DNA of 64,000 bases from Hymenoscyphus infarciens (taxonomy: Eukaryota > Ascomycota > Leotiomycetes > Helotiales > Helotiaceae). Location of the stretch: the NCBI GenBank assembly GCA_001414345.1, contig LLCB01000038.1, positions 214,343 to 278,342 of the forward strand, given 5' to 3'. Numbering within the stretch: position 1 is the first letter of the stretch; each line of letters opens with the position of its first letter. A model generated the notes under the pieces. It ran no database searches and was not told the DNA's origin. It worked only from the letters and a program-made list of their open reading frames with translations. This document shows, piece after piece, positions 1 to 64,000 of this stretch. The position numbers were made by a program, and so were the translations under genes.

Positions 1-1306
1 AAGTGAAGTTGGAGATTAGGGTGGTATGAGGTATTTGTGAGGTGAGAGGAGGAATTGCACAGGATCCTGTCCGTGATGTATGTTATGTGTATGAGCAAAG
101 GAGGAGGAGGTGTTGATGATGTGTAGAAGGGAAGAAATCTTCCAAGTGACGGAAGGTTGAGGGCTCTAAATGGGTGGAGGGGGAAATGGGAGGGGTCCGG
201 GTCTGCTTAGTCCGCCGTAGCTCAACCGTCCCGGTCTAGGCGGGATAATTGGAGCCGGTGACGCCGCTTTTCATTCTGCTCGTTGCATGTTTGCATCTCA
301 ACCTCCATGATTACACACGCCAATCCAAGGAGAACCAGGACGGGACCTTTGAGGAGAACCAGGACCTTTCAATTTGCTGTTTCGGTGGGGGTGAAACGGC
401 AGTGTTCTAGGGGTTCAATATGAAGGCTTTACGCACGTCGCTTACCATATCCATATCCATATCCATATCCATGCTCAACCAGCAATCAACTGAGAGAAAT
501 CGGACACATCAAACAGTGCTGCTTTTGGGTCTGAGGGTTCCGACGAGGACGGGAGGCAGTTAAAGCATGAGTACGAGTACCTTATCACCGCGGGCCAACT
601 GCTTCTGCGCGGAAGGTCTAATAGAGTCATGGAGATGCATGGGAAAGTGTCCGACGAGGGCGACTGAGGGCGATGAAGGCGATGAAGGCGACGAGGGCGA
701 CGAGGGCCGTACGATGGATGCATGAGCGATTAATGTTGGATAAACTCCCAATCGGCTACATCAACACCAGGTTAAATAACTTCGATTCTAATTCATCAAC
801 AGCCCATCCTTCTCCGGCAACGGAATGAATACTGGCCGTGGTTTTGTAGCTGTTGATCATGAATGTTTGTGTTTCAGAGGTTCCTCAAGCTCTTCAATTA
901 TTAAAGCCCCCACTTCCCACTTCAACCTGAGGTGGCATGAAAAGGACCCCGCCAAATCAGGCACGAACTTGCTGCCTGAGGAAAGAAAATATGAGACTTC
1001 GGAGACTTCCTCCTTGGCTTAAAGCCGAACTCAGCTTCACCGGTATTTTGCCGGCGCGTTTGCTTGCCGGCGCCTAATCGCGCTTAAGTCCAGGAATTCA
1101 ATGCCAAGCTTTTGCGAATCTGCCATCAACTTTCATCAACAACACCACAGCTTGATATCATCCCATTTATTTCAACTGCCTGCATACCGCACTTGAAACA
1201 ACAAGCACACCAAGATAAGAGACTGTTGAGTTGAGAAAGCCACTGCGTCAAGGCGCAAAGGTACGTCTAACATCATACCAAATCAAGTGTCGACCAGCAA
1301 TTCATC
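1..1306. other. Intergenic / 5' region of the RRM gene, with two short tandem repeats
   Basis: I see no convincing gene here. The open frames on both strands are short, low in complexity and lack family motifs. Two simple repeats stand out: a CCATAT hexamer array at 445-472 and an imperfect GGCGATGAA/GGCGACGAG array at 651-707, which gives a Ser-Pro run when read on the minus strand. The last 250 bases are C-rich with poly-A-rich leader character and are probably the promoter and 5' UTR of the RRM gene. Confidence 0.6.
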
Positions 1307-2428
1307 ATGTCCTATCCCCCACCTCCAGGTCTAAACAACAACCCTCATCCATCTCTTCCCGCTCGACCTCCTCCCTCGAACCTTCCTCCCCGACCAGCTT
1401 ATAATGCTGCGACATCTCGACCCAGTGGTGGTGCGCCACCTGCCTACCCAGCATCGACAGGATATGGAGGCTTCGCGCCCAGATCCGTAGCCCCAGCGCA
1501 AACACCTCAACCATCATACAACTCATATCAAGCTCCTCCTCAGCAACAATACCCCCAACAAGCATATGGAGGATACAACAGCGCTCCCCCACAACAAGAT
1601 GCCTACGGCGCCGCCCCTCAAATCCGAAATCCCTTCGCACCTCCCAGCGCAACCGCCGGACCAAGAAGTTATGAAGAGGATCCCGATATGGCAGCTCAAA
1701 TAGCACAGTGGCAGTCCGCATACGCATCAAAAGACAACGCAGCAGCTACCAGTACATCAGGATACACTGGTCCCAACCCCGCTACCCGACGATTCAACAA
1801 TTCAACTGAAGGTTCTGGCGCAGCGACATCTACGAATACCACGCCACTCGGCGGCGGCCCACGACCCGAAGCAGCAGGACCAACCATGAGCTCAGCAGCC
1901 ATGTCCAGCGCCGCACACACAGACACAGGCGTGGCAAACATCGTCTCCGACTCCAAAGACCCTTCTCAAAAAACCGTCGTCCGTTCCGGTGGTGGCTCAA
2001 CCTGGACTGATTCCTCCCTTTTAGAATGGGATCCCGCGCATTTCCGTCTTTTCGTCGGTAATTTAGCAGGAGAAGTAACGGACGAATCCCTCTACAAAGC
2101 ATTCTCCCGCTGGCCTTCTATTCAAAAAGCACGCGTCATTCGAGATAAGAGAACAACCAAGAGTAAGGGCTATGGATTCGTGAGTTTTAGTGATGGAGAG
2201 GAGTTCTTTTCGGCGGCGAGAGAGATGCAGGGGAAGTATATTGGGAGTCATCCTGTGCTTTTGAGAAGGAGCACTACGGAGATTAAGGCTGTGAATCCGA
2301 GGGATAAGAGACATGGGAAGGGGGGTAAGAATAAGAATAAGGGAGGTGATAAGGATAGGGATAAGACTGGTGCTGGTATCTCGAAACCGGGTAGTAAGAC
2401 GAAGGGGGGATTGAAGGTCCTTGGTTGA
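1307..2428 (+). CDS. RRM-domain RNA-binding protein, RBM42-like
   Basis: A single-exon gene of 373 residues. Residues 1-230 are low-complexity and rich in Pro, Gln, Ala, Ser and Tyr, with repeated Pro-Pro and Gln-Gln stretches. One RNA-recognition motif follows at about residues 247-323: RNP2 is LFVGNL (248-253) and RNP1 is KGYGFVSF (287-294). The tail after 330 is very rich in Lys and Gly. A disordered Pro-rich N-terminus with one C-terminal RRM is the architecture of RBM42 and its fungal relatives, nuclear proteins linked to pre-mRNA processing. The family name is inference from architecture and from the segment around the RRM; the specific RNA target is unknown. The ATG used is the first in frame and has ATC at -3 to -1. 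Codon choice becomes noticeably more G/T-rich in the last third, coinciding with the Lys/Gly tail. Confidence 0.9.
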   Translation: MSYPPPPGLNNNPHPSLPARPPPSNLPPRPAYNAATSRPSGGAPPAYPASTGYGGFAPRSVAPAQTPQPSYNSYQAPPQQQYPQQAYGGYNSAPPQQDAYGAAPQIRNPFAPPSATAGPRSYEEDPDMAAQIAQWQSAYASKDNAAATSTSGYTGPNPATRRFNNSTEGSGAATSTNTTPLGGGPRPEAAGPTMSSAAMSSAAHTDTGVANIVSDSKDPSQKTVVRSGGGSTWTDSSLLEWDPAHFRLFVGNLAGEVTDESLYKAFSRWPSIQKARVIRDKRTTKSKGYGFVSFSDGEEFFSAAREMQGKYIGSHPVLLRRSTTEIKAVNPRDKRHGKGGKNKNKGGDKDRDKTGAGISKPGSKTKGGLKVLG

Positions 2429-4567
2429 TTTTGGGAATTGTGCGAGTGTACGAAGAATGCAGGAAGTCTGGACTTTGATTCTGAAAACGGGCAAGGGGTT
2501 GTTGGTCCTTTGGTCTGGATATCGGACGAGGGATTATCTAGACTAATGAGCGGAGAAGTGTAGAACTCAAGAATTCCAATCCCAACTTACTATCCAAACA
2601 CCACTCTCGTTTGTCAAGAAGTTCTCCACCACGACCGGTGAACATTGCAAGTGGTAACTCGACATCCTCTACACTGTGACCCAACGCGAGTAGCTCAACG
2701 AGAACAGAATAACGTAATCCTGAAGCAGTATCCTGCGCAAAAACTCCTATTTTCTTCATATTTTTGCGACCGTTTCATGTCGTGTACTCTCCAGGTGTTC
2801 ATGAGGCCACCCCGAGCCAGAGCACGAAACCTCAGAACCAGAACTACTTCACTTTACAATAAACACCATGACCTTACAAGTAAACATCAATTCCCTTTCT
2901 CTGAGCATAGAAAGACGTGTTTACATCTACTTGTATTCAACCCGGTCGGAGGATTGCAAATCGTTGCGGGGAGATTCGAGAGTGACTTCCCTTTCTGGGC
3001 GATGGGGGGTTGAATGCGTTGGGACCTCCTCGTACCCTCCTCGTCTTTCACGTACTATGTACCATGCTTGAGCTTATTATCCTGGTCACAGTGGGAGGGA
3101 TTTTTGGGGAGTGGGTGGGGGTGGGGGTTTTTATCTACCTTAATTATGTCCTGTGTTTACATTTTTTGGTCTTAGGTCTTGGGTGTTGCGAGGATTAAAC
3201 TCGGACGAATCTTGTTGGCAGACGACGCAATTATTTGATCCGGTTGAAAGGACCTTGGAGATGAAGTCACGCTTTCTATGCATGGCTAGTGGGATAAATG
3301 TCTGTCCCAAGTGACTCGTGAGAGAAAAGAACACTTTGCGTAGAGCGTAGAGGCTGGGAGATTGGGAGATTGGGAGATTGGGAGATTGGGAGATTGGTAT
3401 ACAAATTACATGTGCGGAACGAGGGGTGGTATTTCTCTGAAGCCTTTGATTCTTCTTCTTGGGAGCGCGGGGGGGTGGGGGGTGGTGGTTGTTGAAGATA
3501 CGAAAAGTGCTGGGGCGCTGGGATGTTACTTACCTGTAAGACAAACAAGAGAGGTGGGGGAGGGTAAGGCTTTGTTTTCTGTTTTCTGTTCTTTGCTCTT
3601 CTTCACTTTTTTTACTTCATTATATAAATACATGTTATCCTTTATGAATAATAACACCCTCCCCCCATCCCCCCAAAAAAGAATTTTATTCTAGAAGATC
3701 TAGACTGATTGAAACAAACTACTAGATTAGCATTGAATAAACAGAGAGACGATGAATACTTATTACTAGAAAACTCTGGTGATATAACGCCGTTATTCTA
3801 GCCTATTAGTAGACTATTCTTTCTCGGGTATGCCAGCGACCATTGCGAGTGTTTAAGTTCGGGCTTAAATTTGCTTTTGGGACGTTTATCTAAATGCATA
3901 TCTTTTTTCAAGCTAAATTCTCCAGCATTCGAGCCTTACTACTTTTCTATCAAAGGTCTTTGTCCTCTGTCCTCTGTATTATAACTAAAGTCATAATAGC
4001 TTTATGCTCGATAGCTTAGAAAGCAATGCAGGCTAGATGACACTAGCTACATGTCTTAGAAGTAGGAAACAATAGCAATACACGGGTACTGAGAACTAGA
4101 ATTCGCTCCCGGTTCAAGTACAACTATGCGATTCTTATTAGCTTTTTTGTTAATTACTACTTCAATTTATACTCGCATACTCTTTTTACACGCTCTGGAT
4201 TTTCAACCTTGGAATGGCGAGGAAAGAAGCGTCATAGGTCGAGAGCAGCGAGCACTTTACAGGGTGACATAGAAGTTGGTATTTCTTCTAATTCAACTCC
4301 CACGATTAAATCAAGAGAGGAAGTATTAATTTGGTAAAAGGGATTTTCACAGGACAGGAGTTGTTACTGGATGAACGTTGTTGGTTGAGAAGTGGGGAGT
4401 ATTTATAAAATACCTAAAAGCATGTATTAATAGTTATTGTACATTCTTGACCAAAAAACTGAGAAGATCTCTGAAAGAATCCATTCAGCTCGAGGCCATC
4501 TAAGGGTGAGTTTTCACGTGAGTTCTCTCGCTCCGATGATCTACCGAAAAAGGAGAAACCTAGCAGC
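2429..4567. other. Intergenic, low-complexity patches
   Basis: No gene is supported. A GGGAGATTG nonamer is repeated about 4.5 times at 3356-3396. A run of G tracts follows at about 3468-3490 and could form a G-quadruplex on the plus strand. The rest is moderately AT-rich unique-looking sequence with only short, motif-free open frames. Confidence 0.55.
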
Positions 4568-5245
4568 TTAGGCGAATAACACAAGTAAGTAAGTGTTCCT
4601 TGACAGTGACACAACTTTCGGTGCGTTTGTATGATGCGTTCTTTCTAGATTCATAGTATACGGCTTTCTTTGAAATTTGTAAAGGTTAGAATGTTCACCC
4701 CTAGCAATCTGATAGAAAATCTTAGGTTGTCCCGTTGAATCTACGCGAACATAAGAAAACCCCATTGTTCCTCAATAACCACCTCCAAAGCAAAAGTTGG
4801 TTACCTCAGATGGCGCAATCCCAAGTATTTCAATCTCTAGCTTTGGCAATCTATAGCCCAGCCAGGATACAGCACACTCTTCTCCGTTGACGGGCACTTC
4901 ATAACAATACGAATGTAGTGAGCTTAGCTGCGATACCAGAGAAAATGACTCGGAAACTCAAGCAGGATGTGTGCATCTTCACACCGATATCCATGCCTTC
5001 AACGCAACTACTCCAAGGCCTCGTCCTACATCCTGGCGAAGTATTCCCTCGATCAGCAGCATACCAACGTAATCTCTGAGTTTCTTACAATGCGCTTGAA
5101 TGGTTACTGGTTTCCAGAATTCGAAGTGTAGAGAAGCTATGATGGTGTGGACAGCCTTTACCAAGCGATCAACAAGCACTTGGCGTGCTACGGTATTGAG
5201 GTCTCGCTCCCCTTTGTCGATCCTGATCTCGAGTAAAGGTGAATC
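4568..5245 (-). pseudogene. Decayed protein-coding sequence, three in-frame TGA stops
   Basis: On the minus strand one reading frame runs for 226 codons from 5245 to 4568, interrupted only by TGA codons at 4981-4979, 4960-4958 and 4774-4772. The interrupted translation looks like real protein: it has balanced composition, Trp, Cys and acidic residues, and helical stretches such as VLVDRLVKAVHTIIASL, and later an EILGIAPSEV segment. A plausible splice acceptor (CTGAG followed by TTTAG) precedes the frame at 5246-5248, so upstream exons may be lost or hidden. I do not recognise the family. All stops being TGA fits CGA or TGG mutating by C-to-T or G-to-A transitions, as in light RIP. The alternative is a live gene in which the stops lie inside introns, since a GTGTGA donor-like sequence spans the first stop. 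Confidence 0.42.
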
Positions 5246-5830
5246 CTAAATCTCAGTTATACCTTTTTTCCCTCCCCGCTCCCTTAATTCCTCCCACTCC
5301 CACTATTCATTCTTTACTGCCTTGCTCTAGTCTTCTTATAAACTCAATGATACAGAAAGAAGGAACGCATTTACTAGCCCACTTTCAAGTTGTGCATTAT
5401 TCTCTCTGTAGATGTCTCGCCACATCATTCCATAGAGCGTATAAAGTGATTTTCTGCTTCCTCACGAAAATATTCTATTTGGTAGTGCGAGCGTATGTCC
5501 GGTGAGAAACTTCTAGAAAGAGGACGAAACTGTCTGTAACTGATGGATCTAGGTTAAAACGCGAACTCCGTTCCTAAACATCCCTAGAGTGTCTTCCTAG
5601 AGTGTCTTCTAAGAAGGGGACGCGTGGAATCAGGAGCCACGCTAAACGCGTGCTTACACCCTGGTGGGGCTTTTACAAAGGAGGAGATAGAGTGGTTGGG
5701 AGCATGAAATTAAGCAAGCGGTCTTGTAATTATTTAAGCTGTCTGTTTTTTTCCTGTCGTATGTCGTGGTACTCTTAATCTATTTTGGGATGTTTTTGTT
5801 TTCCTCCTATAGAGGGAAGGTTTCTCAAGA
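5246..5830. other. Intergenic, no gene seen
   Basis: Nothing coding-like is visible. A duplicated CTAGAGTGTCTTC motif occurs at about 5584-5610. The segment ends in the target site of the hAT-like element. Confidence 0.5.
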
Positions 5831-5838
5831 CTTACTCT
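5831..5838. repeat. 8-bp target site duplication, left copy (CTTACTCT)
   Basis: It directly abuts the left terminus of the hAT-like element and is identical to 6606-6613. Confidence 0.82.
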
Positions 5839-6605
5839 CAGTGTGGTCGATAGTATTATCGTGATAAAATACTACAGTATTTTAGATTAATATATTATCA
5901 TGATATCCCAGTAGTACGTATCTAAATACGCTATAATACTATCGTAATATCGTGATATCATATAGTATATCTTTTAATAACTCGTAAGCGCTAAAACCCA
6001 CTTTTTCTCAAAATGAGGCTATTCACACTTTTCTCTTTTATTACTTACTTATTAGACTAAAATATTATTTTTTTATTAATTTAGTTAATATTTACCTATA
6101 ATTAAAGGGTAAAACTTAGTAGAATTCAATACACTAGTTTATTATATTCTAGCTATTAATCTAACGTTATTGTTGTCGAATTAGTACTTAGTGTTAAGAG
6201 ATTTCTAGACATGTTTTTATCTCGCATAGGCCACCTTTTTAACCTTATAATATTTAGGTTAATTTAAGAGCTATTTATATGATTCTTTTTTTGAAATACT
6301 CTATTTAAATAGATCTATAATTTTAGCTATTTAGCTATATATTTTTTGTAGTCTTATACGTTATGCTATATAAAGCTAAAATATAAGGCTGAAAAGAAGT
6401 AGAGTAAAATCCAGAGTAAAAAGCTTAAATATTATAGCTTAGCAATACCACGATATTATCATGATATTGATTAAAATACTAACAATATAAAAGATAATAT
6501 TGTTAGGTATTATAAGATTTAAATAGTACAAATAGTATATATTAAAGTGGGTTTCCAACAATATATCGTGGTGGTATAATATTTTAAATACTATCGACCA
6601 CACTG
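5839..6605. mobile_element. Decayed hAT-like element with terminal inverted repeats
   Basis: The segment starts CAGTGTGGTCGATAGTATT (5839-5857) and ends with its reverse complement AATACTATCGACCACACTG (6587-6605), a 19-bp perfect terminal inverted repeat. It is bordered by an exact 8-bp direct repeat CTTACTCT at 5831-5838 and 6606-6613. An 8-bp target duplication and a CAGTG-type terminus are the established signature of hAT transposons. At 767 bp with no open frame it is non-autonomous or a deletion derivative. The interior is very AT-rich and poor in CA/TG, so it has been RIPped, and it carries several inverted copies of ATATCGTGATATCAT-like words. Confidence 0.82.
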
Positions 6606-6613
6606 CTTACTCT
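6606..6613. repeat. 8-bp target site duplication, right copy (CTTACTCT)
   Basis: It directly abuts the right terminus of the hAT-like element and is identical to 5831-5838. Confidence 0.82.
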
Positions 6614-6960
6614 CTATTACCTAACTCTTATATTATATTCTTTTTATTATTTTTAGATAAATAAGAGAGAAGAAAGAGAAAGAAGAGAAGAGAGAGGAGT
6701 AGAGGGAATGTTTACTTTAAACTCCTCTTACCTATACTAAGAAAAACCTTCCCCTAGAATATTTACTTACCTCCTTACCTCTAACTCTCTCTTTTACTTA
6801 CCTATCTCTCTTACTCTCTTCTACACTCTCTTAGTATATATAGTATAAAGAAGAATAGAAGAAGAGAGCAAGAGTATAAGAGTGTAAGAGTATAAGAGTA
6901 TAAGAGAGTAAGAGAATAGGATAATATAGTTAAAGATTTACTATATCTCTTAACTTTTAT
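6614..6960. repeat. Purine/pyrimidine low-complexity block
   Basis: GA-rich tracts (6661-6710 and 6850-6915, the latter a decamer like AGAGTATAAG repeated) alternate with CT-rich tracts (6770-6830). The two kinds are complementary, so the block could fold. It is depleted in CA and TG like the RIPped element to its left. Confidence 0.6.
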
Positions 6961-7067
6961 AATTTGCTATTTACGATTTAGTCGATTCCGGCTTTTAGTA
7001 TATACGGGACGCCCTACCTATCAAGGGGATGGGAATTTTATTCTTTGCTGGATTCTTGAGAAGTTTT

Positions 7068-10000
7068 GTTACATGTCGTAGAATTCTGCATTTCAAACTT
7101 GAGGTTGAGTTCTCTGAAACATTCCCAACCCGCTGCTAGGAAGGTAATCTCCTTCCGCTTTCTGGTGGTTCTGTTGCACAGCGTGTAAGTTTTAATTTAT
7201 CTTTGAAATTACGGACTTTCTATTTAAGTTTGCCAATACGTGAACTCTCAAATAATGTGACTGGACCCACGTATTTTTAGGCACTTGTGTATTTCTGTTG
7301 AATTTCGACAGAACAGCTAACACACTTCATCATTTCTAGTTCCCCTCCCCTTTTTCATTCAGGTTCTCGAACACCCCAAGCTTTCGATATTTTGTACCCT
7401 TACCTGCCGGAGGCGATGTTATTTAGAGTGCGAGTAAAAATCTGTTGCATCTCGTGAAAGAATCCAATTTATTCTCGAATTTCTACTTTCCCAATTCGAT
7501 CACGGAAGATCTGAGCTTCTGGATATCTGCTATACAACTGTATACGCTCCCCAGTTAGGTACACTTCAAGCCTTCTCTTGAAAATCGCACTTTCCTTTAA
7601 TGTATTCTAGTATCTTCACAGGGGTAGTCAATTTCCTAACCCGGTTTTCTGGATCATCAATGCAAGGCATCCATGCACAACACCCTCGCCATACTGGCGC
7701 AACTCAAAGCCAACGCTTTTTTCGAATTTCATTGCACGTCGCAAAAAGAGTTAATATATTTCTCCCCCTCCCTTTTTTACTTGTCACATTCCTGATCCAC
7801 CAGCATTTTTCCAAAATGGTGATGCTGGTGAGCCTTCTTCCAAATCGGGTAATACAAATTTCAAGTCGTCAATGCATCCCTCGCTCGCTTAACCCATCCC
7901 GGACCCTACACCGATTTTCTAGAAGCTGCAGGTGCCTATTTGCTTTGGGTTTTGTTGCACTTTGGAAAAGTTTAATTTATTTTTGAGATTGTTGATTTCC
8001 TCATGCAGCATTCGGTGTGACTTTAAGCTCCGATTTATAATGTATAACGGCAGACAAGCCAACATTGAGTACGTGAGCATTCTTCTTTGGGCATTCTGTG
8101 AGATATTGTTGCATTTCGCTGAAGTTCTTGATTTATATGGAAGGCCGATCTTCCTCGATTGAGACACCGGTCGGGGGTTCAGAAGGATAGAGCCTGGGTA
8201 GGCTTTTGATATATGACGAAGTCAACTTGGGCCACTCACGGAACTTTCACCCTTCGGGACTTCTCTGAATCATTTGTTGCTCATCGCAGAATTGTTTAAT
8301 CTATTTGGAAGGCTGATCATTCTGAATTGAGTCTCCTTTTAAGCTTCTATAATTTGAAAGTTGTTACATCAAGAAGCTGTGATGTGAAATTGTTGGGAAC
8401 TTACACTCTTTTGAAACTCTGTGGGTTATTGTTGCAAGTCGCGAAAGTCTTTAATTTATATTCCAGGCCGATTTTTCCTAATGAAGGTTCCAGAGGCCGA
8501 AAATTGACATATCAACAAGCTATGAAGAAGATCAGAAGGAGCATATTCCCATTCAAGTCTTCGACAAGATACTGTCGCACGTCACGAAACAAAATAAAAC
8601 TATCTGTAAAATATGGACTTTTCTACTCAGGTAAAGTTCTTCCAGAACACAGACTTTCAATATATGATGCAACTTAATACTCACAGACAAGAATACCTGG
8701 TGTATAGAATTCATTGCACGTCGCAAAATTTCCTAATATAAAACCCAACCCACCACATTCCTAATCCAGCAAACTCTCACATCTCAGTATCGTTGCATGT
8801 CGCAAAACTCTTTAATTTACATCTGAGATTACTTGTTCTCCCTTTCTGGTTAGAGCAGCTTGTAAGCCCATTATTGACTTCCATGCATGAGGGGAGCAAA
8901 TAACAGGCAATTGGGAAATTCTTTTGCTGCACCTCGGAAAAATCTTTAATTTATTTCCCTGCCCTCTGTTTCTTGTATTCTTGAAATGAATCCAGTAAAT
9001 GATGATGCTCCAGAAGTCCGCGATAACCAAGCTGAAGTTATAGAGTAACGTAACATAATGATAAATAATAAATCTTAATTTTATCTAGTCTTTTTGTAAA
9101 TATTTTTGCATGATATAGTTATTTATAAACTGCAGGATTATTTGTTTCATCAGAAAGATATAGGGCGACTGCTAAAACGGTGATCAATGCAAACCCGGTA
9201 CCTTCTCAACCCTCCCCTCGAATACGCTATTTCCCAAACTCCCAGGATTCTGTTGCACAGCGCACAAATAATTAATATACTCTTCAAATGAGACATTTCC
9301 AATTCCATCTCTCTCGTAAGCTTCCAGAAGAAACAAAATTCCGGACCCACACCTCTCCGGAGATTTAACCACAGGCAAAATCTAAATGTTCGGGCTTTCA
9401 TTACACATCGCAAAACTCTTCAACATATTCTTAAAATGAGAAACTTCCTAATTCAGCCATTTCCTTCCTGTTGATAAACTTCTAGAAGGAGAGGGCCAGA
9501 AATCGGAGGAAACAACAATACATGGCCTACACCCCCTGTCCCTTTACAAAACCCGAGTCCTCGGAATTTCATTGCACATCGCAAAATTCTTTAATATAGT
9601 TTCAAAATGAAAGATCTCCCAATAAAATGTCCTAGTAAGCTTCTAGAAAGATTAAATCTCCGAAAAAATCAATATATGACGTATAATCCTACGTACAAGA
9701 CCTATACCGAGCGTACTATTACATCCATCAGCTGAACCCCCACCACGCCCCGAAATATTGATCTTTAACTTCCAATTTCCATGCATTTACCTAAATTATA
9801 TTCTAATATTTTATTGTTGCACGTCTCAATTTTAAGTCTATATTTGTTCTCCCTAGTAAAAGTCTCACGTCCATCATTTTCAAGTTGCATTGATGAATTT
9901 GTTAATCTCTCTGAGCTACACCCCACCATGACCGAAATATTGGTTATACAAGAGAGACTGAGATGAATAATCAACTGTTGCACATCGTAGTTCTGTTAAG

Positions 10001-10846
10001 TCTATTTATTCCTCCTATGGGATCATTGGGCTTGCTTGCTTTGAATGCTTTGATAACCATCTCCATCTATCGCATAACTTTGACATTTCCGAACCCTCCA
10101 CTGAAATGTTGATTTTCGATTCTTTTGGAAAGAGAGACCAAAATGTGATGCCTTTGTTGCATATCGCAGTTTTTAGGCGTAATTGTTCCCCCCATGGGAG
10201 TTCCTAAGTTGCTTTGATATTTGTTATTACATATAGAAACCCCACCACGTCCGGAGATCTTGATTCTCAAACTCCGTCCTTCTAAAAAATAAGGTAGATT
10301 CTTGCAACGCTTCTGTTGTTGCACATCGCAGTTTTTTAGGCCTATTTTTTCCTCCTATGACGGCGCTGCTTTGTACCAATTTCCAGCGGCATTGCGTTGC
10401 TTTGAGATGTTCTCACGTAACCCCCCGAAAGAATCCACACTGAAGAAAATTCTCACCGAAGCACTCCATCGAAGATCTCCTCATTATGAAAGAAGTCCCT
10501 CCATTGTAGCAAGTCGCAATTTCTAAGTCTATTTATTCCCCCAATTACAGCCCCCCCTTCTAGCAGTTTACAATTGCATTGTTCTCCCACTTACACCCCG
10601 CCCCTCAAACGACGGCAACACCGGAACATCGATTTAATTCGGAATATTCATTGCATATCGCACATCTGACTTCTATATTTGTTCCCCCAATTGGAATCCT
10701 TCCCCTCCTTTATTTCAAGTTGCACCCTTAAAAAATGCGGCATTCGGAAGATCGGTCCCTGCCACATCGAAACCCTTCACCGAGATACCCTTCCTCCTTC
10801 CCTCCTATTTCTGTAGCTAAAATCTGGCATTGTTGCAAATCGCAGA
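7068..10846 (+). repeat. Diverged satellite-like array with a conserved GTTGCACRTCGCA box (22 copies)
   Basis: A box close to RTTGCAC(A/G)TCGCARA recurs in one orientation at 7068, 7173, 7443, 7731, 7954, 8108, 8276, 8431, 8574, 8713, 8792, 8926, 9252, 9400, 9571, 9816, 9977, 10156, 10318, 10506, 10650 and 10832. Most spacings are 135-190 bp; the few larger ones (about 245-330) look like units whose box was lost. In the left two thirds the box is followed by TTTAATTTAT/TTAATATA and often, further on, by a CTTCTAGAAG palindrome and an ATATATGACG-like word. From 9816 the following word is instead AAGTCTATTTATTCCYCC. Between boxes the units are hardly alignable by eye. Nothing coding is supported. 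The array stops about 160 bp before the giant element. Confidence 0.78.
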
Positions 10847-11004
10847 ATTCCCATCTATATTTGTTCCCCTATTAAATCAACCAATTCATTCCAACAATCT
10901 TTTTTTAGATGTGCTGATAGAAGATGTTCGCATGAATATCGAAGTTGCATTGACGATGGAAATTTCGCTTAGGGAGCTACCAGGGGATGTACTCGTTCGT
11001 GGAG

Positions 11005-11196
11005 ACCATAGGCATACTTTTCCTACCTTCTGTAAGGCCGTGCCCTTAATAAAGACACTACCTTTACATAGCTTCTTTAGTATAAAGGATACGTATAAAG
11101 CTATAACCTATATAGTACCCTATAAATATATAGGTATATAGAAGGCTGAATATACTTATAAGTACTAAACTATAATCTCTAGATAATAGATAAGCT
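11005..11196 (+). repeat. Left terminal inverted repeat of the giant element
   Basis: It begins ACCATAGGCATACTTTTCCT and aligns to the reverse complement of 44593-44789. I aligned the outer ~142 bases by eye: about 18 differences, every one a C/T or A/G transition, with no gaps. Beyond that the match continues with small gaps up to the AGATAATAGATAAGCT word. Transition-only divergence is what independent RIP of two identical copies produces. Confidence 0.88.
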
Positions 11197-11320
11197 ACTA
11201 ATAATAAATAAGCTACTAACTAAGTAATCTTTAGATTAACAGATAAGCTACTAATAACAGATAAGCTTAGATAAGCTACTAATAATAGATAAGCTACTAA
11301 TAATAGATAATTTATAAACT
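11180..11320 (+). repeat. Left subterminal repeats, AGATAAGCTACTAATAA-like
   Basis: At least six imperfect copies of a word close to AGATAAGCTACTAATAA lie directly inside the left terminal repeat. Copies of the same word in reverse orientation sit inside the right terminal repeat, so the arrangement is symmetrical. Confidence 0.75.
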
Positions 11321-13680
11321 AAGTAATTGTAATAAAAAGGCGTTATAATTCAATTTACAAAGGTATAATCAGCTTATACTTTATATAATAAGCTTAGAAT
11401 TAGTTATAAACATTTCTAAACTAGTAATACTTAAAGGAAGAAGTTATTAAATTTAATATATAATATAACAAGTAAATAAAGGAAAAGCCTCTTTTATAAA
11501 TAATAAGTTACTTATCTATAATTACACTACCTAATACTACTACTAAGAGGGTAGAAAAGTAGTAAATAAACATTATCTTAATTCGCCTTAGTTTTAATAT
11601 TAGTACTATTTATATAGTTAGTATTTAAAGTATTAGGACAAGAAAATAGAAATTATAGCTCTTAACCTATAAGTAAATCGCTATAGATTATTATATCCTC
11701 TATTTTTATAATCTCTTACTTAAGTTACTTACTCTCTTATTACTACTTATTAGTATAATATATTTTAGAAAGGATAGAAAAACATATATTAGCTTATTTA
11801 ACCTTAGTATTATATATAGCTATCTTACTTCTTATTATAGTTGAAAGCTAATAAAGTCAGTCTAACGTATAGTAATATAAGAACTAGTAATATACTTTAA
11901 GTACTTAGTTATAAATATATTTATTCTTCTTTACTATATAGTTATATACTCTTTCTTTTATATTATACTTCTGCTTTTAGAGGGCATCTTTTATAGCCTT
12001 CTTCTTAGAAGCCTTTTACTTAGACTTATTACTCTTAATAAAAGTCTATTTAAGTTAAAGAATATAATCTATTAAATTTTTAATAGTATCTATATTTAAT
12101 CTAACTTTTAAAGTACTAAGCTAATCCTTTATATAGAAGGTATAGTAGTAACCGTTTATTTTAAAAAAGGTAGTATTGTTTATAAAGGCCTTTTTATTAA
12201 TATTTACTACTTTTAAAGCTCTAGCTTTAATACTAGTAGTTAAGAGATTAAGAACTATCTTTAAGGTAGGTTAAGGAAGCTTTTAAGTAAGGTTAAAGTT
12301 ATTAGAAGACTAGTTTTTTAGAAAAAGATTCTTAATAATATTTATATTAAGCGGTTAGAGAGTAATAGAATCTACTAGTATAGGAGCTATAGTAGTGTTC
12401 TTAGGAGAGGTTAGTATTATAAAGGTGAAGTATATAGAGCTTACTTATAGAGGTATTAGACTATAACAGAGCCTTAGAGACTTTACTAATAGCTTAGAAG
12501 GGTCTATCAAAAAGGATATATCTAAGTTTAGGTATTTAAGGTTAGGTTCTTTAAGAGTATAAAAGTTGAAAAAAAGTTGAAAGTTTAGAGTTAGTTATAA
12601 GTAAGATACGCTCTCTTAAAGAAATCGCGTAAAGGTGCTCTTATATAACTTTAGTAACGTTAATATAGAGTTCTTACCACTATTAATTATAAAGCTAAGG
12701 TAGTATATAAAGGGTTAGATAAGCTAGAAAGTAACTAGTAAGCTATATCTACTAGATATAAGGCCGTTATAGGTAGAATACTTATAATAGACGTTTTATA
12801 CTAATTCGCCTTTACTACTTAACTTCTAAGCTTATATTCTAGTTTTTAAGCGTTTTAGAGTAGTATATAACTCTAGTATTATTAGTATATCTTTTAGATA
12901 CTTATTCTAAGGCTTTTAGTTCTTTTAGGCCTAGGGCTTTTAAGTATAAGTTACTTCTATGTTTTAACCCTTTTAAAATCGATACTTTTTTAGCCTTTCA
13001 AAGGCTTTTCATAACCTTAAAACTATACCTACATTTAAAGCAGCTAGTATTACTTTAATAACATTATTATTATAATCAGTCTTAGTCGCTATATCCTTTT
13101 ATTCTCCTTCTTTACTTTAGCTATATATTAATACTAACTTAGCCACTCCCCTCTCTAATACTACTAGGTCTATACTTCTTAAGCTGTTTCCTCTTTCTAG
13201 AATCTTTCTCATTTACTTTATTACTTTTACTTATTAGAAAATCGTTAAGTACTTTAGAAGATTAAAGTACCTAATATAATAATTAAGTTAGGTGAATTTT
13301 ATATTATAGTAAGCCTTATAAATACTCTAGTTAATTATAAAGTAGAGACTTTATAAAGTTTAGTAAGAGAAGAATAAGAAGTTTACTAAAACCTCCTTTT
13401 AAATATATATTTTTTCTATTTATAAGGCTAAGCTTAAAATAGGAATTAATTATATAATTTTAGTAAAAGCCTCTAAGAGGTTTTTTACATAGATTATATA
13501 GGCTATAATTAATTAGGTAGTCTTAGGTAAGATAACTAGTTATATATACTTTATACTCTACTATAGATTATATTATAGCTATTTAGTATAGCTTACTCTA
13601 TACTTTAAAATAGCGAAGTAGTAGTAGCTAATATAAGCTCTTAGATAAGCTACTTTTTAACGCTTACTCTAAACTACTAA

Positions 13681-14130
13681 TTCATAGATTATCTCTCCTA
13701 AGTTATATAGCTTATTACCTAACTTATAGATCATCTCTTCTAAATTAAATAGCTAATCTCTTAATTTATAGATTATCTCTTAATTTATAAATAATCTCTT
13801 AATTTATAGATTATCTCTTCTAAATTATATAACTAATCTACTAACTTATAGATTATCTCTTCTAAATTAAACAGCTAATCTCCTAATTTATAGATTATTT
13901 TTTCTAAATTATATAGCTTATTACCTAACTTATAGATTATCTCCTTTAAATTAAATAGCTAATCTTCTAATTTATAGATCATCTCTTCTAAATTATATAG
14001 CTTATTATCTAATTTATAGATTATCTCTTAATTTATAGATAATCTCTTAATTTATAGATTATCTCTCTTAAATTATATAGCTAATCTCTTAATCTATAAA
14101 TAATTGCCTAGTTTATAGATAAGCTACAGG
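13681..14130. repeat. Degenerate tandem array, TTATAGATTATCTC units
   Basis: About a dozen imperfect units of 28-36 bp combine a TTATAGATTATCTCTTCTAA-like part with a TTATATAGCTTATTA-like part. The TAGCTTA core is the reverse complement of the TAAGCTA core of the subterminal repeats. Confidence 0.75.
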
Positions 14131-15799
14131 TAAGCTAGTAAGCTGCTAGTTCGTAAGTCAGCTACTAAACCTTAAGTAAGCTTCTTAAAAAGCTTACTTA
14201 AATACTTTTAAAATCTAGCTTACTTACTTATAATAATATGATAAATCTTAAATATAATTCCTAGTATATATTTTATAGAGATATATATAATATTATTATA
14301 GAGAGAGATAAGAGCTTAAGAAAATCAGTTAAATTAAGCCTCTTCTATAATACTACATAGTAATAAAGTATATATAATTTAAAAGGCCTATAGTGTAATA
14401 TTAAGGTATAAAAATCCCTATTTAACCTTAATTAGTAATAAATATATTAATTAAGACCTATAAGTATAAGATGCCTCCTAATACAAACTACTTCTAAATA
14501 TATAAATAAAAAAAAAGTATATTATTAAGCTACTAAAAGACAAATTAAAAGACGAATTAAAAGAAAATAGAAAGATAAATTAAATCTCTTATATATAATT
14601 AAGCTACTAATAGTAGAATTAAATTAACTATATATAGCTAAGCTTCTAAAAGATAAATCAAATCCTTTATATATAATAGAGCTATTAAAACATAAATAAT
14701 AAACTAGTATACTAACTTATAAATACTATTTAAGAAGAAAATAATATAAAAGGAAAGCTAACTTAAGTTACTTCCTCTTAGGCTTAGTCTTTTTAGCTAT
14801 AAGGAGTATAGGTAGCAGTATACGGTTTTACTTATGCTTTTGAATTTAGGCTAAGAGGTTAGTAATAGTTTCTATAAACTCTATTTAAGAAGTAGGAAGG
14901 TATACTTATTTACTTTAAGGTAAGCTTTCTATATAGTCTATTATATACTTATTTAAGGAAGAGGATTTAGTATTATACTTATTTAAAAGAGTACTAGAGA
15001 TATTACTATATTAAACGTTTATATCTATATATACTATTATAGGTAAAGAAGGAGACTAGCTACTAGCTAGTAACTAAATATATAATATTACTTTAGCTAT
15101 GGTTTTTAGACTAAAGTAGTTTACTATGCTAACCTTAACTTAGTTAGTACTTTCTAATATTAGGTAAATAAAGTTATCTTAGTATTATAGTATTTCTAGT
15201 AGAGATATAGAAGGAATAATATTAAAGAATTAAGATAGCTAGTTTAATAGCAATAAGAGAGGTATTAAATAGTTACTAAGAGATTATATATATTATATTT
15301 ATAATAAGGAAAGAGACTTTAATATATAGCTAACTAAGAGCTATAGCTATTATAAAGAAGCCTTATAGGTAGTAAGGCTACTAGTTATAGCGTTATTAGT
15401 AGTAGTATTAGTAGAAGGAGATAAAGTTTATTATACGTTATTATTAAAATATATTCCTCTTAGGAGATTAGTACTATAGTTACTACTATTATTCTATATA
15501 AATTTATTAAAATTAATATTTTTAACTTTAAAAAAGAGAGATAAGAGTAGTTTATAAACTCTTATAACTCTTATTACTTTAGCCTATTTATCCTTCTTTT
15601 ACACCTCTTATATCTTAAGCTAAGTATTATCTAAGATATATAAGCTTAGTTTAAAAGTAGATCTAAGCTATAATTAAACTTAGAGTTAAGATAGAACTTT
15701 AAAAGTAGAATCTAGGAATTAAGTATACTATAGCTAAGATTAGACTAGAACCTTAATAAGTTAGATTTTAATCTTAAGACTAAGTAGGCTCTTAAGAGT

Positions 15800-16030
15800 A
15801 TGTTATTTAGCCTTTTTACGTTTCTTTTACTATTTAAGAGCTCGTTCCTTCTCTTAGCGCTATTAAATATCAACTTCTTTCTCTATAAGGTTATAATAGA
15901 ATCTAATTATATTTATTTACTTAGAACTTATTATATAGCTAATAGTATAGAGGATAAGCTTAATATTATAATATCCTTTATTCTTATTTTTATCTTTCAA
16001 GAGTCTCTTATATTTAGCTTTCTTCTATAG
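15800..16030 (+). other. Hydrophobic 76-codon open frame, probably fortuitous
   Basis: This is the only ATG-initiated frame of 60 or more codons in the 34-kb block. The translation is dominated by Leu, Ile, Phe and Ser, which is what T-rich RIPped DNA encodes in any open frame. There is no homology clue, and I do not regard it as a gene. Confidence 0.3.
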
Positions 16031-17749
16031 TAAGGTTATATTATCTAGGGCTATAGGAATAAAATTAACCTAGAGCGCCTATATAAGAGAGCTACTAATT
16101 AAGTTAGCTAGCCTCTTAATAAATATAGTCTCTTATTAAAGATAAGACTTCTAATTCTTAAATACGTTCTAGACTTTATACTCTAAACGTTCTTAGATTA
16201 TAGTATTATACTTAAGATTAGTAAAACTAAGGTCTTCTAAAAGAGAGTTATATACCTTTTATAGACGCTTAATTTCTAGTATTCTATTATTAAGCTTTTT
16301 CATAGTCTTAGTAAATCTAAAGTCCTCTTTAATTAAGTAGCTAGTAACTACTTAGTAAGCTTAAATATCTTAAAAATAGCTTATACTAAACTTAACTTTT
16401 TAGTGTTATATAATAACAAGAAGCGACATTCTATCTAGTATAGTCTTATAAAAGGGAATACTAAAGTCGGCTTTACTTAAAAGTTAAAGGTCCTTATTAT
16501 TTATACTATTATATAGAACCTAGTACTAGTTTATATTAGTAACCTAAACACTAAACTCAAGCTTCTTAGTATTTATAATCACCTCTTCGTTAGAGCCTTT
16601 ACTAAATAGTTTAAGTAGTATAGTAGAAACTTTATAGATTCTATAGTAATAGGCTTCCTTATTATTAGCTAATAGTAGGAATATAAGCTTTAGAAAATCA
16701 TAATAATACTAGAAGTAGTTAGTTATTATTATTATTCTAGTCTAAGCTATTATAAAGGTAATACTATTAGTAAAGGTAATAATTAGAAGTGAACTTTTAT
16801 AAAGTTATAAATTTAAGCTATATTATAAATCTTAAAAAGATAATTAGAAGAGTATGAGAATCGCTACCAAGTTTACTTTAACTTATTATAAAAGGGAATT
16901 TAATTAGATTAAATTAGCTATTAAACTATATTATTACTAAGTTTATATAGTAAGCGTAGAAGGGAATATAACTAAATTAATTAAACTCTAAAAGGTATAG
17001 AAACGTTTCTAAGAGGTATTTATAAGGACTAGGTTAGAGGAAGTAGTAGTTATAAGTTTAGTAAGTATAGTAGATAACCTAATTCTTTAAGGTATATAAT
17101 AGAGTATATAGATTTTTATAATTATATAACATATTTACTAAGCTAGAGCTAGAGAACCTTAAAAGTCTATAACACTACTATTATATACTTAAACTATCCT
17201 TCTCTTTTACTTAATATTAATCTTATTAAAAGTATTATATAGAGTATAGTATACTTTTACTAGAGAAACACTTTTTAAATACCCTACTACTCTATACATC
17301 TACTTAAAGCTATCTTCTAGCCTACTCTATAATTCCTAGCTCTTTTTCTAGTTAATTATATAATAATAGCCTCTTCTACTTAGCTTTTAATTTAATACCT
17401 AATTATAAGTTAAGTCTATATTTACTAAGAGAATACTTACTTTTTACAAGCTCTAAGAGTCTCTATATATCTTAAAGACTATATAAACAAACTCTGTTTT
17501 CTTACTCGCCTTTTATTAAAATCGTAATTAAATAATAATACTATAATCTTAGATATTATTATAAAATACTATATTTTATAGAAGGCTCTCTAACTATAGT
17601 GCTAAGAGAAGGAGTATTATACTAAGCTATAAAAGTATAATAATTATTAAGTATCTTATATCTACTAAGATAAAAAGTATTCATTTTACTAACTATACTT
17701 ATATAATAGGCTCTATAATAATTTATATCTAGTCTAATATTAAATATCT

Positions 17750-17950
17750 CTTATAATACTCTCCTCTTATCTACTTATTACGATAACCCTTTCCTAGTCG
17801 CCTATTATAATACTCCTCTCTTATCTACTTATTATAATAACTCTTTTCTAGCTATCTATTATAATACTCCTCTCTTATCTACTTATTATAATAACTCTTT
17901 CTTAGCTACCTATTATAATACTCCTCTCTTATCTACTTATTATAGTACTA
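17750..17950. repeat. Tandem repeat, 54-bp period
   Basis: The CTATTATAATACTCCTCTC word recurs at 17802, 17856 and 17910 with partial units on both sides. The period of 54 is a multiple of three, which leaves open that it was coding before RIP. Confidence 0.75.
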
Positions 17951-18889
17951 CTTTTACTAAATATAGTATAAATACTCTATCTCCTACTATTAGTAGGCTA
18001 ACTTCTTATAATGGATTACTAGAACATAGTAATTATTACGTTTTAGGACCTAAAGAGCCTAATAGTCCTATTTTACTTATTCGTTCTTCTAATATAAAGT
18101 TCTCTCTTAAATATATTAGTTCTTATTCTTTCTTCTACTAATCGATTCTAACCTACTATAAGAGCTCTAAGAATACTAGTAACCTAAGCTTATATCCTTA
18201 CACTCTTAAACGTTAGAAGTAATTAAGATATAAGCTACTTAAAAGCTTCTCTCTAAGCTTAATATAGTCTTCTCTTATATATATAATATTATAAATAAAG
18301 ATAGAGAGGATGTTTAGATATATAAAGCTCTTATAAGTTTACTTATAAATAATTTCTTTGCTTATCTTAAAAGCTATATAGATTAATATATATACTTTAT
18401 AAAAGGTACTATTAATATATTAGACGTAAAAAAGACTATTAATAAATAGACTAAGAAGTAGAGGAAGCTATAAGCATTAGCTTATTATTAGTAGACAAAA
18501 ACTATAGAGGAATAGTAGCGTTAGACTAAAGAGCTTGTATAACTTTATAAAAATTCTATAAATCTCTAACTAAGACTTTATAGAAAGAGGAATATACTTC
18601 TAAGTATAGGTCGAAGATCTATAAGCTAATTATAATAGTAATAAGTCTCTAGTAGCTCTTTATACTATATTTAAGTTAGAAATAAATATATATAATACTT
18701 CTTACTCTAAGATAGGAATTAAGATAAATATAGATAGTATAGATATAATTATTATAAATAGTTAGAGTTTATATCTAAGTAATTAATATAAAGGAATTAG
18801 TATATTTATAATAAATAACTTTTCCTCTTATATACTCTTTTAATTCTAGTACTTTAAGATTAATAGATAGATTTTTATTAGTTAGTAAG

Positions 18890-19070
18890 CTCTTCTTAGT
18901 AGATAAGCTCTTATTATTTAGTAAGTAATCTCTAAATTAATAGATAAGCTACACTTCTTAATAAGTAAGCTCTTCTAGATAGGTAAGCTTATCTAGATAA
19001 GTAAGCTCTTCTAGATAGTAAGCTATTCTAGGTAGGTTAGCTCTTCTAATAAGTAAGCTAGTTTATTAAC
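18890..19070 (+). repeat. Cluster of GTAAGCTCTTCT / GATAAGCT words
   Basis: About ten copies of GATAAGCT or GTAAGCT spaced 15-25 bp apart, the same core as the subterminal repeats, in forward orientation. Confidence 0.65.
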
Positions 19071-22000
19071 TATTAATCTTTACTATCTTAGAGGCTTATA
19101 TAAGTTTCTATATATTATAGACAGAGACATAGTATACTAAAAAGCACTATACCTTAGAAGTAGCTAGTTAAACTAACGATTATTTTATTATATAATTTTA
19201 ATAAACATTATCTATCTTACTATTCTCTTCTCTATTAAGTATTTAATCTTCCTTAATATTTAAAATCTTAAATACTTTATTTAGAGTATTAGCTTACTTA
19301 ACTACGTCTTTATTATTCTTACTTCCTTCTATTTTAAATAGATCTTCTTCTATCTCTTTAATAGCCTTCTTAGTACTATCCCTATTACCTATACTCTTAC
19401 CTATTTATTAAGATATATAAGCTTTACTTCTATTATCTTCTTACTTTTAAAAGCTTAGTAGTAATAAATTCAAAGAATCTAAAGTATCTATATAGTTAGA
19501 AATTATATTATAATCGAGTATAAAGGTAAATAATACCTTTTAATCTCCTCTTCTACTCTAAGTCAGTATACTAGTCATTATAATTAAGTACTATATTAGT
19601 AATAGTAATTCTATAGAGAATATTATACTAGAATAGTATAGAACTAGTTATATAGCCTCCTAGCTAATACTAAGATACCTATATATTAAGTAATACTTAT
19701 AAAGTATTATATATCTACTTTACTAACCTTATCTACTTATATAAAAGTAATTCCTTCTCTTTTATATACCTTTATAAATACTAATAAGTATTAATACTCT
19801 ATAAGATAATAATATTATTTATAAACTAAAAGTAAAGTATATTAGTTAGTAAAGATAGTAAGATAACATCTTCTTATACTACTTTATATTACTATATTCT
19901 CTAATTTAACTTAGTTTTAAGTATTTCTAGGTTAAATATTTTTAATAAGATCTTCTTAAAGTAGGATTCTAGTAGGAGGTTATTTAAGAGTTTTTCTATT
20001 CTTTAAGCTTGCTTTTAGAGTATAAGTAGACTAGAAGATAGAGTATTAGTATTTTCTTATTATAAAGTTATTTAGAAAGAATAGTATCTTAATTACCTAC
20101 TATTTATAAAAGCTCTAAAATAACTAGCTAGCTTTTTTAGTTCCTTTAGTATTATACTAGTTATAGATATTCCTCTACTCTTAAATTCAGGCTATTGTTT
20201 AGATTTAGAATTAAGTAAACTCTTTATTAATATAATACTAGGTCTATAACTTTATATACTATACTTAGAGGTCCTCTCTCCTAGTTTACGCCTATTCTTC
20301 TTAAGATTAGCTAGTTATAAGTAATTCTACTTCTATTATAGTAATAGTATTAGCTACTATTTTAGTAATACTCTATCTTCTAGATAGATATTAGGTAACG
20401 TAAGAATTCTATATATAAGGTAGCCTTTTAGAAACTAGTATTAGTATTTCTATTATAACTAAGTATTTGTCTTACTTAACTTACTAATTTTCTTTTATAT
20501 TATTTTTATAAAGAAGTAACTAGAAGAGTCTCTTATATAGCCTTACTACTTTTATAGTCTAGGTAGTCTCTTTCTTCTTAGTAAACTATTATAACTATTA
20601 CTTAGTATAATTATTAAGTATATCTAAGATCTTATAACTAGTTATAATTATCTCTTTTAATAGTAAGTATTAGTAGACTTTTTTAATCTTAGTAGAATAT
20701 TAAATCTCTTTTTTAAGTATACGCTTATACTTTATATCTAAATAAGTACCTAGCTAGAGTAATTAAGCTTCTCTATAATACTATGTTTAGGAATTTAGAA
20801 TACTTTCCCAGTTCTCTAGTAATATAATTTAGTATAATAGAATAAGATATAATTTACTACTCTAGTCTCTTTCTACTCTCTCTCTATCTAACATTATAAG
20901 TCCCTTAGTATAAAATAGACTTTATAGAAGCTAGTATTCAAGAGTATATATATATTAGTATATAGTATTTATTATAAATTTAACTCTTAAACATGTCTTA
21001 AGGTATCTCTGTTATATATATAGAGTAAATTTATATATAATATTATACTAAACAAAAGTATATACGTTTAATAAGAGTCTTAAAAGAATACTTTAAAGTA
21101 TATAACTTATAATCTTATATTTCTTACCTTAGTATTAATTTACTAACTTAAGCGTTGTCCTATATCTATAAACTATATTTAAAAGTCTAGTTTAGTTAAG
21201 ACTCTTAAATTACTTTATAGTACTTATACCTCTTATAGCTTTAAAGTAATACTTATATCTCTTATCTACTCTAATCTTATTTTCTTCTTTCTCTTATATT
21301 TAATTACTAGATAGATTACTAGTAAGAATAAGATTCTTAAAACTTATAGTAATCTCTCTACTAAGTAGGTTTAGTATAAAAAAGCCTCTCTAAAAATAAC
21401 TTCTAATAAAATATTAATTAGATTTAATTTCTTACTTATACTATTAGTTTCTATTATAGCTCTAATAGTATAAGCGTTCTAGCCTAGTATTAGAAGCTTC
21501 TTTATAGAAGTAGGCTAGGTAAGTATACTAGAGTAAGGAGGTTATAGTCTATATACTATAAGAGGTACTTATACTCTTAGAACAGGCGTAGGCATTCTTA
21601 GTCGAATAAGAAGTTTAATAGGTTTAAGTATTATTAGTAGAATTTTAAGAAGCTTAGACAGTTAAATAAGAGTCTTAAATTTCTTAATTAAATAGTATTT
21701 AGTAGTACTCTATAGTTTTAATCTAGTTAAAATATATATACTCTTATAGCTTCTATAGGTCTAGAATATAAATAAAGTATTTAAGTTAAATAAATTATAT
21801 AAGACTATATAACTATACTTATTTAGAAATCTTTCTAGTTATAATAATATAATAAAAGAATTCTAAGAGGTCTAGATAAAAGGCGATTTTAGGGTTATAG
21901 AGATCTATTATTTTATTAGTTTTAGTATCTTCTTATTTAGTTAAAGATAAATAAACCTAAGAGAAAGTAACTAGCTTTTATAATTAATATTAGCTTAGAC

Positions 22001-22984
22001 CATTTATAGCTATAATATATAATAGTTATATAAATAGCATCTTCTAATTTATGTTTATTAGTTATATACTTAGAATTATTTAATTATAAGGCTTATAATA
22101 GAGATTAATATAAAGCACATTTCTAGTAATCCTTCTATAGTATATAGAGTTATACGTTACTAGACTAGTAAATATTATAGAGCTAAGAAAAGGAATTACT
22201 AAGTTTTAATTAGTATAATAAGTAGTATGATTTTAAAGATTTATTTAGAGTAATTTTTTAGTAAAATTAAAATAATAAAGTATAAATATATTTTAACTAT
22301 TTTATATATTATAATTTTTATTTATATTATAGTTATTAAGTATTAAAAAGTCTTTAGTGTCCCTAGTATACCTTCTGTCTTAGGATATTAACTGCTTTTA
22401 TAGAAGGAAAGTATCTCTAAAGCGCTTGTAGAGAGGGGCTTATTAGAGTACTCTCTAAACCTACTCTTATTAAAAAGTTATAATATAATAAGATATAGTA
22501 GGTAAATAATATATAGTATAATATAGATAGTTAAGGATTATAAGCTAACTAGTAAGTAAGATAAAGCCTAGGTAAGCTAGCGAATTAGAGCCTTATTCTA
22601 ATTAGTCTAAGTAGTATAAAGCCTCTCTTAAACCCTTTACTATTCTTTAATAATATAATGACTATATATACTAGTAATAATATATAATATTTTACTTTAT
22701 AAGTATAGATATACTATTTTTTAAGCTTATTCTAATCTCTTAAACCTTTAATAGTATAATTCTTTTAGTTTCTTATAACTAAAATAATGTTTATAAAAGA
22801 AGTTAAGCTTTAGTTATAGATTTAGGAGATAGAAAGAGTAAATAAGGAATTTAAGTAAAATTTCTACTAGATAAATGCTATTAGTGCTATATCTTCTAGG
22901 ACTTATTAAGCTAATACTTTAACTATATTATCTTCTATCTTTATTACTTTTATATCTTTATTTCTAGCTACCTCTATCTTAAGA

Positions 22985-23096
22985 GATAATTTAAATAAAG
23001 AGGAGCTAGAGTTTAATTTAGATTAAGGAGAGAGAGAGAGGATAGAGGAGGTGTTAGAAGCAGTGTTAGAAGAGGTGTTAAAAGAGGTGGAATACT
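22985..23096 (+). pseudogene. Relic coding island with a coiled-coil-like repeat
   Basis: The stretch 23041-23095 keeps five TG dinucleotides in about 50 bases although TG is nearly absent around it. In one frame it reads as EEVLEAVLEEVLKEVEY followed by TAG, a heptad-like Glu/Val/Leu pattern built on a GAAGAGGTGTTA 12-mer. The frame extends upstream with acidic residues and a single TAA. It is the best-preserved coding-like fragment in this part of the element; the family is not recognisable. Confidence 0.4.
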
Positions 23097-26000
23097 AGAT
23101 ATAGATAAACAAAGAATAAATATAACTCTTAGAATTAATATAAAGAATCGTAGCCGAGAGCGGGCTTAATAAGGGGTATATCTAATATATACTAGTATAT
23201 AAAACTTTTACTACTATACTTTTAACTTTCTGTTCTATTATTCTAACTAAAAAGTAACGAGGATTTAGAATAAGATATATATAAAATATTTAAATAATTA
23301 ATATTCCCTCTCTAAGAACTAATTAAACTACTAATAATCTAGTCTAATATCTAACACTCTTTTATTTTTTAACCTTATTTACTATACTTTTTAGACTAAT
23401 ACTAATAAGCCCTTCTAGCCTAATAAATTAGTCTCTTCTTTTCTTCTTTATTACCTCCCTTCTATACCCTAAGCTAACTCTATTAATACTAATAAAGCCC
23501 TTTTTTATACTTTTATTATATATTATAAGCTTTATAAGGTTAAACTAACTATTACTATCTAATAAATTATACTAGTAAACTTAGGATTTAATAAGTACTT
23601 AGATTAAATACTAAACTATTTTCTAACTATTTAATAGTATATTTAACGTTCTATCTCTAAACCTACTATTTTCTAAGTATTCTAAGCTTAAGTTTAGACT
23701 TTAGCTATATTAGATAGTAAGGGTGTTTTTTAGTTTATATAAACTTTTATATAATAGAAAAGTATCTTATAAAAAGTAGTCTTAGTTAAGTAGAGGATAT
23801 CTAGTATAACTTAATATAATAGAGTTTTTTAGTATAGCTTAATATAGAAAGAATATTTAGTATAGTATTTAACATTATATAATATCATTTTAACATATAT
23901 ATCTTTATAAATCGTAGTTCTTTTATAATATAATTATAAACTTATAATTAACTACTAAAAGTTATAAGGAGTTATTAAACGTTGTAATAAGAGAATCTAT
24001 AAATAAAATCTTAAAAGCTAGGATAATCTACCAGAGGTTAGATAAGCTAGTAAGATTAGATAAGCTACTAAAAGTTATAACTAAACCTAACTATTAAGCT
24101 ACTAATTATTAAGCAAACCGTTAAGCTTACTTAAATATATATAATAGGAGATAATCTAAAGGTTATAGCTTATCTCTTAAAATTAAAAATTAATATATAA
24201 ACTATTCTAATCTAGTATAATAGACTAAGGTATTAGGAAAATATAAAAATATATATATATTTAAATTCTTAGGTATAATCCTAATTTTAAACTATACTAG
24301 AAAAACATAAAAAAAAACATAAATATTATAATCTTTTAAGTAAAGCAATTCCTAAACTTTATCTAAGTAAGAAAAACATTATTAAAAACATATAAATACT
24401 ATAATCTCCTAAACCTTCTAAGCCTCTTAACCTATTTAAACTTTCCCTACCTATACCTCTAAGTATAAATTTTTACTAGTCTTAGAAATGCTTTTATAAA
24501 TCTAATAAAGCTATAGAATCTTAATACCTTTTTAGAAATTTCTTATATAAGATACTAAGTCGGTTAAAAAGAGCTTAAACTATAGCTAAGCGGTTCTCTA
24601 TAATCGCTCTTTCTATTATAACCTTAACCTTTTATATATATATATCTAATAGATTTAAAAAGTATTTAAGATTAAAATTATAACTATCTTAGAAGGATAG
24701 AATTAAAGAAGTAGTATAAGAACTTCTAGATATATATAAGCGTAACTAATTAGATAGGTTAAGTTAGTATTAAACATGTTACTAAAGTAATTACTAATCT
24801 ATATATAGATTAGTATAGTATAGAATATATACTAGTAAAAGACGTACTTATAATGTCTTTTATTATAAAGGTTCTAATACCAGCGTATACTTAACTCTAG
24901 GATTATAAGAAATAGAGTAGTATAATATATATTTAAAAGGACATTTAGTAACAGAGAAAGCGAATAAATAATAATATTAAAATTTTTAATACTTCTATTT
25001 TAAGAAACGTTAGTAGAATCTTTAATAGCTTTTAGCTTATTAATAAGATTATTAACTTAATCTAAAACTATTATTATTTATTTAGAAAGTAGCGTTTTCT
25101 ACTCTAAAAGTATTATTACTATTAAGTTAAGCTTAGTATAAATTAAATAAGATAGAGACTCTAGTAGTATAGTACTTAGTATTAGGACGTTGCTTTTATA
25201 ATATTATATAATATTATCCTTACTTACTTTATAGTTATTAGAACTTAGAGAAAGAGTTTTAAAGTAGGGAGGGTTATAATCCTTATCACTGTTCTTAGAA
25301 GTTAGAGAAGCTTAAGTAGTAAGATTAGGATTAAGATTAAGATAGTAGTTTTATATTTAAAGGCGTTCTTAGAGGGTTTAAAAGGCTAAATTATTACTAT
25401 AAAAAAGAACCTCGTTTTATACTTAAATAAATAATGCTTAAAAGGCAGGGTTAATATCTAGAGAGTTAGTAGCTTAAGTAAGGTCGTCTATAGAGTATCT
25501 TACTTAAATAAGGTTACTTATCTTATATATAAGAGCTAGGGAAGCTAAGAGGGGTTAAGGCATATCTATAGAGTTATATACTATATTAGGTAGTATAGAA
25601 GATATTATGAAGTAGTCTTGTTTTATTTCTTAGAAATTAATAGTTTTATTTCTAGTATTATATAAGGAGGCTTAAACTAGGTACTAGGTAAGGGTATAGT
25701 ATTAAATAAAACTTTATTAAGCTTATTTATCAAATCTAGTAGTTTACTTATTAATTAAAGTAGTTTATTCATATTTAATAGATTACTTACTTATATTTAG
25801 TAGATTATCTATATTAAGTTAAGAATTAAAACCCTAGTACTAGCCTTAAATCTACTATATATAGATTAGTAGGAGTTTATAGGCTAATAGCCTATAAGTA
25901 GCCTAGGGAATCTTAAGAGCTAGGTAATTTTAAATACTTCTACTAAGTAGAAGTAAATAACTTAGAAGGTAATAATAGAATTTAATTAAGAATATAAAAT

Positions 26001-26819
26001 ATCTTATAATAGAACCTAGTACTCTTTATATTATAATTATAGAAGAGTTACTACTTATATAATAGATTATAAATTTATTATAACAGAGTTATATACTACT
26101 TATTATAATATATAAGTAAGGCTTATTTTCTACTCTTAGCATACGTTTATTATAAAGCAGGGTTATTATATACTAATTTAGCTTATAGCTTATTAAATGT
26201 CTAAATATCTAAAAGCAAGTCTATATTAACGTTATCCTTATCGTCCTCGTCCTTCTAATACTATATATACTAATTTAGCGATTTTAAAGAGAGTGGCGGT
26301 ATAGTAGTTAGAGAAGGAATAGGAATTAGAATACTAATATAGCCTAGACTTAGTAGAATATAAGAAGGCTCTAGTTTTATTATATAAGAAGTACCTTTTT
26401 ATTAATAGTATATTCTAGGCTAAAATAAATCGATTAATATAATATAAGCTTCTACTAGAGATTTAGTAAGATATTATTTCTTTTATATAATAATATAACC
26501 TATTCTAGAAGAGTAAGAAGAAGTATTCTAAAAAGATGTAAAACTTATATAATTTATTATAAATTAGCTTAATAGTATTCTTAAGTCTCTATCCTAATTT
26601 TATTACTCTTTATTAAAACAAAGTAGATAACTTTATTTAAATAAAGAGGTAGTATTTAATATAAGAGCGTATATTAGTATAAGCTAAGAGCGATATTATA
26701 TAGGAACCTTTTATAGATAGCTAGCTAGAATTAATATAGAATAGAAATATAAGTCGACCTATATAAGTACTAGTAGAAAGAGCTACTAGTTTATCTACTT
26801 CTAATAAGAGATACCTAGC

Positions 26820-27130
26820 TATAGTACTAATACCTATTTCTAAGTTATTACTACTACTCTTCCCTAGTTCTAAAAGATCTTTACTAACACTTAATTCTCT
26901 ACTCTCTCTAATACCTAGTTTTAAGAAAGCTCTACTAATACCTAATTCTAAGAGTTCCTTACCTTTAACACCTAGTTCTAAGAGTCCTCTACTAATACCT
27001 AATTCTAAGAATTCTCTACTCTCTTTAATACCTAGTTCTAATAGATTCTTAGCGCTTATACTAATATCTAATTCTATAGTACTCTCTCTCTTATTAACAC
27101 CTATTCTATTAGTTCTTATAGAATTACTAG
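26820..27130. repeat. Irregular tandem repeat, AATACCTAGTTCTAAGAG units
   Basis: About eight imperfect copies of an ATACCTA(A/G)TTCTAAGA word at 30-45 bp spacing, possibly a RIPped low-complexity coding repeat. Confidence 0.6.
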
Positions 27131-27229
27131 TAGTACTAGATTAATACTAAAAGTCTTCTAAGAGACTTAGTACTCTTAATATAGAGAGAGTAGATAAGTC
27201 TTCTTTTATATATAATTCTACTAGAAACT

Positions 27230-27470
27230 AATAACTAATTAATTCTTCTATTTTATAAGAGTTTACTAAAAACTAATAGCTAAATAATTCTTCTTTTTTA
27301 TAGGATTCTACTAGACTAAATAATTCTTCTTTATTATAAGAGTTTACTAAGCTAAATAATTCTTCTTTATTATAGAAGTCTACTAGGCTAAATAATTCTT
27401 CTTTATTATAGAAGTCTATTAGGCTAAATAATTCCTCTTTATTATAGAAGTCTACTAGGAGTTAGTAGTA
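27230..27470. repeat. Tandem repeat, 36-bp period
   Basis: GGCTAAATAATTCTTCTTTA recurs at 27386 and 27422 with further copies upstream. The 36-bp period equals 12 codons. Confidence 0.75.
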
Positions 27471-27844
27471 GGTAGATATTTCTTCTTTTTTAACTAAATA
27501 ACTTTTCCTTTATATCTAAATAAGATTTTATATATATAGCTTACTTATAAATTTTATTACTTATTAATATATTAGCTTACTTATAAATTTATTAGCTTAC
27601 TTAGCTATCTCTTTTTTAATAATCTTTAAAAGCTTTAAATTATTTAAGTCTTAAAATCTCTAAAAACTTAAAATCCTTAATCTAATTAATAATAACTAAT
27701 AAGAAAATAACTAAATAAGAGAATAAAATAAGTAAATAAAAGAAGTAAATAAGAAATATAAATATAAGAAGTAAATAAGTAAAAAGGTAATTAAGAAAAA
27801 GTAGAAAACTTTAAAATATTAAATAATATATATTATATTTAAGT

Positions 27845-28390
27845 AAGTATATTAGTAAAATCTAAGTAATCTAGTAGAATTTAATAAGTAAGCTAGTAAA
27901 TCTAAGTAAGCTAGTAGAATTTATTAAGTAAGCTAGTAAATCTAAGTAAGCTAGTAGAATTTATTAAGTAAGCTAGTAAAATCTACTAAGTAAGTAGTAA
28001 AATTTAATAAGTAAGCTAGTAAATCTAAGTAAGCTAGTAAAATTTACTAAGTAAGCTAGTAAATCTAAGTAAGCTAGTAGAATTTATTAAATAAGCTAGT
28101 AAAATCTACTAAGTAAGTAGTAAAATTTAATAAATAAGCTAGTAAATCTAAGTAAGCTAGTAAAATTTACTAAGTAAGCTAGTAAATCTAAGTAAGCTAG
28201 TAGAATTTATTAAGTAAACTAGTAAAATCTACTAAGTAAGTAATAAAATTTAACAAGTAAGCTAGTAAATCTAAATAAGCTAGTAAAATCTACTAAGTAA
28301 GTTATAAAATTTAATAAGTAAGCTAGTAAATCTAAGTAAGCTAGTAAAATTTACTAGGTAAGCTAGTAGAATTTATAATAATCTTAGAGA
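27845..28390 (+). repeat. Long AAGTAAGCTAGTA tandem array
   Basis: More than twenty copies of a TAAGTAAGCTAGTA(A/G)A core alternate in higher-order pairs (one followed by ATCTAAG, the other by ATTTATTAAG) over 0.55 kb. It is the largest of the AAGCTA-core clusters in the element. Confidence 0.8.
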
Positions 28391-30744
28391 AACTAGTAAA
28401 ATATACTATTATAAATAATAAGTAAGTTAATAATAATTTATTTATTTAAAGTTTTCTTAAAATAATAAGTTATAAAGAAAGCTAGACTCTAGTTAAGTAA
28501 TCTACTTATAAAATATAGTTATAAGTAAAGAATTTATATATTATAAATAAAAAAATTTATAAATAAAATAAAGCTAAGAAGCTAGTAAGAATTAATTAGT
28601 ACTAGAAAACTAAATACCTAGTAGGTTTATATAAAGCTTATTAAAAATCCTTTACTATATAGTTTCTAGTTTAAGATATATATTCTTTTCCTTATACTAC
28701 TATAGAATTAAGTTATCTATTATCCTCTTAATATTAGTATAGACTATAATACCTTTTAATACTATTATATTCTTTATTTCTTATACTAGAAGTAGTCTCT
28801 TTTTTACTCTTTTTAAGCCTATTACGATATTAAAACCTTCTAATAACTTTTAACAAATAATACTATATATCTTTTCTACTTATAATTTCTTTCTTTAACT
28901 ATAAAGGGTAGGACTAATTATTAAAGAATTTAGGTCTATTTGCTTATAAGGTAATAGCAATCTATCTCTCCCCTTCTATATATAAACTCCTTTATCTATA
29001 TCTACTAATAAGAGTCTTAACATAGCTTTATTAGCTTAGTTTAAAAAGGTAAAGTTTCCTAATTTAACAAATCCGTTAAAGAGAGTAATACTAAGTCTAA
29101 TATCTTTAAAAACCTAGTATATTCTTATCTCTCTTTTAATATATATAATAGTAGTATATATTCGAGTTCTAAGTATAGAGCGATTACTAAGGTAGCTTAT
29201 AATATTAATACTAATATAGTCGAGCTCTTTTATCTATACTAGTGTTAGCTAGCTATATATCCTCTTTTTTAGAATAACTTATAATCTATACGTAAGTATT
29301 TAGTAATAGCCTTCTTTTTTCTAGTCTTCTTCTTTTAATCTCTTAGTACTATGTCTTATAAAACTTAATATCTAGTTATTCTTTTAAAAGAAGTAGTAGT
29401 AGTTATATAAAAGCTTTAAAGAAGTATCTCTCTATATTAGTAGTAAGTTATAACTTTTCTTTATTAGATATTAAGTTATACTTTAATACTTAAAAAGTTA
29501 ATCCTTATCTATTAATAGGTTTTAAGCTATCTTACTTTTTCTATATTCTAGAGCTCTTTAAATAGAGAGGTATCTTATACTTCTTAATCTTTTAATAGTA
29601 TTACTATATACTTTAACGCTAGGGTAGCTTAATAGTAAAAGTAGAGACCTTAAGAGTATTATATATATATAGGAGAATATATTATATATTAATTATATTA
29701 TGTTCTATAAGGTTTTATAGTTACTAGTAAAAAGTATTTAATAATTTAATTATACGGTTTTTAGTTTCTAGTTATAACTCGTTTTCTTATAATTTATATA
29801 CCTTATTATTAATAAATAAAGAGGACTTTATACTTAAAGTATAAATATTATTAACATAAGGTAAAAACATAGCTAGCTTCTTACTTCTAGTATCTAATAT
29901 TAAGTTAGCTTATCTATACTGTTTTTTAGCTTATACTCTTCCTCTATCTTAGATAAGGTAATAATATAAATTTATACTTATAACTAATTAATATATAGAC
30001 TAGTTTACTCTAAGAGCTTAGTTAGATAATTCTTAACTAAAGAAATATTATAGTATTATTAGGTATATTAGTTTAATAGTATACTTATTATATAGTAGAT
30101 ACTATATCTCTAGAAAAGAAGTAAGCTAATAAAACTTATAAGCTAGCTCACTTTCTTACTATTACTAAGAGAGGATTAGTTTAAATAGTCTTAAGGAAGT
30201 AAAGATTGTTTCTCTTAAAATATAAGAGAATATAACTATTATAAGATATAATAAGATAAGGAAGGGAATAGTTTCTACTAGTTATTAAGTACCTATTTAC
30301 TAAGAAATAAGGAACTAATAAACATATATAGCTAACTTATTTACTAGCTTATTATGTTATATCTAAGTAAATTCTTTAAGAGAATTAAATATAGTATACT
30401 ATTCTTAGTCCTTACTTAATATAAATTTCCTTAGTTATATAAGCCTAGGCGTGTTAGTTATTAGTAGTTAATATAGTTAATATGTTAGAGTTAGTTATAG
30501 TACTTAAAATTAATAATAATATAGTAGTATTATTAAGTATCTAGTAAGGAAGATAGAAGAGACTTACCCTAAAAAGAATAATTAGAATTATAAATAAAAC
30601 TATATAGTTTAGTTAAAGAAAAGGAAAACTATGCTATTATATTCTTAAGATAATAAGTCTTACTAAAAGCACTTATATAATAAATAGACATACTATATAC
30701 CTCTAATATACTACTACTACTATAGAGAATTAATAAAGAAGGTA

Positions 30745-30925
30745 GTAGAATTAACAAGTAAGCTAGTAGAATTGACGAGTAAGCTAGTAGAATTGACGAG
30801 TAAGCTAGTAGAATTAACGAGTAAGCTAGTAGAAGTGATAAGTAAGCTAGTAGAATTGACGAGTAAGCTAGTAATAGAGAGTAAGCTAGTAATAAGGAGT
30901 AAGCTAGTTAGTAAGAGAGGAGAGA
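30745..30925 (+). repeat. Tandem repeat, 21-bp period, weakly RIPped
   Basis: Units of AGAATTGACGAGTAAGCTAGT repeat with a 21-bp period. The array keeps TG and CG dinucleotides that are rare elsewhere in the element, and has the same GTAAGCTAGT core as the 27.8-28.4 kb array. Confidence 0.8.
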
Positions 30926-33900
30926 GGTAATAAGCTAGTAAATTAATAAACTTTTCATATAAGTTATACTAGGCACTTATAGTATAGCTAGACCTCTTCT
31001 AGTTATAATTAGCATTTATTATACTTTAGACCTAGTAGTTATATTTAATAAAGATTCTACCTAATCTAGTATCTACTATATTATAAGTTACCTCTCTTAT
31101 TATTTAAACCGTGTTTTATTAATTTATCGTAAGTTAGCTATAAGCAGGTTATCTTATTCTTTTACCTTTTAGAGAGCCTTTTTCTAGTAGATATTTAGTT
31201 CTAAATATATAATTTTATAACGAAAACGCTAGCTTATATCCTTATATAATAAGAGCTAAGGGTATAGCCTCTTTAAGAAGCTATAAAGGTTCTAAGTTAT
31301 AGTATATATACTTCTAATATAGTTCTTTACTATTCTAAATAGAGGTAAGGGGCTAGTAGTAACTAGCTAAAGAGGATTGATTATTACTCGTTAGTAGCTT
31401 TAGTAAAAGCAGGGTTTATAACTATTTTATAGGTTAACTACTAGTAGGTGTAGGAAAGCTATGCTAGGTATTATAACTATATAGCTATAGAGTAGAGGTA
31501 AGCTATTAGTTATAAGTAAGCTATATCTAAGAGATAAGATAAAGAGTAAATAAATAAATAATTTAAAAGAGCTACTTTACCTAGCTTATTACTAGAAGAT
31601 TAATTACTTAAATAAAATAGATATCTATAAAGGATTAGCTTACTATAAACTAAAGAATTAGCTTATAATAAAACGTATTTTATATAAGAAAATAGACAGA
31701 TTTTTAATAATCTACTACTAAATATCTTAGCTTTATATAAATACTCTAAGCTATTAAAAGCATCTCTTAGGATTTATTTAATAAATATATACTATTAATA
31801 CTATAGTAATTAAAGATATAGACTTTAGAAACCCTACCTCTTAAAAGCCTTAATACTTAAATAGTAATATTTTAGAGAAGAGCTTAACCCCTTTACTTAT
31901 AGTTATAAACCTTAGTTATTATAAGTAATTATAGCTTTTAATAGATTACTTACTATCTTTAAGTCCCTTTACTATAATAACTTTATAGTTTAAGTAAATA
32001 TAGATTTCTACTTCTAATAAGTACTCTTTATTAGATTCTTATTATTCTTTTAAGTCTACTTTAAATCCTTAGTCTCTAATAGCTACCTTATAGTTATATT
32101 ATTATAAAGAAATATAGTATTCTACTAAGTACTTTTTATTAAATCCTTAATCTACTATAAGTACTTTATATTATTATAAGAAAACGTAGTATTCTACTAA
32201 GTACTTTCTATTAAATCCTTAATTTATTATAAGTACTTTATATTATTATAAGTAAACGTAGTATTCTTTAAATTAAAATAATATTAAGGAATTATAGCCT
32301 CTTATTATTTATATACTACTTTTAAGCCTCTATTTTAAATAGTTTATATATGATTTTAATAAATCTCTATTATTAAGTCCTCTCTCTACTCTTAAATCCT
32401 TATTATTAAAGTAAATAGATAATATTAATAGATTACTTCTTACTATTTATACTTTAACTTTAAATCTATATTTTAAGTAGCCTTTATAGTATCTTAATTA
32501 TTTAGGACCTCTTATAGAGTATTTAAACCTTTTAGATCTCTCTCTTATATAAATCTTTTTTAATAATACTAAGTTATCTTTAATAGAATCTTAATAAGTT
32601 TCTCTTATTATATCTTCTAAGACCTTATATAAGGCTTAGTCTTATATTATTAAAAAGAGGTTAGATATTATTAAAAGGAAGGCTTAAAACTTTAAAGATA
32701 GTAAGAAATTTTTTAATTATTACTTTATCTTTAACCTAATATTAATATAGGACTTTATTCTATATATATATTCTAATAGTCTTTATTTTAAGTAAATATA
32801 TTTATAATAAGTAAATTAAGTAATTCCTATAAATCTTACCTTTATAGAAGATAAGCTTAAAGACTACTATATTAATACTTAACAAATAGAAGGCTAGAGA
32901 GAGAACTGCCTATTTAATTCCTTAGTCTAAAATAGCTAGAAAAACCTTTTACTGTTCTTATATAATAAGCTAGAAGATAGTAATTAGATATAATAGCTAA
33001 ATAGAATTAAGTATATTTTTAAATCTTCTCCTCTTCCTAATACTACTATTTAGTTATATAAGAAAGCTTTAAAGGTCTTATATAAACTTATTAAGTATAG
33101 TTATCTTAGTATTTAGATAGCTTAAAATAAGATGTTTTATTATAACTAGACTCGACTTATACTTAGTAAGGACGATATTAAGCTTAAGCTTTATATTATA
33201 CTTAAACTAGATATAGGTATTAGTTTTTATTATTATATTTTTACTCTAGTAAAGTTAGTAGTTATTAATACTATACTTTAGAGGCCTTTTATTAACCTTA
33301 TTATAGAATTATTCTTTATATTTTATATTATTAAAGGTAAAGATAAATAGTTACTTATAGACGTAATTATATAAGTAAGACGTAACTGTTACTATATTAT
33401 AGAAGCTTTAGACTGTTTTTTCTATAGCTAATTTAACCCTCTAGATTAGTTTATAAATAGTAAGATTAATTAGGCTATCTAAATATATTCTATCTACTTT
33501 AATAAATCAACTACCTAAGTCTTTATCTACTTCTATATTACTAAGATATATAGAGAAAAGCTTATTTAGATATACTATATATATTCTATCGCTCTTTTTT
33601 ATATATTAGATATACGAGTATGTAAAAACTATATATATAAGGTCTATATTAATATTATAATATAGAGCCTAAAGATTTTCCTCTCTAGAGTTTATATATA
33701 GATTCTAAATATTATATAAATTAACCTAGCTTTTTAGAAAGCAGCTACTAAGTATTAAACTATAGATAAGAAAGAGAGATAGAATAGAACTATCTCTTAT
33801 AAGGAAGATGAAATAGTTGTTAATAAGTATTTTAAAACTACTATTAGAGATATAGATAAAATTATTATTAATAAGGTTTTAAATAAAGCTATAAATAAGA

Positions 33901-34729
33901 GTAAAACGAGAGTAAGAACGTATAAAATAGAAGCTAGTAGAGCTAATAAGAGATTAAACTACTTAGCTTATAAAGAGGAAAATCTATATTCTACTACTTC
34001 TAAGCCTTCTTATTCTATACCTTTTAAACTAAGGAAACACTAGGTAGATATAATTAATAGGACTCTACTAAAGAGATATAAAAAGGTATAAGATAATATA
34101 GTAGATCTAGGCACTTAAAAAGCTTATATTACTAGATAAAGTATAACGTAGTATATATAAGCTTTAGAAATTCTCCTTATTAAGAATTAGTACTAATATA
34201 GTAGTATGCTAAATATAGAGTCTTAAGTTTAAAAGTTAGTACTCTTTAGTTTTATAGTTTTATTTTTATTTTACCTTATTTATAAATAATAAGTATATTT
34301 TATAATTTATAATAATAATAAAATAATACTAGATATATATTATCTTTTACTATTCTATATCTAACTTTTATTATTCTATATCTATCCTCTCTAGTAAAGT
34401 GTTATAGCTAAACCTACCTATTTATACTAAAAAGATAGTAAACGTTAACCTCGTCGTCGCTTAACCTTGTTATTATTTAACTTTATTATTAATACTAAAA
34501 GTTATAAAATTAAAACTATTTATAAATATTAAATTCTTAAATTATTAAAACCTTTTACTATTTAATATCTAGTTTTTAATATACTATACCTAATCTATAA
34601 AGAAGTATTATAAAATATATAGTAAGTATATACTAAAAGTGTAAAAATATAATATATATAACACTTCTTAAAGCTATAAAAAGTATTTTCCTAGAATATT
34701 ATAAAACTAATCTTAATTAAATATTAAGC

Positions 34730-34930
34730 TAATCGTTAGTAGGTAATTAACTAGTAAGAAGATAAGCTTCTTTTTATAGATTAGCTAGGAGATAAGTAAC
34801 TTATTAGTAGGTAATAAGCTTCTAAATAGTAGATAAGCTACTTATTAATAGATAAGCTAGCTAGCTAGAAACTAGTTTATTATTACTTATATTATTTATA
34901 GCTTACTTATAAATTAGTATTAAATTAATA
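34730..34930 (+). repeat. Cluster of GATAAGCTA / AAGCTT words
   Basis: Six to eight copies of GATAAGCTAGC, GATAAGCTACT or AATAAGCTTCT words in forward orientation, another member of the AAGCTA-core clusters. Confidence 0.6.
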
Positions 34931-37540
34931 ATTACCTACTAATAAAATATTATAGTATTAAATAAGTAATTATTTAAGAAAAAGAACTTTTATATTTTTA
35001 GACTTATTTATTATTTATTCATCTATTTATCTATCTATATATTAATACTATTATATCTATTCATCTATCTAGGCTTCTATATATAGTTTTATCAATTATC
35101 TACTATAAAAAAAGGTAAAAATAGAGAGAATATTAAGAGGTAGGACATAGGACTATATAGTTAAGTATATAGAGACTAGCTTAAAATTCTAGAATATAAG
35201 TCTATAATTATAAGGTAAAGGAATAAATTAAAGCCTTATAAGTAAATTAGTAACTAATAACTATTAAATCCTAGTAACTCTAGTTATATGTTTCTAAATC
35301 CTTCTACTATATAATTATAATATTAATATTAGTTATATTTTAGTTAAAGTAGATTTAAAACTAGAAAGGTAGTAGTAAATACTTAGAGGCAGTACCTAGG
35401 TATTATAAAGAGGATCTAGATTCTAAATAAGGTAAGCTAAGACTTATAGGATTAATAAAAGAGGTATATAAATTAAGCTATTTATATATATAGTTACTAA
35501 TAATACCTAATTATAATAAAGTACTAGAGTAGTATTAAAAGAGGGTTTTAGAAGTAAGAGAGTCTCTATTAGTATCTAAGATACTTATAGCTATAGTATA
35601 CTTCTTATTAGCTACCTTTAATAGTATAGTTAAAGTCTATAAGAGTAATAGTTATTAGCCTTATTTCCTTTTAAAAGAAAATAAAAATATAAAGAAAATT
35701 ACTTATAATAAATCTTTTAAGAGTTCTAATATCTAGATTAATAAATAAAAGAGGAAAAACGTTATATCTTATTAGTAGATTAGATAATAGTAAAGTATAA
35801 GTTAAAAATAGTAGAAGTTCTTTAGATTACTAAGGAGTTAGATTTTAGTAACTTAATAAGTAACTTATCCTTAATAAGGAGCTTATTCTTAATAAGTAGC
35901 TAAGCCTCTTATACGTCTTATATTATTCTAAGTAGTAATATTAACTACTACTATTAACCTATTATCTCTTACCTTTCCTTAAAATATCTTAGGACTTATA
36001 TAAGTACTTTTAAGCTAACTCTATAATATATGCCTATTTACTTATTATAGCTTTTTATAGATATAAAGCCTAATTACTCTTATTAAGACATTACCTTTTT
36101 TAAGCTAGTAAATCCCTATCTCCTAGAACGAATTATATTACTTAAATATTTAATAAATCTAAGTAAGTATAAAATTAGAAGATATAATAAGAATAGGTAG
36201 TTAGCTATTAGATAATCTACTATATAAAGCTTTCTATTAGACTAGAGCTTTATATTCTATTAATAGTACTATATATTCGTATAGTATAAAGGAAAAGTAG
36301 CTTTAGATTAAAGGACTTCTATTATAGTAGATATTCTTTTTATAGAAAGTAAAACATTTATAGGTAGTAAAGTACTAAGAGTAGATATAGAGAATAGTAT
36401 AAGGAGAGAAAGAGTATATAATAGAATTAAAATAGAAATACTTATCTAGTAATAATAGCTTATTATAATAATATATAAAAGTTAGCTTAACCTTATTTAT
36501 CTCGATTATCTAATATTAATAGTTACTATTTATAGCTCTTATCTTTAGCTATCTAACTATAACTTATACCTAAAACAATACTTCTTATAAAGTGTCATTT
36601 GCTTTTAAACTTTAAAAGCTCTTAAAACCTCTCTAACAAAGACTCTACACGCTTTTCCCTATTTAAGTTTTTCTTATACTACTCTATAAATTTAAATACT
36701 AAACATTATTATAAACATAGTTCTTAAATCTATAATTATAAAAGATATTAAGATATATAGAATAGAGCTTAAAAAGTAGTATATATAAGATTCTATAAAT
36801 TAGATAGATATAATTTAAAACTATAAGAGAAAAACTCTTAAAGTTAATAAGTTCAACTAGGCCGAAATTAGCCAAATAAGCTAGTACCGTATTCTAGTAG
36901 ATAGTTTATAAGTAACTCTCCCCCTCTTTATATTATTTTAAAAGTAATATTACTAATTCTAGGAATATCTATAGTTATTACTTTAGTATATAATCCTATA
37001 ATATATATATAGTAAGAATATTATATATACGCTTAATTTAAATAAGATAATAGTACTCTATAAAATACTATAAGTTAGCTTAACTATTCCTACTTAGCTT
37101 AATCTGGTTTTTATTCATCTTTATTAGAATAAAATTAATAATTTTATTTATATAAAAGGCCGATTTTTAAGAATAAAGAGACTTATAGAGATTAGAGAGA
37201 GAAATGTAATTAAATAGGAAGTATTAATAAGTAAGTAGTTAGACTCTAATTAGTATAGAAACTTAGAGATATATCTAAAATAATATAATTAAAATATTAC
37301 TAATTAGTATAAGAACTTAAGAGTTTAAAGAGTTAAAGAGATATATTAAGATATTTAATAACTTCTTAAAAACTAGTAAAGAGTCTTAGTAGACTACTTA
37401 GTATCTAAGATATTACTCTTTAAGTCTTTAGAAGAAGTCGATCCCTCTCTAACTAGCTTACTTTTTAAGAGGTTCTTAAAAGATCTAGTTAATCTTTTAG
37501 CTTTTAAGAGTTCTCTCTCTAAGTTATCTTTAAATTCTCT

Positions 37541-37680
37541 AACATACTTAACCTTAGATATCTCACCTTATAAGTTCTTAAATATCTCTATAACTTACTT
37601 AACCTTAGATATCTTACTTTATAAGTTCTTAAATATCTCTATAACTTACTTAACCTTAGATATTTTACTATCTAGATCAT
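37541..37680. repeat. Tandem repeat, 51-bp period
   Basis: The CTTAACCTTAGATAT word recurs at about 37549, 37600 and 37651. The period of 51 is a multiple of three. Confidence 0.75.
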
Positions 37681-38219
37681 TCTCTTCTTTTTTTAATTTA
37701 TCTTTAAAAGATATTATTAATCTAGCTTATACTATATTAACTTATACCTATTACTACTTAGTAGAAGCTAATGCTTTATTAGGTATATACTTTAATATAA
37801 ATTAGAGCTTAAACAACTTAGGCTTTAAGATTTAGCCTCTAGCTGATTTTAATTTATTTTTAAAAGATTAAGTTAATCCTTCTTCTTTAAAGTACTAAAA
37901 CTTACTAGGATTTAATCCTATATTATAGAATATATACTTTAACCTAAGTTATTAATAAAGCGTCTCTAGTAACCTAGTAGAAGTAGAATATATATAATAA
38001 AGCTATTATTTTTCTTTAGTTCTTTTTTAGTTTAGATATAATATATAATATCTTAGTAAGAAGGTCTAATAAGTTTTAATTAATAATTATATTAGTTTAT
38101 AAAGATTATAAAATTTATAATTTCTCTTAAAAAAGACATAAAATCATAATATACTACTAAATTATAAGTAACCAACTTTCTATTATTACTTCTAAGTAAT
38201 AGTAGCTTCTATTACTACT

Positions 38220-38345
38220 AATAAGAGACTAATTATAACTTACGTCTATTTAAGCTTATCTACTAATATAAGCTTACCTACTAATACGAGCTTACTTACT
38301 AATATAAGCTTACCTACTAATAAGAGCTTACTTACTAAGATTTAA
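38220..38345 (-). repeat. Cluster of AGCTTACCTACTAATA words
   Basis: Five copies of an AGCTTACYTACTAATA unit (about 20-bp period), the AAGCTA core in reverse orientation. Confidence 0.7.
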
Positions 38346-38919
38346 GAACAACTATAACTACTTACTACTACTATATTATATAATTACTACATAAGTTAGG
38401 AATTCCTCTTATATTATCTAAGCTTTATTAAGTAGAGAGATACTTTCTAGTAATCCTATAGTTAGTATTTATTATACTTAACTCTTAACTCTTACTTATT
38501 AAGAGGTAGTCTTATAAGTCTATTACTTCCTAGTCTACTACTTAATTAAAGATGTCTTTATACTAGATAAGAAATTAACCTATACTAGTATTTAATAGTA
38601 CTCTTATAATTAATATATCTAACCCTTCTTATACTATCTTAAAACCTAACTTAGTCTATGATATTAAGATTATAAATATCTTTAATAGTATAACTCCTAA
38701 TACTAATTTTATAGTATACCTAGAACGTCTTAATCTTCTAACGCTTATACTTTTTAATAATAATTATTAAATTTTTATTATCTATCTAGTAATCTTAAAT
38801 TCATAATAGACTAGTATATTAGTAAGATATTAGATTTAAGAGAGCTTAGAATAGAAGAGATAAACTAATATTCTTTTCTTTAGTATTTAGAGTAAAAGCA
38901 GTCTAGAATAAGAGAGGTC

Positions 38920-39032
38920 TATAATAGTAATAGGGGTTTATAATAGTAATAGGGGTTTATAATAGTAATAGGGGTTTATAATAGTAATAGGGGTTTCATA
39001 ATAGTAATAAGGGTTTTATAATTATAATAGGG
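38920..39032. repeat. Tandem repeat, 19-bp period
   Basis: Units of ATAATAGTAATAGGGGTTT repeat about five times with a strict 19-bp period, then decay. GGGG runs give the array some G-quadruplex potential. Confidence 0.85.
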
Positions 39033-41768
39033 TTTTTTAAATTTAGTTTATTTATATAAATATATTTAGGTTTTCCTTCTCCTTTATAAGTATAATTATA
39101 ATTCAAATAAGTATAATTATCTAGTAAGCTCTTATTTCTAATAAATAAGCTAGCTAGAGAGTAAGCTAGGAAGTAAGCTATAACTAATAGATAAGCTAGC
39201 TAGGAGGTAAGCTATAATTAACTAGTAATTAATATTTAGAGTAAATATAAGGAATATTAAGTAAGTTCTTCTACTAGCCTATATACTACTTAATAAAGAG
39301 TACCTATAATAAACTAAACTTATTATAGTTATTAGGTAGTAGTAAAATCCTAACCTAGCTACTTAAAACATCGGCTTCTTATGATTCTATAATATAGTTA
39401 TTAAGTCTATTATATAGTATTAGAATATAGTTAAATATATATATTATATAAAGCTAAAACAGCTTATTCTAATAAGTATATAGATTTTTATTTATCTAAG
39501 CTAATAATATTCTTACTTAAATATCTTTACTATAAGATACTAAAAGACGCTATTTTAATATAATAATAGTTTTATAAGATACTTTAAAGGAAATTAATAA
39601 TATAGTAAAATAAAAACTCTAAGTACTATATAGGTAATTAGATTTAGTTAAGGTAAGTTTCTATTTAATATACGTTCTTTATAATTTTAAAGCTTATAGT
39701 TAAGTAGATAGCTACTTATAGTTACTTAAAGAAGAATTATAGTTACTTAAAAAAGAATAGGCTTTTATATCTTTTATTTAAAAGACTATATTATTAAGTA
39801 ACCTTATCTTCTTATAACTATACTTTAATTTTATCTTTCTATATCCTTATTATTACTCTACTAACTTATAAAGACTCTTTATCTTTATAAAGCTTTAAGT
39901 TAAACTATTTCCTACATTCTTATACTTATACTTATACTTATATACTAAAAGATCTATAGTCTACTAGCTTTTAGTTAATAACAGAGTATATACGAGTATT
40001 AAAATAGTAAGATAATAAGTAAGTCTTTATAAGTCTCTTAAGTATATATCTTAATTTTTCTCCTAGCTTTTTATACTTATATAATTAATTAGTATATCCT
40101 TCTAAGTCTATACTCGCTTTTAAAAACTCTTTATACTCGCTTAATTAATTAGTATATCTCCTTAAGTCTATACCTACTCTTAAAGACTCTTTATACTCGC
40201 TTAATTAATCGGTATATCTCTTAAAATATATACTAGCTCTTATAAGTCCTTTAAGTATATAGTCTAATTCTCCTTCTAGTTCTCTATACTCGCTTATATA
40301 CACTATTAAAGATCCTAACTCTTTATACTCTTTTAATCTATTACTATATCTCTTAAAGTATATACTAGTATTAAAAGACCTTAAGTTATATTATTAGTTA
40401 TATCTTAGGTTATAGTATTTAGAAACCTAGATTAACTTAACAATTACTTTAGCTAGTATTAAAATTCTTATATCTTATCTATATCTTCTATTCTCTCTTT
40501 TAAATTTTTAATAACTACTTAATAATACGTTATCTAGCTAATCTAGTAATATAGTACTACCTAGTAATATAGATAGTATTAGAAATGTTCTACTATTAAT
40601 ACTACTAACTATAAAATTATAAAAATTAAAATAAGCTATAGTAGAAATTATTAAATATATAGAATATTATAAGATATATCTTATATAATAAGGATTTAAT
40701 ATACTTAAAGTAGTTAATACTATACTATTTAATAAGTTTAAGAAATAGATTAAAGGTTTTTTATATTTAAATAATTAAAAAATAAAAACATAGCTTACTA
40801 ACTTAATATAAAACATTAATACTCTTAATACTAAAGAGAATAAGAATACTATTCTAGAAAAGATGTTTAAAAAAGTCTAAATAGAGAAAGTAATACTCTT
40901 AAAGAAATACTTAACTCTAGCTTCTTAAAAATAATAAAAGAAGAGTATTAAGTATATTCTTTTAAGTCTAGAGAACGGTAGTCTAAAGGTTACTAAGTTT
41001 AAGATAGCTCTATTAGGTGTATTTTTAATAGATAACTTATTTAATAAAGAATATAAACAAGTTAATATTAGAGATATTAATATATAAAAGAAGACTAATA
41101 CTACCTTTAAAAGTATATTAGTTTCTTTTTAACACCTTACTATTCTAGATAATCCTAATAATTACTATATCCCTAATATAGTACTAGATTAAGTATATAG
41201 TTATAAACTTAAAGTATTTAATTACTAAGTATAGGAATTACTATTAAAGGAGAAGATAAAACTAGTTATTAAAATTACTACTCTTCTATACTTTATCTTT
41301 CTTATTATAGAAAGAAAGAGTAATAGATCTCTTAAAGAGGCTAAATATTAAGCTTACTATAGTATAATTATTATTATATAAGCTTTAAAGTGGTTTTACT
41401 ATAAGTCTTTTAAGCCTCTAAACGACTTTTAAGAGAGTTAAATTAACTAGAAGACAACTATCTAGTTAATTTATTTTTATAAAAACATTATAAGTATAAA
41501 TATCTATTTCTATACTAAGCTCTAAGACGACGAATTAGAGTATTATATTTAAGATTATAATATATATTAGTTCTCTATCTTTAGTAGTATAAGTCTAGTA
41601 ATATATAAGAACTTTATATACTATTATTAGGTTAAGATCTAGTAGTAGGCTTAAGATATATAACTACTAGAGATTAATATATAATTAAGTAAATATTATA
41701 ATTATAGCTTTCTAATAAAGGACTTTATAACTATATAATAGTTAAAATTAATATAACTTTACTAAAAG

Positions 41769-42026
41769 GTTCTAGTTAAAGAGTAAGTTCTAGTTAAGAA
41801 AGATATTCTAGTTAAGGAAGGGATTCTAGTTAAGGAAAGGATTCTAGTTAAGGAAGGGTTTCTAGTTGAGGAAGGGTTTTTAGTTAAGGAAGAAGTTCTA
41901 GTTAAAGAAGAAGTTTTAGTTAGAGAAGGAATTTATTATAAAGGTATTTATTACTATAGTAGAGAGGTTAATATAGAGAAGTATAAAGCATCTCTATCCT
42001 TTAAAGGTAAGGGTAGAACTATTTAA
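41769..42026 (+). pseudogene. Relic coding sequence with a VLVKEG hexapeptide repeat
   Basis: Nine exact-length 18-bp units (41769-41930) read in one frame as (V/I/F)LV(K/E)E(G/E). The frame is open from 41787 to a TAA at 42024-42026, 79 codons, unusually long for this block. Upstream, the same frame can be followed to about 40.9 kb if TAA and TAG are taken as former Gln codons, but the stop density there approaches the background, so only the repeat and the segment after it are firm. The Lys/Glu codons contain no CA or TG, so they resist RIP; that may be why the repeat survives. I do not recognise the protein. Confidence 0.5.
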
Positions 42027-42483
42027 CCTTAAAAGTATAAAGGTAACTAACTAATATATTAATAGAATAGAGTTTTTATAGTAGATTATACTTACTTATT
42101 ACTTCTTTTACTTTATAGTTTTTACTTCTTTCTTTTCTCTTACTTTTTAATCCTTTTTCTTATCTAATAATTACTAAACTATATCTTTAAAGTTATTTAC
42201 TTTTCTTCTTTTCTTTTCTTCTCTCTTAATAGATTCTTTAATAGTAAGTAAACAGAAAGGGGTTATTTTTAACTATTAGATACTTATACTTTTTCCCTTA
42301 CTCTAGATAATCTATAAATAATTAAAATATAAGTTATAAAAGCTATAATAGTATAGTAATATATAACTTAAGTAATATATAACTAGAGTAAGCTTAGAAG
42401 TTAAAATCTTTTACTTTATATATATATAAGAATTTTATAGTAAATTTCTCTTTTTAATCTTTTTAATAGTATACTACTTTAAC

Positions 42484-42592
42484 AGCTTACCTCTTTTAGA
42501 TAGCTTACCTCTTTTAGATAGCTTACCTCTTTTAGATAGCTTACCTCTTTTAGACAGCTTACCTCTTTTAGATAGCTTACTACTTTTTGTTA
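42484..42592 (-). repeat. Tandem repeat, 18-bp period, AGCTTACCTCTTTTAGAT
   Basis: Five to six nearly perfect units at 42484, 42502, 42520, 42538 and 42556. The AGCTTAC core is the reverse of GTAAGCT. The uniformity contrasts with the decayed surroundings. Confidence 0.85.
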
Positions 42593-43119
42593 GATATTTA
42601 ATAGTAAATTAATTCTATCTACCTAGGGCTTTAATAACCTTATAAGAACTACCTACTTAATAGGCGTTTATTATTCTTAAAATAACTATCTTTTAGCTTT
42701 AAATATCTTTAGTAGTAAAACTTATATCTTATATAAGATACTAGTAGCTTATATCTTACCTTTATAATTACTTTATAACTAAACTATACTCTTAGCTCTA
42801 ACTCTCTTTAAGTATATATATCTTATATATAATACTAGTAAATATATTCATCCTAAGTAGCCTATAGTCTTACTTTTATAAGTACTTTATAACTACTATT
42901 TTTACTATATTTATAATATATACTTTCTTATTACTATTAATTAGTTATCTTTTACTATATATTATACTCTTCCTTCTATAAATATTAAGACTACTAATAA
43001 GCTAATAATATAATAAAATAGATCTTAAAAGGACTACTAAAAAGGGTAGTAGATATTATAAGATAGATTATGCTTTATATAGAGGATAAAAAACACTATC
43101 TTTAATTTATTATTCTCTT

Positions 43120-43330
43120 AAAAGATATAATATTCTTTAAAGATAGTAAGAAGAAGAGGAAATAGTTAGCTAAGAAGGGGATTTAAAAAGAAGAAGAGGA
43201 AGAGGAAGAGGAAGAGAAAGAAGAGAAGGAAGAGTACTACTAAGAGGATATAGATAAGAAAGGGAATAAAAAAGAAGAGAAGGATATTATAAAAAATAAA
43301 GATATTCTAAAAGGAGATACTATATAAGTA
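43120..43330 (+). pseudogene. Relic coding tract, Lys/Arg-rich then Glu-rich
   Basis: One frame reads KDSKKKRK, then after a TAG LAKKGI, then after a TAA a run of Lys and about 13 Glu (43180-43240), followed by more Lys/Asp/Glu-rich sequence to about 43325. A basic, nuclear-localisation-like patch next to an acidic tract is typical of disordered regions in nuclear proteins. Purine-only codons are immune to CpA/TpG mutation, so this part of a gene would outlive the rest. The family is unknown. Confidence 0.4.
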
Positions 43331-44489
43331 GTTGTTTAATAAGACTAATTAATAAAAGACTAAGCTAGTGCCTTAACTATAAAGGAATTATATATTAACT
43401 TATAAAGGAAGCTTAATAATATACCTCTTTTAAAGGTAATATAGAGGAGTATATTAATTAACCTTATATTATAATAAAAGAGTAACGTTTTCTAATTTTT
43501 TTAAAGATCTAGCTATTTTAATAAAGCTTATATACCTAGTAATATCTAGTAAGCTCTACTCTAAAATATACATTTCTATAATAATAGCTTTAATAAAATC
43601 TTAAACTATAAGCTTAATAATATTATAAGGAAAGTAGTTAAGAATCTTAGGGCTAAACTTCTTATAAAAGAGTTAGTATTTTTATAGAAAGATAGGCTAC
43701 TAATTTAGATAAGATATATAGATTTATAGTTAACTAGTAATATATTAATTACTAAGAAGTTTATTAGATTAGTTAAGAAGAAAGCTATCTTAGTAGTATT
43801 GATTTTATTAGAAGCTATAAGCTTATACGTTATAAATAACTAGAGGAGGAAGATCGTAGTAATCTTAAGTCTTAGAGACTAAGAGCTAGAGCTAAAACTA
43901 GCTATAATAGCTAATAAGTTATAAGTCTCTATATTTAATCTTTTAATACTAATAAAGTTATTATAGGCTTATTAGTACTAATAATAGATATAGGTAATTA
44001 GTAAGTTATAAAGCTAAGTAAGACTAATTATAACCTTATTATAAGTAGTAGTTCTTTTCTCTTAGTATTTAAGTAGTAATTACTAATTTAAAATAGAGTA
44101 ACCTTTTTCTAGGACTAATATAATTAATAAGGTAGTTATTAATAGTATAGTATTATTACATCTATCTTAAGTATATAGCTTATTATAAGTATCTCTTAGT
44201 TAATAGATAACTTAATATTTTATTTTATCTATTTTAAAAAGAATAAAGAATTGTATTTTCTATATATAAGTTAAATAGCTCTTCTTTATATACTACCTCT
44301 ACTAGTAAATTCCCTCTAATAGCTTGTTACTTAATTCTAGGCTTATTGCTCTTCTTTATAAAATAATAGCTAGTTTCTCTTAATAAGTTACTCTTTGATT
44401 TTAAGCTTAATCCTTAGTAGTTAATAGCTTACTTAGTAGTTAAATAGTTCATTTATTACTATAAATTAATCTAAGATAATAGTTAGTAT

Positions 44490-44600
44490 AGGCTTATCTA
44501 CTATTTAAAAATTACCTAGTATATAGCTTATCTACTATTTAGAGATTACCTAGTATATAGCTTATCTACTATTTAGAGATTACCTAATATATAGCTTATC
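44490..44600 (-). repeat. Right subterminal repeats, 34-bp period
   Basis: AGCTTATCTACTATTTAGAG-like units start at 44491, 44525, 44559 and 44593, an exact 34-bp spacing. Read on the minus strand they contain the AGATAAGCT core found inside the left end. Confidence 0.8.
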
Positions 44601-44789
44601 TATTATCTAGAGATCACAGTTTAGTAGGTACTTATAAGTATATTTCAGCCTTTTATATACTTATACATTTACAAAGTACTATGTAGGTTATAGCTTTATA
44701 TATGTCCTTTATACTAAAGAAGCTACATAAAGATAGTATCTTTATCAAGAGCACGGCCTTACAAAAGGTAGGAAAAGTATACCTATAGT
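44593..44789 (-). repeat. Right terminal inverted repeat of the giant element
   Basis: It is the reverse complement of the left terminus, ending AGGAAAAGTATACCTATAGT on the plus strand. Shared landmarks include the AAGGTAGGAAAAGTAT word, the GGCCTTAC word and the CTTTATACTAAAGAAGCTA word, each present inverted at the left end. Confidence 0.88.
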
Positions 44790-45912
44790 ATTCGTAGGAC
44801 ACATTATGGTCCGTGCTTAAAACACTAAAAAATAGATGTAATTATTTTATTTACTACTATAGCTTGCTCTTTATAGGTAATCCACTAGTAACAGCTACTT
44901 CTTTATATCGTAAAGACATTTTCTCAATTCTTTCTCGAATCTAGTCTAATATAATCTTATTCTACTAGTAGTCCGTTTAACTAATAGTCTTATATTCTAT
45001 AAGACTAGACTACTCTCTTTATCTAACCTTTTACTCTAAAGTATTCTATTTACTCTCTTTAGAATTACATTATGCGTACGGTCGTTTTAGTAGAGCAATG
45101 TCTATGCCTCGTACAATATAATCAAGAGAGAGCAGTTACGTTTAATTCAAAAAGGCAATTAGGTGTATACTTCTGTCTCCAGGGCGGGAATTAACAACTC
45201 CGTGTCAAACTAAAAGTCACAAAATAAATGGAAAATAGATTTCGCTGGAAGGATTACTACGAGTCACTAGACTGGTCTTCTGCTGTCACCATCTTGGTGC
45301 TTCTTTTTGTCATTTCAATTGTTGGCATTACCTTGAGGTATTGCCCTGGCCGGCCCTTGAAAGAGCTTGTCTAATGACTTCCTCGGTAAAGTTCAACTAG
45401 CACCACTGAACCCATCAGCAAGAGGGTGATCATATCTTAAACAAGACACTGCCTATTCAAAAATTTATCTTCTAAAATCTACATCCTAGGTAAGAAAAAG
45501 AACCTTAATGGGATTCATGAGTACGATCACGTGCTGTATCTCTGAACCTTAAATACGAGGCGAGGCGGAAGTACTCCAGCTCCATACCCCCGCATTGCTT
45601 CATTGCACGACCGGCGTCATCGCAAACCCCACGAGATCGTGAAGAGGGCTAACAGAACCTTGGAACTCTGAAGGATGAATCAGCTTTGAGAAGCTCACCG
45701 CCAACGATAGGAAGCTATCCGGGGTTCCGACGTCCCGCAGTTAGGTTAACCAGCGAATGCTCTCATTCTTTCTCTTTTGTCCTCCTCTGTCGTCGATTCG
45801 ATTGCCTCAGCTATTCTTTCCATTTGCCGCGACCTCCCCTCTCTATCTCTCCCTGTATCTTCTCCCACAATAGCTCCCGACTCGATCATCAATTGGCCTA
45901 GAGCTTAACAAA
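44790..45912. other. Right flank of the giant element and promoter region of the GH15 gene
   Basis: 44790-45110 is still AT-rich and somewhat CA/TG-poor; it then returns to normal composition by about 45130. No gene is supported. The last 250 bases contain long CT-rich stretches (for example around 45765-45860), common in promoters and 5' UTRs of filamentous ascomycetes. Confidence 0.55.
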
Positions 45913-48362
45913 ATGTCTACTCAAGCGGGTACGACCTCGACGCGTCGAAGCGCGACGGGATATCTGCCAATTGAGAATTATGGCTTGATTGGGAATATGC
46001 GAACTTGCGCCATGGTGGGTATTGATGGAAGTATCGACTTCATGTGCTGGTAAGCTCTCCCTTTGGCTCGAAGCTCCCTTCAATCGGCACGCAGGCCCAT
46101 TGATATCTGACTGACAATCTCCCAGGCCGGAATTCGACTCCCCCTCCATCTTCTGCAGACTCCTCGATAAAGATAAAGGCGGTTATTTCAGCATTGCTCC
46201 TACCGATAACACGACCTTCACGACGAAGCAACAATACCTCCCCTCTTCGAATATCTTGCAGACCCGATACATATTGGAGGATGGGGTTGTTGACTTGATT
46301 GATTTCTTTCCACGCCCAAAGGAGCTTCATGTCGTTGCTAAGCTTCCAAAGCAGATGCCTTTCCGAGAATCGATTTCAGTACAAGATGAATTGAAGAGAT
46401 GGTTGGTAAGAAGAGTGGAATGCATTCGCGGAAAGCTTGATTTGGGTAGGCTCTCTTTCCAGGCCTTCAATTAGTACAGTCCTCCGCTGGAACATCGCTG
46501 ATTTCGGGGAACCAGATGTTGAGATTTTCCCCGCTTTCGATTATGCACGAGAAGAACATACTACCGAAATTCTCCTTCCTAACCACCCTCCCGGATGTCT
46601 CGAAAGCAAAACCGTTGTCTTCGCGACCGAAAAGGTCAGACTTCAATTGGATGTTACAATCGACCATGGCGAAGAAAACGCGGAATCCTGTCCCACGGTC
46701 ATTTTTACAAAGAAACAGAAGCCAGGGATGAGGGGCCAAGGGGTTGTTGCACGCATACGATTACAAGAAGGTCAAGCTATTTCGTTTGTGCTCAGAGATG
46801 ATATTCCGAATCATGTCACTCATGATGTTACGACCGAAGTACTTGATCAGCAACAACAATCTACTCAATATTATTGGTTTAACTGGATTTCGAAGAGCAA
46901 GTATAAGGGTCGTTGGAGGGAAGTTGTCAATAGGAGTTTGATGATTTTGAAAATGCTCACTTATGAGCCAACCGGTGCTATTATTGCTGCCCCTACCTTT
47001 TCAATCCCGGAGGAACTAGGTGGCACTCGGTAAGTACCTTTCGGGCCTAAATTCCGCACAGTGTTTCTCCATTTTCAAATGTATCCCGGATCGTGTTTTC
47101 TTATAACTCTTTCGCATTTTCACGGTATGGTTACTAACTCGAAAAGCAATTGGGACTATCGGTTCTGCTGGGTCCGAGATTCAAGCTTTACGATTTATAT
47201 TCTTCTTCGAATGGGGTTCACAGCTGAAGCGGATGCATACATGGACTTTATAAGCAACCGGTTTCAACAGTCTCGTGGCCCGGATGGTGCTCTTCCTATC
47301 ATGTTTACGATCAGAGGCGAAACTGAAATTCCAGAAATTGAACTTGGGTAAATCGCAAACTGTGTGCTCACAGCATCCTTGAACTAGGTCGCTAACCTAC
47401 TTCCAGCCATCTTTCGGGTTATCGGAATAGTTCTCCTGTACGAATTGGCAATGGTGCTGCATTTCATCAACAATTTGATATTTATGGAGAACTGATGGAT
47501 GCCATTTATTTGTATAACAAATATGGGAAACCTGTAACATGGGAGCAATGGGTTTCTATCAGAGAGATACTAGGTGGGGGTTGAAACACCTAGAATTCCA
47601 TATTGTGCTAACCGAAATATACAGACTATGTGATGACCATTTATAAGGAGCCAGATATGTCAATCTGGGAAGTTAGAAACAAGAAGCAAAATTTCGTCTA
47701 CTCGAAGATCATGTTGTGGGTAGCCTTTGATCGAGGAATTCGCCTTGCCGATAAACGATGTCTGCCATGTCCACATCGAAGCGAATGGCGAGCTATTCGA
47801 GATGAAATATACGAGGAAGTCATGACAAAGGGTACTTTGCCCTTTTTGGTTCTCTATACATACTGACATTTCCATTCCAGGCTACAGCAACAACCTCCGC
47901 TGCTTCATCCAATCCTACGAGTCCGGAGACCTTCTCGACTCCTCAATCCTCATCGCACCCCTCGTCTTCTTCATCTCCCCCAACGACCCCCGTTTCCTCC
48001 GCACGATCGATCGTATCCTTCTTGCCCCCGAGAAAGGCGGTCTCACATCGACCGGCCTAGTTTACCGTTACAATACTGAGCATTCTGACGACGGAGTTGG
48101 TGGTCGCGAGGGAGCATTTTCCATGTGTACATTTTGGCTGGTTGAAGCGCTTACTAGGGCGGGTGTTTATGAGCATAAATACCTGGTCAGAGCGACGAAT
48201 GTTTTCGAAAATATGGTCGGGTTTGGGAATCATTTGGGTATGTTTAGTGAGGAGATTGCGAGAAGTGGGGAGCAGCTTGGGAACACGCCGCAGGCTTTTT
48301 CGCATTTGAGCTTGATTAGTGCGGCTTTTAACTTGGATCGGGCGGGGGAGATGAAGAGATAA
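45913..48362 (+). CDS. Glycoside hydrolase family 15 protein (glucoamylase/trehalase-like), 675 aa
   Basis: Seven exons: 45913-46049, 46126-46445, 46516-47029, 47147-47347, 47407-47573, 47625-47831 and 47881-48362. All introns are GT-AG, 49-117 nt, and the frame is preserved throughout. The N-terminal part ([36 protein letters not shown]) is the domain that precedes the catalytic barrel in bacterial-type GH15 enzymes. The (alpha/alpha)6 barrel starts at [12 protein letters not shown] (residues 324-335). The expected general acid is Glu462 in SIWEVR and the general base Glu592 in [12 protein letters not shown]; both are present. There is no signal peptide, so the enzyme is probably cytosolic, unlike secreted starch-degrading glucoamylases. 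Relatives include glucan glucohydrolases, glucodextranases and trehalases, so the substrate (an alpha-linked glucoside) cannot be fixed from sequence. It converges with the transporter gene downstream. Confidence 0.93.
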
Positions 48363-49319
48363 ATAGCTAAAGGGGTTATGGAGTTTTGCTATGACGTGAG
48401 GTCGGGCGGTAAGGGTGCTGGGATTAGAATTTTTGTTTTAGGTTGGATTCGGTGTGATATAGAAAGATGAGATAGATTTGGCACGTCAAAAGTACGTCGA
48501 CTCGCCGAGTTTGAGGTGATTCTGATCTCGAATTCGATGGCCGATGACTTCTGTTCAATTTCTTGCATTGCTGTTCGTCGAGGATTGGTCTTCTTTTGGA
48601 CGCGAAACTTAAACACCGTTGTATAAAAAGATATCCTGTCCCAATGTATATAATTCTTCCGCCAATGCTAATTAACTTGAAGCTTTACAATCTTCGGCTC
48701 AGATTCTTCCACTGGAGGCAGAGCTTTACCGTTGTAAGGTCACTTGGGAGATATATGGGATATTGTGTAATCTCATTTCATCCCCCCACCATGCTTGAAG
48801 ACTCGCCGCCTGGTTTTGCAAAAGCTGTTTAGCGGCCTTCCATTTTCGAATTGCAGTCTGAGGCCCTTGATCGTCAGGATTCAAACTCATCATCTTCTCC
48901 CTCCCTGTGGTAACACTAGAAGTGGGCGGCCGTAAATATCATTCCAACGCTATGGTGAGTAACATATGTGGTGAAAACAACGTACTTGTCGGCCAACGAA
49001 ATTCGGGCTTTGAGATTCGCAATCTTCCTTACCACTTCAAATACGTTCTTTAAAGGAGAGTGGACTAAACTATCCTCTACTTACTCGCTCATATTTCTAT
49101 ACTTGTGGAAAGAAAATTTGGTTGAAGATAATTAAGACGATCGCGAGAGAACCTTTCTCAATCTCTAGCAAGCGTGAAGAGCGCCTTATACCCACTTTAC
49201 TCTTTCTCGACAATCACACATACGAAGAACCGAGTAATGGAGGTAAAGTGATTATCCTAGATTGCTTTGATTTATCCATACCAAGTGAAGTAAGGACACC
49301 GGCTGCTCCAGTAGTACCA
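48363..49319. other. Convergent intergenic region (3' ends of GH15 and transporter genes)
   Basis: It holds the two 3' UTRs. Apart from a small minus-strand frame at 48726-48893, nothing coding-like is seen. A CT-rich stretch at 49360-49440 lies within the 3' exon of the transporter. Confidence 0.5.
48726..48893 (-). CDS. Possible small protein (55 aa) on the minus strand
   Basis: It starts at tandem ATG codons (48893-48888). The translation has natural-looking composition: it begins MMSLNPDDQGPQTAIRKWKA, continues with a Gln/Ala-rich amphipathic helix and two Trp, and ends at TAA. It lies in the 3' intergenic region of two convergent genes. It could be a single-exon microprotein, one exon of a spliced small gene, or chance. 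I do not recognise it. Confidence 0.25.
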   Translation of the reverse strand: MMSLNPDDQGPQTAIRKWKAAKQLLQNQAASLQAWWGDEMRLHNIPYISQVTLQR

Positions 49320-52300
49320 CTAGTCCTTGTCATAAAATACACTACTAAAACACCCACTCTCCTCATCCCCTCCATTCCGCATCCCCCTTCTCCTATCCAC
49401 CGCCTCGACCTCCTTTTTTCCCCTTCCCCGTCCCAACAACCGACTTTTCGAAATACCATGCTCTGGCCCTTCATTTTCACCTAAAAACCCCGCTTTCCTC
49501 ATCTCACTCCTGGTCTTCTTATTCTCCTCTCTAGCATGTATGTTCTTTACCCGTTTCTTCTGCTGTATATAAAGGTTATTCGAATCGTGCGTGCCAACGA
49601 ATTTGGTCGTGACGTTTACGAAGAGTGGACGGATGTATGTGTATTCAATGAAGTAGGCCCAAGATACGGTGACGACATAGTAGATTATGCCTCGGATCCA
49701 GGTCGAGAAGGCAAGGGAAACGGAGATTATTATTACACCGATGGAGATGGGAACTATGGAGTGGTTGTTAGTTGAAACTTGCTAATTTAGGGGATGGAGG
49801 GTGTGGAGGGAATGGGACGTGCATAAGAGTTTGAATTGATCCCTCAGAGACATTTTATTTCCCCCATTTGGAGCATCGAAGTTGCTGGCGTTCATCCCAA
49901 AGACCGAGCTCATGAATGAGAGTGGTAGGAAGATGATTGTGACGATTGTGAAAAGCATGACTGAACGTCCTTGCTTGACACTTTCGTCTGCTCGTTTCAA
50001 GGCATACTTGGCTTCGATGATGCTAGCTTGTTGCTGTTTAAGACTCAGCAAATCTTTCAGCTACACCATCTGGTTAGCTGGTCCATTTCACAAAGCGTGC
50101 TGTTGTGGGCCTATAGAACTAGGGAATTCGCAAACCTGGTCGTATATAGAATTGGTACTGCCCTCAAGCTCCCTCAATTCTGTTCTCCGCAACACGATAC
50201 TATCCACAACCTTTTTCGCATGTCGCAAGGTATTTTCCGTAACAGCAGATGTTGGTGTCGGTTTCGGGGTACTGGCAGTTCCATGAGGGTGTAGCTGCTG
50301 GCCACCGCTTTCATGAATCGGGGTATTAGTCCCATTACTCAAACTTTCATTCCTCTCCTGCAACAGATTCTTTATTTTAACCATTATTTCCAGCTCTCCA
50401 GTATTGGCGGGCATATTGAGATTGTGTTTCCGCTCCTGGTCGTGTAGGTTTCGAAGATGCTCGGCGAAATCGACTGCAACCATCTTTTGTTGTGCGAAAA
50501 TGCGCATCATCATTCGCAGTTCTTCTATTATGTCGTGGACTTCTTTGAGCAATTTACCCTCGGGGTTGATATTAAGATATTTTCTCGCAGTGGATTCAAG
50601 ATCCATGGGTTGGCTGTCGCTTTCGCTGAGCTTGTCTAAGTGACGCCAGAATGCTTCGAAAGCAACTGTTTTCATACCAGACTAAGTGGTTGGTTAGAAG
50701 GTTGCCGAAGAGTTGAAGGTGATAAAAACCAATGGAGATACGACCTGAAGCGAAACGTGCAAGCCCCAGTAAAATCTCCGAGGAAGAAAACAAAACAATC
50801 TAGGGGACTTACTATATGGCTAAGAGCGTTCGAAAATATATCAAGCAATTCCGGCCTCTCATCCACCGGCTTTGTCCGATCAAAGAAGACAGTACTGCAC
50901 TGATTGATTATGAGAAGAGCCAAGTCATAGACCGACTCAATCTGTCCAGGTCTTGGGGGTTTAAGGATAGCCCGGATACCTTTGTGCACACCTGAGTAAT
51001 CGGGCTTGTTGCGCCCCCATCGACGGGGAAAGCTGGAAATAATTGTGTCTGTGGAGTATGTTAGTGTTTGGGCAATATTGGCCTATGATGGTACTCACTC
51101 TCGTCCAAAATATAAAGCCACAGCTGATCAACCATAACTACTCTAGTAGTACGGAAAACACTCTTTCCTTCCTTCGTCGCTCGGAAGACAACCTGGTCCT
51201 CGTCCCGGTTGTCCGTATTTTGAAGTTTCCAATAGTAAGATTGGTCCAGGGTTCGCCTTGAATGCAAAGGAGGCTCTTGATGGAGGTGGTCTCGTAGCAT
51301 CCTTACGTCGGGTTCGATATCCATAGCATCATATATCTTGGCGATTTGTAACAAGTATTTCCCTAGAGGACCTGGCTCTTCGTTTTCCTTATTTTTCTTG
51401 GAAGGAATTCTTTCTTTCAGCTGATGAAAGTCTGTCATGGCTCTCGCGAGGTGGACTTCTTCGGCGACCTTAGTCAGCCCCTCTCTTAAAAGCTCGTTGC
51501 GTCGCGGGCTGTGCTTGAGGTGTCGTGATGTAATTTGTTTCGTCACCTCAGCCATCTGCTTGCGCCGTTTATGCGTCTCCCAATGTAGGTAAGGCATCTA
51601 CCGAGGGCAAATTCGTTAGAATGCGTGTTCATGTAAGAATGTCGAAGTCAAAGGTGGGAGCAGAGGGGAAAAAAGGAGCTCAAGGTCAAAGTATCGCTTG
51701 AAACTCCCCATTTGAGCAATGACTTTACCCCAACAACAGTAAAAATTTGAAGAGATACCAATCACCTACAAATAGCACAAAGTTCTTATTTCCCACAGTA
51801 TGTTCTGAATCCGTTCCAGCCTCGGGCATAATCAGCGAACAGTGGGCGCGCATGTGGCGAGCGTGGATAGGATCGTACTTTCCCCCACTATAATAAAGGG
51901 ATCAGCTCCTGAGAAGTAATGATATGAGAACTCGCATGTCTTTCCCTCTCCCTCTCCAGAAGGCCGTGAAGCATCATGCATATTGCAAGCAATATTGCAT
52001 GAAGTATGGGGGCTGGGAAGTGAAAACTTACTGCTGAAGTGAGGACCAATACTCGCGACATAAAATATTAGAGGACAATTTTCGATAATTGTGTGCACCG
52101 CGCCAGTTATATTCACCGGGAGTCTCCTCGTCATAGTATCTGCCAATTGCTTCCTGAAAGTGGTATTAGTAAAGTATCAGGAGATATGGTAGGAGTAAGT
52201 CTTTAAGGACTATGCCAAATTCACAGTGGAGAATACTCTCTAAAATGGCTTAAAATAATCGAGAAGCCGAGTATTGTGTAATTGTTTGACAGATTGTCTA

Positions 52301-53193
52301 AATGGTCAGTTTGTGTACAAGAGAGAGACCACTCTTACCTCAATCCAATGCATATTGTTGGACGGAAAGTGAAAGTAACGGATGGTATTAGGATTATCAG
52401 TTCTGGCCAAGCGCCTCAACGGGTTACCTTCCTTGTTTTCAAGTACGTAATTGAGAGGATATCTGTCAATGTCGTACTCCATATACGATGAGGAGTCCGT
52501 GGTCTTCTTTAGGGAGATTTTGCTCACAGTGATTCCGTAGGAATCATCTGGGCGACCTCTTTCGGGCGGCTCTTTAGGGGAATCGTCGGGCTTGATTTCT
52601 TCGGACTCTTTGTTTGCGTCGTTTTGATTATTCTCATTTTTCCTGGCTCCTTTTCTTGAGAATCTCGAGAAGCACCCGGTAGTGGTGGGATCCGGTGATG
52701 GTTCCTCATTCCCTGGCCTGGGCGTTGGAGGGGTAGTAGGTTGGTACGGTTCTGCTTTCCACTTTTCGACAAGAGAGAGGATATCGAGTTCCAACTGAAT
52801 TCGTTTGGCTTGATCTTTGGGTTTCAACTTTTTCATTTCTCCAACTCTTTCGGATACTTTTTCCCGTGCTTTCGTGCTCTCGGTCTTTGCGTATACTCTC
52901 CAAGCAGCTTGCAAAAGTTTGAACTCATGCACGACCGCCTTGTTCTCTTTTGTCAACTCATAGGTTTTCCGTAATTGCACAATTCTGTCTATTTCACGTT
53001 TGACCCTCTCCCTCTCCTCAAGTTTAGAACCTGACAGAAGGGCATCTCGATCGCCATAACGACACCTCAGGTACTGCACTAGAACGTCGTCCTGTAGCTG
53101 GTCGGGAATTTCATCTGGAGTAAAGTCCTGAGGTTTCGGGGCTGTGTCCTGAGGTTCATGGCTATGTCCGTTCTGAATGGGAGCTTGCGACAT
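49320..53193 (-). CDS. CorA-like divalent cation transporter family protein, 1015 aa
   Basis: Eight exons on the minus strand: 53193-52339, 52153-52032, 51887-51770, 51597-51099, 51048-50814 or 50813, 50681-50136, 50060-49823 and 49753-49320. Frame continuity supports each join and requires 50813 for exon 5. A 780-residue soluble N-terminal part carries charged helices and conserved stretches such as HARHMRAHC, LFMPYLHWET and SFPRRWGRNKPD. The CorA-type membrane module is C-terminal: a stretch of helices, TM1 at about 825-846, then the signature GMN at 847-849, then TM2 starting PISIGVIIISVSLAFSTW (about 873-895). A Lys/Arg-rich tail ends it. GMN after TM1 defines the CorA/Alr/ZntB superfamily (Mg2+ or Zn2+ movement); large fungal versions with long N-terminal domains are common and poorly characterised. 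The start at 53193 has A at -3; an in-frame ATG at 53244 would add 17 residues. The last intron appears to be GC-AG. Confidence 0.9.
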
Positions 53194-54647
53194 TGTGATG
53201 GGTGCAGATGAACGAAGCAGAAATTTGGCGGGTACTACTTCCATTTATCAGCGACTTCCCCGGGCTGCAGCCCTGGAGGATTGAGGCTGCAATTCCCCAT
53301 GGTAAGAGGAAGCTTATCACCACCCTCAATTGCGATTGCGGCTCAACTATCTCGAAGAGGGCAAGAAAGGCATGTCGAAACGAATGGAATTAGAATCACA
53401 CGACAGCCTCCCTCTCAACCAATATTTGCCCCTGAACAGTTGCGCGACTTTGACAGGGTCGATTGGCGAGCTGAGAAATACGTGCTGTGGTGGCTGTGGA
53501 AATGGGGAGGGCAAATGCATATTTTCCAAGGCAGAAACGAATCAACGAGAGGAGTGTGCATGTTATGGTGTTGCAGTGCAGAAAATGCGAAGCATTCAAT
53601 CAAAAGGAGAAAGTGGAAGTTTTAACAATGCAACGTGAGCAGCAGAAACCCGACTTTGAAGTTCTGCGGTACGCTGAAGAGGCACGGCAGACCGGGCGCG
53701 GTATATTGCTGGGGAAATTGAAAAGGCTCTGGGTGAAGGTACAAGAAAAAACAGGAGAATACGTATTGAGGGTTTGTGGGAAATAACAATGAGACCATAC
53801 CGGCAGCGTAAGCATCTCCGGAGGCTATATCCATGACGGTGTCGCCGAAAGTCCACCTGGACCCCCCGCCCGTTTCGTCCGAATTATATAAAGTTCACAA
53901 CGAATACGGAGTACCTGTATTGATGAAGAAACCATGTAGCATACCGACAACGTGATGTTGTGATTCGGTTTCGGTGGATTCGACTTATGCATCCATGTCA
54001 ATCCAGGCGGCGCTCGGTAGGACGTCGAAGAATATCACCACAGTGAGTTCGGTAAATTTGGGTAAGGTTTGAGGAAGAAAGTCTGTGTAACTGAGGCCGG
54101 AGTCTCCAAGTTTTGCTCATCTGTCCGACTTCTGAATCTACCCCTTGATAGCAAGTCACATTTGTGGCGAGTCTACCACGTGTCTACGAAAGAGGGAAGC
54201 GCCAAGACCACACTGTATCACGTGCATTTCCCGGGCGTCTTCCACCTGCATCTCCCCGGCCCTCCCCTCTCCCTCACTCCCAATCCAACTATCAACAAGT
54301 CCAAGTTGCACGATCGCGCCTTTTCATCTATCAAGTGAGTGGGTGACTGGGTGACTGGGCGACCACTAAACAAGGCTGCAATACCGCCACAGCTCTGCAC
54401 GAGTCCCAGGTAGGACAGTCTTGCTTCGTTATCTACTGATTCGCGCGTTCTCCGACCTCTAGCATCGCATGATACTCGTTGGGCGGCAACCTGCAGTCAA
54501 CCTGCAATCAACCTGGACGCCCACGTCTTCGCAGCCTTGCCGGGTCTTCTTCACCTTCCCCCTCACTCGTTGCGCCGGTTGTTTGCTTCAAGAACACCGC
54601 ATTTCGTGATTGAATGATCACACAGAACATCCTCGGCCACTGCTAAC
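53194..54647. promoter_or_regulatory. Shared divergent promoter region (transporter and RdRP genes)
   Basis: About 1.45 kb separates the two divergent start codons. Several short open frames occur on both strands, but they are mutually overlapping and motif-free. A GTGACTGGG nonamer is tandemly duplicated at about 54341-54360 and CT-rich tracts occur at 54240-54290. I see no TATA box that I would defend. Confidence 0.45.
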
Positions 54648-57600
54648 ATGGAGGTTTTTGTACGCAATGTGCCTGAACAGACCAACGAGAAATCGCTACG
54701 AAACCACTTAAGATCAGCCATCGCGAGCCTCTCAATCCAAGATTTCCATTGTCAAAAAGCGCTCGGTAAGACGTTTGCCTCACTAACATTTCTCAGCAAC
54801 GACGATGGAAGAAAGTTTCTTGCTCGCCATGGACAGGTCAAAGCTGTTGATCGCCGACGACAGATGTCAAAACAAAAGCCCGAGATTCTTAAGCTTCAAG
54901 GAAAGCCTATTTACTTCGAACTGAGTAATCGCGCGGCAGGCACGCATTTGTTGTTTGTCCCACCCACACCTCACCTTAATCTCACCTACATTTTTATTTG
55001 TTGAATCCCGATACTTTACTAGATGCGCAATGACTGACACCCACATCTTTCAGAAACGTTCTGCGGAGAGAATCTGAAGAACGAAATAAGCACCAGAAGC
55101 CCAGCAAAGCTCAAGTCACCTCCCATCATGAGCACAGCCTCCAGAATCAGATACTTCCTTTCACACTGGAATGCACTTCATTTACTTGCGGCGTCTGGAC
55201 GACTGATGGCCCCGAGACAGTCTTTGCTCCCCAAGTGGAATGGAACACAAATGCAACTGCAACCTTTGGGCCGAGAATCATGAAGCTGACGATGCATTCC
55301 GGTGTGAGAATTGACTTTCGGTATGGCTCAGTACTGGAGATTACGACTGAAGATTCCATTCCTCCAGCAATCACATTTACTATGATCGAGGCTCCACGGT
55401 TCTTTGAGAGAATCGATGGCGACCCCGTTGCAGAGCTAATGTCACGACTCAACATTAAGGCGCAAACTACTCGTACTCCACCTGATCGAAGAAGAGGCCC
55501 GGATCGAAAACGTCTTCCATACCTCAACGAGCAGCACAAGAAAGTGGCTGGAAGCTGCTTAGTCTATCGTATGTCCCTCCCGCCATATCAATTTACCAAA
55601 CTTGGTGATTTGCTTGACATTGGGGGTCTCATGGCATCTTTTGCAAAGATCCGCGGAATGCCAACTGTACTCCATCAATCTCCTCGCATTTGCCGGTCCT
55701 TGGAACCATATGGTACTGGCTTCGAAAAATTGCAGGGGATCCTTTCTAGCATCTCTGGTCAGCTGCCTTTTGTTTTGAAGTTTCAGATTCAAAGACTGGC
55801 CCACGATGGATTTCTTTCGCCGTTTAGAATATTGTCGCTGTTGCCCAATTTTGAAAAGTTGAGTGTAAGTTAATTTCTAATTTCTGTTGTTATTGATTCG
55901 AGAGGCGGGAAACCTACTTCTTGCAAGGAGAACGGTCATTGCTCTCCCTTGATTAAGAAGGGCCGATTACCACCGACTCTTCGGCAATTTTGGAAAAAGT
56001 GGTAATTAACTGATACTTGGGAAATAGGCCAGTGCCGCTGTTAGCGCGGTTCGAAAGTTTTCGCGTAAAATTCCACACTTTCACCCAGGGATCGATGCAC
56101 AAGAATTTTCTTTGCATAGTCTCGTAGCTCTTTTACACGAGTGCGAATCCCAGGCATTGAAAGAAATTCAATCAGGCTATGAGGAAGCGACCAGATCACA
56201 AAATGTGGCAAACATTCATCGAGCTCGTGTTACACCCTCTGGCATACAGCTACATGGACCAGAGCCCGAGAGCAACAATCGTGTCCTTCGCCGATATCCC
56301 AAACATCATGAATACTTTCTAAGAGTACAATTTTGTGACGAGGATGGACAGCCAATTAGATTCAATAGTCGTATTTCGCATGAACCAATCTTCCAGGGCA
56401 AATTTTTAGATGTTTTCAGGAATGGTATCGTGATCGGCGATCGTACCTACACCTATCTCGGGTTCTCCCATTCCTCTCTGCGTGCGCAGACTTGCTGGTT
56501 CATGGCCCCATTTGTATGCGATGGTCGCCTTCAGTTTTACGAAAACACTATCGCCGATTTAGGCAACTTTGTACAGATTCGATCTCCAGCGAAATGTGCG
56601 GCACGCATAGGTAAGTTCTCGACATCCTGGTTTTACCAGAAACTGCAAATTTCTAAATTTCGTACCAGGCCAGGCGTTTTCAGATACACGAACAGCGGTG
56701 AGAATTAACAAGAGTTCCTTCATAGTGATTCCTGACGTAGAGAGGAACGGCCGAGTTTTCAGTGATGGGGTTGGTACTAGTAAGAACTCCTACCCTGTAT
56801 TGGCTTTGATGTCTAATCTTGTTCGGGCAATTGCTTATCGAATCATAGTGTCTACGCAAATCATGGAATCAATATGGGATACACTACCCAAAAAAGGCCA
56901 ATTGAACCCCACATGTCTTCAAATCCGTTTTCTGGGGGCCAAAGGGATGATATCCTTAGATTCCCGCTGGCCTGGAGAAGTTTTGGCTCTTCGGCGGTCT
57001 ATGATTAAGTTCGATGCTCCTGGCAGCTTCACCGACATAGAGATTTGCGAGAGTGCAGTCAAACCTCTGCCCATGTATCTCAATCGGCAATTTATCAAGA
57101 TTTTGGAGGATATGGGAGTCGAAGAAAGCTATTTCTTGAATCTCCAAGCCACTGAGGTTCGTCGACTACGAATGGTCGCCGACAACCCTTTGAATGCATC
57201 CAATTTCTTGACACGTCAGTCAATTGGCGAGACGGTCCATCTACCATGGCTCATCACTGAACTTGCTATGCTAAATCTGGATTTTAGAAGCGACGGCTTT
57301 CTACGAGACACTGTCGAACTGGCGTTGCTGGCAGAGCTTCGCAAATTGAAGCATAAAACCAGAATTCCAGTGGAGAAAGGCTGGCATCTTCATGGTCTCA
57401 TGGATGAAACAGGATATTTGGAGGAAGGACAAATCTTCTGCTCTGTCATAGTGTATGGTGTTCCAAACTGCCTCGTGGGAAAAGATTTGATCGTCAGTAG
57501 AGCACCAGCTTTGCACCCAGGTGATTGCACTTGTAAGCTACTTTTCCCTTGGTTTCATTCCCTGAACTCTCAAATTCTTAGTGGTCGGGAGGACGCTTCA

Positions 57601-58954
57601 TTTGTTGTTCGCTCCTCCGGCCCTTGACCCGATAAGACACATATATGCTAACTTGTGACAGTGGTAGAAGGAGTTATGCCTCCCGCAGGCTCGCCACTGC
57701 TAAAACTACACAACTGCATATGCTTCAGCCAAAAGGGTTCACGAGATCTGCCAAGTCAGCTCAGCGGTGGTGATTTGGATGGAGATCGTTATTATATCAT
57801 GTACGATGAGATGGCACGGCCCAAGACAACTTTTCAACCCGCGGACTATCCGAGGGTTGCACCCCTTGACATTGGACGATCAGTTACCCGTGAAGATATG
57901 TGCGACTTTTTCATAAAGTTCATGGAATCGGACCAACTTGGTCGTATTGCGGTGGCACACCGGGTAAAGGCCGATCAGAACGACGAAGGTGTACTTCATC
58001 AGGACTGTTTGAAACTCTCAGAGATGCATTCGACGGCTGTCGACTTCTCAAAGACTGGAATCCCGGTAAGTATGGGGAGCCTATTTTCCCTCTTTCTAGT
58101 AGCTGACCATTGAAATTGCACAGGTCGATATGTCCCAGCTGCCCAGAGGCAATCCTTGGCGACCCGACTTTGAAGCTCCAGGACCGCATGTGTATATTGA
58201 AAAGAAGGGCCTTTCGTTCGAAGAACCTTTCTTCCGTGATCCCCTCGAAGAGGAAGATGAGGATGACGAGTTTTCGAGTTATAGGTACTACGAAAGCAAC
58301 AAGGTCCTCGGAAAGCTCTATCGTGCTATCGACGAACGCGAGATTTTTGAACAGATCCAGAAACGTGCTTCAGCCCAAGGTATCGCTCGTCGTTCCCGAC
58401 TTATGGACTCGGTATGGAAACACGTCGAATCAAGAACCAAAGGTATTCAATGGGAATATTTGATGGATGAAGCTTCTGATATACGTGATATGTAAGGAAA
58501 TTCCTGAGTATCTATGTGCTTACTGGTTGCTGACTTCTTTAGGTACGAGGACTGCCTTTACGGTATCATGACCGAGTACAGCCAATATCCCTCACGACCT
58601 CTATCCGAACTCGAGGCTTTTACTGGTAACATCCTTGGAAAGACCGGAGTACCCAACAAGCACCAACGAGAGTTATCGAAGACCATGAAAGAGAAATTTG
58701 AAGAAGACACATCTTTCATCGTCAACTCCATAACCAGAGACGGGGATGAGTATTCTGCCGAAGCTCTCGCAAAGAGTATCGCTTGTTTTGCCGTCAGTCT
58801 GGAGGATGCGAATTCATACAACCGACGTGAGCAGCTTTCCAGCTTCAAGTACCTCGCGGCTGCGGTGTGTCTCAAAGAGATCAACAAGCTTCCTGGATGG
58901 TCCGCCATGCCTACGCTTGATATTTTCGATGACTTACGTCGTTTGCGAGCATGA
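54648..58954 (+). CDS. RNA-dependent RNA polymerase of RNA silencing (QDE-1/SAD-1/Rdp1 superfamily), 1225 aa
   Basis: Eight exons: 54648-54952 (54949 also possible), 55054-55864, 56028-56610, 56669-56779, 56849-57532, 57662-58065, 58124-58491 and 58543-58954; all joins keep the frame. Residues 1-75 look like an RRM (MEVFVRNVPEQT at the start). The catalytic RdRP domain follows, with family landmarks FSDTRTAVRINK, DVERNGRVFSDGVGT, ICFSQKGSRDLPSQL and the active-site GGDLDGD, whose aspartates at about 869, 871 and 873 bind the catalytic metal. TGIPVDMSQLPRG and WRPDF follow, also typical. These enzymes copy single-stranded RNA into dsRNA for Dicer, in quelling, meiotic silencing or heterochromatin formation. 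Length and active site are normal, so the gene is probably functional. The RRM suggests the Rdp1/SAD-1-like branch rather than QDE-1, but I cannot prove it. Confidence 0.94.
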
Positions 58955-59739
58955 CCTGCTATGATACCCATTTTCTATGATGCGATTTCTGAAGGGGGAA
59001 GCGAGCTTCATTTTTTGTAAGATCATTTGGGCATGGGACTTTGCTACAAACTTGCTCATTTCGAGGGGGAAGTTCATGAAGTTATGATTGATGATGTGAC
59101 TGGAATTCGTGCTTTGGCTTTGGCATGGTATCTTTGCTGTATTCCTTGGAAGGGTTTGCAAGTGGAGTGTCAATGTTGTAGATCAAAGGCACGTGAGCAC
59201 TGAGCAATAATGAAACGCATACCATGCGTCTTGTTTACATTTCTTTCACTGACTTCATCCAGGTCTCAAGTGGCCAAAAATTCTATCTCCGGGTTGGTTG
59301 GAAACAATCGACTCTATGGCCATGGCCTAGTCCTCGGTAGGGTCTTGCTTGTGCAATAAGCATTGTATTCTTTGCTCCCGAGTTTGATGGTGCACCATGG
59401 TACTAAGGTATTTTCCGACAGCCCCTTTGAAGCTATCAAGAGCTTCAGGCTTTATTCTGAAGCACGACAACGCACCTTCCCTAGGTCCCGAGCGGGGCTG
59501 ATTTCAGGTTTTTCTTTCTTCATAATAATCTTCATTATCCTCGACTAAGTGCACCCGACGAACGTTCCTACCTACCGAACATTCTCTTCAAATTTTGATG
59601 CTAAACAATCTTCAAGTGTGCTCTTCTGAACCAACTTACCCCACCCACACTTTTGATGATTTGACACTTAATTTCCACTTAATATACCACAACAGCCTTA
59701 TTTTTGAACGAAAAATAAGTCCGTTCAATTTTTGAAGTT
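58955..59739. other. Intergenic, no gene seen
   Basis: It contains the RdRP 3' UTR and the upstream region of the next gene. A 61-codon open frame at 59363-59548 has a hydrophobic end and no recognisable motif; I do not call it. No NACHT-type P-loop (GxxGxGKS) was found upstream of the next gene. Confidence 0.5.
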
Positions 59740-60826
59740 ATGACCCCCGAGGGCTATACTGCTTGCTCTGTGGTCGGCCGAACCTTACTGGCTACTTTCA
59801 AGTTTACTCCACTTGCACCTCAGGTTTTGCTCCAGGTGCTCGACTTTGCATCCAAAGCAGATGAACAATGCGGCTCTTCAGATACAACGATGCTCGATGA
59901 ACTAAACAAGGCCAACAAAATCAAGTCTGGTTCTTGGACCTACGCGGAGTGGGATTTCCTTGAACACGCAACTTCAAAGGGGCTTGTTGGGTATGTGAAA
60001 TCTGCCTTAACACAATCGCCTCAGTTGGTATCTTCCATAGGTGGTGTACTCTTGGCTACTGCTCTCCGTATAGGCGAATCCACTGCACTTATTTCACGGA
60101 ATGGAGCTAAAGTAGTGCCGATGCTATCCATGCTTTTGCAACACGGCATCAGCCCTAATGTACTACTGAGCAATCGTGAGACGATCTGGCAAAATTTTCT
60201 TTCGTTCCTCTCTTCTCAAGGAAGCAATTTGACTTTAACTACTACACTGACATATTAGAGGTTATACTTCTTCGGAGGTAGACATTCAACACGGGTGGAC
60301 ACTGATGGAAAAATTCGTACAACGTAGCGGATATTGTGAAGAATGGCTTGTTGAGATGACCCGAACTTTAAATCTTCTCTTTGGTCACGGTTTCGATCCT
60401 AATGAACCAGGTGACGATGGGCGAACCCCCTGGATGAAATTTGTCCAACAAGCTCATTTGAGGGGATTTGAAGTGCCGAAGTATGTGACTGCAGTGCGAT
60501 ATAACTTGGCGAAGCTCTTTCTTCGATACGGCGCAGATCCGTTTTCCACTTTCCCCCGCTTCTTGACTTGGGAAGGCAAGACAGTTTCCGAAGTTATCCG
60601 AAATCTATCGAGATTAACAACGCCGCAGGCAGAGCATGACCCCCATAGTTTAGAAGAGGTTCTCGGTAACGAAATTGCTTATGTCGAAAGTCGAGTTACG
60701 TATAACAGGAAGCGACCACGGACCGAACCCAGAGAACCGCAGAAGTGGCATCGCTATAATGAAGGGGTGATGCTTAGTCAGAGGCCCCCTTCACCTGGCA
60801 ATAATTTTCTCAAGTTGGCAATTTAG
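59740..60826 (+). CDS. Ankyrin-like protein resembling the C-terminal tail of fungal NACHT proteins, 343 aa
   Basis: Two exons, 59740-60203 and 60259-60826, with a 55-nt intron that has a weak GTTCCT donor, an ACTGAC branch-like site and an ATTAG acceptor. Without the intron the frame stops at 60258. The N-terminal half has helical segments (WDFLEHATSKGLVGYVKSAL). Ankyrin-like units follow: MLLQHGISPNV, LLFGHGFDPNEPGDDGRTPW and LFLRYGADPF, each with the HG-x-x-PN turn. The C-terminus is basic and Pro-rich. Fungal STAND/NACHT proteins linked to non-self recognition often end this way, so this may be a 5'-truncated copy that lost its NTPase, or a small stand-alone ankyrin protein. There are only 785 bp between it and the RdRP gene. 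Confidence 0.68.
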
Positions 60827-61522
60827 AGGTCTTCATGCATTTTGTGCTGTTATCTTGTTCCCTTGCACTTGGTGTTACTCCATAGTTTAGTTTCTCAAGG
60901 ACTAGAACATCTCATAAGATTACCCCTGAGCGTCGGTAGATGTTTCGTCTTTCAAGCTACCAACACCGCGATGATGGTTCTTCTCAGAAACTTGACCTGA
61001 GATGAGATTCCAATCCCATGAGTTGAGATGTCTTTTGGTACGTATGGTGGATTCATTCAGGGCATCTCGTCATTTGAGTTCGTGCCTTGCATCTCGACGA
61101 TATCTTTTAATTTAATGGGCCCGCGAGTTTCGAAGCAAACAAAAGAGGGATACTTAGGAATGTTGATTATTGATTTTACTACGTAAGATTTGTTAGTTCA
61201 CGATTCTAAGTTTCCTGATTCTGATCGTGTGCTACGTGATCACGTAACCTAAATCTCTAGCGGCGATGGATGACTTCGCCGTATCATCCCTCTCGTGGTT
61301 TGTTCCTTAGGGGCTGAGATCTCGGTGGCCGCTGCTGCATAGCTACACTAGATGTGAGAAATATCGTGCTTTTCTACATCCTATATAGACAAAAACATTG
61401 GATTAGGTGCTCGTACTATCCTATATAGTTTCACTTTCTTAGAGAAAACGAAACCCCGCTGGATTCTATGGTGGCAGCATCTTCTAATCGGATTGCGCTA
61501 TTCTGTCCCAACGCTAGCAGGG
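60827..61522. other. Intergenic, no gene seen
   Basis: Ordinary composition with short, motif-free frames. CCTATATAG occurs twice near 61379-61430. The segment leads into the repeat-rich right end of the window. Confidence 0.5.
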
Positions 61523-61644
61523 GCCCCTGGTATACCAAGAGCGCTACCACGTGATTCGCCCCCTTATCCTCCTATTCACTCTAGCCCCTGTTATACTAAG
61601 AGCGCCACTACGTGATTCGCCCCCTCGTCCTTCTATTCACTCTA
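61523..61644. repeat. 61-bp tandem duplication
   Basis: Units 61523-61583 and 61584-61644 share GCCCCTG, AAGAGCGC, ACGTGATTCGCCCCC and CTATTCACTCTA at identical offsets and differ mostly by C/T and A/G transitions. Confidence 0.85.
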
Positions 61645-61978
61645 CCGGAAGCGTTTTAAAATCCTTTTATATTATATATATATATTATTACATTTCTAAA
61701 TGCTAATACTCTAGAAACTATAGATATAACTTGAATTATTACTTAAAAGTGTCTAATACTCGTAAAACACTTAAATATATACTTAACTAGTTAAACTAAC
61801 GAAACTAATAAAAATATTAATATCTCCAAAAAGTAGGAATAACCTCAGTTTTGCCTCCTTAGAGTATTGCCCAACTTCTAGACATGTTCTAATAGTAATA
61901 GTATAAGGCACTTGTCTTTTCACCAGGGGGCTAGCCCCCCGGACCCCCTAGTGGGAGGGACACCCTCCTACACCCTCC
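61645..61978. repeat. AT-rich segment ending in a C-rich hairpin
   Basis: 61660-61830 is AT-rich with TATA runs and looks like old repeat DNA. At 61926-61941 GGGGGCTAGCCCCCC is a near-perfect palindrome, followed by GGACCCCCTAGTGGGAGGG. It directly precedes the LTR. Confidence 0.55.
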
Positions 61979-62505
61979 TGTCAAGATTAAGTACGATTTA
62001 TATAACAAAGTAAATAAATTCAAGCCTTTTACCTATTCAACGTGAATAGCAGATCGCCTGTAAATTAGCAGCTAGATACACCTATTTATAGGCGTCGATA
62101 CCGATACTTCGATATCGATATAACCTTTTAAGTCAACGCCTTCAATTCCACTACTCCCGATAATACAAATTATAGTACGCCAGTCGACAGAACGCAGTTA
62201 AATCGGATACTAGAAAAGGTAGAGAGAGGTACAGGCGGAAGTTGATTGTAACAACAAGGCAGGAGTAGAGTAGAAAAGTAGTCTATTCGTGGTTATTAAC
62301 GCGAAAACTAAAGGTAAAGAGCGAAGATAGCTCTAAACGATGCTAATATATAAGAGGTACGAAACCGACCAACGTTATACGTCGGCTAATATAAAAGCCT
62401 AAACCTACGTAACCTTCCTAAAACAGACAATGTAAGATAACAACTGCCGAAACCTTATATGTGGCAGGTACTCCCAGCTATCTAGGATGACGGCATGCCG
62501 TCACA
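61979..62505 (-). mobile_element. 3' LTR of an LTR retrotransposon (minus-strand orientation), 527 bp
   Basis: The segment begins TGTCAAG and ends CGTCACA, so it has the TG...CA ends of an LTR. On the minus strand it is preceded by a polypurine tract AAGGGAGGGGGA (reverse complement of 62506-62517), exactly where plus-strand priming before the 3' LTR occurs. The minus-strand LTR start contains the 14-bp palindrome GACGGCATGCCGTC. The 5' LTR and primer-binding site lie outside the window, so the LTR length is inferred from the termini only. Confidence 0.68.
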
Positions 62506-62519
62506 TCCCCCTCCCTTGA
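62506..62519 (-). other. Polypurine tract
   Basis: Read on the minus strand it is AAGGGAGGGGGA immediately 5' of the LTR start TGTGACGG, the expected primer site for plus-strand synthesis. Confidence 0.65.
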
Positions 62520-62810
62520 AAAAGACTCGTCCCGAGTCTTCTATCTCTTTTCGTTCAGGGTCGAATCGGGATGGTCTAAGTTGTTACATTAGTCGTGTTT
62601 TGTTGATTTTGTCGTAAGCGAGAAGTTGAGATGTCGGTACCGAATCGTATTCGTTGATGCTTGTAAAGAGACTTCGTTTCCAATCCTTCAGCAAGCGTTC
62701 GCTAAAAGAGTGTGGTCCGATCCGTCTAGCAGGTCGGAAAAAGTTCAAAGAAAAAATCAGAAAAGTTCAAAGCAGAGTCGGAGGCGAACATCAAGAGGTA
62801 ACGTTGTAGG

Positions 62811-62870
62811 TGACAGTGATAACTCAGTTAAGAGCTCACTTCGAGAGCGTACCGATTCGCATCCGATTCG
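62811..62870. repeat. Direct repeat A, copy 1
   Basis: It shares TGACAGTGATAACTCAGTTA, AAGAGCTCACTT and ACCGATTCGCATCCGATT with 63535-63613, which carries an extra insert in the middle. Confidence 0.8.
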
Positions 62871-62956
62871 AATTCGAATGAAACTTCTGGCCCGGCCAGA
62901 AGTGAAAGAAGTAAAGAATGTAAAGACTGTAAGACTCTATACCAGAGTCGGTGGGG

Positions 62957-63152
62957 TTTCGGCTGGTCAAAGGCGAAGTTGTTGCCGAAGTTGTCGTATT
63001 GTCCGAAGTTCAGGACAAGTTTCGGCTAGTCAAAGGAGTTTGTTGCCGAATGTTATCAAAGTTTAAAATTTGTTGTCCGAGTATCCGGGGACAATAATAA
63101 GGGTAGTTCCGGCTGGTCAAAGGCGAAGTTGTTGCCGAAAGTTGTCGTATTG
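62957..63152. repeat. Three direct repeats, CGGCTGGTCAAAGGCGAAGT units
   Basis: Copies lie at 62957-63000, 63020-63050 and 63107-63152. The first and third also share GTTGTTGCCGAA and GTTGTCGTATTG. All lie in the interior of the LTR element. Confidence 0.8.
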
Positions 63153-63181
63153 CCTTGTTCCCTTCGGGGGTACTTAAGGAC

Positions 63182-63547
63182 TTAATCGTCATCTTCCGAT
63201 TCGAAGAAGAGTCGCTGTCGTATCGTGGGGAGCTCGGAGCTGGATGGGTATTCTGAACCGAAGTGTTTCTCAGCAAAGTTGTAATTCCAGCGTCTCTTAA
63301 GTATAGCAGACGCGTTTCGGAGCTGAGGTGTGTGTCCCACATATAGAAGAACCGTTCCAATTCCCTCCGAGTATGGCCGTACTCGAAAAGCGAACGTTTC
63401 TTCAGCGTAATCTTCTCCTAATTCCACTTCTATCTCTTTCAACCTTTGTACCGGCGGGGACTCGGTTCGTAACCGTAGTCTTTTGAATGTTCGCTGGAAG
63501 TTCAGAGTGGAGTCGGATGATGTTCGGTCGGGATTGACAGCGATAAC
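63182..63547 (-). CDS. Unknown open frame in the LTR element (121 codons, 5' end uncertain)
   Basis: The minus-strand frame is open from a TGA just upstream of 63547 to TAA at 63182-63184. The translation has coding character: LKEIEVELGEDYAEETFAFR is followed by RPYSEGIGTVLLYVGH, a Trp/Asn-rich segment and an acidic FESEDDD C-terminus. It lies about 660 bp before the polypurine tract, so it would be the last gene of the element. I do not recognise a Gag, Pol or chromodomain motif. Confidence 0.4.
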   Translation of the reverse strand, partial: VIAVNPDRTSSDSTLNFQRTFKRLRLRTESPPVQRLKEIEVELGEDYAEETFAFRVRPYSEGIGTVLLYVGHTPQLRNASAILKRRWNYNFAEKHFGSEYPSSSELPTIRQRLFFESEDDD

Positions 63548-63613
63548 TCAGTTAAGAGCTCACTTCTTTGGTCCTGATAGAAAGCGTATTTCGACCGATT
63601 CGTATCCGATTTG
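63535..63613. repeat. Direct repeat A, copy 2
   Basis: The second copy of the 62811-62870 repeat, about 720 bp away in the same orientation. Confidence 0.8.
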
Positions 63614-64000
63614 AGGGAAGTGGTAGGAAGGCATCAGGGGCAGCGGTGTCCCTTAAGCGAAAGAGGTCTGAATTCGGGCTTTGAAAAGCAAAGGAGGATT
63701 CGAACGAGGAGGGTTCGAAAGAGGGTCGGATCGGTGAGGGTTCGGAGGGTGTTTTTGACTTCGAAGTTCGCTTATGATTATGTCTATCTCGTCTAACCGA
63801 TCGTTTGTCCTTTGTTTTTATGCCTCCATCTCGTCCGCATATCGTTCGTATTTGAAAAGTCTCGGTTCCGGGACCTTTTGTGTTTTCGGCGTACGGTTTC
63901 GGTTCGGAGAGGGTTCAGAGGGTCTTTCGAAAAGGGGGGTGGCCCTAGAAGGGGGTTCAACGCCTCGTGGCGGAACAGGTTCGACATGAAGTCGAAAAAG

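What the first reader, a model, noticed from the sequence alone, without database searches (positions are those of the whole stretch)
11005..44789. A 33.8-kb RIP-saturated block is bounded by ~190-bp terminal inverted repeats: a giant dead TIR element
The left (11005-11196) and right (44593-44789) ends are inverted copies. Over the outer ~142 aligned positions I count about 18 differences, all transitions, with no transversions and no gaps. Composition changes at exactly these points. AT-rich isochores are usually explained as heaps of nested RIPped transposons; here the ends say the block arrived as one unit. Size plus long TIRs resembles Maverick/Polinton-like or other giant transposons rather than known small fungal DNA elements. 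The class is inference.
Basis: partly seen in the sequence, partly recalled or inferred. Interest (0 to 1): 0.88.

Follow-up and report, generated by a model that had tools for sequence, protein, structure and literature searches.

The report
Giant dead KDZ-type DNA transposon family
The 34-kb AT-rich block is one dead copy of a family of unusually large DNA transposons (29-52 kb) in what looks like a fungal genome, with matching inverted ends, in most copies an 8-base insertion footprint, and remains of a KDZ-type transposase gene.

Summary
Confirmed as a single mobile unit, but reclassified. The inverted ends (11004-~11196 / ~44593-44790) are real. In the window's own 65.6-Mb genome the left end gives at least 37 hits: 13 inward-facing pairs 29-52 kb apart and 11 single ends. 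At 11 of 13 pairs the flanks carry an 8-bp target duplication (6 perfect, 4 with one transition, the window copy 6/8 with two transitions); cross-paired flanks reach 6/8 in 0 of 156. A sister copy (C296, other flanks, own perfect duplication) is collinear along the unit with 2,316 transitions but 77 transversions: the ~34 kb moved as one piece and was then RIPped. The least mutated copy examined (C32) encodes a KDZ transposase with a CxC1 zinc cluster; that block and three others (B, G, E) lie in 13 of 13 paired elements, in five arrangements. So it is a giant KDZ (Kyakuja-Dileera-Zisupton) transposon, not a Maverick/Polinton. The fungal KDZ elements whose sizes I saw in print are ~9-11 kb. 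Functions of B, G, E and of the internal GTAAGCT repeats are unknown.

The parts
10996..11003 (.). left copy of 8-bp target-site duplication (TTCGTGGA)
   Evidence: 6/8 match to the right copy, both differences transitions
11004..11196 (+). left terminal inverted repeat (outer ~147 nt match the right end without gaps)
   Evidence: 37 hits in own genome
11183..11310 (.). left subterminal direct-repeat array (ATAATAGATAAGCTACTA-like units)
14762..16717 (-). remains of gene B (unknown function; present in 13 of 13 paired elements)
   Evidence: 23 TAG + 42 TAA inside the genome match
17479..18577 (+). remains of conserved block H (coding status not tested)
19490..21896 (-). remains of the KDZ transposase region: block with KDZ domain 20853-21896 and downstream conserved block D 19490-20807; shorter DNA matches continue to 22216
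   Evidence: KDZ PF18758 E 4.8e-4, below curated cut-off, in this copy; E 1.1e-15 in the C32 copy
27837..28376 (.). one of several tandem arrays with GTAAGCT-containing units
28604..29834 (-). remains of gene E (unknown function; present in 13 of 13 paired elements)
30726..30891 (.). second GTAAGCT tandem array (21-bp unit)
32418..34085 (+). conserved block A (no third-codon-position bias; coding status uncertain)
40998..41540 (+). weak match to block F, the DUF7924 protein of the C32 copy
   Evidence: 28.8% identity, E 6.6e-6; no Pfam hit in this copy
43004..43939 (+). remains of gene G; in 12 of 13 paired elements its match begins 680-1124 bp from one element end
44484..44614 (.). right subterminal direct-repeat array (34-bp unit)
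44593..44790 (-). right terminal inverted repeat
44791..44798 (.). right copy of 8-bp target-site duplication (TTCGTAGG)

Best explanation
The block is one RIP-killed copy of a family of giant (29-52 kb, median 35 kb) DNA transposons of the KDZ superfamily. An element-encoded KDZ transposase with a CxC1 zinc cluster presumably recognised the terminal inverted repeats (5'-CACCACAGGCATACTTTTCCTACC...) and moved the whole unit by cut-and-paste, leaving 8-bp target duplications. The elements carried at least three other genes (B, G, E) that show coding constraint from before RIP; gene order was shuffled by inversions between constant ends. The copies examined were then inactivated, to different degrees, by repeat-induced point mutation. 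Shown: ends, duplications, multi-copy unit, KDZ domain, conserved blocks, RIP. Inferred: that KDZ is the acting enzyme, the cut-and-paste chemistry, and any role of B, G, E and of the GTAAGCT arrays.
For: 13 inward-facing end pairs. 8-bp duplications at 11 of 13, cross-flank control 0 of 156 at 6/8 or better. C296 sister collinear along the unit: 2,316 transitions, 77 transversions in 33,336 aligned sites, own flanks and perfect duplication. KDZ PF18758 58.4 bits (cut-off 26.6) and CxC1 29.9 bits (cut-off 26.9) in the C32 copy. KDZ block, B, G and E inside 13 of 13 paired elements. Transversions, which RIP does not make, are concentrated at third codon positions in the KDZ block, D, B, E and G. 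KDZ1 of Cryptococcus neoformans has the same combination: KDZ + CxC1, 241-bp TIRs, 8-bp duplications (PMC12810828, passages).
Against: KDZ exceeds the Pfam cut-off only in C32; of the other four copies scanned the window copy scores 20.3 bits, C24 24.6, C703 none, C99 no KDZ and only weak CxC1, and a genome-wide KDZ profile search rings once, at C32. Catalytic residues were not examined. Two of 13 pairs (C225, C294) show no duplication; in C294 the outer end is altered. Of 11 single ends, C139, C222 and C320 have about 87, 30 and 47 kb of contig inward without a detected partner. Block A shows no coding signature; F is inconsistent (p 0.032, 0.37).
Confidence: 0.9

Rival explanations
1. Maverick/Polinton-like or other virus-derived element with long TIRs.
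For: Size (29-52 kb) and ~120-190-bp TIRs; several genes.
Against: KDZ transposase found instead; 8-bp duplications, against 6 bp for Polintons (recalled); no DNA_pol_B_2 match in the genome (weak because the control genomes rang nowhere); no viral families in the frames scanned with Pfam (not all six frames of the interior were scanned).
Confidence: 0.03
2. Heap of nested RIPped transposons that happens to be bounded by an inverted repeat.
For: Usual explanation of AT-rich isochores; in the 52-kb C220 copy the KDZ block is split by ~6.3 kb, so later insertions may occur in some copies.
Against: 13 paired copies with shared interior genes, matching duplications at 11, and a collinear sister of the whole unit; 21,462 of 33,787 bp of the window copy align to the other fetched copies without counting C296.
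Confidence: 0.02
3. The giant units are composites: a small KDZ element whose ends mobilise captured cargo genes.
For: KDZ elements with sizes seen in print are ~9-11 kb; an open B-like gene with an inferred intron lies on C147, a contig without a TIR hit.
Against: B, G and E are present in 13 of 13 elements rather than differing from copy to copy.
Confidence: 0.15
4. Starship-type element moved by a DUF3435 tyrosine recombinase.
For: Giant element in a genome with RIP, as in many Pezizomycotina.
Against: No DUF3435 match in the genome (control rang nowhere); long TIRs and a KDZ transposase.
Confidence: 0.01

Closest known systems
KDZ1/KDZ2/KDZ3 of Cryptococcus neoformans (PMC12810828, passages seen)
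   Same: KDZ + CxC1 transposase, long TIRs (241/139/169 bp), 8-bp (KDZ1) or 4-8-bp (KDZ2, KDZ3) target duplications
   Different: ~11/9.2/10 kb in a basidiomycete; here 29-52 kb with at least three further conserved genes and internal repeat arrays, RIP-inactivated
Zisupton/Dileera elements (PMC12730594: abstract, first part of the results, section 3.3 and passages seen)
   Same: KDZ superfamily; Zisupton has TIRs and 8-bp duplications; the Dileera element Zisupton-1_PGr makes 8-bp duplications
   Different: the ones described there encode TET/JBP genes; no Tet_JBP match here (control rang nowhere). Which KDZ lineage this is was not tested
'Icarus', 294-kb putative element of Pyrenophora tritici-repentis (PMC9594970, passages seen)
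   Same: giant ascomycete unit with TIRs and DDE genes
   Different: its enzyme is unresolved and its authors suggest it is disabled; here 13 paired copies, duplications at 11, and a named transposase family
Starships
   Same: giant multi-gene fungal transposons
   Different: moved by a DUF3435 tyrosine recombinase; no match here (control rang nowhere)

Membership tests
KDZ superfamily DNA transposon | KDZ transposase catalytic domain | tested here: met
   C32 copy E 1.1e-15, 58.4 bits, over cut-off; window copy below cut-off, E 4.8e-4; DNA of the block in 13 of 13 paired elements
KDZ superfamily DNA transposon | CxC-type zinc cluster N-terminal of KDZ | tested here: met
   C32 copy: CxC1 E 6.5e-7, over cut-off, residues 89-152 before KDZ at 241-435
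KDZ superfamily DNA transposon | 8-bp target-site duplication (Zisupton, Dileera; two Kyakuja families make 7 bp) | tested here: met
   11 of 13 paired copies at 6/8 or better
KDZ superfamily DNA transposon | terminal inverted repeats (Zisupton-type; the two Kyakuja families have none) | tested here: met
KDZ superfamily DNA transposon | intact catalytic acidic residues | not tested
   copies are RIP-mutated; residues not examined
KDZ superfamily DNA transposon | lineage: Kyakuja, Dileera or Zisupton | not tested
   no reference transposases were at hand; two protein database searches with the mutated gene found nothing at E <= 0.001
Maverick/Polinton | protein-primed DNA polymerase B | tested here: inconclusive
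   no PF03175 match in the genome, but the control genomes did not ring either
Maverick/Polinton | 6-bp target-site duplication (recalled) | tested here: not met
   8 bp
Starship | DUF3435 tyrosine recombinase captain | tested here: inconclusive
   no match in the genome; control rang nowhere

The most novel reading that the evidence does not exclude
A so far undescribed lineage of giant, multi-gene KDZ transposons: a DDE-enzyme counterpart of Starships whose B/G protein family and gene E are element-specific mobility or anti-silencing functions, perhaps acting on the GTAAGCT arrays that fill the element, and whose gene cassettes are repeatedly inverted between constant ends.
Probability: 0.35. 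Interest if true: 0.78.

Novelty: new variant of a known kind. Interest (0 to 1): 0.62.

Why it matters
It shows that an AT-rich block of a RIP-affected genome can be a single giant DNA transposon, and that a KDZ transposase can be associated with units of 29-52 kb, against ~9-11 kb for the three fungal KDZ elements whose sizes I saw. Giant fungal mobile elements have largely been classed by the DUF3435 captain of Starships; a TIR/KDZ class would be missed by such screens and erased by RIP. The 13 paired copies (482 kb) give a defined family for asking how large DDE transposons mobilise long DNA and why gene order is so fluid.

Tried and rejected
Maverick/Polinton, Starship and TET/JBP cargo were looked for by one profile each: no matches, but each answer warned that nothing rang in the control genomes, so these are weak negatives. 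Nested-heap reading rejected. Protein database searches with the mutated transposase found nothing; the first also limited candidates to proteins shorter than a typical KDZ transposase (typical length recalled). The search with the C147 B-like protein found two partial, unnamed relatives. A structure prediction of one of them had mean pLDDT 39.9 and was not used; no fold search was made. The window's insertion site showed no open frame of more than 70 codons across the rejoined flanks, 1.5 kb each side. Not all six frames of the interior were scanned against Pfam: 9 + 10 + 6 + 10 sequences were, one of them the C147 protein. A, H and F were not searched genome-wide by sequence. Host species not identified; 'fungus' is inferred from the RIP signature. 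KDZ lineage not placed. Inward distances for single ends were worked out by hand from contig lengths.
Full report
What was checked. Over 147 columns there are 19 transitions and one transversion, at the outermost base. The block is RIP-saturated. The composition step is sharp on the left, but on the right low GC trails ~300 bp beyond the end.

Is it one unit? The 192-bp left end was searched in the window's own assembly (65.6 Mb, 742 contigs; the window is contig C314:214343-278342). It gives 37 matches, a lower bound by the tool's own statement: 26 form 13 inward-facing pairs 29.0 to 52.0 kb apart and 11 are single. Inward distance to the contig edge for the singles: C313 4.3, C548 13.1, C275 13.5, C140 15.5, C741 18.7, C329 27.0, C222 30.1, C143 35.4, C249 35.6, C320 46.7, C139 87.5 kb (by hand). 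Those up to C329 can be cut by the assembly and C143 and C249 may be; C139 and C222 match only inner parts of the end, and C320 has room for a partner that was not found. Aligning the ends puts the terminus at 5'-CACCACAGGCATACTTTTCC. The 8 bp outside match 8/8 in six pairs (C296, C32, C192, C220, C80, C219), 7/8 in four (C24, C99, C703, C38) and 6/8 in the window copy; all mismatches in these eleven are transitions. C225 and C294 do not match (2/8 or less); in C294 the match starts 14 bp inside one end and the outer bases differ. Pairing every left flank with every other right flank gives 0 of 156 at 6/8 or better, maximum 5.

The strongest single result is the C296 copy: other flanks, its own perfect duplication, and collinear with the window copy along the unit in opposite orientation, with 2,316 transitions, 77 transversions and 698 gap columns over 33,336 compared sites; about 0.3 kb of C296 and 0.1 kb of the window copy, in a tandem array, stayed outside the best alignments. 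A transversion divergence of 0.23% with 30 times more transitions is what a recent duplication of the entire ~34-kb unit followed by RIP would leave. Without counting C296, 21,462 of 33,787 bp of the window copy align to other fetched copies.

What moves it? Protein-level blocks were found by comparing C32 with the window copy, C24, C99, C703 and four single-end stretches. C32 is the least mutated of the six full copies compared (GC 0.315). Nine translated frames from eight blocks of C32, X at stops, were scanned against Pfam: block C gives KDZ transposase (58.4 bits, cut-off 26.6) preceded by a CxC1 cysteine cluster (29.9 bits, cut-off 26.9); block F gives DUF7924; the other seven give nothing convincing. 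In the window copy the KDZ domain is visible below the cut-off (20.3 bits, E 4.8e-4; 17.7 bits), in C24 at 24.6 bits; C703 gave none and C99 only a weak CxC1. A genome-wide KDZ profile search rings only at C32, but a DNA search with the C32 KDZ region finds it in all 13 paired elements and on 5 of 11 single-ended contigs. Gene B is in 13 of 13 (and on 5 of the single-ended contigs), G in 13 of 13 (4), E in 13 of 13 (5); containment within the 13 elements was checked by coordinates. A, H and F were not searched genome-wide by sequence; the DUF7924 profile rings at C32 and at two open genes elsewhere, C653 and C37.

Were these genes? RIP makes transitions only, so transversions between subfamilies record older evolution. 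On frame-blind DNA alignments of C32 blocks to the other copies they fall by codon position as B 198/131/262, KDZ block 117/82/183, D 78/65/176, E 231/196/302, G 139/113/217 (chi-square p 6.1e-6 or lower each), A 108/114/127 (p 0.44) and F 44/34/46 (p 0.37). A frame-guided count agrees except that F reaches p 0.032. H was not counted. The comparisons share the C32 sequence and are not independent, so p values are optimistic. The pattern says that five blocks were read as protein while the subfamilies diverged. G of C32 and the B-like protein of C147 are distantly alike (25% over 142 columns, E 1e-6 for the single comparison), so B and G may be paralogous families; B of the element itself was not compared with G.

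Anatomy. The match to G begins 680-1124 bp from one element end and points to it in 12 of 13 elements (9.9 kb in the 52-kb C220). With G on the left, five arrangements occur: G- B- E+ KDZ+ (C32, C219); G- KDZ- E- B+ (C24, C294); G- KDZ- E+ B+ (C80, C225, C703); G- E+ KDZ+ B+ (window copy, C296); G- B+ E+ KDZ- (C38, C99, C192, C220). The first two differ by inverting the whole B-E-KDZ block. The interior holds many short tandem arrays, several sharing GTAAGCT/AGCTTAC; this 7-mer is 3.7-5.8 times its order-2 Markov expectation in all five copies examined (the window copy whole; interior stretches only of C24, C99, C703 and C32) and did not pass the listing threshold in the window flanks; 72 of 76 window sites lie inside the element. 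RIP-driven sequence bias may inflate this, though it is strongest in the least mutated copy.

Mechanism. Best supported: cut-and-paste by a KDZ transposase acting on the TIRs with 8-bp staggered target cuts, then RIP. The enzyme assignment is inference from co-occurrence in 13 of 13 elements and from known KDZ elements; it was not tested biochemically. The window copy is dead: the best matched stretches of B, E and G carry 65, 37 and 44 stops.

Comparison with print. In C. neoformans KDZ1 is ~11 kb with 241-bp TIRs, 8-bp duplications, KDZ and CxC1; KDZ2 and KDZ3 are ~9.2 and ~10 kb (PMC12810828, passages; preprint PMC12139950, passages). Kojima reports 8-bp duplications for Zisupton and for a Dileera element, and 7 bp without TIRs for two Kyakuja families (PMC12730594, abstract, first part of the results, section 3.3 and passages). 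A 2019 review of giant eukaryotic transposons has no occurrence of KDZ or Zisupton (PMC6431247, term counts and passages). Zisupton annotations exist in the ascomycete genus Sporothrix (PMC9281073, passages). 'Icarus' is a 294-kb putative TIR element with DDE genes (PMC9594970, passages). In nine answered searches of the open library and the passages named, I saw no KDZ element stated to exceed ~11 kb; most listed papers were not opened, and subscription papers, perhaps including the original KDZ description (Iyer et al. 2014, recalled), may not be held, so absence from print is not established. A tenth search, for DUF7924, listed one Neurospora paper, not opened.

Verdict. The observation and the one-unit reading hold; the class is KDZ, not Maverick. 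A giant variant of a known superfamily.

Noticed in passing
L035 4184-5316 (G000:C147 ~298.7-299.8 kb): An open B-like gene with one inferred intron in normal-GC DNA, near a short AT-rich patch; two partial database relatives at 92% and 80% identity. Possibly a host or domesticated relative.
   Followed up: partly
G000 contigs C446, C428, C469, C615, C271, C18 and 14 others: Short KDZ-region fragments (66-76% identity) on 20 contigs without a hit to this TIR: perhaps further KDZ families with other ends.
   Followed up: no
G000:C347, C549, C545, C552: Mutated G-like genes on contigs without a hit to this TIR, suggesting related element families.
   Followed up: no
G000:C653:6891-7562 and C37:60310-61002: Two open DUF7924 genes; the C32 element carries a mutated DUF7924 protein. 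Origin and function unknown.
   Followed up: no
G000:C220:48979-55250: KDZ region split by about 6.3 kb in the 52-kb copy, likely a later insertion; content not fetched.
   Followed up: no
window 6001-7000: A separate AT-rich patch (GC 0.26) with no GTAAGCT motif, perhaps a small RIPped repeat.
   Followed up: no
G000:C225:116842-151931: Paired element with good ends but no 8-bp duplication, as could follow from recombination between copies or a flank deletion.
   Followed up: no
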